The notes under the pieces were generated by a model. That model was given only the letters and a program-made list of their open reading frames with translations, did no database searches and was not told the origin of the DNA. The position numbers and the translations under genes are program-made. From the NCBI GenBank assembly GCA_947631565.1, contig CANRLV010000006.1, positions 1 through 62,387 of the forward strand: DNA of 62,387 bases. Direction: 5' to 3'. Shown in pieces: positions 1 to 62,387 of this stretch; position 1 is the first letter of the stretch, and each line of letters opens with the position of its first letter. Source of the DNA: an uncultured Gemmiger sp. (GTDB taxonomy: Bacteria > Bacillota > Clostridia > Oscillospirales > Ruminococcaceae).

Positions 1-1
1 C

Positions 2-2329
2 GGCAAGGAGGTCCATGTCTTCAACTTCAACCTCACGGTCGCCGCCCGGCTGCTGCCGCTGGCGCTGCTGGGCATCGTGGCCGTGACCGGCATGAGCTTT
101 TACCTGCAGTCCATCAACGGGCTGGCCTCCATCGCCTACGAGTCCCGGCAGGCCATCAACGAGATCAGCAACAAGCTGGCCAACAACACCGCCGACGCCG
201 AGGCCATCAACACCGAATACAAGGATATGTTCCTGACCAAGTGCCGGCAGATCGCCGGCATCATCGAGGAGAACCCCTCGTATGTGTTCCGCTATGACCC
301 CGAGGCCGACAACGTCCACGCCCACCCGCTGACGCGCGATGCCGGCGGCGCCGCTGTGTCCGGCCTGGACGAGTACGGCAACGTCTGCTACTCCACCAGC
401 CGCCATGTGTTTTTGAGCCGCCTGTGCGAGCTCAACGCCATCGAGAACATCTCGGTGTTCGACGAGCAGGGCCGCATCATGGCCACCAACGGCGACGACT
501 GGTACTTTGTGCTCTCACAGGACCCCGCCGACCAGTCCTATCCCTATTGGGAGATTTTGGCCGAGCACCGCGATATCCTGGCCCAGGACCTCAGCGAAAA
601 CGATGCCGGCGAGCAGAGCCAGTACATCGGCAGCGCGTTCTACTACTACACTGTACAAAATGAGGACGGCAGCACCGGCTATGTGTCCCGCAGCGACTAC
701 GAGGCCCAGCTGGCCGGCACCTGGCAGGGCCCCGCCATCACCAAGCACCGCGGCGTGGTGCAGATCAACATCGCGCCCGAGCGCCTGCGCACCGTGATGG
801 AGACCGCCACCCTGACCTATGTGGCGGACAAGACCACCATCCACGGCACCGGGCACACCGTCATCCTGGACAACAGCGACGCGCACACCTGTGTGTATTC
901 CTGGCGCCCGGCCGACATCGGCAAGACCGCCGCCGCCATGGGCTACAGTCCGGGTGCCTTCAATGCCAACGGCGAGATGTACAACGGCTTTGAGACGGTG
1001 AACGGCGAACGGTATTTCCAGACCTTCAAGCTCGTCGACACCCATGACTGCTACATCGGCACCGCCGTGCCGCTGACCACCGTCTTCGCCACGCGCGAGA
1101 GCATGGCCCTGGTCACGCTGTGGGTCTCGTCCGTCAGCCTGCTGCTGATCTTCCTGTACACCTGCTGCTTCGGCGAGCAGGAGCTGGCCATGTACCACAA
1201 CGGCGGCGCACCGCAGACCGGCTGGCGCCTGCGCAACGAGCAGGACCAGTTCGTGATGACGATGCCCAGCGGCAAAACGCGGCGCGTGCGCACGGCGGCC
1301 AGCCGCTGGGACGCCGACTACATCCCCTGGCAGAACAAAACGCCGGAGCAGAAGTTCAGCACCGTGCTGCGGGTGGTGTTCTATCTGTTCGCGGGGCTTT
1401 TGTTCCTGTGCATCCTGCTCTCCCGCGCCGGCGTGGTGCGCATCAACGCCATCAACTATGTGTACGAGAGCGTGTGGCCCAAGGGCTTCAACATCTTTGC
1501 CATGACCAACTGCGTCATCACGCTCATCGTGGTGTTCGTGGTGGCCAACCTCGCCGAGGCGGTGTTCGAGAATGTGTGCACCAGTCTCGGCAGCCGCGCC
1601 GAGACGCTGGCCCACCTGCTGACCTCGGTCATCCACTACGGCGTGGCGCTGTTCGCGGTGTTCTACACGCTGTACCTGTGCGGGTTGGACACCGGCAGCC
1701 TGATCGCCTCGGCCGGCATCCTCTCGCTGGTCATCGGCCTTGGCGCCCAGAGCATGATACAGGACATCCTGGCCGGCGTCTTCATCGTGTTTGAGGGGGC
1801 GTTCCGCGTCGGCGACATCGTCACCATCGATGCTTTCCGCGGCACCGTGCTGGAGATCGGCCTGCGCACGACCAAGATCCAGGACGGGCTCAAGAACGTG
1901 AAGATCTTCAGCAATTCCAGCCTGACCGGCATCATCAACATGACCAAGGAAGCCACCTTCGCCTCCATCGACGTCGGCGTCGCCTACGGCACCGACCTCG
2001 AACGGCTGGAGGAGATCTTCGCCGAGGAGCTGCCCAAGCTGGCCAAGAAATACCCCTCCATCCTCGACGGGCCGCATTACCGCGGCGTGTCGATGCTGAA
2101 CGCCAGCAGCGTCGACCTCAAGATCGTCGCCCAGTGCAAGGAGCAGAACCGCATCCAGCTCTGCCGTGACCTCAACCGCGAGATGTTCCTGCTGCTCAAA
2201 AAATACGGCGTCGAGATCCCCTTCCCGCAGGTCACGGTCAGCTATCTGGACGAGGACGCACCCGCCGTGCCGGCCCCCGCCGGGAACGAAGAAACGGAGC
2301 ATGACCATGCCGAGACACCGGTATCGTAA
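2..2329 (+). CDS. MscS-family mechanosensitive channel with large extracytoplasmic domain (5' partial)
   Basis: The frame is open to the left edge, so the true start is outside the window; at least 775 residues are present. A first membrane segment lies at the very beginning (LLPLALLGIVAV), followed by about 300 residues of soluble, probably extracytoplasmic domain, then several membrane segments and a C-terminal MscS core. The core shows the pore-helix and beta-domain pattern (GLGAQSMIQDILAG, then VGDIVTIDAFRGTVLEIGLR). Family knowledge: such proteins release solutes during hypo-osmotic shock. The large N-terminal domain resembles a sensor (Cache-like) domain, but that is inference. The 3' end overlaps the next small gene by about 23 bases. 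Confidence 0.85.
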   Translation, partial: GKEVHVFNFNLTVAARLLPLALLGIVAVTGMSFYLQSINGLASIAYESRQAINEISNKLANNTADAEAINTEYKDMFLTKCRQIAGIIEENPSYVFRYDPEADNVHAHPLTRDAGGAAVSGLDEYGNVCYSTSRHVFLSRLCELNAIENISVFDEQGRIMATNGDDWYFVLSQDPADQSYPYWEILAEHRDILAQDLSENDAGEQSQYIGSAFYYYTVQNEDGSTGYVSRSDYEAQLAGTWQGPAITKHRGVVQINIAPERLRTVMETATLTYVADKTTIHGTGHTVILDNSDAHTCVYSWRPADIGKTAAAMGYSPGAFNANGEMYNGFETVNGERYFQTFKLVDTHDCYIGTAVPLTTVFATRESMALVTLWVSSVSLLLIFLYTCCFGEQELAMYHNGGAPQTGWRLRNEQDQFVMTMPSGKTRRVRTAASRWDADYIPWQNKTPEQKFSTVLRVVFYLFAGLLFLCILLSRAGVVRINAINYVYESVWPKGFNIFAMTNCVITLIVVFVVANLAEAVFENVCTSLGSRAETLAHLLTSVIHYGVALFAVFYTLYLCGLDTGSLIASAGILSLVIGLGAQSMIQDILAGVFIVFEGAFRVGDIVTIDAFRGTVLEIGLRTTKIQDGLKNVKIFSNSSLTGIINMTKEATFASIDVGVAYGTDLERLEEIFAEELPKLAKKYPSILDGPHYRGVSMLNASSVDLKIVAQCKEQNRIQLCRDLNREMFLLLKKYGVEIPFPQVTVSYLDEDAPAVPAPAGNEETEHDHAETPVS

Positions 2330-2645
2330 GGCGCTGGCCGCGCTGGCCCTCGCCGCCTGCCTGTGGGCGCTGCCGGCGGCCGCCGAAACGCCCGCTGCCC
2401 AAACGCCCGAGAGCGCGGCCGGGACGGCCGCGCAAAGCACCCCGGCCGCCGGCCGCCTGCCGGGCGGTCTGACCACCACGGCGGGCGGCGCCGCCCTGGT
2501 CGGGGTCGGGGCCTACAGCTTCGTGCGCAGGCAATGGCGGGACGAGCGTGACCGCCGGCGGACCGAAACAAGGCAGCCCGTTTATTTTGAAAACCACACC
2601 CGAAACGGCACCCTGCGGCCTGAGGAGCGAAACGACCTTGAATAG
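2307..2645 (+). CDS. small exported or membrane-anchored protein of unknown function
   Basis: A 112-residue protein starts inside the 3' end of the MscS gene, which suggests translational coupling. An ATG at 2301 is also in frame, but GGAG at 2296-2299 is better spaced for 2307. It begins with a basic stretch and an Ala/Leu-rich signal-type segment ending near AAAET. An Ala/Pro-rich linker, a glycine-rich hydrophobic segment (GGAALVGVGAYSF) and a basic/acidic tail follow. No family is recognised. Co-transcription with the channel hints at an accessory role, which is only inference. Confidence 0.6.
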   Translation: MPRHRYRKALAALALAACLWALPAAAETPAAQTPESAAGTAAQSTPAAGRLPGGLTTTAGGAALVGVGAYSFVRRQWRDERDRRRTETRQPVYFENHTRNGTLRPEERNDLE

Positions 2646-2647
2646 AC

Positions 2648-2682
2648 AGCACAGCGGCCGCGCCAAGCGCGGCCGCTGTGCT
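2648..2682. terminator. GC-rich hairpin between convergent genes
   Basis: A perfect 16-bp stem with a CAA loop sits between the rightward small protein gene and the leftward dehydratase-like gene. The T-tract is weak on both strands, so termination efficiency is uncertain. Confidence 0.55.
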
Positions 2683-2695
2683 TATGTTGCTCGTT

Positions 2696-3985
2696 TTATA
2701 CCGTCGCCGGCGCCGGGACCGGCGCCTTGGCCGCCTGTTCGGCGGCCAGATTCTCTTTGGCCACGGCCAGCATCAGCTTGATGCGGTTCTCCTGGTTGAC
2801 GCGGGTGGCGCTGGGGTCATAGTCGACGGCGGTGATGTTGGCCTGCGGGTGCAGCGCGCGGATGCGGTTGATCATGCCCTTGCCGACGATGTGGTTGGGC
2901 AGGCAGCCGAAAGGCTGCGCGCAGACGATGTTCGGATAGCCGCCCTCGACGAGCTCCAGCATCTCGGCTGTGAGCAGCCAGCCCTCGCCCATCTTGGCGC
3001 CCAGGGAAATGATGCCCTCGGGCTTTTTCATCAGCTCGCGGAAGGTGCCAGGCGCGTAAAAGCCGTAGCGGCGCAGCGCGGCGGCGGCGGCGCTGCCCAG
3101 GCTGTCCAGATAGCTGAGCAGGAAATCCGCCCCCGTGGCCACCAGCCGGTTGCCGCCGTAAAAATCGACGTCCAGGCGGTAGTTGGCCACGCAGTACTCG
3201 ACAAAGCCCATCAGCCCGGGCAGGTTGACCTCGCAGTCCTGGCTTTCCAAAAACTTTTCAAGGTCGTTGTTGCCCAGGGGCGAATACTTGACGTAGATCT
3301 CCCCCACCACGCCGACCTTGACCTTGGGCGTGCGGGTCACGGGGACGGCGGCGAAGTCGGCGGCAATGGCCTCAAAGTTTTCCTTGATCTCGCGGCCGCT
3401 GCCGCCGCGCCCGGCGCGGATCCAGCCGCGCGCCGCCGCGATCCATTTCTCGGCCAGCGCCTCGGCCGTACCGGGGACATTTTGATAGGGGCGCACCTGG
3501 CTGCGCAGCGCGGCGATGAGGTCGCCGTACTCGATGGCGGCGATCATGCGGTGCAGCAGGCGGGCGTTCAGCGGCAGACCGCTGTCCTTTTCCAGCCCCG
3601 AGAAGTTGAGCGAGGCGACCGGGATATACCCGTACCCGGCGCGCACCAGCGCCTTGCGCAGCAGCTTGATGTAGTTGGAGGCGCGGCACCCGCCGCCGGT
3701 CTGGGTGATGCACAGCGCCGTGTGGTCAAGGTCATACTTGCCGCTGCCCAGCGCGTCCAGAAACTGGCCGATGACCAGCAGCGCCGGGTAGCAGGTGTCG
3801 TTGTGGACGTACTGCAGGCCCAGCTGCGCCACATGGCTGCCGCAGTTGCCCAGCACCTCGATCTCGTAGCCCTCGGCCTCCAGCGCCGCGGCCATGACCC
3901 GGAACTGGATGGGGGCGAGATTGGGGATGAGGATCTTGTGCGTCTTGACCATGTCGGGGGTAAAGTTGGGGGTGGTGTACTCCAT
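2696..3985 (-). CDS. 2-hydroxyacyl-CoA dehydratase-type (HgdB-like) protein
   Basis: This 429-residue protein resembles the C-terminal portion of the large CoA-dehydratase activase-related proteins of Clostridia, including a conserved stretch that starts HKILIPNLAP and a cysteine in NDTCYPALL. Family members carry an Fe-S cluster in 2-hydroxyacyl-CoA dehydratase-type chemistry; the physiological substrate is unknown. The ATG at 3985 was chosen because the family similarity begins there and GAGG lies 9 bases upstream. The open frame extends a further 92 codons upstream but only shadows the neighbouring gene. It lies 17 bases downstream of the activase gene in a different frame. In many relatives the two parts form one protein of about 1400 residues. 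Confidence 0.75.
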   Translation of the reverse strand: MEYTTPNFTPDMVKTHKILIPNLAPIQFRVMAAALEAEGYEIEVLGNCGSHVAQLGLQYVHNDTCYPALLVIGQFLDALGSGKYDLDHTALCITQTGGGCRASNYIKLLRKALVRAGYGYIPVASLNFSGLEKDSGLPLNARLLHRMIAAIEYGDLIAALRSQVRPYQNVPGTAEALAEKWIAAARGWIRAGRGGSGREIKENFEAIAADFAAVPVTRTPKVKVGVVGEIYVKYSPLGNNDLEKFLESQDCEVNLPGLMGFVEYCVANYRLDVDFYGGNRLVATGADFLLSYLDSLGSAAAAALRRYGFYAPGTFRELMKKPEGIISLGAKMGEGWLLTAEMLELVEGGYPNIVCAQPFGCLPNHIVGKGMINRIRALHPQANITAVDYDPSATRVNQENRIKLMLAVAKENLAAEQAAKAPVPAPATV

Positions 3986-4002
3986 GCCAAAGGGCCTCGC
4001 TT

Positions 4003-6951
4003 TTACAGGTTTTTCGCGTCTTTCTTTTCCTCCAGCGCCGCGAACAGGCTGCGCAGCCGGATGTTGACGGCGCCCAGGTTGGTGATCTCGTCGATTTTGA
4101 GCTGGGTGTACAGCTTGCCGCCGGCCTGTAAGATCTCCCGCGTCTCGTCGCCGGTGATGGCGTCCAGCCCGCAGCCAAAGCTGACCAGCTGCACCAGGTC
4201 CATGTCGGGCTGGGTGGTGCAGTATTTGGCGGCCGCGTACAGGCGGCTGTGGTAGGTCCACTGGTTGAGCACATGGGTGGGGAATCTCTCGACCAGGTGG
4301 CTGATGGAATCCTCGGTGACGACGGCCGCGCCCTGCCGCACGATGAGCTTGTCGATGCCGTGGTTGACCTCGGGGTCGACGTGGTAGGGCCGGCCCGCCA
4401 GCACGATGATGTGCCGCCCCTGGGCGCGGGCGGCGGCGACGATCTCCTCGCCCTTGTGGCGCACCAGCGCCATATGGCGGGCATACTCGGCATAGGCGGC
4501 GTCGATGGCGGCCTTATACTTGCGGTGCGGGATGCCGGGGAAGTATTTCTCCAGCATATGCGGGAAGCGCTGGGTGAAATCCCGGCGGCGCTCGATGTTC
4601 AGGTACTCATAGATAAAGCGCGTTTTGGTCAGGTCCGGGCAGTTGCCGGCCAGCACCTCGGGGTAGTAGGCGACGACGGGGCAGTTGTAGTGGTTGTCGC
4701 CCAGGCCCTCGTCGAGGTTGTAGCTCATGCAGGGGTAGAAGATGGCGTCCACGCCGCTTTTGAGCAGTGCGTCGATGTGGCCGTGGCTCAGCTTGGCCGG
4801 GAAGCAGGCGGTGTCGCTGGGGATGGTGGCCTGCCCGGCCTGGTAGAGCGCGCGGCTGGAGGGCGGGCTGACCGTGACGGCAAAGCCCAGCCGCGTGAAC
4901 AGCGTGTGCCAGAAAGGCAGCAGCTCGTACAGATTCAGGCACATCGGGATGCCCACCGTGGCCCGCGGCCCCTGCGCGGGCAGGCTGTCGGGGTCGGTCG
5001 GGTGGGCGCGGTATTCGTCCAGCAGCGCCAGCTTGGCGGCGTACAAATTCAGCGTGTCGTCCGCCGCCTTGCCGGTGACCGGCTTTTCGCAGCGGTTGCC
5101 GGAGATGTAGCGCTTGCCGTCATTGAAGATGTTGACCGTGAGCTGGCAGTGGTTGCCGCAGCCATTGCAGGTGACGTTTTTGACCTCCTGCGTGAAGGCC
5201 TTGAGCTGCTTTTCGGTCAGCACGCCGCTGCGCATACCGGGCAGGGCCTTGGCGCGCCCGTGCAGCGCGGCGCCATAGGCGCCCATCAGACCGGCGATGT
5301 CGGGGCGGATGACCTCGATGCCCATCTCCTTCTCAAAGGCGCGCAGCACGGCCTCGTTGTAGAACGTGCCGCCCTGCACCACCACCTTGCGGCCGAGCTC
5401 CTCCGGCGACGCGGCGCGGATGACCTTATACAGTGCGTTCTTGACCACCGAGATGGACAGCCCGGCGCTGATGTTCTCGATGGACGCGCCGTCCTTCTGC
5501 GCCTGCTTGACGCTGGAATTCATGAACACCGTGCAGCGGCTGCCAAGGTCCACCGGCCGGTCGGCGAACAGGCCCAGGGCGGCGAATTCCTTGACGTCGT
5601 AGCCCAGCGCCTGGGCGAAGGTCTGCAAAAAGCTGCCGCAGCCCGAGGAGCAGGCCTCGTTCAAAAAGATGTTGCTGATGGCGCCGTCCTCGATCTTGAA
5701 GCATTTCATGTCCTGCCCGCCGATGTCGATGATGAAATCGACGTCGGGCAGAAAATGCCGCGCGGCCGTAAAGTGGGCCACCGTCTCGACAAGGCCGCGG
5801 TCGGCGTGGAAAGCGTTTTTGATGAGCTCCTCGCCGTAGCCGGTGGCGGTGACGCTGGCGATCTCCAGCCCGGGATGGCGCTCATACAGCTCGAGCAGCG
5901 TGTCGCGCACGAGTGGGATGGGGTTGCCGAGGTTGGGGCGGTATTTGGTATACAGAATGTGGGCGCTCTGGTCGATGACCACCAGCTTGATGGTGGTGGA
6001 GCCGGAATCGATGCCGATGTGCACCGGTCCGCAGTCGATGCCGAAGGGCACATGGGGCACGGCGGCGCGCAGGTGCCGGGCGTGGAAAGCCTCGTATTCC
6101 TCTTTATTGGCGAACAGCGGCGGCTGGCTGGCGTAGGTGGCCTGTGCGCCGGCCTGTGCCATGCGCGCGGCGACGTCGGCCAGGTCGAACTCGGTGTCGG
6201 CGTACCAGGCGGCGCCCAGCGCCACATAGAGCAGGCTGTTTTCAGGGCAGGTGCCGGCGGTGCCGAGCGTTTTGTCAAAGCTCTTGCGCAGTGTTTTTGA
6301 GAAGGTCAGCGGCCCGCCCAGATAGAGCACCCTTCCGCGGATGGGCCGCCCCTGCGCGAGTCCCGCGATGGTCTGGTTGACGACCGCCTGGTAGATGGAA
6401 GCGGCGATGTCCCCCGCCTGCGCGCCCTGGTTGATGAGCGGCTGGATATCGCTTTTGGCGAACACGCCGCAGCGGCTGGCGATGGTGTAGGTGCGCTGCG
6501 CCGCGGCGGCGGCCTTGTCCAGCTCGTCGGCGCTCATTTTCAGCAGCGTGGCCATCTGGTCGATGAACGCGCCGGTGCCGCCGGCGCAGCTGCCGTTCAT
6601 ACGCACCTCGGTGCCGTTCGTCAAAAACAGGATCTTGGCGTCCTCGCCGCCCAGCTCGATGATGCAGTCGGTGCCGGGGTCCAGGCGGTTGGCGGCCACG
6701 CGGGTGGCGAACACCTCCTGCACGAAGGGGATGCCGCAGCGCTCCGCCAGGCCCATGCCGGCGGAGCCGGAGATGGCCAGCAGCGCGCGCCCGCCGGGCA
6801 GGTGGCGGGCTGTGACCTCGGCCAGCATTTCCTGCGATTTTTCAACGATATGGCTGTAGTGGCGCTGGTAGTCGGACCAGAGCAGGCTCCCGTCCTCGGC
6901 CAGCACCACGCACTTGATGGTGGTGGAACCAATGTCCAACCCAACACGCAT
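4003..6951 (-). CDS. tandem BadF/BadG/BcrA/BcrD-type ATPase, 2-hydroxyacyl-CoA dehydratase activase
   Basis: This 982-residue protein carries two activase ATPase domains. Each begins with the phosphate-binding pattern IDxGSTTxK (GLDIGSTTIK at residue 4; HIGIDSGSTTIK near 310). Each has the cluster cysteine pair of the dimeric activase, such as NGSCAGGTGAFI with ASRCGVFAKSD, and EACSSGCGSF. The last ~330 residues match the DUF2229-type activase-associated region (SFGCGLDAITGDE). Related proteins hydrolyse ATP to push one low-potential electron into a dehydratase. The gene is first in a two-gene operon behind a good promoter. The missing HgdB-like C-terminus is encoded by the following gene. 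Confidence 0.85.
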   Translation of the reverse strand: MRVGLDIGSTTIKCVVLAEDGSLLWSDYQRHYSHIVEKSQEMLAEVTARHLPGGRALLAISGSAGMGLAERCGIPFVQEVFATRVAANRLDPGTDCIIELGGEDAKILFLTNGTEVRMNGSCAGGTGAFIDQMATLLKMSADELDKAAAAAQRTYTIASRCGVFAKSDIQPLINQGAQAGDIAASIYQAVVNQTIAGLAQGRPIRGRVLYLGGPLTFSKTLRKSFDKTLGTAGTCPENSLLYVALGAAWYADTEFDLADVAARMAQAGAQATYASQPPLFANKEEYEAFHARHLRAAVPHVPFGIDCGPVHIGIDSGSTTIKLVVIDQSAHILYTKYRPNLGNPIPLVRDTLLELYERHPGLEIASVTATGYGEELIKNAFHADRGLVETVAHFTAARHFLPDVDFIIDIGGQDMKCFKIEDGAISNIFLNEACSSGCGSFLQTFAQALGYDVKEFAALGLFADRPVDLGSRCTVFMNSSVKQAQKDGASIENISAGLSISVVKNALYKVIRAASPEELGRKVVVQGGTFYNEAVLRAFEKEMGIEVIRPDIAGLMGAYGAALHGRAKALPGMRSGVLTEKQLKAFTQEVKNVTCNGCGNHCQLTVNIFNDGKRYISGNRCEKPVTGKAADDTLNLYAAKLALLDEYRAHPTDPDSLPAQGPRATVGIPMCLNLYELLPFWHTLFTRLGFAVTVSPPSSRALYQAGQATIPSDTACFPAKLSHGHIDALLKSGVDAIFYPCMSYNLDEGLGDNHYNCPVVAYYPEVLAGNCPDLTKTRFIYEYLNIERRRDFTQRFPHMLEKYFPGIPHRKYKAAIDAAYAEYARHMALVRHKGEEIVAAARAQGRHIIVLAGRPYHVDPEVNHGIDKLIVRQGAAVVTEDSISHLVERFPTHVLNQWTYHSRLYAAAKYCTTQPDMDLVQLVSFGCGLDAITGDETREILQAGGKLYTQLKIDEITNLGAVNIRLRSLFAALEEKKDAKNL

Positions 6952-6993
6952 ACGGTGGACGCCCCTTTGGGTAAAAAAATCGAACCGAGACTT

Positions 6994-7022
6994 ATTTTAG
7001 CAAAAGGCAGGGGTTTATGCAA
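6994..7022 (-). promoter_or_regulatory. sigma-A type promoter of the activase operon
   Basis: On the minus strand TTGCAT and TAAAAT are separated by 17 bases, about 40 bases upstream of the activase start codon. Confidence 0.65.
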
Positions 7023-7100
7023 CCCCCGGACCCTTTCTACTTTAGCACAAATATTTGAACGGATTTTTAACAAACCGCCCCAAATACTGGCATCGGGCAG

Positions 7101-7142
7101 AAAAAAATCGGCCCTGACCGACATGTGCGGACAGGGCCGATA
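7101..7142 (-). terminator. rho-independent terminator downstream of the EIIA gene
   Basis: A 10-bp stem (ATCGGCCCTG with its complement, plus an inner CCG/CGG extension) is followed on the minus strand by seven T. It lies 166 bases beyond the EIIA stop codon, so the transcript would have a long structured 3' region. Confidence 0.7.
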
Positions 7143-7307
7143 CCTCTAGAACAAAAATGCCGCAGCAAGTCGCCTTTAGGCATGCGCAAGGCATTTTTGC
7201 GATGGGGTGTGTCCAAGAGAGGGGTGCAGGCGGACCGGCGCAGCCAGTGACGCCGAACCCCTCTTTTGCAGCGTGTCGAGTTTTTCGACACGCTGAGCGC
7301 GGCGTGT
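7143..7307 (-). other. structured 3' region with three inverted repeats
   Basis: No gene is seen here. There are three inverted repeats: CAAAAATGCC/GGCATTTTTG (7152-7199), AGAGGGGT/ACCCCTCT (7218-7264) and a perfect 11-bp stem with a GTTTT loop (7269-7295). Together with the terminator at 7101 they would form a compact folded 3' UTR of the EIIA transcript or a small RNA. Confidence 0.4.
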
Positions 7308-7838
7308 TTACTTGTTGACCGTGAGCAGGTCGGCGCCGACCTCGACCTCGCCGGAGGCCGCCAGCTCAACGCCGGCATAGTCGTCACTGTTGGTGACGAC
7401 GGTGATGACGGTGGCCGGGTGGCCGGCGGCCTTGATCTTGTCAAGGTCCATCGTCAGCACCAGCTGGCCCTTGGTCACGCTGTCGCCCACCGCCACGGTG
7501 GGGGCGAAGCCGTCGCCCTGCATATCCACGGTATCGACGCCGACGTGGATCAGGATCTCAACGCCGCCGGGGCCTGTAAAGCCCAGCGCGTGCTTGGTGT
7601 CGGCCACCTGGGTGACCTCGCCGTCCACGGGGGCGTAGACCTTGCCCTCGACCGGGTCGATGCCGCAGCAGATGCCGAGCACGCCCTGGCTGAACACCGG
7701 GTCCGGCACGGCGTCCATGGCCAGCACGGCACCCTTGGCGTCGGCCGCGATGACGACCGGGAAGCTGGCCTCCGGGGCCGCCTTGGGGGCGGGCGCTTCC
7801 GGCTCGGCCTTCTTTTTCAGAAAATCAAAAAAGCCCAT
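7308..7838 (-). CDS. glucose-type PTS enzyme IIA (EIIA-Glc/Crr-like)
   Basis: This 176-residue cytoplasmic phosphocarrier has the EIIA-Glc barrel. The phosphorylated histidine lies in the motif ILIHVGVDTV, preceded by GFTGPGGVE. Family members take phosphate from HPr and pass it to an EIIB domain, and some also regulate. The start at 7838 (MGFFDFLKKK) has AGGAGA 8 bases upstream, whereas the frame extends about 54 codons further without such a site. A short charged Ala/Pro linker precedes the domain. No EIIB or EIIC gene lies nearby, so it presumably serves permeases encoded elsewhere. Confidence 0.85.
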   Translation of the reverse strand: MGFFDFLKKKAEPEAPAPKAAPEASFPVVIAADAKGAVLAMDAVPDPVFSQGVLGICCGIDPVEGKVYAPVDGEVTQVADTKHALGFTGPGGVEILIHVGVDTVDMQGDGFAPTVAVGDSVTKGQLVLTMDLDKIKAAGHPATVITVVTNSDDYAGVELAASGEVEVGADLLTVNK

Positions 7839-7892
7839 GGTGAAATCTCTCCTTTTTGGCCCGGCACGGTGCCGCCGGGGTTGTGTGCCTCT

Positions 7893-7922
7893 ATTATACC
7901 TTGCTTTAAAGGGCAAAATCAA
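7893..7922 (-). promoter_or_regulatory. promoter of the EIIA gene
   Basis: TTGATT and a consensus TATAAT are separated by 18 bases on the minus strand, 55 bases upstream of the start codon. Confidence 0.6.
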
Positions 7923-7952
7923 TGGCCGCAATGGAGAATTTTGCCTCTGTTT

Positions 7953-7982
7953 TTGCACGGGATGCACAAGGTGTGCTATAAT
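7953..7982 (+). promoter_or_regulatory. promoter of the HD hydrolase gene
   Basis: TTGCAC and TATAAT are separated by 18 bases, 36 bases upstream of the start codon. The promoter is divergent from the EIIA promoter about 30 bases away. Confidence 0.65.
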
Positions 7983-8017
7983 AAGGTCGAAATCTGCCAA
8001 AAGCGAGGTCTTGCCCG

Positions 8018-8794
8018 ATGGCTTTGGACCGCAGGCGGGCGGGGGATGCCTTTGCCGACTATGTGCGCGCCTATGACGCCGAGGACCCCAAAATCAAACT
8101 GAAGATCACCCACACCTGGCGCGTGGCCGCTTTGTGCGAGCACATCGCCGCCAGCCTGGCACTGCCGGCGGCCGACCGGGACCTTGCGTGGCTGTGCGGC
8201 CTTTTGCATGACATCGGCCGCTTTGAGCAGGTGCGGCGGTACGGCACCTTCAACGACGCCGTCTCCATCGACCACGCCAGGTGCAGCGCCGCTGTGCTGT
8301 TTGACGCGGGGCACATCGCCGACTTTGCGCCCGATCAGGCGCCCGCGTACCCGCTGCTGCGCACCGCCATCGAGCTGCACAACGTCTACCGCCTGCCCGC
8401 CGACCTTACTGACCGCACGCGGATGTTCTGCCAGATTTTGCGCGACGCCGACAAGATCGACATCCTGCGCGTCAACGTCGAGACGCCGCTGGAGGAGATC
8501 TACGGCGTGTCCCGCGCCGCGCTGCTGCAAAGCCCGGTAAGCCCGGCCGTGCTCGCCGCCTTTTACGAGCACCACGCCGTGCTGCGCAGCTTAAAGCAGT
8601 ACCCGGCGGACAACATCATCGGCCACGCAAGTCTCGTGTACGAGCTCTGCTGGCCCGAGAGCCTGCGCACGGCGGCCGCGCAGGGCTGGCTGTGGCGGCT
8701 GCTGGATTTCCGCAGTGAAAACCCGGAGACCGACGCCGCGCTGCAAAAGGCCGCCGCCCACCTGCGCGGCTGGCTGGCCGAACAGGGCGTCTGA
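8018..8794 (+). CDS. HD-domain phosphohydrolase
   Basis: This 258-residue protein has the HD signature: a first histidine near residue 32 (KITHTWRVA), the metal-binding pair in LLHDIGRFEQ near 66-75, later histidines (IELHNVYRLP) and a distal aspartate in ILRDADKID. This is the metal-dependent phosphohydrolase fold used on nucleotides and phosphate esters; the substrate cannot be deduced. The ATG has GAGGT 9 bases upstream and a near-consensus promoter. It appears monocistronic, since the next gene has its own promoter starting at 8799. Confidence 0.8.
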   Translation: MALDRRRAGDAFADYVRAYDAEDPKIKLKITHTWRVAALCEHIAASLALPAADRDLAWLCGLLHDIGRFEQVRRYGTFNDAVSIDHARCSAAVLFDAGHIADFAPDQAPAYPLLRTAIELHNVYRLPADLTDRTRMFCQILRDADKIDILRVNVETPLEEIYGVSRAALLQSPVSPAVLAAFYEHHAVLRSLKQYPADNIIGHASLVYELCWPESLRTAAAQGWLWRLLDFRSENPETDAALQKAAAHLRGWLAEQGV

Positions 8795-8798
8795 CCGC

Positions 8799-8827
8799 TT
8801 TACAAACCGCCCAAAACGCGCTAAAAT
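8799..8827 (+). promoter_or_regulatory. promoter of the DtxR-like/aldolase operon
   Basis: TTTACA and TAAAAT are separated by 17 bases, 43 bases upstream of the regulator start. Confidence 0.6.
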
Positions 8828-8870
8828 AGGATGCAGCGATATATTTGCCTGCGGAAAGGGGGACGCTGGT

Positions 8871-9242
8871 ATGCGCCCGACGGAATCGCGTGAGGATTAT
8901 CTCGAGACCATCCTGCTGTTGGGGCAGGAGAAAGGCTATGTGCGCAGCATCGACGTGGCCGAGCGCCTGGGCGTGACCAAGCCGAGCGTCAGCCGCGCCA
9001 TCGGCCTGCTCAAGGACGCGCGCCTGCTGGAGATGGACCCGCGCGACGGCGCCCTGACCCTGACCGAGACCGGCCGCGCCCTGGCCGAGCAGGTGTACGA
9101 CCGCCACCGCACGCTGAGCCGCCTGCTGGAGCGCTTCGGCGTCAGCGCCGACACGGCAGAGCGCGACGCCTGCCGCATCGAGCACGTGATCAGCGAGGAG
9201 AGCATGGCCTGCATCCGCCGCGTGCTGGAGGAGGAAGCATGA
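8871..9242 (+). CDS. DtxR/MntR-family metal-dependent transcriptional regulator
   Basis: This 123-residue protein has the N-terminal winged helix of the DtxR/MntR family (SREDYLETILLL, then the recognition helix region VTKPSVSRAIGLL) and the dimerisation helices with metal-ligand-type residues (TLSRLLERFGV, DACRIEHVIS). It lacks the C-terminal SH3-like domain, as in MntR-type proteins. ATG 8871 follows GGAAAGGGGG. Its stop overlaps the start of the aldolase gene (ATGA), so the two are translationally coupled. Regulators of this family sense Mn or Fe; why one sits with an aldolase is unclear. Confidence 0.8.
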   Translation: MRPTESREDYLETILLLGQEKGYVRSIDVAERLGVTKPSVSRAIGLLKDARLLEMDPRDGALTLTETGRALAEQVYDRHRTLSRLLERFGVSADTAERDACRIEHVISEESMACIRRVLEEEA

Positions 9243-10297
9243 CCCGTTTTGAATGCGATTACGGCGAGGGCGCTGCCCCCGCCGTTTTGGACCTGCTGGC
9301 CCGCACCAACGCCGAGCAGACCCCCGGCTACGGTGAGGACGCTTACTGTGCCGTGGCGGCGGACCGCGTGCGCGCCCTGTGCGCCGCGCCGCAGGCCGCC
9401 GTGCACTTTTTTGTCGGCGCGACACAGGCCAACCTGACCGTCATCGACGCGCTGCTGCGCCCCTGGCAGGGGGTGCTGTGCGCCGAGACCGGGCACATCA
9501 ACGTGCACGAGACCGGCGCCGTTGAGGCGACCGGTCATAAGTGCCTGCCGCTGCCGGCCGCCGACGGCAAGCTGGCCGCCGAACAGGTGGCAGCCGCCGT
9601 CGCCGCCCACCGCGCCAGCGCCAGCCATGAGCACGAGGCCATGCCCGCCATGGTGTACGTCTCGCAGCCGACCGAGTGCGGCACGCTGTACACCAAGTCC
9701 GAGCTCGCCGATCTCAGTGCCGTGTGCCGGCAAAACGGCCTTTTGCTGTTTGTGGACGGCGCCCGCCTGGCCTACGCCCTCGCCTACGGGCAGAACGATC
9801 TGTCCCTGCCCGACCTTGCCGCGCTGTGCGACGCCTTTTACTTGGGCGGCACCAAGTGCGGGGCGCTCTTCGGCGAGGCGCTTGTCCTGCCCGACCCGGA
9901 CCTGTGCCCGGATTTCCGCTACGCGCTCAAGCAGCACGGCGGTATGCTGGCCAAAGGCCGGCTGCTGGGCCTGCAGTTTTTGGCCCTGCTGGGCGGGGCC
10001 GGCGCCGGTCCCATAGAACAAACGCCCTACTATACCATGGCCGCCCGCGCCAACGTGCTGGCCGACCGCATCGCAGCGGCCTTTGCCGCCAAGGGCTGCG
10101 CGCCGCTGTACAGCGGCTGCTGCGCCAACCAGCGCTTCTTCACGCTGCCGGCGGCATGGTATGAGACCCTCAGCCGGGACTTTGCGATGACGGTGATGGG
10201 CCGCGGTCCCGGCACGGTGGCGGTGCGCCTGTGCACGAGCTGGGCCACCCGCGAAGACGCCGTGGACGCCCTGTGCGCCGCCGCAGCCGCCCTGTAA
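9239..10297 (+). CDS. low-specificity L-threonine aldolase (PLP-dependent)
   Basis: The protein has 352 residues and a fold-type I PLP enzyme pattern of the beta-eliminating lyase/threonine aldolase family. It shows FFVGATQANL near residue 60, the PLP-pyridine aspartate in FVDGARL (D173) and the Schiff-base lysine in YLGGTKCGA (K206). It would cleave L-threonine or allo-threonine to glycine and acetaldehyde. The start overlaps the regulator stop by four bases. A GC-rich terminator follows. glyA lies about 20 kb away, so the glycine link is not an operon link. Confidence 0.85.
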   Translation: MTRFECDYGEGAAPAVLDLLARTNAEQTPGYGEDAYCAVAADRVRALCAAPQAAVHFFVGATQANLTVIDALLRPWQGVLCAETGHINVHETGAVEATGHKCLPLPAADGKLAAEQVAAAVAAHRASASHEHEAMPAMVYVSQPTECGTLYTKSELADLSAVCRQNGLLLFVDGARLAYALAYGQNDLSLPDLAALCDAFYLGGTKCGALFGEALVLPDPDLCPDFRYALKQHGGMLAKGRLLGLQFLALLGGAGAGPIEQTPYYTMAARANVLADRIAAAFAAKGCAPLYSGCCANQRFFTLPAAWYETLSRDFAMTVMGRGPGTVAVRLCTSWATREDAVDALCAAAAAL

Positions 10298-10318
10298 AAA
10301 CAGTTTTGCAAAAATTTT

Positions 10319-10343
10319 GCCGCCGGGCCAAAGGCCCGGCGGC
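10319..10343. terminator. bidirectional terminator between the aldolase and metI
   Basis: An 11-bp GC stem with an AAA loop is followed by ATTCCTTATTTTTT rightward and by an A/T-rich stretch leftward. It serves two convergent transcripts. Confidence 0.75.
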
Positions 10344-10348
10344 ATTCC

Positions 10349-11059
10349 TTATTTTTTCAGCCGTTTGTCACTCTTTTGGACCAGCCAGGTGCCGGCGGCC
10401 TGGAACAGCTGCACCAGCACCACGAGCACGGCGGTGAAGACGACCATCGTCAGCTCCTTGTAGCGGTAGTAGCCGTAGTCGATGGCCACCTTGCCAAGGC
10501 CGCCGCCGCCGATGATGCCCGCCATCGCCGAGTAGCCCAGCACGGTGGTGAGGGCGATGGTCAGGTTGGAGATGAGGCTGGGCTTGCTCTCCGGCAGCAG
10601 CACGCGGGTGATGATCTGGAACGGCGTGGCGCCCATGCTGTGCGCCGCCTCAATGACGCCGGGGTCCACCTCGCGCAGGCTGGACTCGACGAGGCGGGCG
10701 ATAAACGGGAAGCTGGCCACCGTCAAGGGCACGATGGAGGCCACGGTACCGATGGAGGTGCCGACGATGACGCGCGAGAGTGGAATGACCGCGATCATTA
10801 AAATCAGGAACGGCACGCTGCGCAAAAGGTTGATGAAAGCGTTGAGCGCGCGCAGCAGCCAGCGCGGCAGCGGCAGGATGCCGCCCGGCTCGCCCACCAC
10901 CAGCAGCACGCCCAGCGGCAGGCCAACGACCAACGCCAACAGCGTGGAGCCGACGGTGGCGTAGAAGGTCTCCCAGGTGCGGTAGGGCATATCGGGCAGG
11001 TTCTGGGCCAGCGTCCGCCATTCGTCCGATGCCAAAAACGTTGTCAGCCAACTGCTCAT
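10349..11059 (-). CDS. metI: methionine ABC transporter permease MetI
   Basis: A 236-residue integral membrane protein with about five to six membrane segments and the EAA loop contacting the ATPase (EAAHSMGATPFQI). It ends in the family's characteristic GGGGLGKVAIDYGYYRY region. It forms the channel of the D/L-methionine importer with MetN and MetQ. Its ATG overlaps the metN stop by four bases (ATGA), so the two are coupled. It is last in the metQNI operon and is followed by a bidirectional terminator. Confidence 0.9.
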   Translation of the reverse strand: MSSWLTTFLASDEWRTLAQNLPDMPYRTWETFYATVGSTLLALVVGLPLGVLLVVGEPGGILPLPRWLLRALNAFINLLRSVPFLILMIAVIPLSRVIVGTSIGTVASIVPLTVASFPFIARLVESSLREVDPGVIEAAHSMGATPFQIITRVLLPESKPSLISNLTIALTTVLGYSAMAGIIGGGGLGKVAIDYGYYRYKELTMVVFTAVLVVLVQLFQAAGTWLVQKSDKRLKK

Positions 11060-12069
11060 ACCTGCGCCTCCTCACTGACCAGTTCATAGGTGATGCCGGG
11101 GTAATTTTTGATGTACTCCAGCGCTTTTTCAGCGCCGCCAGCCTCCTCGGGCAGGGCCAGCAGCATACTGCCCAGCGTCTGCCCGTTGACGATGCGGGTA
11201 TCGGCGGCCAAGATCGAGACAAGGGCCCCGCACTCGATGGCCAGGCTCGCCACCAGCGGCTTGTCGGTGGTCTGGGTACCGCCGAAGGCCACACGCACAC
11301 AGCGGTGGCCGGCCAACAGCTCGCCGCGCGGCGCGCCGCCGGGGTAGACCAGACGTTTGGCGGCCTCAGTGCGCGGGTTCGAAAAGATGGCCGCGACCTC
11401 GCCCTCCTCCACGACGGTGCCGGCGTCCAGGATCGCCACGCGGTCACAGATCTGCTCGACCACGCTCATCTGGTGGGTGATGACGACCACCGTGATGCCC
11501 AGCTTGCGGTTGATGTCCCTGATGAGGTTCAAAATCGACAGCGTTGTGCTGGGGTCCAGCGCGCTCGTCGCCTCGTCGCAGAGCAGGACCTTGGGGTCGG
11601 TGGCAAGGGCGCGGGCGATGGCCACGCGCTGCATCTGCCCGCCCGAAAGCTGGGCCGGGTAGGCGTCCGCCTTGTCCGGCAGGCCGACCAGCGCCAGCAG
11701 CTCCCGGGCGCGGGCCACGGCGGCGGCGCGCGGCGTATCGCCGAGCTCGAGTGGGAAGCAGACGTTCTGCAGACAGGTGCGCTGCATGAGCAGATTGAAC
11801 TGCTGGAAGATCATCGCGATGCCGCGCCGTGCCGCGCGCAGGTCCCTGGCGTTCAGCGTCTGCATGGCCTGTCCGTCCACCAGCACCTCGCCCTCGTCGG
11901 GGCGTTCCAACATATTGATACAGCGTACCAGCGTCGATTTACCGGCGCCCGACATCCCGATGACGCCGTAGATCTCGCCCTTGTGGATGGTCAGGCTGAT
12001 GTCCTTGAGCGCCTCCAGCGTGCCGTTCGCGGTGGCAAAGCGCTTGGTCAGATGACGAAGTTCGATCAT
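11056..12069 (-). CDS. metN: methionine ABC transporter ATP-binding protein MetN
   Basis: The protein has 337 residues. Walker A is GMSGAGKST (residues 38-46), the signature is LSGGQMQR, and Walker B ends LLCDEATSALD. A C-terminal NIL/ACT-type domain of about 90 residues allows inhibition by intracellular methionine in characterised homologs. The start at 12069 has GGGGGA 7 bases upstream; the frame stays open for another 23 codons without family similarity. It lies 71 bases after metQ, with a strong hairpin in the gap that may lower distal expression. Confidence 0.9.
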   Translation of the reverse strand: MIELRHLTKRFATANGTLEALKDISLTIHKGEIYGVIGMSGAGKSTLVRCINMLERPDEGEVLVDGQAMQTLNARDLRAARRGIAMIFQQFNLLMQRTCLQNVCFPLELGDTPRAAAVARARELLALVGLPDKADAYPAQLSGGQMQRVAIARALATDPKVLLCDEATSALDPSTTLSILNLIRDINRKLGITVVVITHQMSVVEQICDRVAILDAGTVVEEGEVAAIFSNPRTEAAKRLVYPGGAPRGELLAGHRCVRVAFGGTQTTDKPLVASLAIECGALVSILAADTRIVNGQTLGSMLLALPEEAGGAEKALEYIKNYPGITYELVSEEAQV

Positions 12070-12100
12070 CCGGGGGTCCCCCTTACAAACATACATACTC

Positions 12101-12128
12101 CGCCCGGCGCCAGTCGCGGCGCCGGGCG
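12101..12128 (-). other. intercistronic hairpin between metQ and metN
   Basis: A perfect 11-bp GC stem with a 6-base loop and no T-run follows the metQ stop. It probably protects the metQ mRNA 3' end or partly terminates, which would fit the usual excess of binding protein over permease. Confidence 0.5.
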
Positions 12129-12140
12129 GGACGGACATAC

Positions 12141-12962
12141 TCAGCCGATGCCGATGACGGCGCCGGCGTACTTCTCCTCAATAAACTGGTGGACCTCGTC
12201 GCCCTGCAGCGCCGCGATGAGCTCGGCGATGCCGGGGTCGTTCTCGTGGCCCTCCTTGACGACCAGCAGGTTGGCGTAGTTGTCCTTGACGGTGTCGGTG
12301 GCTTCCTCGACGGCGACGGCGTCGGCGATGGAGAGCCCGGCCTCGATGGCATAGTTGCCGTTGATGACCGCCATGTCGACGTCGGCCAGCGTACGCGGCA
12401 GCTGGGCGGCCTCGATCTCGACGACCTCGATGTTTTTGGGGTTCTCCTCGATGTCATTGACGGTGGCGGTGGCGCCGGCATCAGCCTTCAACGTGATGAG
12501 CCCCGCCCCGGCCAGCACCTGCAGGGCGCGGGCCTCGTTGGAGGGGTCGTTGGGGACGGCGATCCGGGCGCCGTCGGCCAGGGCGTCCAGCGTCGCCGTC
12601 TTGCCGGCGTAGAGGCCGAACGGCTCGTAATGGATGGCGGCCACGCTGACCAGATGGGTGCCGTTGTTGGCGTTGAAGTCGGCCAGATACTGCCCGTGCT
12701 GGAAGTAGTTGGCGTTGACCTCCTCGTCCTCGGTCACGGTGTTGGGCTGGACGTAATCGTCAAAGGTGATGATGTCCAGCGTGATGTTCTGCCTGGCCAG
12801 CACCTCCTTGGCGACCTCCAGGATCTCGGCGTGGGGCGCGGGGCTGGCGGCTACTTTCAGGGTGATGGCCTCGCCGCCGGCACCGGTGTCGGCGGCCGCG
12901 CCGCAGGCGGCCAGGCTCAGGGCCAGGGCGGCGGCGGTCAGGATGCTCAACAGTTTTTTCAT
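12141..12962 (-). CDS. metQ: methionine-binding lipoprotein MetQ
   Basis: A 273-residue NlpA/MetQ-family lipoprotein. It has a signal peptide with the lipobox LAAC (Cys20), then the family core: a hydrophobic strand followed by a helix with PHAEILE, FDDYVQPN, and VNANYFQHGQYL. The start at 12962 follows GGAGAGAGG; an upstream 19-codon extension is not supported. It captures methionine outside the cell for MetNI. It is the first structural gene of the operon, preceded by a leader peptide and attenuator-like hairpin. Confidence 0.92.
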   Translation of the reverse strand: MKKLLSILTAAALALSLAACGAAADTGAGGEAITLKVAASPAPHAEILEVAKEVLARQNITLDIITFDDYVQPNTVTEDEEVNANYFQHGQYLADFNANNGTHLVSVAAIHYEPFGLYAGKTATLDALADGARIAVPNDPSNEARALQVLAGAGLITLKADAGATATVNDIEENPKNIEVVEIEAAQLPRTLADVDMAVINGNYAIEAGLSIADAVAVEEATDTVKDNYANLLVVKEGHENDPGIAELIAALQGDEVHQFIEEKYAGAVIGIG

Positions 12963-13025
12963 GGTTCCTCTCTCCTTTTTACGTTTGGGAAACGGTCGTG
13001 TTTTTCGGCGCGCGGGCAAGCAGAA

Positions 13026-13055
13026 AGGGCGGGGCGCTTTGCGGCGCCCCGCCCT
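13026..13055 (-). terminator. attenuator-type terminator between leader peptide and metQ
   Basis: A perfect 12-bp GC stem with a 6-base loop is followed on the minus strand by TTTCTGCTT. It lies after the leader peptide stop (13084) and before metQ (12962), which is the position of a transcription attenuator. Confidence 0.65.
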
Positions 13056-13083
13056 GCTCTTCGTTTGCTCTGTGTGCGGCTGG

Positions 13084-13170
13084 TTACCGGCACGCAGGGG
13101 AAAGCAGGCACAGTTCGCCGAAGCTGCTGCACATGCACATCATCCCATAACGGCGGCCGCTGCGGATCAT
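13084..13170 (-). CDS. Cys/Met-rich leader peptide of metQNI
   Basis: A 28-codon frame starts at ATG 13170, preceded by AAGGGGAAAG, and ends TAA at 13084. The peptide reads RRYGMMCMCSSFGEL in its centre, with four Met and four Cys in 28 residues, including the consecutive set MMCMC. It sits between a consensus promoter and the hairpin at 13026-13055. That arrangement is expected for ribosome-mediated attenuation responding to charged tRNA-Met or tRNA-Cys. No SAM riboswitch core was found upstream of metQ. Confidence 0.6.
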   Translation of the reverse strand: MIRSGRRYGMMCMCSSFGELCLLSPACR

Positions 13171-13209
13171 GGCGCTTTCCCCTTTCCTTGAAAATTTTGC
13201 CCGCGATTC

Positions 13210-13226
13210 CCTACCGGGTTGGTAGG
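13210..13226. promoter_or_regulatory. operator-like dyad downstream of the met promoter
   Basis: CCTACC and GGTAGG flank a 5-base centre, a few bases past the predicted transcription start. This could be an operator for a repressor or a small 5'-UTR hairpin. CCTAC...GTAGG-type dyads fit some Rrf2/CymR-like sulfur regulators, but that assignment is a guess. Confidence 0.4.
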
Positions 13227-13243
13227 TTTTCGCCTTGTGTCTG

Positions 13244-13272
13244 AGTATAGCCCCCGCGGGGGACCTTGTCAA
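13244..13272 (-). promoter_or_regulatory. promoter of the metQNI operon
   Basis: A perfect TTGACA and TATACT are separated by 17 bases on the minus strand. The spacer contains a 12-bp palindrome (CCCCCGCGGGGG). Confidence 0.8.
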
Positions 13273-13357
13273 GCATTTTTGCGGAAAAAGTTTTGCATTT
13301 CTCGGAACTTTTCGCAGGTATGTAAAAATTTTTGGCGGTTTTTGGAGCTTTCGCCGT

Positions 13358-14644
13358 TCATTCGGCGGCCGGACCGCCCTCTGCGGAGGTGCCCGGGTCG
13401 GTCTCGCCGCCCGTGCCGGGTCCGGTCTGGTCATTCCCGCCGCCTTCGCCGCCCTGCTGCGCCGTATCGTCCCCGCTCTGGTCGGTGTCCGTGCCGGACC
13501 CTTCGCCAGCCTCACCGTCCGGCGTCGGCTCGGGCGTCGGCGTGGGGGTGGGCGTCGGGGTCGGCTCCGGCGTGGGGGTGGGGGTCGGTGTGGGGGCTGC
13601 GGTCGGCTCCACCACGACAGCCGGGGTCGGCTCCGGCGTGGATTCCGGTTCCGCCGTCTCCTCCGGCTCCGGGGTCTGTTCGGGCTCCGGCGTGGCGACC
13701 ACCGGCACCTGCGGCACCACGACGTCGCGGTCCGCGCTGCGGGCGGGGACGGCGGTCAGGGCCGGGCGGTCTTCCTCGGTCACATAGCTGTGGGTACGGA
13801 TATAGTCGAACAGGGCGTCCATGGCCGCCTGGGTCAGGTGGATGCCGTCGCTGCTCTCGGTGTAGCCGTCCTTTGCAAAGCCGGTCTTGGGGTCCTTCAG
13901 GGCCTCGGCGCTGTTCAAAAACTTCCAGCCGTTTTTCTCGCACATGGCGACGATGCCCTTGTTGTATTCGTCCACCTGGGTCTGGGTCAGGCTGGTGCCG
14001 CTGCGCTGGCGGCCCAGCGGCGGGATGGCGTTGACGATGATGTCGACGCTGGGATAGGCCTTCTGCACGGCCTGGATACCGGTCTGGTAGCCGCTGATGA
14101 AATTCTCGGTCGAGTTGCCGGGGCTGAGGTCGTTGGTGCCAAAGGTGATGATCACCCGTTTGGGCTGCAGCAGGGCCACCGCGTTCGGCATCGTCTGGTA
14201 GCTGTTGTAGCCGGCAAAGCCGGCGCAGGCAAAGGTGGCCAGCTGCCGCGCCGACATCCCCACCGAGCCGATGGCGTTGGCGGCGGTGCAGTAGTCATAC
14301 AGGCGGTACATCCGGGCGGTGTTGCTGTCGCCCAAAAACAGCGTCTCGGCGATATAGCTCTCGCCGGCATCCTTGCCCTTGGGCAGGATGGTGGCGCCGT
14401 AGGCGTTGGTGTCGATAACGTTTTCGTCCTTGTTGTAGTCGGTCTCGGTGTTCAGGGGCGCGGCGCTGGCGGCGGGCAGGTCCTGTGTATCCGGGAGCAC
14501 GATGGCACTGCTGTCAAAGCCGACGATGAGCAGCGCCGCCGCACAGGACAGGCCCAGCATCAGGCAGCACAGCCCCATGACCAGATACAGCCGCCCCCGC
14601 TGTGACAGGCGCCGCCGTTTTTTGCCGTTACCGCGATTTGCCAT
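13358..14644 (-). CDS. membrane-anchored SGNH/GDSL-type hydrolase with Pro/Thr/Glu-rich tail
   Basis: The protein has 428 residues. A basic N-terminus and one membrane segment (about 20-43) anchor it. The SGNH hydrolase core has GDSN (serine at 107), GTND (169-172) and DGIHL (266-270), so the nucleophile and the Asp/His pair are present. From about residue 310 there is a low-complexity TPEP/TPTP repeat tail ending in a Gly/Asp/Thr-rich stretch. ATG 14644 has GGGGAG 6 bases upstream. The likely role is extracellular esterase or deacetylase action on cell-wall or surface glycan; the substrate is unknown. Confidence 0.8.
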   Translation of the reverse strand: MANRGNGKKRRRLSQRGRLYLVMGLCCLMLGLSCAAALLIVGFDSSAIVLPDTQDLPAASAAPLNTETDYNKDENVIDTNAYGATILPKGKDAGESYIAETLFLGDSNTARMYRLYDYCTAANAIGSVGMSARQLATFACAGFAGYNSYQTMPNAVALLQPKRVIITFGTNDLSPGNSTENFISGYQTGIQAVQKAYPSVDIIVNAIPPLGRQRSGTSLTQTQVDEYNKGIVAMCEKNGWKFLNSAEALKDPKTGFAKDGYTESSDGIHLTQAAMDALFDYIRTHSYVTEEDRPALTAVPARSADRDVVVPQVPVVATPEPEQTPEPEETAEPESTPEPTPAVVVEPTAAPTPTPTPTPEPTPTPTPTPTPEPTPDGEAGEGSGTDTDQSGDDTAQQGGEGGGNDQTGPGTGGETDPGTSAEGGPAAE

Positions 14645-14738
14645 GTTTTCTCCCCAGGTGTTCAAAGTATCGTCTTATTATACACCCTTTGGGCGGTTTG
14701 TGCCAGTGGTTTGCCGAACTTTTACCGTTTTTACAAAA

Positions 14739-14772
14739 TTTTGCCGGGCCGTGTGTCCACGGCCCGGCAAAA
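14739..14772. terminator. terminator downstream of the ECF S-component gene
   Basis: A 15-bp stem with TTTT at one end and AAAA at the other makes it functional on both strands. It lies 12 bases past the stop codon at 14785. Confidence 0.8.
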
Positions 14773-14784
14773 AAGGACGTCGTG

Positions 14785-15438
14785 TTATTCCTTTGGCAGC
14801 AGATCGGCGCGCTCCAGCGCCGGGCGCAGCGCCAGGTACAGCAGCACGGCGCACACCGTGCTCAAAATCGAGTTGACGAGCGTGACGCCGCTGGCCACCT
14901 TGGCAAAGACCGAGGCGAGCTCGACCGGCTGGCCGAACAGGTAACGGTTGCGGAAATAGCCCAAAAACGGGTCGGTCAGCACATTGACCAGCAGGCCGCT
15001 GGCGGCGCTGGCGGTCACGGCCCACAGGTAGCGCCCGCCCTCGGCCGGCTTGCGGCGGCGCAGCTTGAACACCCGGTGCGCCGTGGCGCCGCACACCACG
15101 CCAATGATGAACTTGAGCAGAAAGGTGGTCACGGCGTAGCCGGGGTCGCCGGCCATCACGTCCGCCAACGCCAGGCCGATGGCCCCCGCCAGCCCGCCGG
15201 ACACGCCGTCCAGCAGCAGGGCGGTCAGCGCCGTGAAGGTGTTGCCGAGATGAAAGCTCGACCCCGTGCCCAGCACGTTGGGGATGCGGAAGAATAAGTA
15301 CGCCACCAGGCTCAGCGCCGCCATGATGCCGATCAGGCTTATCTTGCGCACGGTAAATTTCGTCTTGCTCAGCACCGCCGCCAGCAGCGTGAGCGCCACT
15401 ACCACAAAGAGCAGCAGCCACAAAAGACCGGTATCCAT
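14785..15438 (-). CDS. ECF transporter S-component, predicted vitamin B6 importer subunit
   Basis: A 217-residue protein with about six hydrophobic segments. It has typical S-component features: a short N-terminal helix, then basic residues before ISLIGIMAALSLVAY, and the ALADVMAGDPGY loop. The start at 15438 has GAGGGA 8 bases upstream. It is divergent from a MocR/PdxR-type regulator. In Firmicutes, S-components beside PdxR are assigned to pyridoxal/pyridoxine uptake (PdxU type), so B6 is the best guess, by context. No energising T or A subunit lies nearby, as expected for a group II system sharing a common module. Confidence 0.7.
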   Translation of the reverse strand: MDTGLLWLLLFVVVALTLLAAVLSKTKFTVRKISLIGIMAALSLVAYLFFRIPNVLGTGSSFHLGNTFTALTALLLDGVSGGLAGAIGLALADVMAGDPGYAVTTFLLKFIIGVVCGATAHRVFKLRRRKPAEGGRYLWAVTASAASGLLVNVLTDPFLGYFRNRYLFGQPVELASVFAKVASGVTLVNSILSTVCAVLLYLALRPALERADLLPKE

Positions 15439-15502
15439 CGAAAAGTCCCTCACTTTCCCATCGTAAGCCCTTGACAGAACGCCTGCCACAGGGTATGCTC
15501 TC

Positions 15503-15530
15503 AGTATACCGTCTTCTGGCCCGATTGAAA
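15503..15530 (-). promoter_or_regulatory. promoter of the ECF S-component gene
   Basis: TTTCAA and TATACT are separated by 16 bases on the minus strand, just next to the paired GACCAGTTT repeats. Confidence 0.5.
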
Positions 15531-15531
15531 T

Positions 15532-15564
15532 GACCAGTTTTTAATTTTTTTATAAGACCAGTTT
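15532..15564 (+). promoter_or_regulatory. paired direct repeats GACCAGTTT, probable MocR/PdxR operator
   Basis: GACCAGTTT occurs at 15532-15540 and 15556-15564, 24 bases apart centre to centre, with an AT-rich spacer. They lie in the divergent intergenic region directly upstream of the MocR-type gene. Characterised PdxR proteins bind spaced repeats of this kind. Confidence 0.55.
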
Positions 15565-15587
15565 GGTTCGCACAGGAGGTACCCCGC

Positions 15588-16991
15588 ATGATAGAGCTGG
15601 ACGCACAGGCCAAAACGCCGCTGTATGAGCAGCTGTACGCGCAGCTGGCGGCGGCCATCCGCACCGGCGCTGTGCCGCCCGGGCAGGCACTGCCGGGGCG
15701 GCGCAGCATGGCGGCGCGGCTTGGGGTGAGCGTGAGCACGGTGGACACCGCCTACCAGATGCTGGCCGCCGAGGGTCTGGCCGAGGCCCGGCCCCGGCGC
15801 GGCTTTTTTGTGCAGGAGACGGGCGGCCGGCTGCACGCCCGGCCCGCCGCCGCACCCCCGGCCACGACCCCGACCCCGGCCCCGGCGCCACCGGCGCCGC
15901 GGTATGACCTGTCGACCGGCAGCGTGGACACGGCGCTGTTCCCGGCCCGCAGCTGGGGGCGCATCCAGCGCGAGGTGCTGTACACCTGCCCCGAGCTTTT
16001 GCAGCGCGGCGAGATGCAGGGCGACGCCGACCTGCGCGCGCAGATCGCCGCCTACCTGGGCGAGTACCGCGGCGTCGTCTGCGCGCCGGAGCAGATCGTG
16101 GTCGGGGCGGGCATCGAGTATCTGCTGGGCTGCCTGGCGCACCTGTTCAGCGGCTGCACGGCGGCCGTCGAGGACCCCGGCTACCACCGTACGCGGGCCG
16201 TGCTGCAGAACAGCGGCATCCCCTGCCGGCTGGTGCCCATCGACGGCAGCGGGCTGTCGGTCACGGCGCTGGAGGCAAGCGGCGCCGATCTGTGCTATGT
16301 AACGCCCAGCCACCACTTCCCAACCGGGGTGACGATGCCGGCCGGCCGCCGCGCGCAGCTGCTGGGCTGGGCGGCCGCCGCGCCGGGGCGCTATATTCTG
16401 GAGGACGATTATGACTCCGAGTTCCGCTTTGACACCAGGCCCCTGCCCAGTTTGCAGGGCATGGCGGGGCCGGGCGGGCCCGTGGTCTACCTGACCACCT
16501 TCAGCAAAAGCCTTGCGCCCGGCATCCGCATTGCCTGCATGGTACTGCCGCCGGACCTGCTTGAACGCTACCGGCAGGATTTTGCCGTCTATGCCAATAC
16601 CGTCAGCCGCTTTGAGCAGCAGACGCTGTGCCGCTTTATGGCCTGCGGGCAGTTCACGCGCCACCTGGCCCGTATGCGCCTTGCCTACAAGCACCGCATG
16701 GAGCGCTTTGCCGCCGCCCTGCGCACATCCTTGGGCCCGGCGGTGGTGCTGGGCGCCACCCACAGCGGGCTGCACTTCCTGCTCACCTGTCCCGGCGCCG
16801 GCGGCGAGGCGCAGATGGTGGCGGCGGCGGCCGCCGCCGGCGTGCGGCTGCGGGGCCTGCGCGAATACTATATGCAGGACCCCGACGCCTGCCCGCCGGA
16901 CACGGTGGTGGCCGGCTACGCCGCCCTGCGCCCCGACGACATCGAGGCGGTGGCGGCGGCGCTGGCCCGCGCTTGGCGGCCCCCGGTTTAA
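15588..16991 (+). CDS. MocR-family (GntR/aminotransferase) regulator, PdxR-like
   Basis: The 467-residue protein has an N-terminal GntR winged helix (LYEQLYAQLAAAIRTG; LGVSVSTVDTAYQML). A Pro/Ala linker (about 85-105) and a fold-type I aminotransferase domain follow. The PLP lysine is in TTFSKSLAPG (K307) and the phosphate and pyridine contacts include ILEDDYDSEFR. MocR proteins sense PLP and regulate B6 synthesis or uptake. The start follows AGGAGGT with correct spacing. The gene ends only 3 bases from the stop of the next, convergent gene, with no terminator between. Confidence 0.85.
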   Translation: MIELDAQAKTPLYEQLYAQLAAAIRTGAVPPGQALPGRRSMAARLGVSVSTVDTAYQMLAAEGLAEARPRRGFFVQETGGRLHARPAAAPPATTPTPAPAPPAPRYDLSTGSVDTALFPARSWGRIQREVLYTCPELLQRGEMQGDADLRAQIAAYLGEYRGVVCAPEQIVVGAGIEYLLGCLAHLFSGCTAAVEDPGYHRTRAVLQNSGIPCRLVPIDGSGLSVTALEASGADLCYVTPSHHFPTGVTMPAGRRAQLLGWAAAAPGRYILEDDYDSEFRFDTRPLPSLQGMAGPGGPVVYLTTFSKSLAPGIRIACMVLPPDLLERYRQDFAVYANTVSRFEQQTLCRFMACGQFTRHLARMRLAYKHRMERFAAALRTSLGPAVVLGATHSGLHFLLTCPGAGGEAQMVAAAAAAGVRLRGLREYYMQDPDACPPDTVVAGYAALRPDDIEAVAAALARAWRPPV

Positions 16992-16994
16992 GGC

Positions 16995-17843
16995 TTAGCC
17001 CAGCAGCGCCTTGGCGCGGGTCACGCCCGCCGCGCTCAGCTCCCGCCCGCCGGCGGCGGGCAGGGTGGGCAGCTCCTCCCAGGTCACGGTCAGGCCGGGG
17101 TCCTCGGCCAGATAGCCCAGCGTCTGCTCCAGCGCGTGCAGGTCCTGCGCGCGCAGGTCGGTCAGCGTGCGGTCGCCGCTTTGGCGCGCCGCCTCGGCCA
17201 GGTCCGCCAGCACGGCGGGATTTTGGCCCAGCAGCGCCGCCCAGGCGGCGGCGCGCAGCGCGGGGCCGTTGGCTCCGGCGGCCTGTGCCGCCTGCAGAAA
17301 GGCCGTGGTTTTGGCCGCGGTGAGATCGGCGGCGGCGCCGTCCAGGTCCAGTTCGCGGCGCAGCTCCTCGGTCAGCAGGGGGGCGGTGTCCAGCGTATAG
17401 GACGCGGCGCCGTCCAGAAAGGTGGACCAGGTGGCGGCCGTGGCAGCAAAATACCCCTGCGGGGCCAGGCCCACCGTCTGCCCCAGCAGCTGGGCGGCGC
17501 GCGCCGGGCCGGCAGCCATATAGCAGTCGGCCAGCGTGGTCTGGCCGGCCGGGGCGCGGACCAGTGTGTCGGACGGGACGGCGCAAAGCGTCAGCGTGCG
17601 GGCGGGGGCGTCCGCCCGCAGCAAAAAGAACTGCGGCACCTCGCCCTGCACGGCCAGCAGCAGGCGGTGGGTGCCCTGCGCACCCGGGGCCACCGGCACA
17701 TCGCTCTGCCCGGTGGCGGCCTCCAGCAGGGCGCGCTGCTGCTGGCGCTGGCCGGCAAAAAACTGCACGGCCCAGATCATCGGCAGCAGCAACAGCAGCG
17801 TGAGCAGAAAGCTCTGCCCGAAAAGCCATATCTTTTCCCGCAT
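16995..17843 (-). CDS. LCP-like (LytR-CpsA-Psr fold) protein lacking recognisable catalytic residues
   Basis: A 282-residue protein with one N-terminal membrane segment (about 5-27). The middle resembles the LCP fold: RLLLAVQGEVPQFFLLRAD, then a short hydrophobic strand leading to PSDTLV, then AQLLGQTVGLAPQGYFAAT. In true LCP enzymes these positions carry arginines and aspartates that hold polyprenyl-phosphate and magnesium; most are absent here. It may be a regulatory or structural paralog rather than a ligase. The start has AAGGAGAG 7 bases upstream. The assignment is by pattern only. Confidence 0.45.
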   Translation of the reverse strand: MREKIWLFGQSFLLTLLLLLPMIWAVQFFAGQRQQQRALLEAATGQSDVPVAPGAQGTHRLLLAVQGEVPQFFLLRADAPARTLTLCAVPSDTLVRAPAGQTTLADCYMAAGPARAAQLLGQTVGLAPQGYFAATAATWSTFLDGAASYTLDTAPLLTEELRRELDLDGAAADLTAAKTTAFLQAAQAAGANGPALRAAAWAALLGQNPAVLADLAEAARQSGDRTLTDLRAQDLHALEQTLGYLAEDPGLTVTWEELPTLPAAGGRELSAAGVTRAKALLG

Positions 17844-17860
17844 AAAACTCTCTCCTTTGT

Positions 17861-17882
17861 CCCAAACTGTGGATAGTTTGGG
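17861..17882. promoter_or_regulatory. palindrome in the divergent intergenic region
   Basis: CCCAAACT and AGTTTGGG flank a 6-base centre between two divergent genes. This is a possible shared operator. Confidence 0.35.
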
Positions 17883-17928
17883 CCGCACGGCCCGGCACTA
17901 TACCGCCATGACAAAGGAGAGGAACCCC

Positions 17929-18306
17929 ATGCTGCACGATGAACAAGAAAACACCCGCGCCTGCGGGCACGGGCAAAGCGACGATTTTTGGGCCGGCATC
18001 GCCGAGGGCGCCGACATGATCCCCGGCAGCGTGCCACCCGGCGCGGAGGATACCGCCGCCGGCTTGAGCCTGCTCAACAACGGCACCACCCGGTTTGAGG
18101 CCGACGACCCGCTGACCCCGGCCATGCTGCCGTTCATGCCCGTGCCGGACATCGACGGCGGCACCGATGCGGACGAGATCGAGACCACCGACGAGGAAAG
18201 CGAGACTGACATCTCCGGCCCTGACGAGACCGACCCCCTGGGCAGCTGGACCGGCGTGCCCGCCGACGCGGACGAGGTCCCCACCCAGGACGCCGACGAT
18301 CTGTAA
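17929..18306 (+). CDS. small acidic protein of unknown function
   Basis: A 125-residue, strongly acidic protein without signal peptide or membrane segment, rich in Asp, Glu, Thr and Pro. The second half is almost entirely acidic low-complexity (TDADEIETTDEE). The start at 17929 is preceded by AAAGGAGAGG; an ATG at 17908 in the same frame is weaker. It is divergent from the LCP-like gene and followed by a good terminator. No family is recognised. Confidence 0.6.
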   Translation: MLHDEQENTRACGHGQSDDFWAGIAEGADMIPGSVPPGAEDTAAGLSLLNNGTTRFEADDPLTPAMLPFMPVPDIDGGTDADEIETTDEESETDISGPDETDPLGSWTGVPADADEVPTQDADDL

Positions 18307-18313
18307 GCCTTTT

Positions 18314-18346
18314 CCCCGTGCAGGCAAGACCTGCGCGGGGATTTTA
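18314..18346 (+). terminator. terminator after the acidic protein gene
   Basis: An 11-bp stem (one T-G pair) with a CAAGA loop is followed by ATTTTATTT. Confidence 0.75.
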
Positions 18347-18433
18347 TTTGGGTTTCGCGCGGTTTTAGCAAAAAGCGCGGGCGGCGCGGGGTATATTGGG
18401 GGCAGCTACTGCATACATAAGGAGGATGCCCCC

Positions 18434-20785
18434 ATGCCCGTCAAAACGCCCGCGCCGCGCGCCCAGCTCCCCGCGCCGGAAAAGCAGAAAACCACCTACC
18501 GCAAGCTGCTGCACACGCTGCCGCCGCTGCACCTGCCCCGCCCCGCGCTGCACTGGCCGGGTGGGGCGCGCGGCGCCGCCCTGCTGTGGCAGGCGGTGGC
18601 CGCCGCCCTGGGGCTGGTGCTGGGCGCCGGGCAGGTGTACGGCGGCGCCGCCCCCTTCGGGCTGGCGATGGTGCTGGGCTGCGCGCCGGAATACCTGGCG
18701 GCGGCCGCGGTCGGGGCGATGGCCGGCGGGCTGCTGTTCCAGCCGGTGCTGCTGGCCGTGCAGCTCATCGGCGCCATCCTGGCGGCGCTGGCCGCCCGCA
18801 AGCTGCTCGGTGACCGGGACCGTACCTGGCCGGCGGCGCTGGCCGCCGGCGCCGTCCTGCTGGTGGGGCAGGCGCTGGCTGCTTTCCGGTTCGGGGCGTC
18901 GGCGGCACAGAACGCGCTGGTGCTGGGCACGGTGCTGCTGGCGGCCGGCTTCGGCCTGGCCGTGCGCGCGCTGCCGGCGCGCAGCGCCCGCGGCGCATGC
19001 CTGTGGCTGGCGATGCTGGTGGCCTGCCTGCAGCGGCTGCCGGCGCCGGGCCTTTTGCCGGGGCTGCTGGCGGCAGCGCTGGCGGGCTTATGCGCAGCCT
19101 GCGCCGGAACGCTGGAACAGAGCGCGGCACTGAGCATCGCGCTGGCGGCGGCCGTCACGGCGGCCAGCCCTGACCAGAGCTACGCGGCGCTGGCGGCGGC
19201 GCTGGGCACGCTGGCCGCTGCCTGCCTTGCCCCCGGCGAACGGGTGCGCAGCGGCGGGGTGTTCATGGCCGGCTGCGCGCTGGGCGCGCTGGCGGCGCCG
19301 GGCGTGACGGCCGCGCTGCCGCTGCTGTTCAGCTGTGGGCTGGCGGTCGTGCTCTTTCTGCTGCTGCCGGAGAACCTGCTGCAGGCGCTGTTTCCGGTCG
19401 GCACGGCGCCGCTGCCCCACCAGAGCCCGGCGATGAGTGCCGCCGCCCGCCGCCTGAACGGCGTGGCGGATGCATTGGCCGAGGTGGCCCAGACCGTCGA
19501 CGCCGTGTGCGAGCGGCAGGCGGCCGGCCGCGGCGAGAGCTATGACTTCGTCGTCGACTACGCCGCCCGCCGCCTGTGCGGCCGCTGCACCCGGCGCGAG
19601 AGCTGCTGGCTGCACGGCTACAGCGCAACGGTGGACGGGTTGTACCACTTAAAGCCGTATCTGGAGCAAAACGGCCGCGCCGAGCTGGAAAACTTTCCCG
19701 GCCAGCTCAGCGCCTGCATCCACCCGGCCGATTTGTGCAGCGCTGTGACCCACGGTTATCGCCTGTGGCGCAGCCGCCGCCAGCGCCGGGCCCAGCTGGC
19801 CGTGCTGCGCAGCGCCTTGTGCGAGCAGTACGCCGCCGTGGCGGGGGCGCTTTCCCAGCTGGCCGATAAATTGGGTCAGACCGGCCTGCCCGACCCCCGG
19901 CGCGAGGCCCGCGCCGCCCAGCTGTTTGCCGGGCTGGGATTGGAGGCGCTGGAATGCAGCGTCACCACCGACCTGGCCGGCCGCATGACGGTGAGCGTGA
20001 CGGTGGCCCGCACCGCTTTTACCCCGGACGAGCTGGCCGCCCTGACGCTGGAGCTGGGGCGCATCTGCCGCCGCGCGCTCGCGAGCCCCGACATCAGCCA
20101 CTGCCGCACCGTGACCACGCTGACCTTTGCCGAGAAGCCTCTCTACCGCGCCGTGTTCGGGGCCGCCAATCTGCCGGCCGCCGGGCAGGAGGTCAGCGGC
20201 GACGCCTGGGACCAGTTCAGCGACGGCGCCGGCCGCGCCCAGATGCTGGTGTGCGACGGCATGGGCGCCGGGCGCGCCGCCGCCGTGGACGGGCGCATGG
20301 CCGCCCGCCTGACCGCGCAGCTGCTCAAGGCCGGCTTTGCGGCCGAGAGCGCGGCGCGGCTGGTCAACGTGGCGCTGGGCATCAAGAGCGCCGAGGCGGA
20401 ATCCGGCGCCACGCTGGACCTGCTGACCGTGGACCTGTACAGCGGCCGGGCGGGGCTGTTCAAGGCCGGGGCGGCGCCCAGCTACCTGGTGCGCGGCGGC
20501 ATCCCCCGCGCCATCGAGGGCGCCAGCCTGCCCATCGGCATGGTGGACAGCGTGGTCGGCCGTTCCACCGCACTGACCCTGGATGAGGGCGACCTGCTGG
20601 TCATGCTCAGTGACGGGGCCCTGGCCGACGGCGGCGACTGGCTGACCCAGCAGCTGACGCTGTGCGCCCGGCTGGGCCACAGCCCGGCCGAGGTGGCGCA
20701 GACGGTGGCCGAGGCCGCCGCCCGGCGCGTCTCGGCCCACCGCGACGACATCACGGTGGCAGTGCTGCGGCTGGAAAAGGCCTGA
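18434..20785 (+). CDS. spoIIE: stage II sporulation protein E (membrane PP2C-type phosphatase)
   Basis: The 783-residue protein is slightly shorter than the Bacillus protein. The N-terminal half contains about ten Ala/Leu-rich membrane segments (roughly 45-330). A linker with a cysteine cluster (RRLCGRCTRRESCW) and a C-terminal PP2C domain follow. The PP2C metal-binding motifs are present: SGDAWDQF, VCDGMGAG, and the late RDDITVAVL. SpoIIE dephosphorylates SpoIIAA to switch on sigma-F in the forespore and helps form the polar septum. ATG 18434 follows AAGGAGG. Its presence marks a spore-forming lineage. Confidence 0.92.
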   Translation: MPVKTPAPRAQLPAPEKQKTTYRKLLHTLPPLHLPRPALHWPGGARGAALLWQAVAAALGLVLGAGQVYGGAAPFGLAMVLGCAPEYLAAAAVGAMAGGLLFQPVLLAVQLIGAILAALAARKLLGDRDRTWPAALAAGAVLLVGQALAAFRFGASAAQNALVLGTVLLAAGFGLAVRALPARSARGACLWLAMLVACLQRLPAPGLLPGLLAAALAGLCAACAGTLEQSAALSIALAAAVTAASPDQSYAALAAALGTLAAACLAPGERVRSGGVFMAGCALGALAAPGVTAALPLLFSCGLAVVLFLLLPENLLQALFPVGTAPLPHQSPAMSAAARRLNGVADALAEVAQTVDAVCERQAAGRGESYDFVVDYAARRLCGRCTRRESCWLHGYSATVDGLYHLKPYLEQNGRAELENFPGQLSACIHPADLCSAVTHGYRLWRSRRQRRAQLAVLRSALCEQYAAVAGALSQLADKLGQTGLPDPRREARAAQLFAGLGLEALECSVTTDLAGRMTVSVTVARTAFTPDELAALTLELGRICRRALASPDISHCRTVTTLTFAEKPLYRAVFGAANLPAAGQEVSGDAWDQFSDGAGRAQMLVCDGMGAGRAAAVDGRMAARLTAQLLKAGFAAESAARLVNVALGIKSAEAESGATLDLLTVDLYSGRAGLFKAGAAPSYLVRGGIPRAIEGASLPIGMVDSVVGRSTALTLDEGDLLVMLSDGALADGGDWLTQQLTLCARLGHSPAEVAQTVAEAAARRVSAHRDDITVAVLRLEKA

Positions 20786-20798
20786 AACGCTGTCCCCT

Positions 20799-20829
20799 GC
20801 CCGCCCCGCCCAGTCGGGGCGGGCAAATT
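20799..20829 (+). terminator. terminator after spoIIE
   Basis: A 9-bp stem of G and C with an 8-base loop is followed by AAATTTTTC. Confidence 0.7.
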
Positions 20830-20882
20830 TTTCGCAATTTTCCCAAAAAAGCTGTTCCCTTGTTCAGGGTTTTGTGGTAAAA

Positions 20883-20968
20883 TACAACTATCTGGGTAGG
20901 AGTTGTACATTCCGTGTAGGTTTCTGCCACGCAATTTGAACACGGGCGGGCGGCCCGCCCGCCCCGTG
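20883..20968 (+). promoter_or_regulatory. structured leader of the EF-G-like gene
   Basis: Two features precede the ribosome binding site (AAAGAGG at 20972): an inverted repeat TACAACT/AGTTGTA (20883-20907) and a strong hairpin of 13 bp with one bulge (20941-20968). The second ends within 10 bases of the Shine-Dalgarno site and could affect translation. A TAAAAT at 20877 may be the -10 box, without a convincing -35. Confidence 0.35.
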
Positions 20969-20988
20969 TGGAAAGAGGTTTGACCGCT

Positions 20989-23067
20989 ATGGACTACGCA
21001 AGCAAAGACATCCGCAACATCATGGTCGCCGGGCATTCCGGCTGCGGCAAGACGACGCTGGTCGAGGCGCTGCTCAACATGACCGGCGCCACCGAGCGCG
21101 TGGGCCGTGTTGAGGACGGCACCACCGCCAGCGACTTTGACCCCGAGGAGATCCGCCGCAAGGTCTCGCTGAACGCCAGCGTGGTGCCGGTGGAAAAGGA
21201 CGGCACCAAGTACAATCTCATCGACGTGCCCGGCCTGTTCGACTTTGAGACCGGCGCAGCCGAGGCCGCGATGGCCGCCGAGAGCGTGCTGATTTTGGTG
21301 TCCGGCCGGTCCGGTGTCTCGGTTGGCGCCGAGAAGGCCTACAAGCTGGCCGTGCGCCACCACAAGGCGCGGATGATCTTCGTCAACAAGATGGACCTCG
21401 AGAACGCCGACTACTTTAAGATTTTGGAGAGCCTCAAGACCGAGTTCGGGCCCAGCGTCTGCCCGGCCGTGGTGCCCACCCGCCTGGACGACGGCACCGT
21501 GGCCTACCTCAACCTGTTCAGCCGCAAGGCGTTCAAGTACGAAAGCGGCAAGCAGATCCAGATCGACCTGCCGGACCTCGGCCACCGCATGGAGGGGCTC
21601 ATCGCTGCCATGGACGAGGCCATCGCCGAGACCGACGAAGCTTTGATGATGAAGTTCTTTGACGGCGAACCTTTCACCGTCGACGAGATCGTGCAGGGCA
21701 TGGCCACCGGCGTGCGCACCGGCCAGATCACCCCGGTGTTCTGCGGCAGCGCCACCAACCGCCAGGCGCTGGATATGCTGCTGCGCAACATGAAGGAGCT
21801 GCTGCCCGGCGCCGACACCCTGACCGCCGCCGGCGAGACGCCGGACGGCGACGCCGTCGAGCTCACGCCCGACCCCGCCGCCCCGGTCTGCGCCTATGTG
21901 TTCAAGACCGTGGCCGACCCGTTCGTGGGCAAGCTGAGCTATATCAAGGTCATCTCCGGCAAGCTGACCGGCGGCGCCACCGTGACCAACGCCCGCACCG
22001 GCCAGACCGAGCGCCTGGGCAAAACGCTGACCGTCTGCGGCAAAAAGCAGACCGACACCCCGGCCATCGTGGCCGGCGACATCGGCGCCGTGGCCAAGCT
22101 GACCACCGCCCGCACCGGCGACACGCTGTGCGACGCCGCCCGCGTCGTCAGCCTGCCGGCCCCCACCTACCCGGTCGCCACCTACCGCATGGCCATCAAG
22201 GTCGCCAAGAAGGGCGACGAGGGCAAGGTCTCCGGCGCCATCGCCCGCCTCATTGAAGAGGACCCCGCCATCGCCTATGTGATGGACAGCGAGACCAAGC
22301 AGCAGGTCATCAGCGGCCTGGGCAGCCAGCACCTGGAGGTGGCCGTCGCCAAGCTCAAGAACAAGTTCGGCGTCGAGGTCACGCTGGAGGAGCCGCGCGT
22401 GCCCTACCGTGAATCCATCCGCAAGAGCTTCCGCGCCCAGGGCCGCCACAAAAAGCAGACCGGCGGCCACGGCCAGTTCGGCGACGTGTGGATCGAGTTC
22501 AGCCCCATCGAGGGCGACGACATCGTCTTCGAGGAGAAGGTGTTCGGCGGCAGCGTGCCCAAGAACTTCTTCCCGGCCGTCGAAAAGGGCATCCGCCAGG
22601 CCGCCGAGAAGGGCGTGCTGGCCGGCTACCCGATGGTCGGCATGAAGGCGACGCTGGACGACGGCAGCTACCACCCCGTCGATTCGAGCGAAATGGCCTT
22701 CATCATGGCCGCCAAGCTGGCCTACAAGGCCGCCGTGCCCAAGGCCGGCCCCGTGCTGCTGGAGCCCATCGGCACGCTGGTCGCCCATGTGCCGGCCGAC
22801 AACACCGGCGACATCATGAGCGAGGTCACCAAGCGCCGCGGCCGCGTGCTGGGCATGAACCCGGACGAGGACCACCTGCAGGCGGTCGAGGCCGAGGTGC
22901 CGATGGCCGAGATGCAGGACTTCACCACCTTCCTGCGGCAGCTCACCCAGGGCCGCGGCTGGTTCACCTTTGACTTTGTGCGCTACGAGACCCTGCCCCA
23001 GATGCTGGAGGCCAAGGTCATTGAGCAGGCCAAGGCGCTGGGCAACCTGAACGGCGACGACGAGTAA
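20989..23067 (+). CDS. elongation factor G-like GTPase (EF-G paralog)
   Basis: The 692-residue protein has the full EF-G domain order. G1 is GHSGCGKTT, G3 is DVPGLFDF in place of the canonical DTPGH, and G4 is NKMD. A domain II of the translation-factor beta-barrel type follows, then domain IV (QTGGHGQFGDV) and domain V. The altered G3, which lacks the canonical histidine, marks the EF-G-like paralog group found in Firmicutes and Actinobacteria rather than the main FusA; its precise role is unsettled. No ribosomal protein genes adjoin it, which also argues against the str-operon copy. ATG 20989 is chosen over GTG 20968. Confidence 0.8.
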   Translation: MDYASKDIRNIMVAGHSGCGKTTLVEALLNMTGATERVGRVEDGTTASDFDPEEIRRKVSLNASVVPVEKDGTKYNLIDVPGLFDFETGAAEAAMAAESVLILVSGRSGVSVGAEKAYKLAVRHHKARMIFVNKMDLENADYFKILESLKTEFGPSVCPAVVPTRLDDGTVAYLNLFSRKAFKYESGKQIQIDLPDLGHRMEGLIAAMDEAIAETDEALMMKFFDGEPFTVDEIVQGMATGVRTGQITPVFCGSATNRQALDMLLRNMKELLPGADTLTAAGETPDGDAVELTPDPAAPVCAYVFKTVADPFVGKLSYIKVISGKLTGGATVTNARTGQTERLGKTLTVCGKKQTDTPAIVAGDIGAVAKLTTARTGDTLCDAARVVSLPAPTYPVATYRMAIKVAKKGDEGKVSGAIARLIEEDPAIAYVMDSETKQQVISGLGSQHLEVAVAKLKNKFGVEVTLEEPRVPYRESIRKSFRAQGRHKKQTGGHGQFGDVWIEFSPIEGDDIVFEEKVFGGSVPKNFFPAVEKGIRQAAEKGVLAGYPMVGMKATLDDGSYHPVDSSEMAFIMAAKLAYKAAVPKAGPVLLEPIGTLVAHVPADNTGDIMSEVTKRRGRVLGMNPDEDHLQAVEAEVPMAEMQDFTTFLRQLTQGRGWFTFDFVRYETLPQMLEAKVIEQAKALGNLNGDDE

Positions 23068-23084
23068 GCTCTTATAACAGTGTT

Positions 23085-23122
23085 CCGGGCCGTTCCCTGT
23101 GCGGGAACGGCCCGGTTTTTTT
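23085..23122 (+). terminator. strong terminator after the EF-G-like gene
   Basis: A perfect 13-bp GC stem with a TGTGC loop is followed by seven T. Confidence 0.9.
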
Positions 23123-23138
23123 GCGATATCGCGGCGTT

Positions 23139-24896
<1,758 letters not shown>

Positions 24897-25005
24897 GCGC
24901 GCGCCCCCTTTGCCAAAAATTTTACAACTGTATCTATTTTGTATTGTAGCGCGAAATGTACGCGGAAGTGTTGCAAATTCGTGAACTTTACACGCCCGGC
25001 AGGCA

Positions 25006-25040
25006 AAAACCCCGCGCCGGTATCGCCGGCGCGGGGTTTT
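25006..25040. terminator. bidirectional terminator downstream of the mgl operon
   Basis: A 15-bp perfect stem with AAAA/TTTT ends and a TATCG loop lies 12 bases past the last gene of the operon. Confidence 0.85.
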
Positions 25041-25052
25041 AGAAGGTGTGGT

Positions 25053-25319
25053 TCAGCTGTGGCCCTGCACAAAGCCCACGACCACGACGGCGATGAACGC
25101 CGCCACGCAGATGCCGATAAAGACATCCAGCGCCTTGATCGGGATGTTGGGCAGCCGGTCATACAGGCCGGAAAGCGCGGAGCCCGTGTTTGCCCCGGCG
25201 GCCGGGTCCGGCTGATTTGCCGCCGGCGCGGGCGCGGGGTCCGCCTGCTCGGCAGGGACTGTATCCGCAGGTTCTGCCGGCATGGGCTGCGGGGCCAGCT
25301 CGTCGTGTTCCATCTCCAT
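25053..25319 (-). CDS. small single-pass membrane protein, last gene of the mgl operon
   Basis: An 88-residue protein with an acidic, Pro/Ala-rich N-terminal half and one C-terminal membrane segment (ALDVFIGICVAAFIAVVVV) followed by GFVQGHS. Its ATG overlaps the mglC stop by one base (TGATG), so it is probably translationally coupled; a GTG three bases upstream is an alternative. No family is recognised. Its fixed place behind the permease suggests an accessory role in sugar uptake or membrane assembly, which is inference only. Confidence 0.6.
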   Translation of the reverse strand: MEMEHDELAPQPMPAEPADTVPAEQADPAPAPAANQPDPAAGANTGSALSGLYDRLPNIPIKALDVFIGICVAAFIAVVVVGFVQGHS

Positions 25320-26305
25320 CACTTCTTGGCCAGATACTTGCGCAGGTCAAGGGCGACGGCGATGATGATGACAAGGCCCTGGGCGATGAAGGTGTAGGCG
25401 GGGTCGACGCCGAGGAACTGCAGGCAGATCTTCAACGCCTCGAACACCAGCACGCCGACGAGGATGCCGCTCACCTTGCCGACGCCGCCGTTGGCGGAGA
25501 CGCCGCCGATGGTGCAGGCCGCGATGGCCTCGAGCTCATAGCCGAAGCCGGTGGCCGTGGAGGCGCCGCCGGCCTTGGTGCCGACCAGGAAGCCGGCCAG
25601 GCCGTACATCATGCCGGCCAGCAGGTAGATGCGGATGAGGGTGGCCACGACGTTGACGCCGGCCACCTGGGCCGCGTTCTCATTGCCGCCGATGGCGTAC
25701 ATGTACTTGCCGTGGCGGGTCTTGTTGTACAGGAACAGGAAGTAGGCGCCGACGGCGATGGCAAAGAACGCCATGTAGGGCAAAAAGCCGACGTAGCCGC
25801 TGCCCACGGCCAGATAGCTCTGCTTGAAGCCGCCCATCGGCTGGTTGTTGGTGATGATCTGGCAGGTGCCGTAGACGATGGTCTGCATACCCAGCGTAGC
25901 GATGAAGGGCGGGACCTTGAGGAACGCGATGACGCAGCCGTTGATGGCGCCGATGCAGCCCATGATGAGCATGACGATGAGCAGCGCCACGGGCCACGGC
26001 AGGTCCGGCATCCACGGCAGCATACGGGCGGAATAGGTCAGGCTCTGCAGCATCATGGCGGACAGGCAGGCGGCCAGGCCGACCTGACGGCCGGCGGACA
26101 GGTCGGTGCCCTTGGTGATCAGGCAGCCGGACACGCCGCAGGCGATGATGAAGCGCGGCGCCATGTTGGCCAGCAGGTTCTTGGCGTTGGTCGTGCTCCA
26201 GAAGTTCTTGGTCGTGAAGCCGGTGAACAGGATCAGCACCGCGACCAGAATGATGATGGCATTGTTGGAAACGACCTTTTTGAGGTCAAATTTGGTTTTT
26301 CCCAT
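25319..26305 (-). CDS. mglC: galactose/methyl-galactoside ABC permease MglC
   Basis: A 328-residue permease of the ribose/galactose-type (BPD_transp_2) family with about eight to ten membrane segments. Family landmarks are GVSGCLITKGTDLSAGRQVG, the AINGCVIAFLKVPPFIATLG stretch, and GGNENAAQVAGVNV. It forms the channel with MglA; MglB delivers the sugar. It lies 14 bases downstream of mglA. Confidence 0.88.
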   Translation of the reverse strand: MGKTKFDLKKVVSNNAIIILVAVLILFTGFTTKNFWSTTNAKNLLANMAPRFIIACGVSGCLITKGTDLSAGRQVGLAACLSAMMLQSLTYSARMLPWMPDLPWPVALLIVMLIMGCIGAINGCVIAFLKVPPFIATLGMQTIVYGTCQIITNNQPMGGFKQSYLAVGSGYVGFLPYMAFFAIAVGAYFLFLYNKTRHGKYMYAIGGNENAAQVAGVNVVATLIRIYLLAGMMYGLAGFLVGTKAGGASTATGFGYELEAIAACTIGGVSANGGVGKVSGILVGVLVFEALKICLQFLGVDPAYTFIAQGLVIIIAVALDLRKYLAKK

Positions 26306-26319
26306 GGTTTTCCTCCTCC

Positions 26320-27828
26320 TTATTCAAACTGTGTGGCCAAGGCCATGATGTTTTCCTGATCGGCATCCTTGTCTTCGACGAAGCCGGTCACACGGCCGTC
26401 GCACATGACCATGATGCGGTCCGACATACCGATGAGCTCGCCCATCTCGGAGGAGATCATGATGACGCTCTTGCCCTGCTTGGCCAGGTCGGCGATGATG
26501 CAATAGATCTCGTACTTGGCGCCGACGTCGATGCCGCGGGTGGGCTCGTCCAGGATGAAGACATCGGGGTCGTTGGCCAGCCAGCGGCTGATGAGCACCT
26601 TCTGCTGGTTGCCGCCGGACAGCGACTGGATCAGCGTTTTGGAGGAGGGCGTTTTGATGGACAGCTTGGCAACGTTGTCCTGCACGAGCTTTTCGATCTT
26701 GGCGTCGTCCAGCATGATGCCGCCGATCAGGTACTGGTTGAGCGAGGCGATGGAGACGTTGTCCGCCACCGAGAGCACGCCCAGGATGCCGGTGGCACGG
26801 CGGTCCTCGGTCAGCATGGCGATGCCGTGGTTGATGGCGTCCTTGGGCTGCTCGATCTTGAGCTCCTTGCCCTCATAGGTGATGGTGCCGCTGGTGTGCG
26901 CGCGCAGGCCGAACAGGCCTTCCATAAGCTCGGTGCGCTGCGCGCCGACCAGGCCCGCCACGCCCAAGATCTCGCCCTTGCGCACGTTGAAGCTGACGTG
27001 GCGGAAGCTCTTGGGGTTGATGGAGGTGAAATCCTTGACCTCGAACACGACGTCGCCGGGCACGTTCTCGCGCGGGGGATACAGGTTCGAGAGCTCGCGG
27101 CCCACCATGCGGGTGATGATGGCGTCGGTGGTGAGCTCCCTGGCCGGCCAGGTACCGATGTACTGGCCGTCGCGCATGATGGTGACCTCGTCGCTGATGC
27201 GCAGGATCTCGTCCATCTTGTGGCTGATGTAGACGATGGCCACGCCCTTGTCGCGCAGCTCGTTGACGATGGTGAACAGCGCCTCGACCTCGGCCGCGGT
27301 CAGCGAGGAGGTCGGCTCGTCCAAAATCAGCACCTTGCAGTCCGCCGAGACGGCCTTGGCGATCTCGACCAGCTGCATCTGCGACACGCTCAGGCTCCCC
27401 AGCTTGGCATGGGGGTCAAAGTTGAGGTGGACCTCCTTGAGGACCTTGGCGGCATCCTCGTACATTTTGTCATGGTCGATGACGGTGACGGGCCCGAGCT
27501 TTTTGGTCGGGTAGCGGCCGACGTAGATGTTCTCGCCGATGCTGCGCTCCGGGATGGGCTGCAGCTCCTGATGCACCATCGCGATGCCGCGGTTGAGCGC
27601 GTCCAGCGGGCCCTTGATGTCGACCTTTTCGCCCTCATAGATGAGCTCGCCCTCGTCCATGTGGTAGATGCCGAACATACACTTCATCAGCGTGGACTTG
27701 CCGGCGCCGTTCTCGCCCATCAGGGCGTGCACGGTGCCCGGCCGCAGCTTGAGTTCCGCGTGGTCCAGCGCCTTGACGCCGGGAAAGGTTTTGACGACGC
27801 CGCGCATTTCCAAACGATATTCGGACAA
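26320..27828 (-). CDS. mglA: galactose/methyl-galactoside ABC ATPase MglA
   Basis: The 502-residue protein has two fused ABC domains, the usual layout for sugar importers of this class. Walker A of the first is GENGAGKST (38-46), with signature LSVSQMQL and Walker B VLILDEPTSSL. The second domain has LSGGNQQKVLISRW and DEPTRGIDVGAK. The start is a TTG at 27828: it gives MSEYRLEMRG, the family's N-terminus, and AGGGGAAAG stands 7-8 bases upstream. The frame extends 27 codons further without support. It powers import with MglC. Confidence 0.88.
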   Translation of the reverse strand: MSEYRLEMRGVVKTFPGVKALDHAELKLRPGTVHALMGENGAGKSTLMKCMFGIYHMDEGELIYEGEKVDIKGPLDALNRGIAMVHQELQPIPERSIGENIYVGRYPTKKLGPVTVIDHDKMYEDAAKVLKEVHLNFDPHAKLGSLSVSQMQLVEIAKAVSADCKVLILDEPTSSLTAAEVEALFTIVNELRDKGVAIVYISHKMDEILRISDEVTIMRDGQYIGTWPARELTTDAIITRMVGRELSNLYPPRENVPGDVVFEVKDFTSINPKSFRHVSFNVRKGEILGVAGLVGAQRTELMEGLFGLRAHTSGTITYEGKELKIEQPKDAINHGIAMLTEDRRATGILGVLSVADNVSIASLNQYLIGGIMLDDAKIEKLVQDNVAKLSIKTPSSKTLIQSLSGGNQQKVLISRWLANDPDVFILDEPTRGIDVGAKYEIYCIIADLAKQGKSVIMISSEMGELIGMSDRIMVMCDGRVTGFVEDKDADQENIMALATQFE

Positions 27829-27865
27829 TTCACTTTCCCCTTTCTTACAAAGATCAAACAGCCGC

Positions 27866-27983
27866 AAAGCTGTGGCTTTCGGCGGCGCACGGCGCGCACA
27901 GCGCCCCATCGCGCCGCCAAAAGCGGCAGCTTTCCGTCAAACAGGCAAGGGGGTGCGTGCGCACCTTGCACACGCACCCCCTT
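27866..27983 (-). other. two intercistronic hairpins between mglB and mglA
   Basis: A long imperfect hairpin (27866-27933, arms of about 22 bases) and a perfect 13-bp hairpin (27947-27983) lie in the 204-base gap. Neither ends in a T-run on the coding strand. They probably protect the mglB message and reduce read-through, which would give excess binding protein. Confidence 0.5.
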
Positions 27984-28032
27984 TTTCTGTTTGCGTTAAG
28001 CCGACTTGGAAATCAAGGACCTTGGGCGCCGC

Positions 28033-29097
28033 TTACTGGAAGTCAGCAACGTTGTCCGGGGTGACCTTGACGTAGTCAACGTACACGCTCTGCGAGCCGG
28101 AGGCGTAGGTAGCGCCGCCCAGCAGCTTCTCCATCTCCTCGACCGCCGCGGTGGCCTGGCCGACAGCATCGTTGAGCACGGTGCCGGTCATGTTGCCGTT
28201 GGCGACCTCGGTCAGAGCAGCGTCCAGCGCGTCGACGCCGACGAGGTAGATGTCCTCGTTGACGGTGCGGCCGGCGGCCTGGATGGACTGCAGAGCGCCG
28301 ATGGCCATATCGTCGTTGTTGCAGAAGACGACCTCGATCTGGTCACCGTACTGGGCCAGGTCGTTGGCGCAGATGGTCTGGCCCTTCTCACGGTCCCAGT
28401 CACCGCGCTGGCTGTCGAGCTCCTCGACCTCGACGCCGGCATCGGTCAGCGCCTTGACGGAATACTCGGTGCGCAGCTGGGCGTCGATGTTCTCGGGGTC
28501 GCCCTGGATCATGATGTAGCTGACCTTGCCGTCGCCGTTGATGTCGCCCTTGTTCGGGGTGTCAAGGATGAGCTCGCCCTGGAAAGTGCCGGACTGGGCA
28601 GCGTCGCAGCCGACGTAGACCAGCTTGTCATAGGCAGACATCTGCTCGGCGGTAGGCTCACGGTTGATGAGAACGGTGGGGATGCCGGCTTCCTTCACGG
28701 TGGCGATGATCTGATCGGCCGCGGAGGTCATGACCGGGTTGATGATGAGCGCGTCAACGCCCTGGGTGATGTAGGTGTTGATCTGCTCGTTCTGCTTGGA
28801 CTGGTCGTTGTTGCCGTCCTGGACGGTAACGCTGTAGCCCTTGCCCTCCAGGATCTCCTGCAGGGCATTGCGGTAGGTGGTCATGAAGGCGTCGTCGAAT
28901 TTGTAGATGCAGACGCCGATGGTGCCGCCGCCGGCCGGAGCATCGGGCACCGCGTCGCCGGTATCCTGGGCGGCATCGGCTGCATCGGAAGCGCCGGTAT
29001 CGGCCGGAGTGGTATCGCCGCTGTCAGCGGAGCCGCCGCAGGCGGCCAGGCTCAGCGCCATGGCAGCCGCCAGAGCAAGTGCAAGAAGTTTTCTCAT
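28033..29097 (-). CDS. mglB: galactose/glucose-binding lipoprotein MglB
   Basis: The 354-residue protein has a lipoprotein signal peptide with LAAC lipobox (Cys20), an Asp/Thr/Ala linker to about residue 60, and then a periplasmic-binding-protein type 1 domain (GVCIYKFDDAFMTTYRNAL, QDGNNDQSKQNEQI, FCNNDDMAIGALQS, GVDALDAAL). The FDDxFM and NNDxMA patterns match galactose-binding proteins; such proteins often have a calcium loop, and a DINGDGKVSYIMIQ stretch fits one. ATG 29097 has GGAGG 8 bases upstream. It is the first gene of mglBAC. Confidence 0.88.
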   Translation of the reverse strand: MRKLLALALAAAMALSLAACGGSADSGDTTPADTGASDAADAAQDTGDAVPDAPAGGGTIGVCIYKFDDAFMTTYRNALQEILEGKGYSVTVQDGNNDQSKQNEQINTYITQGVDALIINPVMTSAADQIIATVKEAGIPTVLINREPTAEQMSAYDKLVYVGCDAAQSGTFQGELILDTPNKGDINGDGKVSYIMIQGDPENIDAQLRTEYSVKALTDAGVEVEELDSQRGDWDREKGQTICANDLAQYGDQIEVVFCNNDDMAIGALQSIQAAGRTVNEDIYLVGVDALDAALTEVANGNMTGTVLNDAVGQATAAVEEMEKLLGGATYASGSQSVYVDYVKVTPDNVADFQ

Positions 29098-29132
29098 GTC
29101 GTTGTCCTCCAAAATTCTCTTAGTCGATGTAC

Positions 29133-29153
29133 GGGCATACCGGATGTATGCCC
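29133..29153. promoter_or_regulatory. perfect palindrome upstream of mglB
   Basis: GGGCATAC and GTATGCCC flank a 5-base centre in the 5' UTR, 36 bases upstream of the start codon. Its place just downstream of the putative promoter fits a repressor operator. Confidence 0.5.
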
Positions 29154-29160
29154 TGCAACT

Positions 29161-29190
29161 ACAATATCACAATCAGCCTGCCGCCCGCAA
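29161..29190 (-). promoter_or_regulatory. tentative mglB promoter
   Basis: TTGCGG and TATTGT are separated by 18 bases on the minus strand; both are weak matches. Confidence 0.35.
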
Positions 29191-29327
29191 GGGTCAAAAG
29201 GGCGAATTTCCCGCCTTGTTTTTGTGAGGTTTTACCAGTTATTTCGTCTGTTTTTTCATTATTTTGTAATAAATGCACCGATTTAAACCAGCAAACAAGC
29301 TTTCCCGCCGCCGCGCCCGCGCGCAAA

Positions 29328-29356
29328 TTGACGCCGGGCACGAAAGATGCTATAGT
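29328..29356 (+). promoter_or_regulatory. promoter of hisB (and possibly glyA)
   Basis: TTGACG and TATAGT are separated by 17 bases, 40 bases upstream of hisB. Confidence 0.7.
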
Positions 29357-29395
29357 AGTACTGTGATCTTACAGTAAGGAAAGGGGTTGGCGTCC

Positions 29396-29983
29396 ATGGC
29401 CCGCACCGCCGCCGTGACCCGCACCACCAGGGAAACGAACATCACCGTGCAGCTCACGCTGGACGGCACCGGCGCCGCCGACATCCGCACCGGCATCGGC
29501 TTTTTCGACCATATGCTGGAGGGCTTTGCCCGCCACGGCCTGTTCGATGTGACCGTGCGCTGCGAGGGCGACCTGCAGGTGGACGGCCACCACAGCGTCG
29601 AGGACGTCGGCATCGCGCTCGGCACCGCCATCCGGCAGGCGTTGGGCGATAAGCAGGGCATCGCCCGCTACGGCAGCTGCCTGCTGCCGATGGACGAGAC
29701 GCTGGCCCTGTGCGCCGTCGACCTGGGCGGGCGGCCGTATTTCGTCTACGACGCCGATTTCGCCGGCCCCGCCTGCGGCGGCTTCGACACCCAGCTGGCG
29801 CGGGAGTTCTTTTACGCCGTGAGCTATGCGGCCGCGATGAACCTGCACCTGAAGGTGCTGTACGGCGCCAACGATCACCACAAGCTGGAGGCGATGTTCA
29901 AGGCCTTTGCCAAGGCGCTGGACGCCGCCGCCCGGCCCGATGCGCGCATCGAGGGCGTGCTTTCGACCAAGGGCACGCTATAA
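29396..29983 (+). CDS. hisB: imidazoleglycerol-phosphate dehydratase HisB
   Basis: The 195-residue protein has full IGPD length and the metal-binding repeats of the family: FFDHML near residue 37, VDGHHSVEDVGI (62-73), DETLALCAVDL, and NDHHKLEA near the C-terminus. It catalyses the sixth step of histidine synthesis and requires manganese. It stands alone, without other his genes nearby, so the pathway is scattered or partial. ATG 29396 follows GGAAAGGGG; a TTG nine bases upstream is in frame but worse placed. Confidence 0.92.
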   Translation: MARTAAVTRTTRETNITVQLTLDGTGAADIRTGIGFFDHMLEGFARHGLFDVTVRCEGDLQVDGHHSVEDVGIALGTAIRQALGDKQGIARYGSCLLPMDETLALCAVDLGGRPYFVYDADFAGPACGGFDTQLAREFFYAVSYAAAMNLHLKVLYGANDHHKLEAMFKAFAKALDAAARPDARIEGVLSTKGTL

Positions 29984-30093
29984 AGTAGGGGCCGCCCCGT
30001 GTCGACGAACCGCAGTGAAGCGTTTCGGAACGCAACCGCCCGCAGGGCGGCTCTTGGCGCGAAGATGGCGGCCCGCGAGCAAAGGAGTTTTTT

Positions 30094-31347
30094 ATGTATC
30101 AGAATATGCTTGACACCATCGGCCTTGTCACCGCCGCCGACCCCGAGCTGGGCGCCGCGATGGGGCGGGAGCTTGCCCGCCAGCGGCAGAACATCGAGCT
30201 CATCGCCAGCGAGAACATCGTGTCCCCGGCCGTGATGGCGGCGATGGGCAGCGTGCTGACCAACAAATACGCCGAGGGCTATCCCGGCCACCGCTACTAC
30301 GGAGGCTGCGCCTACATCGACGAGGTCGAGCAGCTGGCCATCGATCGCGCCTGCCGGCTGTTCGGCGCCAAATATGCCAACGTCCAGCCGCATTCCGGCG
30401 CGCAGGCCAACCTGGCCGTCTACTTTGCGCTGCTGGACGTCGGCGACACCGTGATGGGCATGGATCTGTCCCAGGGCGGGCACCTGACCCATGGCTCCCC
30501 CGCCAACATGAGCGGCAAAAACTACAACTTCGTCAGCTACGGTGTCAATGACAGCGGCCGCATCGACTATGACGCTCTGGCCAAACAGGTGGCCAAGGTC
30601 CGGCCCAGGCTGCTGGTGGCGGGGGCCTCGGCCTACCCGCGCGCCATCGACTTTGAAAAGCTGGCCGCCATCGCCCACGGCTACGGCGCCATGCTGATGG
30701 TGGACATGGCCCACATCGCCGGGCTGGTCGCGGGCGGTATGCACCAGAACCCGGTGCCCTATGCCGACGTCGTGACCACCACCACCCACAAGACGCTGCG
30801 CGGCCCGCGCGGCGGCCTGATCCTGACCAACAACGAGTATCTGATCAAACGCATCAACAGCGCCATCTTCCCCGGCACGCAGGGCGGCCCGCTCGAGCAC
30901 GTCATCGCCGCCAAGGCGGTCTGCTTCGGCGAGGCGCTGCAGCCGGAATTTGCCGCCTACGCCAGGGCCGTCGTCGACAATGCCCAGGCGCTGGCCGCCG
31001 GCCTGACGGCGCGCGGGGTCAAGCTCGTTTCCGGCGGCACCGACAACCACCTGATGCTCATCGACCTGTCGGACGAAAGCTGTACCGGCAAGGAGCTGGA
31101 GCAGAACCTTGACGCCGTGCACATCACCGCCAACAAGAACACCGTTCCCGGCGAGAAGCGCAGCCCCTTTGTGACCAGCGGCCTGCGTGTGGGCACCCCG
31201 GCCGTGACCACGCGCGGCATGGGCCCCGACGAGATGCGCGTCATCGCCGACTGCATCGCCGACTGCATCTTCGCCTTTGACGCCAAAAAGGATGCCGTCG
31301 CCGCCCGCGTGGCGGACCTGGTGGCCAGATTCCCCCTGTACGAGTAA
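30094..31347 (+). CDS. glyA: serine hydroxymethyltransferase GlyA
   Basis: A 417-residue PLP enzyme interconverting serine and glycine with tetrahydrofolate. Landmarks are [35 protein letters not shown] and the PLP lysine motif [21 protein letters not shown] precedes the ATG by 6-7 bases. It lies 110 bases after hisB and could be co-transcribed with it, since no terminator with a T-run is seen in between. Confidence 0.95.
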
Positions 31348-31369
31348 GCGCCGCGCTTTGTGCCTTCGC

Positions 31370-31400
31370 CCCGCCGGGCTTTGCCTGGCGGGACATTTTT
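31370..31400 (+). terminator. terminator after glyA
   Basis: A 9-bp stem with one mismatch and a CTTTG loop is followed by ACATTTTTG. Confidence 0.65.
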
Positions 31401-31465
31401 GTGTGTCCTGTCATAGCATGGGGCAGGCGGGGCCGCGCCCCGCACTTGGGAAGGAGGCATTTTGT

Positions 31466-31951
31466 ATGGCAAGCGATGCTTTGCCCGTATACTACGGCAA
31501 CGTGCTCAGCGAGGGGGACCAGGGGCCGGACGTCGGCCTTGTCCAGCAATGGCTGAACGGGGCCCGGGCGCGCTACCCGGAGCTGCCGCGCCTGAACGTG
31601 GACGGCAAGTTCGGCCCTGACACGGCGGCCGCGGTCAAGGTATACCAGAAGCTGATGGGCCTGCAAGCGGACGGCGAGGTCGGCGCCGATACCTGGGACA
31701 GCCTGTACGCCACCTACAGCGCCCTGTACGGCAGCGGCGAGATCTGGCCCGGCGTGAGCCTGCGCCAGGGCGAGACCGGCGCCGCCGTCAAGAGCGCGCA
31801 GGCCCGGCTCCGGCTGCTGGTGCCCAGCCTGACCGTGGACGGCCGCTACGGCCTGCACACGCGCAACGCGGTGTTCGCCTTCCAGGTCATCCACGACCTG
31901 GCGCCGGATGGCGTTTTGGGCCAGAAGACCTGGGAGCTGCTCTACGCGTAA
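31466..31951 (+). CDS. protein with two peptidoglycan-binding (PG_binding_1) repeats
   Basis: The 161-residue protein is made of two copies of the PG_binding_1 helical repeat. The first covers about residues 12-75 (GDQGPDVGLVQQWLN, VDGKFGPDTAAAVKVYQ) and the second 95-160 (GETGAAVKSAQARLR, VDGRYGLHTRNAVFAFQ). There is no signal peptide and no catalytic domain, so it is a binding-only protein or acts inside the cell or spore coat. AAGGAGG precedes the ATG. Spore-lineage Clostridia often have such proteins; the function here is not known. Confidence 0.75.
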   Translation: MASDALPVYYGNVLSEGDQGPDVGLVQQWLNGARARYPELPRLNVDGKFGPDTAAAVKVYQKLMGLQADGEVGADTWDSLYATYSALYGSGEIWPGVSLRQGETGAAVKSAQARLRLLVPSLTVDGRYGLHTRNAVFAFQVIHDLAPDGVLGQKTWELLYA

Positions 31952-31968
31952 CGGCGTTGGCTCCTCCA

Positions 31969-32013
31969 AGCGGCGCGCGGCGGTTTTTTCGGCCGCGCGC
32001 CGCTCATGTTTTT
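31969..32013 (+). terminator. terminator after the PG-binding protein gene
   Basis: A 13-bp GC stem is followed by CATGTTTTT. Confidence 0.75.
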
Positions 32014-32055
32014 CCCTCCCCCGCCCATACTATCCTTGGTAAAGGAGGGAAAACC

Positions 32056-32376
32056 ATGCCTGACAAAGATACAGCGCCAACGCCCGAGGTCCCGCTGAAC
32101 GCGGCCCGCGGCCAGAAGGGCGGGCACCTGCACCCCGTCGGCCCCGACGGCACCGCCCCGGCCGACAGCCAAATGCCCCCGCAGGACGCCGAGGTGCTCA
32201 GCCACACGCTGCCCGCACGGCAGGGCTATGCGCGCGACTTCCTCGCCGGCAAGGCGGCCGGCCTGATGGAGCGCCTGGCCCCCAACGCCCAAACCAGCGA
32301 CGTCGAGGGCTGGGTCGAGGACGACGAGACCGTCGACCGCCTGGCCCGCTGGCAGCGCGAATCGCCCGACGGCTGA
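32056..32376 (+). CDS. small hydrophilic protein of unknown function
   Basis: A 106-residue soluble protein, preceded by AAAGGAGG at ideal spacing. The first half is Pro/Gly/Ala-rich and probably disordered (EVPLNAARGQKGGHLHPVG). The second half is more helical, with an acidic stretch (VEGWVEDDETVDRLARW). No family is recognised. It has its own short intergenic region after the preceding terminator. Confidence 0.6.
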   Translation: MPDKDTAPTPEVPLNAARGQKGGHLHPVGPDGTAPADSQMPPQDAEVLSHTLPARQGYARDFLAGKAAGLMERLAPNAQTSDVEGWVEDDETVDRLARWQRESPDG

Positions 32377-32437
32377 CCGCCCGCCCCCCCTGCGGGGCGT
32401 ACACAAAACTTAACAAATCGTTCATATTTACCCGTTA

Positions 32438-32466
32438 TTGACGCTGTGCCGTCGGCGCGGTATAAT
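32438..32466 (+). promoter_or_regulatory. promoter of the degV-family gene
   Basis: TTGACG and TATAAT are separated by 17 bases, 41 bases upstream of the start. Confidence 0.8.
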
Positions 32467-32506
32467 GCTTATCAACGCGTGGACTGCCAACAGGAGGTAC
32501 CCCATC

Positions 32507-33409
32507 ATGGCCGAAGCGACCCAGCCGATCGCGGTTTTGACCGACTCTGACTGTGACCTGCCGCAGGAATGCTTTAAAAAGTATCCGCTGTTCCGTCTGC
32601 CGCTGGGCATCGCCTGCGGCGACAAATGCTACCGGGACGGCATCGACATCACGGTCGAGGACATCTACGCCCGGCAGAAGACCGAGGATTTCAAGACCAG
32701 CCTGCCCAGCGAGGCGGACATCACCGCCGCGCTCGACGCCATCCGCGCCGAGGGTTACCGCCAGGTCATTGCGCTGCCCATCGCCGCTGTGCTCTCGGAG
32801 GGGACCGCCAACCTGCTGCGGCTCGAGGCCGCCGAGCGCAGGGATCTGGACATCGCCGTCTACGATACCTGCTCCTCCAGCGTCGGCGTGGGGGCGCTGG
32901 CCCTGCAGGCGGCGCAGTACGCAGCACGCGGGCTGCCCTTCCATGTGGTCAAGAAGCTGGTCGAGCAGCTCATCCCCGACACCACGGTCTTTTTCAGCCT
33001 CTCGACGCTGGAATACTTACAGCGCGGCGGGCGCATCGGGCGGGCCACCGCCATCGCCGGCACGCTTTTACAGATCAAGCCCATCCTTTCGTTCGACAAA
33101 AGCGGCGTCATCTACACCCCCGCCAAGGTGCGCGGGCACAAGGCGGTGGCGCCGTGGCTGGTGCAGCAGATCGCCGGCATGGTGGCGGCCGAGAAGGAGC
33201 GCACCGGCGGGCGGGTGCGCTTCAACCTGATGCTCTGCGACGGCGGCATCCCCGAGGAGGCGGACGCCTTGCAGGCGGCCCTGACCGCCGCTGCGCCGGG
33301 GTACGAGCAGATCATCCGCGGCCAGCTGGATGCCACGCTGGCCGTGCACCTGGGGCCGGCGCTGCTCGGGGCCGGGGTGCAGTTCCTGCGCAGCGAGCTG
33401 CCGGGATAA
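32507..33409 (+). CDS. DegV-family fatty-acid-binding protein
   Basis: The 300-residue protein has the DegV two-domain fold. It begins with IAVLTDSDCDLP, the family N-terminus, and has the KTSLPSEADI and LQRGGRIGRA motifs lining the lipid pocket, then KPILSFDKSGVI. DegV/FakB proteins present fatty acids to a FakA kinase for phosphorylation. No fakA is in the window, so the link is by family only. ATG 32507 follows AGGAGGT. Confidence 0.88.
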   Translation: MAEATQPIAVLTDSDCDLPQECFKKYPLFRLPLGIACGDKCYRDGIDITVEDIYARQKTEDFKTSLPSEADITAALDAIRAEGYRQVIALPIAAVLSEGTANLLRLEAAERRDLDIAVYDTCSSSVGVGALALQAAQYAARGLPFHVVKKLVEQLIPDTTVFFSLSTLEYLQRGGRIGRATAIAGTLLQIKPILSFDKSGVIYTPAKVRGHKAVAPWLVQQIAGMVAAEKERTGGRVRFNLMLCDGGIPEEADALQAALTAAAPGYEQIIRGQLDATLAVHLGPALLGAGVQFLRSELPG

Positions 33410-33437
33410 AGCCTGTATTCTGCCTGAGAAATGCTTT

Positions 33438-33464
33438 ACGGCGGGCCTCTGGCCCGCCGTTTTT
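33438..33464 (+). terminator. terminator after the degV-family gene
   Basis: A perfect 10-bp GC stem with a TCT loop is followed by TTTTT. Confidence 0.85.
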
Positions 33465-33569
33465 GTGCGTCCCGGCCAAGCTGTCCGCCAGTGGCGGACA
33501 GGTGTAAAAGGGCGGAAAACCGTTACTTTTCGGCAACTGTCGGTTGATTTTCTTTCATCGCCGCACCCC

Positions 33570-33598
33570 TTGCAAACCGTTTAAAAGCCGGATATACT
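33570..33598 (+). promoter_or_regulatory. promoter of the 34-aa small protein gene
   Basis: TTGCAA and TATACT are separated by 17 bases, 37 bases upstream of the start codon. Confidence 0.7.
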
Positions 33599-33635
33599 GG
33601 TATCAGAACAAAATGCACGGAAGGAGGTCAATGCC

Positions 33636-33740
33636 ATGAGCATGCGTGATTTTGGTCTTGCGGTGAAAGCACTCGGTCGTGGTGTGTATTCGGTTTTTTC
33701 CGCCGCCCGTGATGCTGAGGTGGATATCCGTATTCTGTAA
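33636..33740 (+). CDS. 34-residue small protein with its own promoter and terminator
   Basis: The ATG at 33636 is preceded by a near-perfect GGAAGGAGGT 9 bases upstream; the earlier ATG at 33631 is closed at once by TGA. The product begins MSMRDFGLAVKALG and ends EVDIRIL. Its central part (LAVKALGRGVYSVFSAA) could form an amphipathic helix. It stands as a complete transcription unit, with a promoter upstream and a rho-independent terminator 22 bases downstream. No family is recognised. Confidence 0.65.
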   Translation: MSMRDFGLAVKALGRGVYSVFSAARDAEVDIRIL

Positions 33741-33762
33741 GGACATCCCCGCAAAATAACCA

Positions 33763-33797
33763 GGCGGGCGGCTGCAAGGCCGCCCGCCTTTTGTTTT
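33763..33797 (+). terminator. terminator of the small protein gene
   Basis: A 10-bp GC stem with a TGCAAG loop is followed by TTTTGTTTT. Confidence 0.85.
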
Positions 33798-33813
33798 GCC
33801 GCGCGCTCCCCTC

Positions 33814-33841
33814 TTGACATTTCGCCCCGTTCTGGTATACT
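33814..33841 (+). promoter_or_regulatory. promoter of uraA
   Basis: A perfect TTGACA and TATACT are separated by 16 bases; the leader that follows is about 165 bases long. Confidence 0.8.
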
Positions 33842-33872
33842 GTACAACGAACACGGGAAAGGGGTGTGCTCG

Positions 33873-33965
33873 ATGCGTCGTCCGGTTTTGGTCCATACGC
33901 GGTGCGGGCGGCACGCTTTGCCTGTTTTTGTCTGTGCCGTTGGCAGCGGCGTCACCGTTTTTTGA
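33873..33965 (+). CDS. leader peptide of uraA
   Basis: A 30-codon frame starts at ATG 33873, preceded by AAAGGGG at good spacing, and ends inside the attenuator hairpin. Just upstream of the hairpin its coding sequence is U-rich (GTTTTTGTCTG). This is the layout of the E. coli pyrBI leader, in which UTP-dependent pausing in the U-rich stretch decides whether the ribosome disrupts the terminator. Function is inferred from architecture only. Confidence 0.5.
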   Translation: MRRPVLVHTRCGRHALPVFVCAVGSGVTVF

Positions 33966-33983
33966 CGGCGGCGCCGCTTTTTT
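33945..33983 (+). terminator. attenuator terminator in the uraA leader
   Basis: A stem AGCGGCG/CGCCGCT with an inner CCGT/ACGG pairing is followed by six T. It ends 21 bases before the uraA Shine-Dalgarno sequence, so it would block expression unless disrupted. The leader peptide reads through its left arm and loop. Confidence 0.7.
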
Positions 33984-34014
33984 CGGCGCTTCGCAAAATA
34001 AGGAGGATGTGACC

Positions 34015-35343
34015 ATGCGCGAGAAGATCGACTATTCACAGGGCATCTTTGATGCCAGGCAGCTGGGCACGCCGCGCGTGCTGGTGCTGGGCCTGCAGCA
34101 TATGTTCGCCATGTTCGGCGCCACCGTGCTGGTGCCGCTGCTCACGGGCCTGAGCGTCTCGACCACGCTGCTGTGCGCCGGGCTGGGCACGCTGCTGTTC
34201 CACGCCGTCACCAAGGGCAAGGTCCCGGCCTTTTTGGGCTCCAGCTTTGCGTACCTGGGCGGCTTTGCCATCGTCAGCAACGACGGCGCCAACCCCGAGA
34301 ACCTGCCCTACGCCTGCGCGGCGGTGGCGTTCAGCGGCCTGATGTACCTGCTGGTCAGCGCGCTGATCTCCACCTTCGGCATCCGCAAGATCATGAAGTT
34401 CTTCCCGCCCGTCGTCACCGGGCCCATCATCATCGCCATCGGCCTGATTTTGGCCCCCAGCGCCATCAACAACTGCGCCACCAACTGGCTGCTGGCCATC
34501 GTGGCGCTGGGCACCGTGGTGGTGTGCAACATCTGGGGCAAGGGCATGGTCAAGATCCTGCCCATCCTGCTGGGCGTCGTCGTCAGCTACGCGGTGGCCA
34601 TCGTCACCGGCGCCGTGGACTTTGCCGCCATCGGGCAGGCCAAGTGGTTCGGCCTGCCCCTGCATAAAGAGGCCATGGGCCTGTTCGCCATCGACGGCAG
34701 CGCCACCTTCATCAGCGCGCTGTTCACCATCATGCCCATCGCGCTGGCCACGATGATGGAACACATCGGCGACATCGCCGCCATCTCGGCCACCACCGGC
34801 AAGAACTATATCCGGGATCCCGGCCTCAACCGCACGCTGCTGGGCGACGGTCTCGCCACCACGATGGCCGGCCTGTTCGGCGGCCCCGCCAATACCACCT
34901 ACGGCGAGAACACCGGCGTGCTGGCCCTGACCCGCATCTATGACCCGCTGGTCATCCGCCTGGCGGCCGTGTTCGCCATCATCCTGAGCTTCAGCCCCAA
35001 ATTCGACGCCGCCATCAACACCATCCCGGCCGGCATCGTGGGCGGCATCAGCTTTGTGCTGTACGGCATGATCTCGGCCATCGGCGTGCGCAACGTGGTC
35101 GAAAACCAGGTCGACTTCACCAACAGCCGCAACCTCATCATCGCGGCGGTCATCCTTGTCAGCGCGCTGGGCTTCAACTCGGTGGGCGGCATCACCTTTG
35201 CCGTCGCCGGGGTGTCCATCAACCTGTCCGGCCTGGCCGTGGCGGCGCTGGCCGGCATCCTGCTCAACGCCATCCTGCCCGGCAACACCTATGAGTTCGA
35301 CGACGGCGCCGGCACCGGCGAGGGCGCCAGCCTGCGCATCTGA
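34015..35343 (+). CDS. uraA: uracil permease (NCS2 family)
   Basis: The 442-residue protein has the UraA topology with 12-14 membrane segments. Landmarks are VLGLQHMFAMFGATVLVP in the first helix, the GGPANTTYGENTGVLALTR region that contains the substrate glutamate of uracil/proton symporters, and the C-terminal helices. TTYGEN points to uracil rather than xanthine. ATG 34015 follows AAGGAGG; the frame stays open upstream through the leader without support. Confidence 0.88.
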   Translation: MREKIDYSQGIFDARQLGTPRVLVLGLQHMFAMFGATVLVPLLTGLSVSTTLLCAGLGTLLFHAVTKGKVPAFLGSSFAYLGGFAIVSNDGANPENLPYACAAVAFSGLMYLLVSALISTFGIRKIMKFFPPVVTGPIIIAIGLILAPSAINNCATNWLLAIVALGTVVVCNIWGKGMVKILPILLGVVVSYAVAIVTGAVDFAAIGQAKWFGLPLHKEAMGLFAIDGSATFISALFTIMPIALATMMEHIGDIAAISATTGKNYIRDPGLNRTLLGDGLATTMAGLFGGPANTTYGENTGVLALTRIYDPLVIRLAAVFAIILSFSPKFDAAINTIPAGIVGGISFVLYGMISAIGVRNVVENQVDFTNSRNLIIAAVILVSALGFNSVGGITFAVAGVSINLSGLAVAALAGILLNAILPGNTYEFDDGAGTGEGASLRI

Positions 35344-35364
35344 GATCCCTGTTCCAAACAAGGC

Positions 35365-35396
35365 ACCGCCCCGGCTGCCAAGGCAGCCGGGGCGGT
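35365..35396. terminator. bidirectional terminator between uraA and the CarD-like gene
   Basis: A perfect 14-bp stem with a CAAG loop lies between convergent genes. Confidence 0.7.
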
Positions 35397-35416
35397 TTCG
35401 GCGTATCGTCAGGGTG

Positions 35417-35941
35417 TCAGGCTTCGGCCGCCTGCAGCGGTGCGCCGCCGAGCTCGGCGCGGATGAACTCTGCCACCTCGCCGGGCTGGATGCCCAGCGC
35501 GTGCGCGAACTCGGTGTGGAGCATATTCTCGGCTTCCCGCATGACGTTCTCCTCATAGCTGGAAAGCTGCTTGCCGATGGCCTGCCGCTGCCGCTTGACC
35601 CCGTGGATGGAACGCAGCATACGGGCCAGCTCGGTCTGGTCGCCGCTTTGCAGGGCGTGCTCATAGCGCTCGCGGCGCTCGTCCGGGGTGAGGTGGCTGT
35701 AGGCGTCGTTCTCGGGGATGCTGTGGATGAGGTCCATGATCTGCTCTTTGCTCAGCGCCGGGCGCATACGCGCCAGCAGCGCCGGGTTGGCCGTGGGCAC
35801 ACAGATGGTCATTGACCTGTCATACACAGGGTGAAGGATGAAATACTCAAGGTCCATGCCGGCCACGCGCCGGGTCTCGCGCGCGTCGATGCGGCAGGCG
35901 CCACTGGTGGCATAGGTCACGATCTGACCGATCTCAAACAT
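35417..35941 (-). CDS. CarD/CdnL-family transcription regulator
   Basis: The 174-residue protein has the N-terminal RNA-polymerase interaction domain of CarD_CdnL_TRCF type (MFEIGQIVTYATSGACRI, LEYFILHPVYD) and a C-terminal helical domain. Family members bind the polymerase beta subunit and stabilise open promoter complexes. ATG 35941 follows CAGGAG. It is monocistronic with its own promoter. Confidence 0.85.
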   Translation of the reverse strand: MFEIGQIVTYATSGACRIDARETRRVAGMDLEYFILHPVYDRSMTICVPTANPALLARMRPALSKEQIMDLIHSIPENDAYSHLTPDERRERYEHALQSGDQTELARMLRSIHGVKRQRQAIGKQLSSYEENVMREAENMLHTEFAHALGIQPGEVAEFIRAELGGAPLQAAEA

Positions 35942-35987
35942 GGGGGAACTCCTGTTCTGTGCAAAAGGGGCAGTTTCTCTTAGTAAT

Positions 35988-36017
35988 AGTATAGCGCATT
36001 TTTGTAAAAAATGTCAT
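35988..36017 (-). promoter_or_regulatory. promoter of the CarD-like gene
   Basis: ATGACA and TATACT are separated by 18 bases on the minus strand. Confidence 0.65.
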
Positions 36018-36061
36018 GCGCTTTTTGTACAAATTTGCGCAACATCCGTACCGCTTTTTAT

Positions 36062-36090
36062 TTGCAAACCGCCCGCAGATGCGCTATACT
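36062..36090 (+). promoter_or_regulatory. promoter of the 133-aa protein gene
   Basis: TTGCAA and TATACT are separated by 17 bases, 32 bases upstream of the start codon. Confidence 0.7.
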
Positions 36091-36122
36091 GGTAGCACAA
36101 ACCGCCAAAAAGGAGCCATGCC

Positions 36123-36524
36123 ATGCCCACCGCCCTGACCGCCGACTGTTTTGCCCGCCTGCGCCTGCGCTGGGGCGCGGAGCCCGCGCCGGAGGAGCTG
36201 CCCGCCGCCATCGAGCATATCTTTGACGCCGGGCGCATGGTGGACCATTACCTGGTCACCCCGGCGCCGGCGCTTTGGGCTCTGCCCGGCCTGCCGGCCA
36301 AGGCCGAGGTCGGCAGCATCCTGTTCTGCCAGCAGGCCGGCGGCGCGCCCTGGCAGGTGCTGCTGCACCCGGCGGACGGCACCGTCCCCGCCGCAGCCGA
36401 GATGAGCGTGGCGGAATTTGCCCGCCTGCTGGCGGCCAACGGCCTGCACCTGCCCGGCGAGCCGGGCTTTGTGCCGCCGCCGGCACCGCCGGCACCGCCA
36501 ACGACACCGCAAAAATCCGATTGA
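36123..36524 (+). CDS. 133-residue protein of unknown function
   Basis: A soluble 133-residue protein with a mixed alpha/beta composition and a Pro-rich tail (PPPAPPAPPTTPQ). ATG 36123 has AGGAG 7 bases upstream. No signal peptide, membrane segment or known motif is seen. Its stop codon lies inside the -35 box of the following tRNA promoter. The product is unidentified. Confidence 0.65.
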   Translation: MPTALTADCFARLRLRWGAEPAPEELPAAIEHIFDAGRMVDHYLVTPAPALWALPGLPAKAEVGSILFCQQAGGAPWQVLLHPADGTVPAAAEMSVAEFARLLAANGLHLPGEPGFVPPPAPPAPPTTPQKSD

Positions 36525-36549
36525 CAAGCCCTGCCGGGCCTGTTATAAT
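36521..36549 (+). promoter_or_regulatory. consensus promoter of tRNA-Lys
   Basis: TTGACA and TATAAT are separated by 17 bases. It overlaps the stop codon of the preceding gene. Confidence 0.9.
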
Positions 36550-36576
36550 AATGTGGCCGCCGCAAGCGGCGCTTTT

Positions 36577-36649
36577 GTGCCCGTAGCTCAGTCGGTAGAG
36601 CACCTGACTTTTAATCAGGGTGCCCGGGGTTCGAATCCCCGCGGGCGCA
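36577..36649 (+). tRNA. tRNA-Lys(UUU)
   Basis: A 73-base cloverleaf. The acceptor stem is GTGCCCG with CGGGCGC (one U-G pair), the anticodon stem is CCTGA/TCAGG with loop CTTTTAA (anticodon TTT), and the T arm is CGGGG-TTCGAAT-CCCCG. No CCA is encoded. Its 3' part doubles as the attachment site of the element to the right. Confidence 0.95.
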
Positions 36650-36650
36650 T
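36608..36650 (+). repeat. attL (43-bp direct repeat, within tRNA-Lys)
   Basis: The 3' part of tRNA-Lys from the anticodon loop to one base past the discriminator. The matching copy is at 39562-39604. Confidence 0.88.
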
Positions 36651-36651
36651 G

Positions 36652-36706
36652 AAAATACAGCCCCGTTTCGCAGTATCAAAAGCTGCGTTGCAGAGCTGTA
36701 TTTTTT
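36652..36706 (+). terminator. hairpin and T-run just inside attL
   Basis: AAAATACAGC pairs with GCTGTATTTT around an inner CGCAG/CTGCG stem and ends in six T. It can terminate the tRNA transcript after integration and also overlaps the integrase stop codon. Confidence 0.65.
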
Positions 36707-37598
36707 ATGCCGTTTTCCTGCCCAAATGGTCTAGAGGGCTGAAATTCGGGAACCTTTTCGCCGTTTGTCCTTGTGTAAGGTGGACATATTTCTGCACCAT
36801 CGTCAGGGTCGTATGGCCGAGAATCTCGCGCAAACTGTACATATCACCGCCGTTTAGCAGGTAGCGCGTGGCGAAAGTGTGGCGCAGCAGGTGCGGGTGT
36901 AAGCGGGGGATTTCCAGCTTTTTCTTCAGCTTTTTGAAAAGCTGCTTGACCGTCACCTGCGTGATGGGCTTGCCGTTGCTTTGCAGAAACAGGCGGTCGG
37001 TCTGCACCGTGCAGGGGCGGCGGCGCAGGTAGCGCGTCAGGGCGCGGCGGGTCTGGTAGCCAAAAGGCTCCACCCGCTGCTTGTTGCCTTTCCCGTCTAC
37101 CACAGCATAGCCGTCCGTCAGGTGCAGGTGGTCTACCGTGAGGGTCACCACCTCATTCAGGCGCAGGCCGCCGTCCACCATCAGGGAGCAGATACAGAAG
37201 TTGCGCAGCTGCACCGTGTTCTTTTGGTTGAAGCTCCCCAACAGGCGTTGCAGCTCCTCGTCGGTCAGGGTGTCGATGGTGGGCCGCTTGGCCTTGGGCA
37301 GCTTGAACTTCTGGGGCAGGTCGGTGCTCATGTATTCCTCGTTGTAGCACCACGTCAGGAAAGCCCGCAGGGCGCGGATATAGCTTTGTATGGTCGTGCT
37401 GCTCAGGTTGCCGCCCTGTTGCAGGCCCACCGCATAGGCGCGCAGCAGGCGCTGGTCTACCGTTTCCAGCTCCGTTTGCGGCCCTGCATAGGCCAGGAAC
37501 TTGCCCAGGGCCCCCTGATAGTATTCCAGTGTTTTGTCGGTGTTGCCGCGCACGCGCTGCTCCAACAGGAAATCGTCATAGGCATCTTGTAAGGTCAT
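36705..37598 (-). CDS. tyrosine recombinase/integrase of the tRNA-Lys element
   Basis: The 297-residue protein has an N-terminal SAM-like core-binding domain (about 1-90) and a catalytic domain with all the usual residues: R146 in GGLRLNE, H236 and R239 in HPHLLRHTFAT, H262 in LGHTTL and the nucleophile Y271 in KYVHLT. It should integrate and excise the element at the tRNA-Lys 3' end. Its stop is 55 bases from attL. It starts 16 bases after the rep stop, so rep and int share a transcript. Confidence 0.92.
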   Translation of the reverse strand: MTLQDAYDDFLLEQRVRGNTDKTLEYYQGALGKFLAYAGPQTELETVDQRLLRAYAVGLQQGGNLSSTTIQSYIRALRAFLTWCYNEEYMSTDLPQKFKLPKAKRPTIDTLTDEELQRLLGSFNQKNTVQLRNFCICSLMVDGGLRLNEVVTLTVDHLHLTDGYAVVDGKGNKQRVEPFGYQTRRALTRYLRRRPCTVQTDRLFLQSNGKPITQVTVKQLFKKLKKKLEIPRLHPHLLRHTFATRYLLNGGDMYSLREILGHTTLTMVQKYVHLTQGQTAKRFPNFSPLDHLGRKTA

Positions 37599-37614
37599 AC
37601 TATCCTCCCTTTCG

Positions 37615-38415
37615 TTATAGGGCCGTGAACAGGGCGCGCAGCGCGGTTTCCTCTACCGCGTCAGCGTCGAACCATGTAACGGCGCAGTGCTCGTTCTCGT
37701 AGTCTATGGGTATCGGCGCTTTGAGGGTGCCGCGGGCAAGCTCCTGTGCCGTCTCCAGCCCCCGTGATGCATAAAACAGGTGTGCACCCATCTTGGTCAC
37801 ACAGCGGGCCAAATCTTTGGTGATGTACTTGGTGATGTAGCTTGTGGCGCGGTCTTTGTCGCGTATCGGCTCGACCGTCACAAAGCCGAATTTTGCCGCG
37901 TATGCGGGCCAGTTGTAAATCGGCTGCCCCGACCGTATTTTTTTGACTATGTACGGGGTCAATTTTTTGCTCGTGTCAAAGGGCTGCAAATGCCCTTCCG
38001 GCAGCCCGGAGAGCAAGCCGTGCATATGCCACGCACCGTCCATATGCTGTTCCGGGATAAGCAGATAGGCTATCTGTGCGCCGGTACTCTTGCGAAGGTC
38101 CCGCAGCCATTGTGCAAAATGCCGATGAAAGGCGGGCAGGTCGTAGCGGTCATGCATATCCTTGTTGAGGGTGAATGTGGCAAAGTATTCCCATTGGTTG
38201 CAATAGCCGTATTCCATCACCTTGGAGCGTGCCCGCGCAATGTTGTTGTACAGCTTGCTGTCGTTCACGGTACACTTTTCGGTATAGGGCAACTCGACCC
38301 CTGCCGCGCGTATCACACGCATCTGGGCTATCTTGTAGCGGCTATCCCCGTAGCGTTTGAGAGTTGCCACGTTGGGTATATAAGCACGGCCGCGCAGGCT
38401 ACCCGGTGACAACAT
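37615..38415 (-). CDS. rolling-circle replication initiator (HUH-type Rep)
   Basis: A 266-residue protein with the three motifs of HUH Rep enzymes. Motif I is FATFTLNK (78-85), motif II is the metal-binding H130-M-H132 in AWHMHGLL, and motif III has tyrosines and lysines in SYITKYITKD (193-200). The pattern is closest to small-phage (Microviridae-like VP4) and plasmid initiators. It would nick a double-strand origin and start single-strand replication. GAGGGGAGAGGG precedes the ATG. Confidence 0.82.
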   Translation of the reverse strand: MLSPGSLRGRAYIPNVATLKRYGDSRYKIAQMRVIRAAGVELPYTEKCTVNDSKLYNNIARARSKVMEYGYCNQWEYFATFTLNKDMHDRYDLPAFHRHFAQWLRDLRKSTGAQIAYLLIPEQHMDGAWHMHGLLSGLPEGHLQPFDTSKKLTPYIVKKIRSGQPIYNWPAYAAKFGFVTVEPIRDKDRATSYITKYITKDLARCVTKMGAHLFYASRGLETAQELARGTLKAPIPIDYENEHCAVTWFDADAVEETALRALFTAL

Positions 38416-38455
38416 ACCCTCTCCCCTCCCCCGGAATATGATATTTTGTCAAGTC

Positions 38456-38719
38456 TCCCGTTCCCCCAGCGGCTGCCCGCTTTCCGGCAGGCAGCCGCAA
38501 CGGGAAAGGAGCCCTCGAAAAGCAGCAGGCAGACCGTCAGCAGCAGCCGACCGAAGGGCAAGCCAATAAGGACACGCCGGCAGCAGCCGGAAGCGGCTAC
38601 CCTGCCGCGCGTCCCGGTCGGGTGGGCGGCAAGGCAAACCCCTGCGGGGACGCTTGCCGCCAATCTGGGGGCTGCGCCCCCAGCCCCCGCCCTTGACGCT
38701 TATACACGTTTCGTGTATA
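38456..38719. other. structured region upstream of rep, candidate replication origin
   Basis: Within the 463-base gap between rep and the XRE gene there are four inverted repeats: a 50-base compound hairpin (38456-38505; TCCCGTT and GCGGCTGCC with complements), GGCGGCAAG/CTTGCCGCC (38625-38661), CTGGGGGC/GCCCCCAG (38665-38683) and TATACACG/CGTGTATA (38701-38719). This density of hairpins beside a Rep gene fits a double- or single-strand origin. No coding sequence is seen. Confidence 0.5.
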
Positions 38720-38741
38720 TCTGCTTTTCGAGTATGGTATA

Positions 38742-38770
38742 AATATATCATACATTAAACGTATTGTCAA
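38742..38770 (-). promoter_or_regulatory. rep-int promoter
   Basis: A perfect TTGACA and TATATT are separated by 17 bases on the minus strand. A CGTAT/ATACG dyad (38760-38779) covers the -35 box and may be the XRE operator. Confidence 0.75.
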
Positions 38771-38818
38771 CACGATACGCATATAATGTACGCAAATAAA
38801 GATATTTCCCGCATTCTC

Positions 38819-38848
38819 TTTACAAAATCCACGCTTTCGGTGTATAAT
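38819..38848 (+). promoter_or_regulatory. promoter of the XRE regulator
   Basis: TTTACA and TATAAT are separated by 18 bases, 31 bases upstream of the start codon. It is divergent from the rep promoter. Confidence 0.7.
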
Positions 38849-38878
38849 ACTTAAAAAGTTAATACAGCGAGGTCTACT

Positions 38879-39343
38879 ATGGAAGAAATCAAATCTGCAA
38901 ATCCCTTTGACCCCTACCAGCTCCAAATCGGCGTGGCCGACCGTAAAAAGGTGATGGCTCCCATTTTGGTTGAGCTGCGCGAAACGAACCACCTTTCGCA
39001 GCGTGAGGTGGCCGACCTGCTGGGCGTGTCACCGCAGACCTACAACGGGTGGGAAAAGGCCCGCAACGAGCCGCCAGTGGAGCATCTGGTGCGCCTGTCC
39101 TACCTGTATAAAACCAGCGTGGACACCCTCTGCGGGCGCAATGTGTTCATGATACCTACCAAGGAAAACGTCATGGAGCAGTTGAACACCTACCGCAGGC
39201 AAATCGCCGAGCTCCAACAGGCTTTGGATGCCGGAGAGCTGGACCACGACCCGGAAAAGAAAGCGCAGGTGCAAGCTATGGTAGATGGGCTGCGGGCCAT
39301 CGTCAGCATGGCACAAAACGCAAACGGCAAACGTGAGGAATAA
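38879..39343 (+). CDS. XRE-family (Cro/CI-type) regulator of the element
   Basis: The 154-residue protein has a helix-turn-helix at about residues 30-85 (LVELRETNHLSQREVADLLGV, YNGWEKARNEPPVEHLVRLSYL). It is followed by a helical region likely to dimerise (ENVMEQLNTYRRQIAELQQAL). GAGGT stands 5 bases before the ATG. Divergent from rep-int, it is the likely repressor that keeps the element quiet. Confidence 0.82.
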   Translation: MEEIKSANPFDPYQLQIGVADRKKVMAPILVELRETNHLSQREVADLLGVSPQTYNGWEKARNEPPVEHLVRLSYLYKTSVDTLCGRNVFMIPTKENVMEQLNTYRRQIAELQQALDAGELDHDPEKKAQVQAMVDGLRAIVSMAQNANGKREE

Positions 39344-39345
39344 CA

Positions 39346-39383
39346 AAAGCGCCACGGGGCCGGTAAAGGTCGCGTGGCGCTTT
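39346..39383 (+). terminator. hairpin after the XRE gene
   Basis: AAAGCGCCACG and its complement CGTGGCGCTTT form an 11-bp stem directly after the stop codon. Confidence 0.6.
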
Positions 39384-39389
39384 GTATAA

Positions 39390-39476
39390 GGGAGTGTCTT
39401 GCGCAGGGCGGGCAAGCGCGGGCGGGGCCAAGCCCCGCGCCCCAACGCTTGCCGACGCCCTTTGCGCGGCACTCCC
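39390..39476. other. very large GC-rich hairpin near attR
   Basis: An 87-base imperfect palindrome. Outer arms are GGGAGTG/CACTCCC, and inner arms include GGCAAGCG/CGCTTGCC and GGGGC/GCCCC. It shares ACGCTTGCCG with the hairpin at 38651. It could be a single-strand origin or a packaging/processing signal of the element. Confidence 0.5.
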
Positions 39477-39561
39477 CTGCTATATGCGTTGCGTGTATTC
39501 TTTGTAAGTCATACTTTTTGGGAATCGGGGTATACCAGTGGAGCCGACCGGGGTCGATTTG

Positions 39562-39604
39562 CTTTTAATCAGGGTGTCCGGGGTTCGAATCCCCGCGGGC
39601 GCAT
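39562..39604 (+). repeat. attR (43-bp direct repeat)
   Basis: A copy of the tRNA-Lys 3' part with one mismatch (T at 39577 for C at 36623). It is not a complete tRNA; it is the displaced original 3' end. Confidence 0.88.
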
Positions 39605-39654
39605 ACAGAGAGGGACCCCTGCGGGCTTTGCCGCAGGGGTCCCTCTCTGTATGC
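39601..39654. other. 24-bp perfect hairpin overlapping the end of attR
   Basis: A perfect stem with loop GCTTTG begins in the last four bases of attR. It is probably the original transcript end of tRNA-Lys before insertion. No T-run follows. The rest of the gap to 39846 holds only short inverted repeats (for example around 39732-39771) and no gene. Confidence 0.5.
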
Positions 39655-39846
39655 TTATAAAGGGATTCGAACAGCCCGTGCCGGCGGTAAAGGGAGCAGG
39701 CATTTGCAGCTTGTAAATGTACGCCGGGACAACACTTTTTTATGTGTTAAACCACACGTCCTGCCGGCGGCGGATATGCCTAGCGGGCATTCCGCCAAAG
39801 CGCGGGAGGATCCCCGCAGGTGCATATGCGAACGGCCTGAGAAGTT

Positions 39847-40326
39847 TTAACCGCCAGGATTATTCATCTTGGTAAGGAAAGCCGTAAATTCCCGCACAGC
39901 ACCGTGCCCGCCGCTGGCCCGGCAAACGTACCGGCAGCTTGCCTTGACCTCTTCCACGGCATCCGCCGGGCAGGCTGCAAGACCACAGAGTCGTAGCATC
40001 GGCAGGTCTGGAATATCGTCTCCGATACCAGCGATTTGGGAAAGCTCCATGCCCTGCTCTGCCGCAAAAACGCGCAGACATTCTGCTTTGTTCTGAACGC
40101 CCTGATAAACGTACCGTATCCCCAATTCTTCGGCCCGCCGGGCAACGATCTCCGATTTGCGTCCGGTGATAATGACCGGCAGGATACCGTTTTGCGGCAG
40201 CATTTGGGCAATGGCATAGCCGTCTTTTACATCAAAGGACTTAAGCAGCTCGCCCTGTGGCGCGATATGGATCCGGCCGTCTGTCAGGGTGCCGTCAATA
40301 TCCATGACCAATGCCTTTATCTTCAT
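39847..40326 (-). CDS. KdsC-like HAD phosphatase (sugar-acid 8/9-phosphatase type)
   Basis: A 159-residue C0-type HAD protein. Motif I is VMDIDGTLTDGR, and IITGRKSEIVARRA and GIGDDIPDLPML follow. This is the KDO-8-P phosphatase pattern, also found fused to or beside CMP-sialic acid synthetases. It would remove phosphate from a newly made ulosonic-type acid before CMP activation. ATG 40326 is preferred; a GTG at 40341 also opens the frame. It is the last gene of the polysaccharide operon. Confidence 0.8.
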   Translation of the reverse strand: MKIKALVMDIDGTLTDGRIHIAPQGELLKSFDVKDGYAIAQMLPQNGILPVIITGRKSEIVARRAEELGIRYVYQGVQNKAECLRVFAAEQGMELSQIAGIGDDIPDLPMLRLCGLAACPADAVEEVKASCRYVCRASGGHGAVREFTAFLTKMNNPGG

Positions 40327-40347
40327 TTTCTGCGTTTTCACCTCGGA

Positions 40348-41466
40348 TCAAACATTTTCCCGCAGCAGGTCTCGGATGCTTTTTTCTGTTTTCGGTTCTA
40401 ATGGCGGCAAAATATTCCCTCTCTCCCACTCGATTTTAGGGCCCAAAATACTTTCCTCCGGCAACGGGATATCGATCAGACAGGGGGCCTCATCCTTCAG
40501 CCAGCCAACGTATTTCTCCAATTGCTGTACAGTATCCAGTGCGGTAGCACGGATACCGTAAGCCTGTGCCACCATGGTGAAATCAGGTACTGTATAACCG
40601 CTTTCCCGGGTAGTCTGTGCATATCGCCTGCCATATGAAACCGTCTGTATCTCGCTGATTTTTCCCAGCACACGGTTGTTCAATACCAGAATCTTTACAG
40701 GCAGCTGTTCCCGTCGGACCGTTTCCAGTTCCTGGATGTTCATCTGCAGCCCTCCGTCGCCGGTAATACAGTAGACAGCGCCCTTTTTGCAGAAGATGGA
40801 TGCTCCGATGGCAAACGGCAACGCACAACCCATAGAACCGTACCCACCGGCTATCAAAATACGTCCTTCACGGTTTTTCAAATGCAGCGATTGTGCGCAC
40901 CAGCACTGATTTTGCCCTACATCGACTGCCACGATGGGATCCGGCGGAAGCAGGTCTGAAATTTGGCTGACCGCTGTGTTGCCTGGCCAAACATCGAATC
41001 CTTCCAGCGCTGCAGCGACCCTCCTGCAACGCTTCTGCCAATCACTGTATTTCGGGACCGGCTCAGCCATCAGCTGTTCCATAAACAGCTTTGCATCCAT
41101 TAAATACTTTTCTTCATCATCCTTTATATCACGGCTGATCTCGTATTGGTCTATATCCGTTCGAATCAACTTGGCATGGGGGGCAAATCTGGCAGGTTCA
41201 GGTCCTACCTGCCGCAAGCCAAGGCGTGCCCCGACCGCAATGACCAGGTCACATTCCTGCAGGATCATATTGGCGGCCCGGTTGCCGTATGTTCCGATGA
41301 AACCGATCTGCAGCTCTCCCGATGCCAGATCCACTGCGTTCATAGTGGTCAGCAACGGTATATGCGTCTTTTTTACAAATTCTGCAATCAACGGCGCCGC
41401 GCCGGCAGCTCGCGCGCCGTTACCGGCCAACAATATCGGTCTTTTGGATGTCAAATGGAAAATCAA
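40348..41466 (-). CDS. TPP-dependent acetolactate synthase-like enzyme, central and C-terminal domains
   Basis: A 372-residue protein equal to the central and PP domains of acetolactate synthase-like enzymes. It begins near SKRPILLAGNGARAAG. The TPP-binding motif starts GDGGLQMN and ends ILVLNN, and VDVGQNQCW precedes it. The start is a TTG at 41466 with GGGAGG exactly 8 bases upstream, inside the preceding gene, so separate translation is credible. It completes the enzyme begun by the overlapping upstream gene. Such enzymes transfer two-carbon units from pyruvate; in surface glycans they can make branched sugars (YerE type). Confidence 0.72.
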   Translation of the reverse strand: MIFHLTSKRPILLAGNGARAAGAAPLIAEFVKKTHIPLLTTMNAVDLASGELQIGFIGTYGNRAANMILQECDLVIAVGARLGLRQVGPEPARFAPHAKLIRTDIDQYEISRDIKDDEEKYLMDAKLFMEQLMAEPVPKYSDWQKRCRRVAAALEGFDVWPGNTAVSQISDLLPPDPIVAVDVGQNQCWCAQSLHLKNREGRILIAGGYGSMGCALPFAIGASIFCKKGAVYCITGDGGLQMNIQELETVRREQLPVKILVLNNRVLGKISEIQTVSYGRRYAQTTRESGYTVPDFTMVAQAYGIRATALDTVQQLEKYVGWLKDEAPCLIDIPLPEESILGPKIEWERGNILPPLEPKTEKSIRDLLRENV

Positions 41467-41950
41467 TCAACACACCTCCCTTACGGCCGCGCACTGCCAT
41501 ATTGTAGGCCCGGGAAACGATTTCAGGAAATTCCCTGCTGTTGCCCGGCGTCACCGAGTATTTTGTGATATTGCGCGTCATTGAGACGATGTCCATCTCC
41601 TGGAATCCGTTCTGACGTACCCCGGAATATCCTTTCATTTCATTCGTAGGTACATTACCGCAGATGCCCAACAGCGGCACGCTATCGAACCAGGCGTCGG
41701 CCAAGCCTCCCAGCGCATTTACTGCACCGGGCCCGGAGGTGGTAAAATATACGCCTATCTTATTGCTCACGCGCGCGTACCCATCAGCCGCAAAGGCGCA
41801 CCCCTGTTCATGGTAACAAAGGTGCACTGTGATTTCCTCTCTGGCGGCCAAGGCGTCCATAAAGGGAACAATGTACCCGCCAGGAAAGCCAAAAACATCG
41901 GTCACTCCGTGCCGTATGAGAAAATCGACCAGATATTCTGCACAGTTCAT
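41420..41950 (-). CDS. TPP-dependent acetolactate synthase-like enzyme, N-terminal (Pyr) domain
   Basis: A 176-residue protein corresponding to the Pyr domain. It has GVTDVFGFPGGYIVPFMDAL, the catalytic glutamate in CYHEQGCAFAADGYAR, and TSGPGAVNALGGLADAW. It ends at the domain border (VLIDFPFDIQ), where the next gene takes over in another frame with a 47-base overlap. Either the enzyme is a genuine two-subunit form, or an old fusion was broken by a frameshift. Its ATG overlaps the aldolase stop by four bases. Confidence 0.72.
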   Translation of the reverse strand: MNCAEYLVDFLIRHGVTDVFGFPGGYIVPFMDALAAREEITVHLCYHEQGCAFAADGYARVSNKIGVYFTTSGPGAVNALGGLADAWFDSVPLLGICGNVPTNEMKGYSGVRQNGFQEMDIVSMTRNITKYSVTPGNSREFPEIVSRAYNMAVRGRKGGVLIDFPFDIQKTDIVGR

Positions 41951-42996
41951 TTATTTTTGTCCTCATTTTCATTTGCCTTGTAAGCGGCAAGTACTGCTTC
42001 CAGCTTCGTAAAATCCGTTTTTGAATAGTTGGCACCGTATCGCTTGCGCTCCTCAGGTCCAAGCATGCCAAGTACCTTGTACATTTCCCGATATGCCTGT
42101 ACCCCGTTCTTTGTCAGACAAGCGATGTTGTCAACATGGGCTCCCCTCGCGCCGCAAATAAACATCGGCATATCATATCCCCACGATACTTTGTTTCGCA
42201 GCGGCAGTATATAGGTTTGGATCGTATCAAAGAGAGCTGCCATATCGTAATGCGCCCCGTAATGGGTATTTAAAAATTCCGCAATTGTTTCGGTGCAAGC
42301 GTTGCCTGCCCCTCGTGCCATCCCAAACAACGAACCGTCCACAACAACACTGCGTTCGCTTTCCACCGCCATGGTGATCAACTGCTCTGCCAGCGCACAG
42401 GACAAATTCAAGTTGTTGTGGGAATGAAGTCCGATTTTGATGCTTTTGTCCAGTAAGGCATCGATTTCGCGAAAAACTCGGCACAAATCGTCCAGATGCA
42501 TCAGGCCAAAGGTATCAACGATAGAAAACACCCCGGGCCCAAGCGCATTGACCGCCGCAATCAATTCGGCGCGTTCCTCACTTGTGTAGCCGTTCGCATC
42601 CATCGGCTGCACAAAGACATGGTATCCTTTCTCCTTGGCCGCCGTACAAAACTGTAAGGCGGAACGCCATTCATGTTTGGCAAAAGAGATCCTCAGACTT
42701 TTGAAGGACGTTCCGTCGCAAGGTTCAAGAGCATCATTGGAATAACGGCTATTATCGCAAAAGCCTGCAAACTCACTGCGGCCACAGTCTGCCGGGAGAA
42801 AGCGCCGCGCTTGCTGTGCATTGTGATAAACAAGTGTCTCGCCATTGACGGTATCTTGCAAAAAACCTGTCTCGATATATTCGATCCCCGCTTGTACGAG
42901 GCCTGCCATCACACCGCGAACGAACTCTGGCGGAAAATTTTTATCGCCCAAGTATCCACCGTCACGGACGGTGCAGTCGGAAATTTGGATGCTCAT
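41947..42996 (-). CDS. DRE-TIM/HMGL-like aldolase of the polysaccharide locus
   Basis: A 349-residue TIM-barrel protein of the HMG-CoA-lyase-like family. Motif DCTVRDGGYL corresponds to the DRE region, IKIGLHSHNNLNLS supplies the metal-binding histidines, and VVVDGSLFGMARGAGN follows. Relatives in sugar loci are annotated 4-hydroxy-2-oxovalerate aldolase-like and probably join pyruvate to an aldehyde. Its start overlaps the end of the cytidylyltransferase gene upstream by four bases (ATGA). Confidence 0.78.
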   Translation of the reverse strand: MSIQISDCTVRDGGYLGDKNFPPEFVRGVMAGLVQAGIEYIETGFLQDTVNGETLVYHNAQQARRFLPADCGRSEFAGFCDNSRYSNDALEPCDGTSFKSLRISFAKHEWRSALQFCTAAKEKGYHVFVQPMDANGYTSEERAELIAAVNALGPGVFSIVDTFGLMHLDDLCRVFREIDALLDKSIKIGLHSHNNLNLSCALAEQLITMAVESERSVVVDGSLFGMARGAGNACTETIAEFLNTHYGAHYDMAALFDTIQTYILPLRNKVSWGYDMPMFICGARGAHVDNIACLTKNGVQAYREMYKVLGMLGPEERKRYGANYSKTDFTKLEAVLAAYKANENEDKNK

Positions 42997-43664
42997 GCCT
43001 GTGTTTTCTCCTTCGCGATTTTGTATTGATACAGGGCCTGCGCAACTGTCATATCATACTCGGTGTCAATGTCACAGCTTTCTTCCGGGTCAACCTCAAC
43101 AAGGTATGGCCGTATACCGACGCGGCGGCCATATTTCTCAAACACCTCACGCGTAAATGCAAAGGCTCCGGAAGTTTCTTTGTAAATCGGGTCCAAATCC
43201 TGGGTACGCGGAAAATGATTGGGGTCAAAATTGATCGGTTTGACAGCCGTCCACAAAAATGTTTGTATTTTCTCAACGGTAAATGCCGAATCCCAGGCTT
43301 CAGGGCCAATCACGGCATCAACACAACGGTCGATGCTCTCCGATCTGGTGAATGGTGCCGTCGCATGTGAGACCACATAACAATCAGCATCCACCTGCTT
43401 GATAAACTCCCGGATGATATCGTTGCAGTTGGCGGTGTTGGCGTCCAGAAAGGCCGGCCTCTGCAAAAAATGCACACCCTGCGGCAGATAGTCCGCAATG
43501 CGCTCTGAACTGCAATAAACATACACCTCATCGACAGATCTGCACTGCAGCAGCGTTTCCAAAATGAATCGAATCAACGGCTTGCCATCGCAGAATGGGC
43601 GCAGATTCTTTTCCTTCACCCGTTCACTGTTCAGTTTGATGGGGACCATGGCTACAGTTTTCAT
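42993..43664 (-). CDS. CMP-sugar (acylneuraminate-type) cytidylyltransferase, copy A
   Basis: A 223-residue NeuA-like enzyme. It starts MKTVAMVPIKLNSERV-KEKN, the CTP-binding loop of the family. Later it has VSHATAPFTRSE, FPRTQDLDPIY and the terminal acidic metal-binding pattern SCDIDTEYD. It should couple CTP to a 2-keto sugar acid. AAGGAG precedes the ATG, 39 bases past a 51-base hairpin repeated upstream of copy B. It does not carry a G-tract of its own. Confidence 0.8.
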   Translation of the reverse strand: MKTVAMVPIKLNSERVKEKNLRPFCDGKPLIRFILETLLQCRSVDEVYVYCSSERIADYLPQGVHFLQRPAFLDANTANCNDIIREFIKQVDADCYVVSHATAPFTRSESIDRCVDAVIGPEAWDSAFTVEKIQTFLWTAVKPINFDPNHFPRTQDLDPIYKETSGAFAFTREVFEKYGRRVGIRPYLVEVDPEESCDIDTEYDMTVAQALYQYKIAKEKTQA

Positions 43665-43702
43665 TTTTCAGTGCTCCTTGCTCTTTGATGGTAAAGTAAA
43701 TC

Positions 43703-43753
43703 ACCGCCAATCAGGCTGCGGCAGCGGTCAAGCTGCACAGCCTGATTGGCGGT
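43703..43753 (-). repeat. hairpin module H, copy 1
   Basis: Perfect 16-bp arms (ACCGCCAATCAGGCTG and complement) with a 19-base loop. It differs from copy 2 at 46895-46945 by a single base. The stop codon of the aldolase/HAD gene lies inside it. Confidence 0.8.
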
Positions 43754-46115
43754 GTTTCTTTATAATGGTAAAATAATGGCAGGTGTTTTCTGCCGTAAAG
43801 CGTTGCCTTACGGCTTTTACAGTTTGCTTACAGTACCCCCCCCCGGATTGGGCGAGTTTCATCTTCTGTCCCTGAATAGACTTCTCAATTATTCCTTTCA
43901 GGTCGTCGACCGTTGCCGCTGTAAAGTCTGCCAGCCTTTCGACCCCTTCATCGCCGTACCACAAAGTAAGCACAGAGCTGCAGCCTGCGCGCTTTGCGCT
44001 GATGATATCATACAGCCCGTCACCGATCACCATACAATTGTCCGGCGACGCACCTTCACCCATAGCTTCGATTGCTTTAAGCACAGGAATCGGCGACGGC
44101 TTCGGCTCGCTCACATCATCCGAACAAACAACGGCGTCAAACAAGGACTCGATACCAAAATACTTCAATATATCAATGGTCCGATAATGGTCCTTTCCCG
44201 TACAAATTGCGCATTTGATCCCCAGCGGCTTGAGCTCCCGAATCAAATCGACCGCCTCGTCGTTGAGAATGATTTTCTCAATCGCGTTTACGCTGATCCT
44301 TCTATACGGCTCCGCCATTGCAGCCGGCAGGCCCATCTTTTTGAATATGTTCGGCAAGGAATCGCCGGTATACTTCATATATTCAGAGAAAGGCGGGCAT
44401 TTATCATCTCCAACGATTTCCTGATAGCTTCCATAGTATGCACTTTTTTGGACTTCAATAGAATCTATCAAAACTCCGTCGAAATCAAAAATCAAATTGC
44501 TGATTTTCCTTGTCATACCAATCACCTCCTCTTGTTCTTCGGATCTGCCATAGAGCGAATCGGTTATAAACCGTATGTCAAATCGTTCCTGTTTTTCCTT
44601 TATATATTTTCTGAAAGCCTTGTTGCGGTTCTCGACTTGTTCTGGTGACAGAGCTCTTTTCAATGTATCTTCGTAATAGTTTTTATTCGGGTCGACTGCA
44701 AAGCCATCAAACCCGGTAAGGAGTATTTTCTTTGCGCCAAGTTCCGTCAACAGATTTATGATCATGTATCCGCTGGAATCGCGGGTCTCTTCATCAATCG
44801 TGATCCATTTATAGTAATCAATGATGTATGTCTGTGCCTTTACTGTTCTTGCGAGACTTGCGGGAACGATCACCTTTTTTTGTGCCGCCAATGCAGCTTC
44901 GTAGCTCTCTTTTCTGGTCACAAGTTCAAAGTCTGCATCAAAAGCGCTGTTATTCAAACTGACGGTCACATCCGCGGTTTGAATAGCCGCCCTCACCTTT
45001 TCTTTTTGCCTGCTGATACTTTTCCCCGGTGCGATGACACAGACCGTTTTCCCAGTAAAAGCATCCCGAAGGATCGAGACCGTATCGGTATCGTCAAAAG
45101 GCTCTCCGCCATTGAAATCCCGGTATTTCTCCTCGGCATACGCCTTGTTGAACGATATCCTTTTTTCTCCTTCCAGCTTGCCAAGCAGTTCATTCAGTCT
45201 TTCGACCGGCAGCATATGTTTATTGTAATAATAATTCGCATAAATTGGAGAACAATCGTTGAGGGCCGACAAATAGTACTCAACTGAATATCCCCATGGA
45301 TACTGGTTCTTTATCAGGCTGATAACGGTATCCATCACGTTCAAAAGCGGCGGTATCACATATTGGCCATGATAGTACTGGTTCAGGTGAGAAAGTATCA
45401 GCTCCGTATTCAGGTTCCCCGCACCCCGGCCCATACCCATGATAGAAGAATCCAACATTTTATCTCGGTTTGTTGGGATCTGTAAAAAGATTATCGCGTT
45501 GGCATAGGCCATCTGGATATTGTTGTGCGAGTGGAAACCAAGCGCGATATCCGGCCGCAGACGCTGATCAAAAAAACAAGTAAGCCTTTCGATATCCGGC
45601 TGCTGCATCTGCCCGAACGTATCTACAAAATAGAAACCTTTTATTTTCGTTTTATTCGCAGCATCGGCCAATTCTTCAAGTTCCTGCTGCGTATAATGCA
45701 GCGTGACCATCGGCTGCATATAGACATCGTATCCCTTTGCCGAAATAGCATCATACAGCGGCATCGCGTCGCGAAAATTGCGCTTATGGAATGCCAGCCG
45801 GATGGCATCAACACTGCCCCTTGTACGCTCGTGCAGGGCATCAACGTCGAATTTTCCATAGTCCATCATCACAAGATATGTAACGCCGGGTTTTTTCTCT
45901 TTGAGAAAAAAGCGTTCAATGACAGTCTCATTGCAATACTGCGTGCGGCCTTGTTCTGTTCCCGTATTTTTTTCCAGATATCCCAACTCGATATGCTTTA
46001 TCCCGGACGCTTCCACAGCGGAAAGGATGCTGCGCATATTTCTTTGCCCAAAGTTAAAATCATTTACGATCCCCCCATCCCGAAGCGTAACATCCAGTAT
46101 GCTGATTTTTCCCAT
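43728..46115 (-). CDS. three-domain fusion: HMGL-like aldolase, DUF115-like domain, HAD phosphatase
   Basis: A 795-residue protein. The aldolase barrel spans about 1-300 (LDVTLRDGGIVNDF, IALGFHSHNNIQMA, MGMGRGAGN). A middle domain (about 350-520; VCVIAPGKSISRQ, KKILLTGFDGF) resembles DUF115-type regions seen behind such aldolases. A HAD phosphatase follows (about 535-755; LIFDFDGVLIDS, VIGDGLYDI). A G9 tract then encodes GGG and leads into a 35-residue basic tail ending in QSGCAA. ATG 46115 follows AAAGGAG; earlier in-frame codons lack support. The start was moved 7 codons inward. Confidence 0.72.
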   Translation of the reverse strand: MGKISILDVTLRDGGIVNDFNFGQRNMRSILSAVEASGIKHIELGYLEKNTGTEQGRTQYCNETVIERFFLKEKKPGVTYLVMMDYGKFDVDALHERTRGSVDAIRLAFHKRNFRDAMPLYDAISAKGYDVYMQPMVTLHYTQQELEELADAANKTKIKGFYFVDTFGQMQQPDIERLTCFFDQRLRPDIALGFHSHNNIQMAYANAIIFLQIPTNRDKMLDSSIMGMGRGAGNLNTELILSHLNQYYHGQYVIPPLLNVMDTVISLIKNQYPWGYSVEYYLSALNDCSPIYANYYYNKHMLPVERLNELLGKLEGEKRISFNKAYAEEKYRDFNGGEPFDDTDTVSILRDAFTGKTVCVIAPGKSISRQKEKVRAAIQTADVTVSLNNSAFDADFELVTRKESYEAALAAQKKVIVPASLARTVKAQTYIIDYYKWITIDEETRDSSGYMIINLLTELGAKKILLTGFDGFAVDPNKNYYEDTLKRALSPEQVENRNKAFRKYIKEKQERFDIRFITDSLYGRSEEQEEVIGMTRKISNLIFDFDGVLIDSIEVQKSAYYGSYQEIVGDDKCPPFSEYMKYTGDSLPNIFKKMGLPAAMAEPYRRISVNAIEKIILNDEAVDLIRELKPLGIKCAICTGKDHYRTIDILKYFGIESLFDAVVCSDDVSEPKPSPIPVLKAIEAMGEGASPDNCMVIGDGLYDIISAKRAGCSSVLTLWYGDEGVERLADFTAATVDDLKGIIEKSIQGQKMKLAQSGGGYCKQTVKAVRQRFTAENTCHYFTIIKKHRQSGCAA
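43836..43844 (-). repeat. G9 tract at the 3' end of the aldolase/HAD gene
   Basis: Nine G on the coding strand. The present length continues into a 35-codon tail. A length of 8 or 10 would end translation within a few codons at TAA. Confidence 0.85.
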
Positions 46116-46165
46116 GTCGCTCTCCTTTAACTGCAATTTATCTGTATGTCATTTTTTCGGATCTG

Positions 46166-46816
46166 TCATATATCACAGTCGATATTGATCAATTTCTCCG
46201 CCAACTCAAAATCGGCAGGCTCATCGATATCTACTGCCTCTTTAAAAGATACACACTTTATGTAAGGGTTCTCCCCTATCCTTCTGTGATGCAATTTAAA
46301 AACATCTTTTTTAAAAACGTATATTCCTGAAGTCTCCTGGTATATGGGCTCCAAATCCTGTGTTCGGGGCAAGTTCTCCGGTGTGAAGTTCAGCGGCCTG
46401 CCGTTTTGCCAAAGGAAGGTTTGTATCTTCCTTGCACAGAATGCGGAATCGTATTTACCGCTTTGGACCGCGTTGATACATTCCGTCATTGTCTGCGTCT
46501 TTATAAAGGGAGCGGTTGCGTGTGCCATGATGTATATGTCCGCATCTTTCTCTTGCAAAAAGGCATCAAAGAACTGCGTAAAATTTGAAGTCGGCAAATC
46601 AAGATATTCCGGCCGTTTCAGGAAAAAAGCACCCTTTGGAATATACGGGATAACGTCCTCGGAACTGCAATATACATAAATCTCGTCTGCCAAACCGGTC
46701 TCCAGAAGGGTATCCAATTCATATTGCAGTAATGGTTTCCCGGCCAAGCATCTTGTGTTTTTTCCCGGACAACGCTCATTATGGAGCTTAATGGGCATCA
46801 TAGCTATCGTTTTCAT
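46166..46816 (-). CDS. CMP-sugar (acylneuraminate-type) cytidylyltransferase, copy B
   Basis: A 216-residue paralog of copy A (MKTIAMMPIKLHNERCPGKN). It shares with A the motifs MAHATAPF, LPRTQDLEPIYQETSG and VDIDEPADFELAE. AAGGAG lies 8 bases before ATG 46816; an upstream GTG frame overlapping the hairpin module has no site. It is AT-rich compared with the two genes before it. No G-tract is present at its end. Confidence 0.8.
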   Translation of the reverse strand: MKTIAMMPIKLHNERCPGKNTRCLAGKPLLQYELDTLLETGLADEIYVYCSSEDVIPYIPKGAFFLKRPEYLDLPTSNFTQFFDAFLQEKDADIYIMAHATAPFIKTQTMTECINAVQSGKYDSAFCARKIQTFLWQNGRPLNFTPENLPRTQDLEPIYQETSGIYVFKKDVFKLHHRRIGENPYIKCVSFKEAVDIDEPADFELAEKLINIDCDI

Positions 46817-46894
46817 AGTTTTTCTCCTTGTGCATCGGAGGAGCACCGGCGTTCTTTCTGGAACCGCTTTTATGCCCCTTTCAGACAAAGAAAC

Positions 46895-46945
46895 ACCGCC
46901 AATCAGCCTGCGGCAGCGGTCAAGCTGCACAGCCTGATTGGCGGT
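46895..46945 (-). repeat. hairpin module H, copy 2
   Basis: The same 51-base hairpin as at 43703-43753 with one changed base, giving one mismatch in the stem. The stop codon of cytidylyltransferase copy C lies inside it. Confidence 0.8.
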
Positions 46946-47663
46946 ACTTCTTTTTGATTGCAGAATATTGTAAGGTCCGCGCGTTCGTAAAGCGTTGCTT
47001 TACAGCTTGCTTCCAGCACCCCCCCCCGATGTAGGCGGCGATGCGCAGATCTTCCTCGGTGTTGATGTCTACGGCTTCATACTTATCCACAATGTGGATG
47101 TACGGCCGCCGGCCGATACGGCAACGGTAGCGCAGCAGAGACTCCCGGCTGATGCCGTAGAGCCCCGTCGTCTCCTCGATGACCGGCAGCATATCCTGGC
47201 TGCGCGGCAAAATGCCCGGGCGGTAGTTGACCGGGTTGTCCGCCAGCCAGTAAAAACCGTGGTTCTCGGTGGCCGTAAAGCAGGAGTCGTATTCCTCGCT
47301 CGTCAGCAGCGTGTTACAGCAGGCCTGGATGCTCGCCGGCTTCAAGTAGGGCGCCGTGGCGAACAGCTGGAAGTAATAGTCATACTGCGGGAACAGCTCG
47401 CCGTGGTAGACCAGCAGGTCGTTGCCGTTGGCGGTATTACGGGCCAGCTCGGGCTTGCGCTCAATGACCAAAAAGCCCTGCTCTTTGGCGTAGGCCATGA
47501 TCTCGGGGCTGTTGGTGTCGATGTAGACATCGTCAAAGACGTCCGCCTCTTTGACGTGCTCACAGATATACTCATAGAGCTTCTTGCCGTTGAGGATGCG
47601 GAAGTTCTTGCCCGGCACACGCTCGGAGTTTGCCTTGATGGGGATAAAGCAGGCGGTCTTCAT
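46920..47663 (-). CDS. CMP-sugar (acylneuraminate-type) cytidylyltransferase, copy C
   Basis: A 247-residue enzyme of which about 213 residues are the catalytic domain (MKTACFIPIKANSERVPGKN, LFATAPYLKPAS, LPRSQDMLPVIEETTG, VDINTEEDLRIA). A G9 tract then gives GGG and a tail of about 33 residues ending QSGCAA that is clearly related to the tail of the aldolase/HAD protein. It is GC-richer than copies B and E. Its ATG at 47663 lies 80 bases past the present stop of copy D, with no convincing Shine-Dalgarno site of its own. Confidence 0.78.
   Translation of the reverse strand: MKTACFIPIKANSERVPGKNFRILNGKKLYEYICEHVKEADVFDDVYIDTNSPEIMAYAKEQGFLVIERKPELARNTANGNDLLVYHGELFPQYDYYFQLFATAPYLKPASIQACCNTLLTSEEYDSCFTATENHGFYWLADNPVNYRPGILPRSQDMLPVIEETTGLYGISRESLLRYRCRIGRRPYIHIVDKYEAVDINTEEDLRIAAYIGGGCWKQAVKQRFTNARTLQYSAIKKKYRQSGCAA
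47019..47027 (-). repeat. G9 tract at the 3' end of cytidylyltransferase C
   Basis: Nine G on the coding strand. The present length gives the QSGCAA tail. One shifted frame stops after about six codons; the other runs about 40 codons and stops within the hairpin module. Confidence 0.85.
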
Positions 47664-47770
47664 GCTGCCACCGCCTTTCCGGCGGCAGCACGGCGGGCCG
47701 CAAAGGGCACAGACCTGGCTGCCGGCAGGGCCGGCGTCCAAATCAGGTACTGCTTCCAGAACCCCCCCCC
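47664..47770 (-). repeat. junction module J, copy 1 (D to C)
   Basis: A G9 tract followed by a conserved CTGGAAGCA, a GC-rich stretch and a hairpin-forming CCGCC...GGCGG just before the next ATG. It is homologous to the module at 48499-48603. Here one reading frame is open from gene D into gene C. Confidence 0.75.
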
Positions 47771-48498
47771 GTGGGTAAATCAAAGTCAGTGTAGTTTTCT
47801 TTGATCCACTCGCGCGCTATATAGAGGTCGATCGCCTTGTGGATGTCAATCGATTCGCCAATCTCGTAATAGGCGATTTTGTTGCCCATAAAGGCCCACG
47901 GCTGCTGGCCGTCGGACGGATCCGCCAGCAGATGCGCTACATTCAGCACCCAGAAATTGTGCGACAGGAAATAGCACGGCGGCAGATCCTGCCGGTTGGT
48001 GGACACCTGGCCGGTGATGCCCTTCTCGTACATTTGCAGGTGCCTGGCACCATCCACTGTTTTTGCGCGCAGCGGATGGTGGTCATTGTCTTCATACACC
48101 GGCACCACGGCCGTCAGCGTAGGGTCATCCAGCATACGCCGCACGCAGTCGTCGATCCATTCCGATTTGATGGTAACGTTGTTTGCCAGCGTCACCACCA
48201 GAATATCGGGCAGGTCGTTTTCCGCCTGCATGACACCCAGTGCATGCAGGATGCAGTCTATATGCTGGCTGGTGGGAGCCGCCAGCTCCGCCGGGCGGCG
48301 AATTGGACGATGGTCAAGCTTTTCCGCTTCCTGCAAAATTTTGTCGTCATCGCTGCTGCAGAAAAGCTTGTCCACTGTCTGCGCGTGGCGGGCAGCATTG
48401 GCCGGATAATACAGGACCGGATGGCCCAGGCAATCCAGTATGTTTTTGTCTTTCAGCGTGTTGTTGCCGCGGCCGGTCAACAAAGCATAGACCTTCAT
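47743..48498 (-). CDS. cytidylyltransferase-like protein (NeuA/KdsB superfamily), copy D
   Basis: A 251-residue, more divergent member. It starts MKVYALLTGRGNNTLKDKN, keeps LVVTLANNVTIKSEW and ends near SIDIHKAIDLYIAREWIKENY. The G9 tract at its 3' end now yields GGGSGSST and a stop. Its ATG overlaps the stop of copy E (ATGA), so it is translated by coupling in the present phase. The sugar specificity is unknown. Confidence 0.75.
   Translation of the reverse strand: MKVYALLTGRGNNTLKDKNILDCLGHPVLYYPANAARHAQTVDKLFCSSDDDKILQEAEKLDHRPIRRPAELAAPTSQHIDCILHALGVMQAENDLPDILVVTLANNVTIKSEWIDDCVRRMLDDPTLTAVVPVYEDNDHHPLRAKTVDGARHLQMYEKGITGQVSTNRQDLPPCYFLSHNFWVLNVAHLLADPSDGQQPWAFMGNKIAYYEIGESIDIHKAIDLYIAREWIKENYTDFDLPTGGGSGSST
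47762..47770 (-). repeat. G9 tract at the D/C junction
   Basis: Nine G now lead to a stop 80 bases before gene C. Eight would fuse D in frame to C. Ten would end D at a TGA overlapping the ATG of C. Confidence 0.9.
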
Positions 48499-49256
48499 GC
48501 TGCCACCGCCTTTCCGGCGGCGGCACGGCGGGCCGCAAGGGTCACGAACCTGACCGCCGGCAGTGCCGGCAGCTCAATCAGGTATGCTTCCAGCACCCCC
48601 CCCGTTCTCAGATAGACAAATTCTGCAAAATCAAAATCGATTTGGTTATCAATATCCGTGGCTTCTGTCTCATCAATAAGATAAATATTGGGCTTTACGC
48701 CTACAACATTTTTATTTTCGATCATCGTTCGGCGTTCCAAAATGTTGATTGCAAAATTCAGTGCAGCTATGTCCGGCAGGTCCTGGCTGCGGGGCTGGTG
48801 CCGTAAATCATAGTTGATGGGCAGATTGTCCCGAAACAGGAACTCCTTGATCAGATGGGCTGAATTCAAGGAATCATATTTTCCCTTTTGCGCATAATAC
48901 GCTTCTATAGCGGCAATGATCGTTTCATCACGGAGCAAAGGATTCGTTACATTTATGTATGCGATATCGTCTGCGTCCATCTGCTCGGCCATATTGCGGT
49001 ATACATCGCTCATGGAGACGGTATTGGACGCATAATAGGCGTCACGCTTAACCGTCTCGCAACCCATTTTACTGGCAATCGAAAGCATCGTATCGTCGTT
49101 GGAGTTTACGACGATGCCATCAAAATATGGTATACGCTTCAGCTGGGCAAGCTTGACCTCCAACAGCGTGCTGCCGGCAAATGGCCGGATGTTTTTATTG
49201 GCCACCCGCACAGATCCGGATCGGACTGCCACCAGCGCTTTGATACTCATACTCAT
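48495..49256 (-). CDS. CMP-sugar (acylneuraminate-type) cytidylyltransferase, copy E
   Basis: The protein has 253 residues. The catalytic domain runs from SIKALVAVRSGSVRVANKN to TDIDNQIDFDFAEFVYL (about 218 residues). The G8 tract and a 34-residue Ala-rich tail ending GKAVAA follow. The first ATG overlaps the wzx stop (ATGA); the second, at 49250, has AAAGGAG at better spacing, so either may be used. In the present phase the tail stop overlaps the ATG of copy D. Confidence 0.78.
   Translation of the reverse strand: MSMSIKALVAVRSGSVRVANKNIRPFAGSTLLEVKLAQLKRIPYFDGIVVNSNDDTMLSIASKMGCETVKRDAYYASNTVSMSDVYRNMAEQMDADDIAYINVTNPLLRDETIIAAIEAYYAQKGKYDSLNSAHLIKEFLFRDNLPINYDLRHQPRSQDLPDIAALNFAINILERRTMIENKNVVGVKPNIYLIDETEATDIDNQIDFDFAEFVYLRTGGVLEAYLIELPALPAVRFVTLAARRAAAGKAVAA
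48499..48603 (-). repeat. junction module J, copy 2 (E to D)
   Basis: A G8 tract, CTGGAAGCA, a GC-rich stretch and a CCGCC/GGCGG hairpin before the next ATG, as in copy 1. Here a TGA blocks the fusion frame. Confidence 0.75.
48596..48603 (-). repeat. G8 tract at the E/D junction
   Basis: The present length reads through to the ATGA overlap with gene D. Lengths of 9 or 10 stop at TGA within about 7 codons, leaving D uncoupled by roughly 75 bases. Confidence 0.9.
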
Positions 49257-50689
49257 CTCTCCTTTATCATCTTGTACTTTTCTATGATCTGCCTGCGCTT
49301 TATCACGCAGACCGCCAATACGATCACGATCAGCAAATACCGAATGGTCGGGTAATCATAAATCGCCATCATGCCAAAAGCAGCAAGCACAAGGGCTACC
49401 GACAAGAGGCAAATTGCTTTTGCGTCATACACCTGATCGCCGTCTATGTGCTTTTTGCAGACCTTTCGCATAAAAGCGTAGTGCGAAAGGCTGAATAGGA
49501 TATAACAGAACAGCGTCGTATATCCTGCTGCAAAGTAACCAAAAATCTGCATGAAAATATAATTGAGAATGATATTGGCGATCGCTCCGATCATTGAGGC
49601 TGTGGTGATAAATTTATTCTCCTCAAAGAAAAATTCTATATTGCCAAACATTGAATATAAAAATGTAAAATATGCGCTTAGGCTGATCACCGGTACCAGA
49701 TAAATCGCCTCAAAATAGTCATCGGTCGCAAAGATCTTAAACAGTTCTGGTGCGATCGCTGAAAATACCAAGCTCATACCACCGACCATAAGAAGCAGAA
49801 AAATCGTTATTTGTTTCAGCTCCTTATAGTCTCTTTTGCCCAACTTTTCGTATGTGTATGGAATGATGGCACTGTTGATCGCGTTTGTGACGATGTTCAT
49901 CGCCATTGAGATATTGTATGTAAAGCTGTAAATCCCCGCTTCAGCGTCGCCGATATAGCGCCGTATCATGACCCGGTCAGCCTGTCCCAAAATCATCCCG
50001 GACAGATAGTGCGGGATAAGCGGCAGATTGAAAGACAGCGCGAATTTCCAAAATTCGCCGTTATAAAAGCATTTTCCCTTTGCATAGTTATAAATCATGA
50101 ACAAGGCGCCAAAGCATATCTGTACCGCGCCGCCGCTGTAGAGTACCGCCCGCAAACGCTGCTCCTGCGCACAGACGCGCGCACTCACGATCGGTACGAT
50201 CGTGCTCATGATTGCAAACAGCACCGTGAAGGCAAGAAGGTTTATATAGCGATACTCATATCTCTGGCGTCCCGACCAAAGAAGATAACTCTGCGTAAAA
50301 AGGATCTGCAGGAACATCAACACTACCAGGTCGGACTCCATACCCATAAGGTCGTTCCAAAAACCTGTGGACATTACATACACGGCAAAGCATACGATCG
50401 TAGCTGTTGTCGAAAGCCCTTGCGATGCCGACATATAGCTGTCTCGCCTGTCAGGGTATTTGAACATGGCGCTGTTATATACACCTGCGGCCAGATTCAG
50501 CGTGGCAAATATGGTAATGAGCGATGTCCACGATAAGAAAACGCTGTAAATACCGTATTGTTCAGTCGTGAGCAACCGCACCAAAAACGGTATGACCAGA
50601 AACTTGGCCCCGCTCTGCACCGCCTGGCAGACCATAAACCAGAACGCAGCCTTGGCTTGGATGGGGATGGTGCTATACCGAAACTTCAA
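49253..50689 (-). CDS. wzx: Wzx-type polysaccharide flippase (MATE/MOP superfamily)
   Basis: A 478-residue protein with about 12-14 membrane segments and the flippase N-terminus (GAKFLVIPFLVRLLTTEQYGIY). It should flip lipid-linked repeat units across the membrane. The start is a TTG at 50689 with GGGGGA upstream at 8 bases; no ATG fits. It lies 15 bases after the glycosyltransferase gene and overlaps the next gene. Confidence 0.82.
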   Translation of the reverse strand: MKFRYSTIPIQAKAAFWFMVCQAVQSGAKFLVIPFLVRLLTTEQYGIYSVFLSWTSLITIFATLNLAAGVYNSAMFKYPDRRDSYMSASQGLSTTATIVCFAVYVMSTGFWNDLMGMESDLVVLMFLQILFTQSYLLWSGRQRYEYRYINLLAFTVLFAIMSTIVPIVSARVCAQEQRLRAVLYSGGAVQICFGALFMIYNYAKGKCFYNGEFWKFALSFNLPLIPHYLSGMILGQADRVMIRRYIGDAEAGIYSFTYNISMAMNIVTNAINSAIIPYTYEKLGKRDYKELKQITIFLLLMVGGMSLVFSAIAPELFKIFATDDYFEAIYLVPVISLSAYFTFLYSMFGNIEFFFEENKFITTASMIGAIANIILNYIFMQIFGYFAAGYTTLFCYILFSLSHYAFMRKVCKKHIDGDQVYDAKAICLLSVALVLAAFGMMAIYDYPTIRYLLIVIVLAVCVIKRRQIIEKYKMIKER

Positions 50690-50704
50690 CTCATATCCCC
50701 CGCT

Positions 50705-51799
50705 TCAAAGCAAAGCCAGCAGCTCATCCATGCTGTTGGGAGTATAAAATTCGCGGTTCCCAAATTCCTGACGAAAACTTTCTGCATATTTCACATAATT
50801 TTCTGCCTCTGCAACGTTTGGAGCAACGCCTGTTATTTTATAAAGCATGATCGTAGGGATGTCCATATCAAAATACAAGCGCGATGAAAAAGCGACGCTT
50901 GACGAGATCGTCAAAATCACTTTATCCGTAAAGTCATTGGTCAGCAGGAAAGCCTCCCACGGAATGCCTGTGCTTTTGCTGACCTTGATGCCTTGATCGG
51001 AAAACCTGTCTTTATTTCGCCGCGGATGCAGTTTAACGACGATATTCTCCTTACCGACCTTTTCCGCGATTTTCATAATCAGTGAAAAATCGTCTATTGA
51101 ATCATCAAAAATATTGTCTTCAAAGAAAATATATTTTGCATCCAGATCCGTTTTGGAAGTATCCCCAAAGGCAGCTTGAATAAAGCTTCGGTATGCCGCA
51201 TTCTGCGGATCTATTCTAGGGATTTGATAAGTACTGTAACGGGTTTTGATTTGTAAAAGGCCAGGATAGAATAAATAATACCCTTTAAATTTATCAAGTA
51301 TTCTGGGGCGCCTTCTGATGGCAAGTATCATATCTGCTAATCCATAACATATGGAACGCAAGCTGCATTTCTCAAATATATTATTCTGCCCCAAATAAGG
51401 GCTTGGGCCCTCATCAAAGAAGTAAATATTAATCCTTTGTTTTGTATTCAAATAACTCCAAATCAAATAAACATACGTTTGACATCCCACATTTAATATT
51501 TGATCATACGAGTTATCGTGTACAATCTCTCGCTTAAGTTTTTCGTCATATTTTCCAAATGCAGCCATAACAAGGCTTTTGATTTTATCTTTTCGAGTTC
51601 TCGAATCGGAAGCAACAAAATAAATATTGCTGAAATATTTTAGGTCTTTGATTTTTAAATAGGCATCCCTAAGGCCTGCAGAAGTTTCCTCCAGAATGAT
51701 AAGGTCAACATCGCCGTCATTCAGCACAGTTTCTTTAAGGTGCGCAGCGACCATAAGCTGAAAAAGCTGCGAGACAATGATGAGATATCTTTTTTTCAT
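50705..51799 (-). CDS. GT52/polysialyltransferase-like glycosyltransferase (probable CMP-sugar user)
   Basis: A 364-residue protein resembling the bacterial sialyltransferase GT52 group. Landmarks are YLIIVSQLFQLMVAAHL at the start, YFFDEGPSPYL, FFEDNIFDDS, VVKLHPRRNKDRF and ISSSVAFSSRLYF. Such enzymes use CMP-activated sugar acids, which fits the synthetase genes downstream. The start at 51799 has GGAG upstream; the frame extends 28 codons further without support. Confidence 0.65.
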   Translation of the reverse strand: MKKRYLIIVSQLFQLMVAAHLKETVLNDGDVDLIILEETSAGLRDAYLKIKDLKYFSNIYFVASDSRTRKDKIKSLVMAAFGKYDEKLKREIVHDNSYDQILNVGCQTYVYLIWSYLNTKQRINIYFFDEGPSPYLGQNNIFEKCSLRSICYGLADMILAIRRRPRILDKFKGYYLFYPGLLQIKTRYSTYQIPRIDPQNAAYRSFIQAAFGDTSKTDLDAKYIFFEDNIFDDSIDDFSLIMKIAEKVGKENIVVKLHPRRNKDRFSDQGIKVSKSTGIPWEAFLLTNDFTDKVILTISSSVAFSSRLYFDMDIPTIMLYKITGVAPNVAEAENYVKYAESFRQEFGNREFYTPNSMDELLALL

Positions 51800-51931
51800 C
51801 GGTTTCACTCCTCTATTTACAAAATCTCTGAAAGACAGCGGTGTTGCGGAGATAATCGGTCGAGCATCCACAGCGCTTTTCATCTCTTGAAAATATCTCC
51901 TTTTCCGCTTTTGGCCCGCGCCGTGCCCCGG

Positions 51932-53278
51932 TCACGCCCTGCGGCGGCGGCTGATAAGGCGCAGTCTTACCCGTCTGGAAACAAGGATCACGGCCCCAAG
52001 AAACAACAAATCTACATATGTGGTCATAGCCAAACCTGAATTGGTGAAAAAAGAACACATCCCTTCAACGATCCACAAAATCAAATACTCGTTTCCTTTA
52101 TGGTGGACATGATCCTTTTTCAAAAATATTTCGTTGAACATTTTTTCAGCATATCCGTATCCCCAGCCTGCGATGAGCGCCGCCAGCGCCACGCCCGGGA
52201 ACCCGAAATTCAGATATCCCTCCATCCCCAAGCCGCCGCGCAGCCCAAAATGGTTTGACATATTAAAAAGACGCATCGTAGTAACTCGTCCAAAACTCCA
52301 ATTTCTTCTGAACGCAGACAGGCCGGAGGGAATAAAGGAAATGAGCCCCGCCAGATATGTTTTGCCCCAGAAAAACTGCCCCGGAAATTTGTTGTGCATT
52401 CCCATTAAAATAAATGCACCGTCGCGCAGATCGGAAAAAGTATTCCCGTTCAGGAGCTCGTTTATCAAAAGCTCTACGGTAATGTCATTTACGCCGACGC
52501 GGTAAAAGGCCAACGCCAGACCGACAACGGTCACCGCCCCGATGAGAACAATGATATGATAGAAAGACCGTCTTTTTGCTTTGCCGGAAATGACTGTCTT
52601 TTGTTTTGTGATTTGTTTTTGGTAGAAATAGATGATCATCGTAGGGACAATAACGGTCAGGAGAGCGTTCGAGCGAGATCCGGTAAACAACAAGGTCATA
52701 ATGGCAACGATCAGCTTGACATGATCCGAGTGGTTGAAAACCATTCGCATCCCAAAATAAATCGCGCAGATCGTTATCACATCGGTCAAGGCCTGATAAA
52801 CAGGAGAGATGGCTGTATTATAAAAGAAACCTCGCCCTTGATTAAACAATGGGATTCCGCCGTTGAACGTATAAACAACAACATACCACAACACGATGAC
52901 AAGCCAAAAAAGCAATGTCATCACACCCGGATCGATTTTTGCGGACAAGGTATAGACAATGCTCCTTTCCAGCTTTACACGCTTTTTCCCCAGTTCAACA
53001 GCCATCATCATAAAAATCTCGAAAATCAACGCAATCGAATTAATAACGATCGCTTTGTCGAGGTATTCTCGCATCGACGCTATATTTGTGATCCCTAAAG
53101 CCCGCCACGGGGTAGGGTCATTATAAAACCGGGGACTGATCAGGTATACGAATATCTGCATCAGAATTGTAATCATAAAAGGAGAAAAAATATACTTTCT
53201 CATTTTGAATTTTGTGATAAAGTAAAATCCGCTCGTCCCTATCGCGGCCACATAGAAAATGCCTGCCAAAAAACTCAT
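51932..53278 (-). CDS. wzy: Wzy-type polysaccharide polymerase
   Basis: A 448-residue integral membrane protein with about ten to twelve segments and a large extracytoplasmic loop (about 260-350). The layout matches O-antigen/capsule polymerases of the EpsG/O-antigen ligase type; sequence conservation in this family is low, so the call relies on topology and place. AAAGGAG precedes the ATG. Confidence 0.7.
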   Translation of the reverse strand: MSFLAGIFYVAAIGTSGFYFITKFKMRKYIFSPFMITILMQIFVYLISPRFYNDPTPWRALGITNIASMREYLDKAIVINSIALIFEIFMMMAVELGKKRVKLERSIVYTLSAKIDPGVMTLLFWLVIVLWYVVVYTFNGGIPLFNQGRGFFYNTAISPVYQALTDVITICAIYFGMRMVFNHSDHVKLIVAIMTLLFTGSRSNALLTVIVPTMIIYFYQKQITKQKTVISGKAKRRSFYHIIVLIGAVTVVGLALAFYRVGVNDITVELLINELLNGNTFSDLRDGAFILMGMHNKFPGQFFWGKTYLAGLISFIPSGLSAFRRNWSFGRVTTMRLFNMSNHFGLRGGLGMEGYLNFGFPGVALAALIAGWGYGYAEKMFNEIFLKKDHVHHKGNEYLILWIVEGMCSFFTNSGLAMTTYVDLLFLGAVILVSRRVRLRLISRRRRA

Positions 53279-53321
53279 ATATCAACTTTTCTCCTTTATA
53301 TTTTGCCCCTTTTGACCCTTT

Positions 53322-54362
53322 TTACAGGCTATTCAGAACGGCCAGCAGTTCTCTTGCCGATTTTTCCCAGCTGTATTTTTTCAGGATGCCATCCCCCGCT
53401 GCTTCGGATATTTCACTGAGCCGGGTCAGGTCCGCATGACCGTCATAGGGATCGATATAATTCACTGAATCGCCGAACATTTCGTGCATGACCGGAATAT
53501 CGGATACAACAAGGCAGCGTGCGCCCGCCGAAAGCGCTTCCAGGGGCGTCAGGCCAAACCCTTCATAGAAAGAGGGGAACAGGAAAGCTTTACATTCGCG
53601 CATCAGGGTCTTGGCTTCTGCATCGCTGACATACCCCAAAAAGCGCATATTGGACGGGGGCTCCGTTTCCAATATACTTGAAAAGACTTTTTCGTTGATA
53701 GACCCTGCAATCGCAAATTGGTATTCTGGGTACTGCCTGGCAGTCTGTGCGATCCACGTAAAGTTTTTATCGGGATCAAGGCTGCCCAAAGCAAAGTAGA
53801 AGTTTCCGCTTGATAATTGATATTTGCTTACAGCGTTTTCATCATAGCCGATCCTTGCATAATGCTCCCAACAGCTTGGAACAACACGGATTTGTCTTTT
53901 TAGTTTCCCATAATACTTTTCTATCTCATTTTTCGAAAACTCGGAAACGGTGATCAACTGATATGCTCTGCGTGCTGCGTTTGAAAAGAGAATACGGTAC
54001 CACAAGGTAAACAATGCACTGAAATATTGGGGACACGCCCTTATCTTTACATCATGGATACATATGACTCCGGGGACGGCCAAGGGACTGGCGTTGCACA
54101 AATTCAAGGGGATCCTGCCATGCCGCAGCGCATAGATCGGAAAGCTGATTTGTTCCCACAACACTCCCTGGAGATGTCCGATCCTTTTGATTTGGATATT
54201 CTGATACTGCGGGATATCCTTCACATTTGGCGGAACAGCGATTTCCAGCTGTCCCGGTTGTGTAAGCTTGTCCAACGCACCCACGATCTCAAGGGCATAT
54301 CGCTGCACACCGGTGATCCGCTGCGATAAAAATTTGCCGTTGATGACATAGCTTTTCTGCAT
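53322..54362 (-). CDS. GT4-family glycosyltransferase
   Basis: A 346-residue GT-B enzyme. N-terminal GKFLSQRITGVQRYALEIV is typical of mannosyltransferase-like GT4 members. The donor-site pattern is in FYFALGSLDPDKNF, FLFPSFYEGFGLTPLEALSAG and the E-x7-E block. Donor and acceptor are unknown. It starts immediately after the stop of the preceding gene. Confidence 0.82.
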   Translation of the reverse strand: MQKSYVINGKFLSQRITGVQRYALEIVGALDKLTQPGQLEIAVPPNVKDIPQYQNIQIKRIGHLQGVLWEQISFPIYALRHGRIPLNLCNASPLAVPGVICIHDVKIRACPQYFSALFTLWYRILFSNAARRAYQLITVSEFSKNEIEKYYGKLKRQIRVVPSCWEHYARIGYDENAVSKYQLSSGNFYFALGSLDPDKNFTWIAQTARQYPEYQFAIAGSINEKVFSSILETEPPSNMRFLGYVSDAEAKTLMRECKAFLFPSFYEGFGLTPLEALSAGARCLVVSDIPVMHEMFGDSVNYIDPYDGHADLTRLSEISEAAGDGILKKYSWEKSARELLAVLNSL

Positions 54363-55550
54363 TTAACAGTACCCCTTGGCCATCAGAGCATCTTCATCAG
54401 TTTCTGAAATCAATTCCCGGATGTTTTTTTGGAACTGCTCCGTTGTAAAGTTCTCCAGCACACGCTGGCGGGCGTTCTTACCGTATTGCTCCCGCAGTGC
54501 CGGGTCATCCGCCAGCTTTTGCAGGGCCTCGGCGTAGGCCTTGCTGTCTCTGTTGGGGCACTCGATACCCGTTACGCCGTCAAGATTGACGAAATTCACT
54601 CCACTGCCGGGGATGGTGAAAGTGACGGCCGGTTTGCCAAAATACATAGCCTCCGCCAGTGCGATGCCAAACGCCTCGTTTTTTGTGACAGACGAAAAGC
54701 AGAAAATATCGCATGCCTGATAATAGGCGATCGCCTCTTTATCGCTTATGCGCCCTGGCAAAACAACTTTTTCATCATTTGCTGCCTGCTGCTTCAGTTC
54801 CTCGGTCAACGGTCCCTGCCCGCCGATAACGATTCGGAACCTGTCATCCAAATATTTGGCTGCTTCGATCAGATACTCATATCCTTTATAATGTACATGC
54901 CGGCCCAAGGCAAAGCAGAGGATTTTTCCCTCGTACCGTTTGCGGATATCATCCGCGATCTTTGTTGTTTGTTCGGTGATTTTTATCCGTTCAGTGCTAA
55001 TGCAGTTATATACGACATGACATTTCGATCGGAACAGCTGCAGATACCGGCTTCCGTCTATATACTGTGCCGAGGTAGGAGCCACAACATCTGCACGCTG
55101 CAAAAGCGACAGGTTCTGTCCGTGGAACATCTTCCCCAGTATCTTCTGCCTTGTGATATCCAAATGCCAATATACGATAAGTTTAAATTTTTGCTTTTTA
55201 TGTGCCAGCAAAAACGCCGCCATATAAGGGTTGGGATAATGGAAAATCACGATATCCGGGTCAAATTCCTTCATGAGGCGATGCAGCTCAAACGGATACG
55301 ATGGCGACAGCAGCTGTGAAGCGACCTGACAGATGGACCCGCACCGAATGATCTCCACGCCGTCGATCCAATCCCGGACAGACTGGCTGCGCTTGCGCAC
55401 CATGTCGCCGTCCGATCCTTCATCCCCCAGGCAGATGACCTTTTGCTCAATATCGTCCATACCGTTCAAGGCGTGGACGATATCTCGGCTCACCTGCTCA
55501 ATGCCGCCGATATGGGGATAATAGGCCCGCGTAATTTGAAGTATGCGCAT
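54363..55550 (-). CDS. GT4-family glycosyltransferase
   Basis: A 395-residue GT-B enzyme (ITRAYYPHIGGIEQVSRDIV). It has LCFALGRHVHYKGYEYLIEA for the donor domain start and FGIALAEAMYFGKPAVTF for the E-x7-E region. Its place after the heptose genes makes a heptosyl or related transfer possible, but that is inference. It is one of two adjacent GT4 genes. Confidence 0.85.
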   Translation of the reverse strand: MRILQITRAYYPHIGGIEQVSRDIVHALNGMDDIEQKVICLGDEGSDGDMVRKRSQSVRDWIDGVEIIRCGSICQVASQLLSPSYPFELHRLMKEFDPDIVIFHYPNPYMAAFLLAHKKQKFKLIVYWHLDITRQKILGKMFHGQNLSLLQRADVVAPTSAQYIDGSRYLQLFRSKCHVVYNCISTERIKITEQTTKIADDIRKRYEGKILCFALGRHVHYKGYEYLIEAAKYLDDRFRIVIGGQGPLTEELKQQAANDEKVVLPGRISDKEAIAYYQACDIFCFSSVTKNEAFGIALAEAMYFGKPAVTFTIPGSGVNFVNLDGVTGIECPNRDSKAYAEALQKLADDPALREQYGKNARQRVLENFTTEQFQKNIRELISETDEDALMAKGYC

Positions 55551-55628
55551 TTCATACTGCCTCCACTGCTATATGGTCACTTTTGCCATTTGAAGCGATG
55601 CAGCCTCTGCTGCCAACGATCACAGCCT

Positions 55629-56291
55629 TCAGGGCTTTGTCCATGTCTCTGCAAAGAACCGTTCTTCCAGCATCAAACACAGGCAGTGATACACCGGCAG
55701 ATGCAGCTCCTGGATCATAAAGGTCTCGGTCGCCGGCGCCTTGATGCACACGTCTGCCATGGCGGACAGCTTGCTGTCCTTCTGGCCGGTCAGGCCGATG
55801 ACCGGCATCCCCTTGGCCCTGGCCACCGTGGCCGCGTACAGCACGTTCTTGCTGTTGCCGCTGGTCGAGATGCCCAGGAACACATCCCCCGCCCTGCCGT
55901 AGCCGTTCACCTGCTGCGCAAAGCAAAGCAGCGGCTCGCAGTCGTTCATGTAGGCGGTGGAAAGCGCCGGATGCCCGTCCAGCGCGATGGCCGGCAGCGC
56001 GCCCTGCAGGTTCTCGGCCAGCACCGGGCCCAGCTCCGGGTGGGCCGCCTTCAGCCTTGCGGCGTACTCTGCGCCCGGCTTGCGCGGCTTGACAAAGCCC
56101 TTCATCAGCTCGCCGACGATGTGCTCGGCGTCCGCCGCGCTGCCGCCGTTGCCGGCGATCAGCAGCTTGCCGCCGTTTTCATAACAGGCAGCGAGCACCT
56201 CATACGCCCTTTGGATGTCTGCCCGGCACACGGCCAGCGCCGGATACCTCTCCGTCAACTGGTCCAGACGGGCTTCTACATTCGGCTCCAT
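55629..56291 (-). CDS. gmhA: sedoheptulose-7-phosphate isomerase GmhA
   Basis: A 220-residue SIS-domain enzyme with GKLLIAGNGGSAADAEHIVGE, GISTSGNSKNVL and an ETFMIQELHLPVYH C-terminal block. It converts sedoheptulose-7-P to D-glycero-D-manno-heptose-7-P, the first step of the heptose pathway. Its start overlaps the preceding gene by 16 bases. Confidence 0.92.
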   Translation of the reverse strand: MEPNVEARLDQLTERYPALAVCRADIQRAYEVLAACYENGGKLLIAGNGGSAADAEHIVGELMKGFVKPRKPGAEYAARLKAAHPELGPVLAENLQGALPAIALDGHPALSTAYMNDCEPLLCFAQQVNGYGRAGDVFLGISTSGNSKNVLYAATVARAKGMPVIGLTGQKDSKLSAMADVCIKAPATETFMIQELHLPVYHCLCLMLEERFFAETWTKP

Positions 56292-57544
56292 GCCTCTTCC
56301 TCCCCGATCTTTGCAACGGCCTGTGCCAGGCTGTCAATGCCGTCCTCGCCGATGCGCACACACCGGCAGCCGGCCGCCTGCCCGGCCCGTATATCGTTCT
56401 CGCCGTCGCCGACCATCCAGGACTGCTTTAAGTCGATGTTCAGGTCCTGCGCCGCCCGCAGCAGCATCCCCGGCTTGGGCTTGCGGCAGTCACAGTCGAT
56501 CTTGAGCTCCGGCACCTCGCCGGCAAAGCCCTTGTCCGGGTGGTGGGGGCAGTAGTAGATGGCATCCAGATACGCGCCCTGTTCCCCGAGCAGCGTCTCC
56601 ATCTTGTTGTGGATCTCATCCAGCTGCGCGCGCGTGACCTCGCCGCGGGCGATGACCGGCTGGTTGGTCACAACGATGGCCAGATGCCCGGCCCGGTTTA
56701 TCTCGCGTATCGCCTCGGCCGCGCCGGGCAGCAGCTCAAAATCGTCAATGTCCCGCAAAAAGCCGACGTAGCGGTTGATGGTCCCGTCGCGGTCCAGAAA
56801 GACCGCCTTTTGCTTGCGCCGCAGGTTGCGGGCCTCTATCCTGCCTTCCCGGCAGTCCCGGCTGACCTGCTCATACCGTTCCGGCGTGCCCATATCCTTG
56901 ACGTATTCCGGACTGTCGTAGCAGAACAGCTTGCCCGTGCCGGCCAGCGGTTTGAGCAGCTGCCGGTCCAGGTCGACCTTGGGGGTATCCGGGCGGTGCT
57001 CCAGCAATCTGGGCGATAGGATATGCAGCCCGGCGTTGACACGGTTCTTGTAGTACCGGGGGCGCTCATCCTCCTTGGCCAACCATTGCTGCACCGCGCC
57101 GTTCCCGTCGGCAACGATAAGACCGCTGTCATAGGGGTGGTCGTTGGGGTGGGTGAACAGCGTGGCCAACCCGCCGCGGCGGCGGTGGAACGCGACAAAA
57201 CGCCCGAAATCAATGTCGAACAGTGAATCGGCGTTGAGCAGCAGGAAATCCTCGCTCAGTTTGTCTTTCAGCTCAAACAGCGCCCCAGCGTTGCCCAGGG
57301 GCTGCTGTTCTATGTAATATTGGAGCTGCACGCCGAAGCGCTCCCCGCCCCCGAAATAGTCGATGATCTTGTCCGCCATATGGCTGACGGTCAAAATGAT
57401 ATCGGTAAAGCCCTGCTCGCGCAGGCAGGTGAGCTCGCGCTCCAACACCGGCACGCCCGCCAGCGGGATCATCGGCTTGGGGATATCGCTTGCCAGCGAT
57501 GCGATGCGCGTCCCGCGCCCGCCGGCCATGATGACGGTCTTCAT
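56276..57544 (-). CDS. fusion of heptose-1-P guanylyltransferase (HddC) and heptose-bisphosphatase (GmhB)
   Basis: A 422-residue bifunctional protein. Residues 1-235 form a nucleotidyltransferase (IMAGGRGTRIASL, KPMIPLAG, LLLNADSLFDID). Residues 247-422 form a GmhB-type HAD phosphatase (FLDRDGTINRYVG), with the zinc ligands in YYCPHHPD and IDCDCRKPKPGML and the motif VGDGENDIRAG. It would remove the 7-phosphate and then make GDP-heptose. In characterised pathways these are separate proteins. Confidence 0.88.
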   Translation of the reverse strand: MKTVIMAGGRGTRIASLASDIPKPMIPLAGVPVLERELTCLREQGFTDIILTVSHMADKIIDYFGGGERFGVQLQYYIEQQPLGNAGALFELKDKLSEDFLLLNADSLFDIDFGRFVAFHRRRGGLATLFTHPNDHPYDSGLIVADGNGAVQQWLAKEDERPRYYKNRVNAGLHILSPRLLEHRPDTPKVDLDRQLLKPLAGTGKLFCYDSPEYVKDMGTPERYEQVSRDCREGRIEARNLRRKQKAVFLDRDGTINRYVGFLRDIDDFELLPGAAEAIREINRAGHLAIVVTNQPVIARGEVTRAQLDEIHNKMETLLGEQGAYLDAIYYCPHHPDKGFAGEVPELKIDCDCRKPKPGMLLRAAQDLNIDLKQSWMVGDGENDIRAGQAAGCRCVRIGEDGIDSLAQAVAKIGEEEAWSRM

Positions 57545-57568
57545 GCTTACATGACCTTCTTTTGCCGG

Positions 57569-58570
57569 TCAGGTGCGCGGCTCATAGCTTTCCGGTGTAT
57601 AGTGGATGACCCGTGTACCGCCGTTCTCAAACGCGAAGGGAATGTACATCAGGTCCTGCATCGCTTCGTGCACGGCGGCCTGCTTTTCCGGCGGCACATA
57701 GAAGATCAGGAACCCGCCGCCGCCGGCGCCCAGCAGCTTGCCGCCCAAGGCGCCGGCCGCGATGCCCTTTTCATACAAGGCATCGATGCTGTCGGTCGAG
57801 ATGGCGGCACCGGTCTGACGCTTTAAGCGCCACGTCCGGTCCAGCAGGCGGCCGAACTCGTCCAAATCAGAATAAGCGTCTGTGAGGACGGCTTCCGCTT
57901 CATCGACCAGCGCCAGCATCGCCTTGAGCCGGGCGGTCTTGTCCTGACTGCCCGCCGCGTTGGCCTTCTGCACATCGGAGGAAAAGCGCGTGAAGCCGGT
58001 GAAGAACATGAGCAGGTTGTCATTGAGCTGCTGCTTGCGCGCCGGCGAGATGATGACCGGCCGTACCTCAAACCCGTTGGGGCCGAAATCGATGCGGTTG
58101 AACCCGCCGTACGCCGCCGCGATCTGGTCCTGCCAGCCGCCGGCCTCCGCGCACAATGTGCGCTCCAGATAAATGGCCTCCTCGGCCAAACGCTTTTTGT
58201 CGGCATATTTGCCCTTGAGCGCATAGAAAGCGTTGAGCAGGCCCACCGCGAAGGAGCTGCTGGTACCCAGCCCGGAACGGGCCGGCAGGTCGGCCTCATA
58301 GTTGATGCGCAGCTCATGCATATCCAGCATCTTCATCGCGTTGCGCACGGCCGGATGCTGGATATCGTCAACGCTCGTCACGCGCTCGGTCCTGGAATAC
58401 ACGACCTCGGTGCTGAAGTCAAAAAAACGCGGCAGGTGGCGGACATTCACATAGCAGTATTTATCAAATGTCGTGGAGAGCACCGCGCCGCCATGCTCGC
58501 GAAAAAAGCTCTCCATATCCGTCCCGCCGCCGAAAAACGACATACGGAAAGGCGTTTTTGTGATGACCAT
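57569..58570 (-). CDS. hddA: D-glycero-D-manno-heptose 7-phosphate kinase HddA
   Basis: A 333-residue GHMP kinase with PFRMSFFGGGTDM at the start, the ATP loop ARSGLGTSSSFAVG and the C-terminal GGKLLGAGGGGFL. It adds the 1-phosphate in the GDP-heptose route. It is the first structural gene of the operon, 44 bases past the stop of the leader frame. Confidence 0.9.
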   Translation of the reverse strand: MVITKTPFRMSFFGGGTDMESFFREHGGAVLSTTFDKYCYVNVRHLPRFFDFSTEVVYSRTERVTSVDDIQHPAVRNAMKMLDMHELRINYEADLPARSGLGTSSSFAVGLLNAFYALKGKYADKKRLAEEAIYLERTLCAEAGGWQDQIAAAYGGFNRIDFGPNGFEVRPVIISPARKQQLNDNLLMFFTGFTRFSSDVQKANAAGSQDKTARLKAMLALVDEAEAVLTDAYSDLDEFGRLLDRTWRLKRQTGAAISTDSIDALYEKGIAAGALGGKLLGAGGGGFLIFYVPPEKQAAVHEAMQDLMYIPFAFENGGTRVIHYTPESYEPRT

Positions 58571-58613
58571 CCTTTTTCAACCACTTTCCCAAAAATCTCA
58601 GGCAAAAAGCCCT

Positions 58614-58889
58614 CTAAAGGCGCTCATATTCCGGTTCCGCACCGGGTGCACATGGTATCGGCATCAGCATCCCCTGGCGCCCGCTGCGCCTTCCCGCTGC
58701 TGCCGGCCAGCATTCCCGGGCCGCCGCGCAGACAACACAGCAAGGGACAAGCCGGCACAGCCTGTCCCCACAAGGGCGGTCTTTAAGTTGCTTCCTTTCG
58801 TAGTCTCCTTTTGAACCAATCTTCTCTTTCCCTTCTGAAATCCTTCCAGCCTGCCAGAAGAGAATTACCCCCCCCCCGGAGGATGTCAT
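58614..58889 (-). CDS. leader frame with a G10 tract upstream of hddA
   Basis: In the present phase a 91-codon frame runs from ATG 58889 (or a GTG at 58958) through the G10 tract (MTSSGGGVILF) to a TAG 44 bases before hddA. The composition (Cys/Arg/Pro-rich) does not look like a folded protein. No good Shine-Dalgarno site is seen, so its role would be translational or transcriptional control rather than a product. Confidence 0.4.
   Translation of the reverse strand: MTSSGGGVILFWQAGRISEGKEKIGSKGDYERKQLKDRPCGDRLCRLVPCCVVCAAARECWPAAAGRRSGRQGMLMPIPCAPGAEPEYERL
58868..58877 (-). repeat. G10 tract in the operon leader
   Basis: Ten G on the transcribed strand, about 100 bases downstream of the predicted transcription start. 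In the other two frames the tract is followed by TAA immediately or after about 28 codons. Confidence 0.85.
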
Positions 58890-58976
58890 TGGCGCCGGTA
58901 CGCTGCACTGCGTATGGCACGGGTATGAATACTTATACCAAGCCCTATATCTGGGCACACCCGGCCAAAATAAGCA

Positions 58977-59528
58977 CTAGCAGTATAGCATACAAGGGCT
59001 TAAAATACAAGACTCTCCCATAAAAAAGTGGTTTTTTATAAAATTTGGCAGAACAAACAAGGCTGTAAAGGCAAAATGCTTTTTCGGACCCTTTTGGGGC
59101 GCTCCTTTTTTGCAGGATCCTGCACTTTGTTTACCCTCCGAATATGGCAAAAAACCGTCAAAACGGACGGCGCGGCGGCGCAGCGGCGCCTCCAGCCCGC
59201 GGCCGTACAGCTCGTAGGCCAACTGGGTGTGAACCGTATACAGCCGGACGCGGTGTGCCTGCATCAGCTTGAGCAGCCCGAGCAGCTGGCGGTTTTTGTG
59301 GCTGATGTCGGAAAGCGTGGAGACGAGCACCGCGTCCGCTTTCTCCCGCCAGATACTGCCCATGAGCTTCCACAGGCCGGGGCGGCGCGACAGCTTCCCA
59401 TAGCTGCTGTCAGCGGAAGACCCGACGACCTGCATCCCCTGCTCCGCCGCCAGCTGCTGCAATACCTGCAGCAGCTGGCGGCACTCCTCTTCGTTCCTGC
59501 GGCGTGCATACAGCCAGACCTTCGTCAT
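58977..59528 (-). CDS. serine-resolvase-like protein without the catalytic serine
   Basis: A 183-residue protein resembling the catalytic domain of serine recombinases (WLYARRRNEEE; ADSSYGKLSRRPGLWKLM; KADAVLVSTLSDISHKN; AHRVRLYTV). In active enzymes the first block reads YxRVS, where the serine attacks DNA; here it is YARRR. No recognisable C-terminal DNA-binding domain follows, only a Lys/Phe-rich tail. It may act as a regulator or partner protein. The start at 59528 follows GGAG; a GTG at 59537 is the alternative. Confidence 0.6.
   Translation of the reverse strand: MTKVWLYARRRNEEECRQLLQVLQQLAAEQGMQVVGSSADSSYGKLSRRPGLWKLMGSIWREKADAVLVSTLSDISHKNRQLLGLLKLMQAHRVRLYTVHTQLAYELYGRGLEAPLRRRAVRFDGFLPYSEGKQSAGSCKKGAPQKGPKKHFAFTALFVLPNFIKNHFFMGESCILSPCMLYC
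58982..59010 (-). promoter_or_regulatory. promoter of the polysaccharide operon
   Basis: TTGTAT and TATACT are separated by 17 bases on the minus strand. It lies inside the 3' end of the resolvase-like gene. Confidence 0.65.
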
Positions 59529-59586
59529 GCTCTCCACCCCTTTTTACGCATCGATGGCCGGTTCGCGTATCCACATGATACACTTA

Positions 59587-59609
59587 TTGCACTTGTATTT
59601 CAAGTGCAA
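59587..59609. promoter_or_regulatory. perfect palindrome TTGCACTTG-N5-CAAGTGCAA, probable RHH operator
   Basis: A 9-bp perfect inverted repeat in the divergent region, with a further TTGCAC directly to the right (59611-59616). Ribbon-helix-helix proteins bind short repeated half-sites of this kind. Confidence 0.6.
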
Positions 59610-59676
59610 TTTGCACACGAATTTATGTGTTTGATTTGCGCACAGTTTTCGCCTAAAATAGGAATGAGGTGATGTT

Positions 59677-59847
59677 ATGGCTTTTTCGATTCAAAAGGAG
59701 GAATATGTCAACCGCACCTTCCGTCTGTCCAAATCTTTGGTGGACCGTATGGAGGCACTCTGTGATCTCAAGGGCATCTCTCTCAACAAGTTGACGGTAC
59801 AATGTATCGAATATGCGCTGGCCAACCTGGATACCGGTGATGTTTGA
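59677..59847 (+). CDS. ribbon-helix-helix (Arc/CopG-type) protein, 56 residues
   Basis: ATG 59677 has GAGGTGA 6 bases upstream. The core NRTFRLSKSLVDRMEALCD with GISLNKLTVQCIEYALANL is a ribbon-helix-helix pattern: a short beta strand, then two helices. Such dimers are DNA-binding repressors, antitoxins or plasmid partition regulators. It is divergent from the resolvase-like gene, with a palindrome between them. No toxin gene follows. Confidence 0.75.
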   Translation: MAFSIQKEEYVNRTFRLSKSLVDRMEALCDLKGISLNKLTVQCIEYALANLDTGDV

Positions 59848-59879
59848 TGGTATGCCGTCCGTCCTGTCCATAGCACGCA

Positions 59880-59921
59880 AAAACCGCCGCCGCGGTCCGT
59901 TGGGGCCGCGGCGGCGGTTTT
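59880..59921. terminator. bidirectional terminator between RHH and fic genes
   Basis: A 16-bp stem including AAAA/TTTT ends lies between two convergent genes. Confidence 0.85.
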
Positions 59922-59935
59922 GTTTGTGCGGTCGA

Positions 59936-60685
59936 TTACAGCTCCTTTCGCTGTATCTGCTTTGCCCATGTCTTGGCCGTCTGCTCCCGCAGAAAGGCGC
60001 AGATCGGCTCCAACTGCTGCTTTGTGCCCCATGCCTCCAGCGCGTCATAGTAGGCGCGGCGATCTTCCTCATGGATGATGATGGGCGGGTACCCGTGCAG
60101 CACGAGCAGGTAGTTCATGGCCAGCCGTCCCACGCGGCCGTTGCCGTCCGCAAAGGGGTGGATATTCTCAAACTTGGCATGGAAGTACGCCGCAGTGGTC
60201 AGCGCTTTATCTGCCGGGAAATCCTGCACCTCGGCCAGCAGTTCGGCCATCTCCTCGGCCACATCCTCCGGGGCAGCGCCGACTTCTTCTCGCCCTGTCA
60301 CATAGTCGTGATGCTTATATTCGCCGGGTCGCTCTCCCATTTGATAACGCCGGGTATCGTAGGTATTTTGCGTCAAGGTCTTTTGCAGTTCCAGAAGAAA
60401 TGCCCCGTCCAGCGGGCGGCGCTGCCCGAAGGCCGCCAAAAACAGTTCATTGGCAGCCTTGGCGTTGCGAATTTCAAACAGGGTCCGCAGGTCGCCGGTA
60501 TAGGAAGTGACCCCGTCGTGCTCGAAAATCTCTCTCGTGTCGTGATAAGAGACCTTTTCATTTTCAATTTTGCCGGAATGATATGCAAATGCAATGCTAT
60601 GACTATTGAGGGCTTCGGCCAGCCCTGCATCGGTGGTCACACTTTTCTTTTGCCACAGGGCAAGTGCTTTACAGTACGGATCCAT
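59936..60685 (-). CDS. Fic-domain protein (probable AMPylase) with autoinhibitory motif
   Basis: A 249-residue protein with a complete catalytic motif HPFADGNGRVGR (176-187), so AMP transfer from ATP to a target hydroxyl is expected. Residues 37-42 read SGKIEN, matching the [S/T]xxxE[G/N] inhibitory helix, and lie N-terminal to the Fic core, as in class II Fic proteins. No separate antitoxin is therefore needed. ATG 60685 has GGAG 8 bases upstream. The target is unknown. Confidence 0.85.
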   Translation of the reverse strand: MDPYCKALALWQKKSVTTDAGLAEALNSHSIAFAYHSGKIENEKVSYHDTREIFEHDGVTSYTGDLRTLFEIRNAKAANELFLAAFGQRRPLDGAFLLELQKTLTQNTYDTRRYQMGERPGEYKHHDYVTGREEVGAAPEDVAEEMAELLAEVQDFPADKALTTAAYFHAKFENIHPFADGNGRVGRLAMNYLLVLHGYPPIIIHEEDRRAYYDALEAWGTKQQLEPICAFLREQTAKTWAKQIQRKEL

Positions 60686-60993
60686 TGTGTTTCTCCTGTC
60701 CGGAACGCCGTCGATACGATATTTACAGTATACCATAAAAGAGTCTGTTTGGGGAAAATTTTACAGTGATTCTTACGATTGAATTTTCCTGTCCTGTGCT
60801 CTCACAAGTGATATAGCAGAGGCGCAAAAAGCAAGCGAAAAAATAGTAAAACGCCCCTTCTCCTGCGAAAAGCCACAAGAGAAAGGGCGCTGTTTGCTCA
60901 CAGAACCGTTATCGTAGCACAGCCGGTTTATACCAACCGGGCCGCGTCTTCAGCACGGTTTTGAGAGGGATTTCTTGACGTTACAACGTCAGC
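60686..60993. other. intergenic region between fic and gap
   Basis: No gene is seen. It holds a TATACT-type -10 box for fic (60727-60732, without a good -35), the gap terminator (60835-60890), a short inverted repeat TGACGTT/AACGTCA just after the gap stop, and otherwise unstructured sequence. Confidence 0.5.
60835..60890 (-). terminator. terminator of gap
   Basis: A 12-base stem with one mismatch (GCGCCCTTTCTC/GAGAAGGGGCGT on the minus strand) is followed by TTTTACTATTTTTT. Confidence 0.75.
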
Positions 60994-62022
60994 TTACAGC
61001 TCCGCGAAGTACTTGATGGTGCGGACCATCTGGCTGGTGTAGCTGTTCTCGTTGTCATACCAGGAGACGACCTGGACCTGATAGGTGTCGTCGTCGATCT
61101 TGGCGACCATGGTCTGGGTGGCGTCGAACAGGCTGCCGTAGCGCATACCGATGACGTCGGAGGAGACGAGCTGCTCCTCGGTGTAGCCGAAGCTCTCGGA
61201 GGCGGCGGCCTTCATGGCGGCGTTGATGGCGTCCTTGGTGACGTCCTTGCCCTTGACGACGGCGACCAGCAGGGTGGTGGAGCCGGTGGGCACGGGCACG
61301 CGCTGGGCGCTGCCGATGAGCTTGCCGTTCAGCTCCGGGATGACCAGGCCGATGGCCTTGGCAGCGCCGGTGGAGTTGGGCACGATGTTGACGGCGCCGG
61401 CACGGGCACGGCGCAGGTCACCCTTGCGCTGCGGGCCGTCCAGGATCATCTGGTCGCCGGTGTAGGCGTGCACGGTGGTCATGATGCCGGAGACGATGGG
61501 GAACGCCTTGTTCAGGGCGTTGGCCATCGGGGCCAGGCAGTTGGTGGTGCAGGAGGCGGCGCTGATGATGGTGTCGTCCTTGGTCAGGGTGTGCTCGTTG
61601 ACGGAGTAGACGATGGTGGGCAGGTCGTTGCCGGCCGGGGCGGAGATGACGACCTTCTTGGCGCCGGCATCGATGTGGGCCTGGCTCTTGGCCTTGCTGG
61701 TATAGAAGCCGGTGCACTCCAGCACGACGTCAACGCCCAGCTCGCCCCACGGGCACTCGGCGGCGTTGGTGATCTTGTAGATCTCGATCTCGTGGCCGTC
61801 CACGATGATGGAATGGTCGGTGCTCTCGACGGTGTGCTTGTTCTCGCCGACGCGGCCCAGGAAGGAGCCCTGCGCGGTGTCATACTTGAGCAGGTGGGCG
61901 AGCATCTGGGGGCTGGTCAGATCGTTGATGGCGACGACCTCATAACGGTCATCCTCGAACATCTGACGGAACGCCAGACGGCCGATGCGGCCAAAACCAT
62001 TGATAGCAACTTTTACAGCCAT
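60994..62022 (-). CDS. gap: glyceraldehyde-3-phosphate dehydrogenase
   Basis: The 342-residue protein has the NAD-binding start [16 protein letters not shown] and the catalytic cysteine in [10 protein letters not shown] (C158). The usual phosphate-site motifs follow, such as [10 protein letters not shown] and WYDNENSY at the end. It is the glycolytic, NAD-type enzyme. AGGAGGA precedes the ATG and a good promoter lies about 60 bases upstream. It is monocistronic. Confidence 0.95.
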
Positions 62023-62087
62023 AGTTTGAGTTCCTCCTAAAGTAAAGTTCTACCTTGCGCGGCGGCGGCCGCTTACAAGCTGGTTCT

Positions 62088-62116
62088 ATTGTAGCGTATT
62101 CCCCGCCAAACTGCAA
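62088..62116 (-). promoter_or_regulatory. promoter of gap
   Basis: TTGCAG and TACAAT are separated by 17 bases on the minus strand. Confidence 0.7.
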
Positions 62117-62248
62117 GGGGGCTTGTGGCTTTTTTAACACAAAATTTGCGGGGGAAAACTGGCAGAAATTCCCTTGCCGCCCCGGCCGGGCCCCGTGCGT
62201 ACGATATGCGCACACTAAGCCGTGGAACACACCGAAAGGGGGGCCTGT

Positions 62249-62387
62249 ATGCCGCTGCCGTACCCTGCGCGCCGCGCGCTGCTCAGCGCCATGGCGGCCC
62301 GCCGCGCCCTGGCCGGGGCGGGGCCGCAGCCCGTGTGGGCGCCGCTGGCCCGCCTGACGGCGGCCGAGCTGCTGTGCCCGGCCTTGC
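62249..62387 (+). CDS. start of an unidentified GC-rich gene (3' partial)
   Basis: The frame opens at ATG 62249 after GAAAGGGG and runs off the window; 46 codons are visible (MPLPYPARRALLSAMAARRA at the start). The sequence is Arg/Ala-rich with no recognisable motif. It is divergent from gap. Confidence 0.4.
   Translation, partial: MPLPYPARRALLSAMAARRALAGAGPQPVWAPLARLTAAELLCPAL

Follow-up and report, generated by a model that had tools for sequence, protein, structure and literature searches.

Guanine tracts at the gene junctions of a surface-polysaccharide operon of an uncultured Gemmiger sp. as probable phase-variable switches of the following genes

Background

The poly-G tracts of Campylobacter and Neisseria lie inside the gene that is switched and truncate its own product, an arrangement that differs from that of the tracts considered here. 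Mechanisms related to the one proposed in this study are already in print, as far as the accessible parts of the reports go, for Streptococcus gallolyticus (PMC3894217), Bifidobacterium breve (PMC9187656) and Helicobacter canadensis (PMC2823697). In S. gallolyticus, the available text describes a GCAGA repeat that slips within a leader peptide ORF ahead of the pil1 and pil3 pilus genes, out-of-frame lengths relocating the stop to a site inside or beyond a terminator hairpin, with a rise in downstream transcription (PMC3894217). The sortase-pilus clusters of B. breve each carry a G tract inside their first gene, according to the portion of the report at hand (PMC9187656), and a variable G repeat in the mRNA leader of the RepG/tlpB system of Helicobacter pylori affects a polysaccharide gene, as given in the part of the source available (PMC8295292).

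No description of G-tract phase variation of surface polysaccharides in gut or rumen Firmicutes was found in the literature searched, and the same search agreed with the initial annotation of the present locus, which knew of no such arrangement in Clostridia. The window, which is the whole stretch of 62387 nt that was analysed, contains a leftward operon with five tracts of eight to ten G residues (T1-T5). The tracts are probably phase-variable switches placed at gene junctions.

Methods

The significance of the tract count was examined with Markov models trained on sequence with the tracts masked, 60 windows being simulated per order. For the junction module described below, 63 distinct tracts were scanned; at 24 of them the downstream ORF was not open through the tract, and 14 of the 24 were kept together with T3. 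Those left out were L078, where one frame ends at +4 and the other frames have no early stop, the tract at 3521 of L064, whose best frame ends 13 nt short, and a further eight tracts with no frame ending at the start. The ON or OFF state of a module was called from the longest open upstream frame or leader.

Results and discussion

Tracts and genes of the operon

The tracts appear as C runs on the forward strand and are G runs on the coding strand (Table 1). Rescanning of the window reproduced their positions and lengths exactly, and the absence of a sixth G or C run of at least eight, already claimed in the initial annotation, held across its whole length; the shorter runs of six or seven are a C7 at 32384, a C6 at 46071 and G6 runs at 17378, 41178 and 62238. 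The earlier placement of four tracts near the 3' ends of genes and of the fifth in the leader was likewise sound, but not the assignment of all four to sugar-nucleotide genes: the tract-bearing genes are three cytidylyltransferase genes and one aldolase/HAD-phosphatase fusion gene, so that T1 does not lie in a nucleotidyltransferase.

Table 1. Coordinates of the tracts, hairpins and genes of the operon within the window
Feature	Position	Strand	Details
Tract T1, G9	43836..43844	-	3' end of aldolase/HAD fusion gene
T1 terminator-like hairpin	43690..43770	-	-49.5 kcal/mol, z -11.2
Tract T2, G9	47019..47027	-	3' end of cytidylyltransferase gene 46920-47663
T2 terminator-like hairpin	46880..46960	-	-47.5 kcal/mol, z -8.3
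Tract T3, G9	47762..47770	-	3' end of cytidylyltransferase gene 47743-48498
T3 hairpin holding ribosome-binding site and start of gene at 47663	47661..47692	-	-30.3 kcal/mol (51-nt segment)
Tract T4, G8	48596..48603	-	3' end of cytidylyltransferase gene 48495-49256
T4 hairpin holding ribosome-binding site of gene starting 48498	48502..48524	-	-25.1 kcal/mol (51-nt segment)
Tract T5, G10	58868..58877	-	Operon leader, 297 nt before first gene's ATG
Operon front	49253..58570	-	GHMP kinase, NTP-transferase/HAD, SIS isomerase, two glycosyltransferases, protein without Pfam match, polysialyltransferase-like protein, flippase
Cytidylyltransferase, carries T4	48495..49256	-	PF02348; best NCBIfam PseF, below cut-off
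Cytidylyltransferase, carries T3	47743..48498	-	71% identical to gene upstream of matching L080 junction
Cytidylyltransferase, carries T2	46920..47663	-	Relatives in 13 loci of GTDB genomes
Cytidylyltransferase, downstream of T2 and hairpin	46166..46816	-	
HMGL-like aldolase fused to HAD phosphatase	43728..46115	-	T1 near 3' end
Cytidylyltransferase, downstream of T1 and hairpin	42993..43664	-	
HMGL-like aldolase	41947..42996	-	
Thiamine-diphosphate enzyme, two overlapping genes	40348..41950	-	N part 41420-41950; M/C part 40348-41466

The genome has 27 G or C runs of at least eight in 2.47 Mb, and five of them fall in this 15 kb, where about 0.14 would be expected from the rate of the other 22 (Poisson P about 3e-7, a post hoc value since the 15-kb stretch was picked for its tracts). 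Simulated windows held a mean of 3.25 such runs at order 1 and 0.35-1.1 at orders 2-4; the significance of the count alone hangs on the model, five runs being unremarkable under order 1. Thirteen loci chosen solely for encoding a relative of one operon gene (139,752 nt in total) contain 14 G tracts of at least eight and no C tract of that length, and five of the 14 lie within 150 nt upstream of that gene's relative (0.2 expected, P = 2e-6). Six of these loci are without any G or C run of at least seven; the tract is thus optional.

The order-1 average, together with a fragmented source assembly (140 contigs, 89% complete) in which tract lengths could be assembly errors, would suit a reading of the tracts as chance G runs of a G+C-rich genome, their lengths arising from sequencing error and their frames being recognised by hindsight. 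This reading is disfavoured, and is in our judgement very improbable, in view of the concentration of the genome's tracts in one operon, the same placement at gene junctions in loci of 36-48% G+C, among them that of a Selenomonas ruminantium strain record (L069), and the conservation of the hairpin and ATGA described below.

At all five sites the uninterrupted repeat is long enough to slip, and a one-unit change alters the reading-frame outcome on paper at each of them. MutS is present in the genome, a point that counts against the switching interpretation and rules out its loss as a cause.

Reading frames and hairpins at T3 and T4

The G8 phase of T4 runs to the TGA of the next gene's ATGA, whose start the G7 and G9 phases miss by 75-79 nt. 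For T3 it is G10 that yields the overlap, G8 gives an in-frame fusion with the next gene (525 aa) and the assembled G9 stops 79 nt before the next gene's start. Both junctions combine the stop/start overlap with a hairpin over the ribosome-binding site; the sequence repeated after T3 and T4 is accounted for by this hairpin and start, and an interpretation as a cassette boundary or insertion site was dropped.

In every phase the main protein upstream of a 3'-end tract is intact. Plain in-gene on/off switching is therefore ruled out for T1-T4, where only the tail differs between phases, and the view of the tracts as ordinary homopolymer switches had to be given up: the bulk of the gene in which a 3'-end tract lies is unaffected, and it is most likely the following gene that is switched.

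A recurring junction module

The junctions of T3 and T4 belong to a module that comprises, in order, a tract of 8-10 G, 46-107 nt, a hairpin with the next gene's ribosome-binding site in its 3' arm and an overlapping ATGA. Fifteen modules were found, namely T3, T4 and 13 in other genomes; they are not independent, and five of those from other genomes were retrieved with a pattern in which a tract and GCATGA were both required. One frame ends at the TGA overlapping the next start in every one of the 15. With T3 set apart, both remaining frames stop ahead of the start in all 14, at least 30 nt ahead in 12 of them, the exceptions being one frame at -27 in L059 and one at -13 in L082. In a search of 391 genomes 16 matched, four of which yielded kept modules (five loci), and the backwards control matched 3 of 391 genomes among the matches listed.

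The predicted hairpin is distinctly stronger than at ordinary gene starts. The median z was -2.6 for the 15 modules and +0.19 for 40 control starts drawn from the window and the 13 loci (P = 3.9e-7), and the difference persisted with one module per lineage (n = 11, P = 1.8e-5), the z-scores at L069, L080 and L082 being weak. Pairing of the ribosome-binding region was 0.74 in the modules against 0.43 in the controls (P = 7.9e-6). Covariation was seen at 8 of 9 pairs (14 cells), and none of 500 shuffles reached any of the measures, the structure having been derived from folds of the same sequences on which it was counted; an alternative register of the hairpin received no support.

As assembled, 11 of the modules are ON and four are OFF (T3, L082, L083 and L084); the differences between L083 and L084 go beyond tract length. 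L080 is the orthologous junction in another family (Table 1), and its G8 is an ON state, whereas the G9 of T3 in the window is OFF.

An alternative is that slippage alters only the tail and function of the upstream enzyme, the next gene being unaffected. The position of the tracts at gene 3' ends, with phases that alter the tail only, is in keeping with such C-terminal variation, and the 3'-end tracts of H. canadensis are read in this way in the available part of that report (PMC2823697). We consider it unlikely here. In L063 and L064 the tract, hairpin and ATGA are kept with no long ORF entering the tract; what precedes them is a leader ORF of 10-11 codons, its ATG having a 7-nt Shine-Dalgarno match. 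More generally, varied upstream sequences stand ahead of one kind of downstream gene, and it is the hairpin enclosing the ribosome-binding site of that next gene that is conserved. These observations argue against an effect confined to the upstream tail.

The module is rare, since the model R1 matched 7 of 243 genomes of the class, three of the matches being weak, new and without G runs of six or more. R1 returned its 15 seeds and two weak matches in 20 selected genomes, and the seeds only in eight genomes of the genus of G333. A T-specific pattern searched in 150 genomes, and the T2-gene protein searched in 398 genomes of the phylum (E <= 1e-50), each matched the source genome only; the T3-gene protein had, besides its own, weak matches in three of 35 genomes of the genus, and comparison of the window's junction DNA with plasmids gave no match.

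Similar junctions in phages

A viral pattern search yielded nine contigs, with no match for a C-tract control and one for a control with the tract after the start. At natural length, eight of the nine have a frame that enters the tract and ends at +4, the exception being L140; none is counted among the 15 modules. PHROGs named one of the nine proteins, and one phage gene with the similar layout belongs to a tail-fibre family. Two contigs, L139 (G10) and L141 (G9), differ by one G, with 281 of 282 aligned columns identical, and this pair of similar layout is the only place where a one-G length difference was found. Its G9 frame terminates 30 nt short of the next gene's start and its G10 frame continues past that start in a different frame; neither observed length is the coupled phase, there is no in-frame fusion, and a proposed fusion of the upstream gene to the tail-fibre gene in L139 was withdrawn as the frame is a different one.

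The variation in length bears on a further alternative, in which the tracts have a fixed structural role (through RNA structure, ribosome pausing, transcriptional slippage or programmed frameshifting), yield a constant mixture of products and are not heritable switches. Ribosomes or polymerase could pause at a run of G, and the tract lengths in the window, all within 8-10, come from one assembly. Lengths nevertheless vary among homologous junctions, both ON and OFF states occur in the assemblies, and the flanks of the phage pair are otherwise identical; a fixed role is accordingly held to be improbable, and switching by change of tract length remains the preferred interpretation.

A further viral pattern gave no matches, the T2-gene protein had none in viral contigs, and the phage junction DNA matched nothing in a phage collection; relatives of two phage genes were confined, beyond the contigs already found, to one partial contig. 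In nine viral contigs carrying the ribosome-binding-site motif alone, no G run of six or more was present in the 200 nt before the start, so this motif by itself does not imply a tract.

Large hairpins at T1 and T2, and the leader tract

T1 and T2 are followed by terminator-like hairpins, and the stops fall before, or inside or after, a hairpin according to phase. At T1, G9 ends at a stop in the hairpin loop, and G8 and G10 stop 8-19 nt past the tract; at T2, G9 and G10 enter the hairpin and G8 ends 19 nt past the tract. The 86-nt repeat of the T1 hairpin (43699-43784) shares 86% identity with the copy at T2, and the genome yielded no third copy, which rules out a genome-wide repeat. Both hairpins are strong but have imperfect T runs in place of a clean U run, and they are absent from the terminator-scan list. 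A tract and hairpin (z -3.8) also follow the homologue of the T2 gene in L062.

T5 lies in a possible short ORF from the ATG at 58889, which would encode 91 aa with G10, 7 aa with G9 and 35 aa with G11; its hairpin is no better than shuffles (z -0.56).

Proposed mechanism and implications

Taken together, the reading that we favour, with a probability of roughly 0.64, is that the tracts are slippage-prone gene-junction switches, coupled at T3 and T4 and working through hairpin entry at T1 and T2. The upstream genes, or elsewhere the short leader ORFs, would be translated into the G tract, and the gain or loss of one G would set the frame in which ribosomes leave it. In the ON phase of T3 and T4, ribosomes would traverse and open the hairpin, terminate at the TGA and re-initiate at the ATG; in the OFF phase they would stop 75-79 nt earlier, leaving the hairpin closed and the next gene silent, and in its third frame T3 would yield both enzymes as one fusion. 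As for T1 and T2, the frame may decide whether ribosomes enter the large hairpin, entry allowing transcription to continue and an early stop possibly leading to termination or polarity. Because the main domain of the upstream enzyme is encoded ahead of the tract, this enzyme would be kept while the next one is switched, and combinatorial variants of the surface sugar could result. The initial proposal, in which one surface-polysaccharide operon holds several slippage switches, gains from the frames, the conserved junction design and the one-G difference in phages.

A wider proposal, to which we give slightly less than even odds, is that tract, ribosome-binding-site hairpin and ATGA form a portable switch which puts the gene behind it into an off or a coupled-on state (at T3 also a fused one) and does no harm to the upstream gene, and that the spread of this switch has taken in surface-polysaccharide genes of only distantly related Firmicutes as well as phage genes, among them that of a tail fibre. 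If so, one device may diversify both the surfaces of bacteria and the receptor binders of phages, and the similar layout in phage genes, one of a tail-fibre family, is suggestive of its use by both parties to the contest between phage and surface. In that case, homopolymers known from the 3' ends of other genes might in many instances switch the gene that follows, and tracts hitherto taken to vary the tail and nothing more would gain a mechanism. G-tract phase variation of surface polysaccharides would be extended to gut and rumen Firmicutes, and as the off, coupled and (at T3) fused states are predictable from sequence alone, the layout can be searched for.

Comparison with known systems

The tracts share with those of Campylobacter and Neisseria a similar length and an occurrence in surface-glycan genes, as described in the accessible part of the source (PMC6437147). 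H. pylori RepG/tlpB differs in that, in the available text, a small RNA targets the repeat and the reading frame is not involved (PMC8295292). H. canadensis also has homopolymers at 3' ends, with two proteins made separately or as one; the portion of the report at hand reads them as a change of C-terminus and, unlike the present analysis, does not mention a switch built from a ribosome-binding-site hairpin and ATGA (PMC2823697). In B. breve one phase fuses two ORFs and relieves downstream effects, as the G8 phase of T3 would, whereas a coupling phase with hairpin and ATGA, as at T3 and T4, is not described in the accessible part of that paper (PMC9187656). The attenuator geometry of T1 and T2 resembles that of S. 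gallolyticus pil1 as presented in the available text (PMC3894217); here, however, the repeats are G tracts that lie in enzyme genes of a polysaccharide operon, at their 3' ends, and T3 and T4 use, in place of the pil1 terminator, a hairpin over the ribosome-binding site with ATGA.

Tracts and genes of the operon

All five runs of G described in the initial annotation were recovered by a run scan (see table), and a scan of the whole window bore out the accompanying statement that it holds no other run of at least 8 G or C. The genome as assembled (2.47 Mb, 140 contigs, 89% complete) carries 27 G or C tracts of at least 8, of which five are in this operon. An order-1 Markov model gives a mean of 3.25 such runs per window, by which five are unremarkable by count alone, and with orders 2-4 (0.35-1.1 expected) five are remarkable; the striking feature is the position of the tracts, rather than their number.

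Features of the window with their coordinates
Feature	Position	Strand	Description
tRNA-Lys	36576-36650		last 43 nt recur (98%) at 39562-39604
Phage-type integrase	36705-37598		between tRNA-Lys and 43-nt repeat
REP_ORF2-G2P replication protein	37615-38415		between tRNA-Lys and 43-nt repeat
Acetolactate-synthase-like enzyme	40348-41950	-	split into an N-part gene and an M/C-part gene that overlap
T1	43836-43844	-	G9
T2 gene	46920-47663	-	
T2	47019-47027	-	G9
T3 gene	47743-48498	-	
T3	47762-47770	-	G9
T4	48596-48603	-	G8
Operon, front	from 58570	-	GHMP kinase, NTP-transferase/HAD, SIS isomerase, two glycosyltransferases
Operon, next		-	protein without Pfam match, polysialyltransferase-like protein, flippase
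Operon, rear		-	several cytidylyltransferases, HMGL-like aldolases (one fused to HAD phosphatase), two-part thiamine-diphosphate enzyme
T5	58868-58877	-	G10, operon leader

The scanned cytidylyltransferases are PseF-like, with scores (52-72 bits) far under the cut-off of 205.7. ORFs matching the split acetolactate-synthase-like pair in size and overlap occur in two other loci, L059 and L065 (compared by ORF size and overlap), which suggests a natural two-subunit form. Together the tRNA, its repeat and the two genes between mark 36576-39604 as a small integrated element, roughly 3 kb long.

Predicted frame outcomes

According to the frame analysis, the gene upstream of T4 as assembled (G8) terminates at the TGA inside the ATGA with which the next gene starts, the coupled phase, and at G7 or G9 its frame would end 75-79 nt before the next start. 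At T3 the assembled G9 leads to a stop 79 nt before the next start, G10 would give the ATGA overlap and G8 would join the two enzymes in-frame (525 aa). At T1 a large hairpin (-49.5 kcal/mol) has the G9 stop in its loop, whereas the G8 and G10 stops fall 8-19 nt past the tract; at T2 the frame enters a sister hairpin at G9 or G10 and stops 19 nt past the tract at G8. Both hairpins are strong, yet their T runs are imperfect, and they are absent from the list returned by a terminator scan. The phase of T5 sets a candidate short ORF to 7, 35 or 91 codons, its hairpin is no better than shuffles (z -0.56), and no strong claim is made for T5 as a switch. A leader on another contig of this genome (C111, locus L048), CCTCC-G9-TAATTC, is close to the CCTCC-G10-TAATTC of T5 and has an 11-pair hairpin after its G9.

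Tracts of G8-G10 also occur within other genes of this genome (L034, L037 and L046, on contigs C7, C14 and C58). In the assembly the reading frame is broken in an acyltransferase-3 (C14), an ATP-grasp-like gene (C58, under the Pfam cut-off) and a GNAT acetyltransferase (C7), and intact in an MBOAT acyltransferase (C7); these look like classical in-gene switches.

A recurrent junction module

Among 63 distinct tracts of at least 8 G in the window and in loci L031-L099, the downstream ORF is not open through the tract in 24; 14 of these, together with T3, form 15 modules, each comprising a tract, a spacer, a hairpin with the next gene's ribosome-binding site in its 3' arm, and an overlapping ATGA. 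The tract lies 46-107 nt from the start, and in every module one of the frames leaving it has its end at +4 relative to the start, or at +1 for both L066 copies. In the 14 modules other than T3 both remaining frames stop upstream of the start, at least 30 nt before it in 12 (L059 has one stop at -27, L082 one at -13). The assembled phase is coupled in 11 of the 15 modules and uncoupled in four. The downstream genes are mostly cytidylyltransferases, besides one protein of 438 aa (L082) and an epimerase-like one of 303 aa (L091), labels for loci outside the gene search being judged from the first residues. A leader ORF carries the tract in L063 and L064; a 7-nt Shine-Dalgarno match lies 10-11 codons ahead of the tract, and no long ORF enters the tract.

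In an alignment of the 15 segments, whose rows are partly related (T3/T4; the two L066 copies; L083/L084/L091), 83.7% of cells pair and 8 of the 9 pairs show changes on both sides (14 cells); 500 shuffles all fall short on each of five measures, and an alternative hairpin register finds no support. Slid controls pair at 72.6% at most, a comparison that leans toward the tested structure because it was derived from folds of the same sequences. Median fold z-scores are -2.6 for the modules vs +0.19 for 40 ordinary gene starts near an upstream stop, drawn from the window and 13 related loci (P = 3.9e-7; 1.8e-5 with one module per lineage). The individual z-scores of three modules, L069, L080 and L082, are weak.

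A single search of GTDB genome contigs, using the T2-gene protein as query and paying no regard to tracts, yielded the 13 loci (31-61% G+C). Together they hold 14 tracts of at least 8 G and no such C tract; seven (36-48% G+C) bear tracts, and in the other six every G or C run is shorter than 7. Where 0.2 tracts would be expected, five precede the homologous gene at a distance of 48-107 nt (P = 2e-6), one in a Selenomonas ruminantium strain record (L069) and the others mostly in MAG entries.

Tract length at related junctions

The T3 gene shares 71% identity with the gene ahead of the tract in L080, whose genome belongs to a different family; after each gene come a G tract and a closely similar next gene, with the tract uncoupled (G9) at T3 and coupled (G8) in L080. 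A junction common to two species of one genus has G10 in L083 and G9 in L084, which is not a clean length difference because additional and altered bases adjoin the L084 tract. In the congeners G022 (contigs C68, C95) and G027 (C41, C49, C87), G runs of at least 9 lie within about 40 nt of the first base among the contigs listed, as if assemblers broke there; such breaks may conceal length variation or be a sequencing artefact.

The pattern G8T-N(30-55)-GGTGGCNGCATGA matched 9 IMG/VR contigs (L134-L142), compared with none for a C tract and one with the tract placed after the start; a further pattern with another motif had no IMG/VR match. Phage ORFs in these contigs carry G8-G11 tracts at their 3' ends, after which come GGTGGCNGCATGA and a further gene; the arrangement is possibly a switch for phage tail proteins. 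L139 and L141 (95-98% identical over longer pieces) agree around the junction at 281 of 282 overlapping columns, the sole exception being one G (G10 vs G9), and the following gene matches a tail-fibre family (phrog_2712). In L141 the upstream gene stops 30 nt ahead of this gene; in L139 it reads through the start of this gene, out of frame with it, and terminates beyond, the frame check ruling out a coupled arrangement or an in-frame fusion. For the third phase a stop at ATGA is predicted. The pair thus supports slippage in this layout, as evidence concerning phage and not the window.

Proposed mechanism and known systems

The tracts, frames, hairpins, covariation, recurrence and the one phage-pair length difference are established. 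The window tracts would slip, ribosomes would re-initiate at ATGA, the T1 and T2 hairpins would end transcription, and surface sugars would change in consequence. As a whole, the reading of the G tracts as slippage switches at gene junctions is given a probability of a little under two in three, with confidence highest for T3 and T4, lower for T1 and T2 and least for T5.

In the literature searched, a collection without most subscription papers and without any bioRxiv preprints, no paper was recognised as reporting a homopolymer that switches translational coupling by way of a ribosome-binding-site hairpin. The 3'-end tracts of H. canadensis are interpreted as C-terminal variation (PMC2823697), the G-tract pili of B. 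breve resemble the fusion phase (PMC9187656) and pil1 of S. gallolyticus is a close functional precedent for T1 and T2 (PMC3894217).
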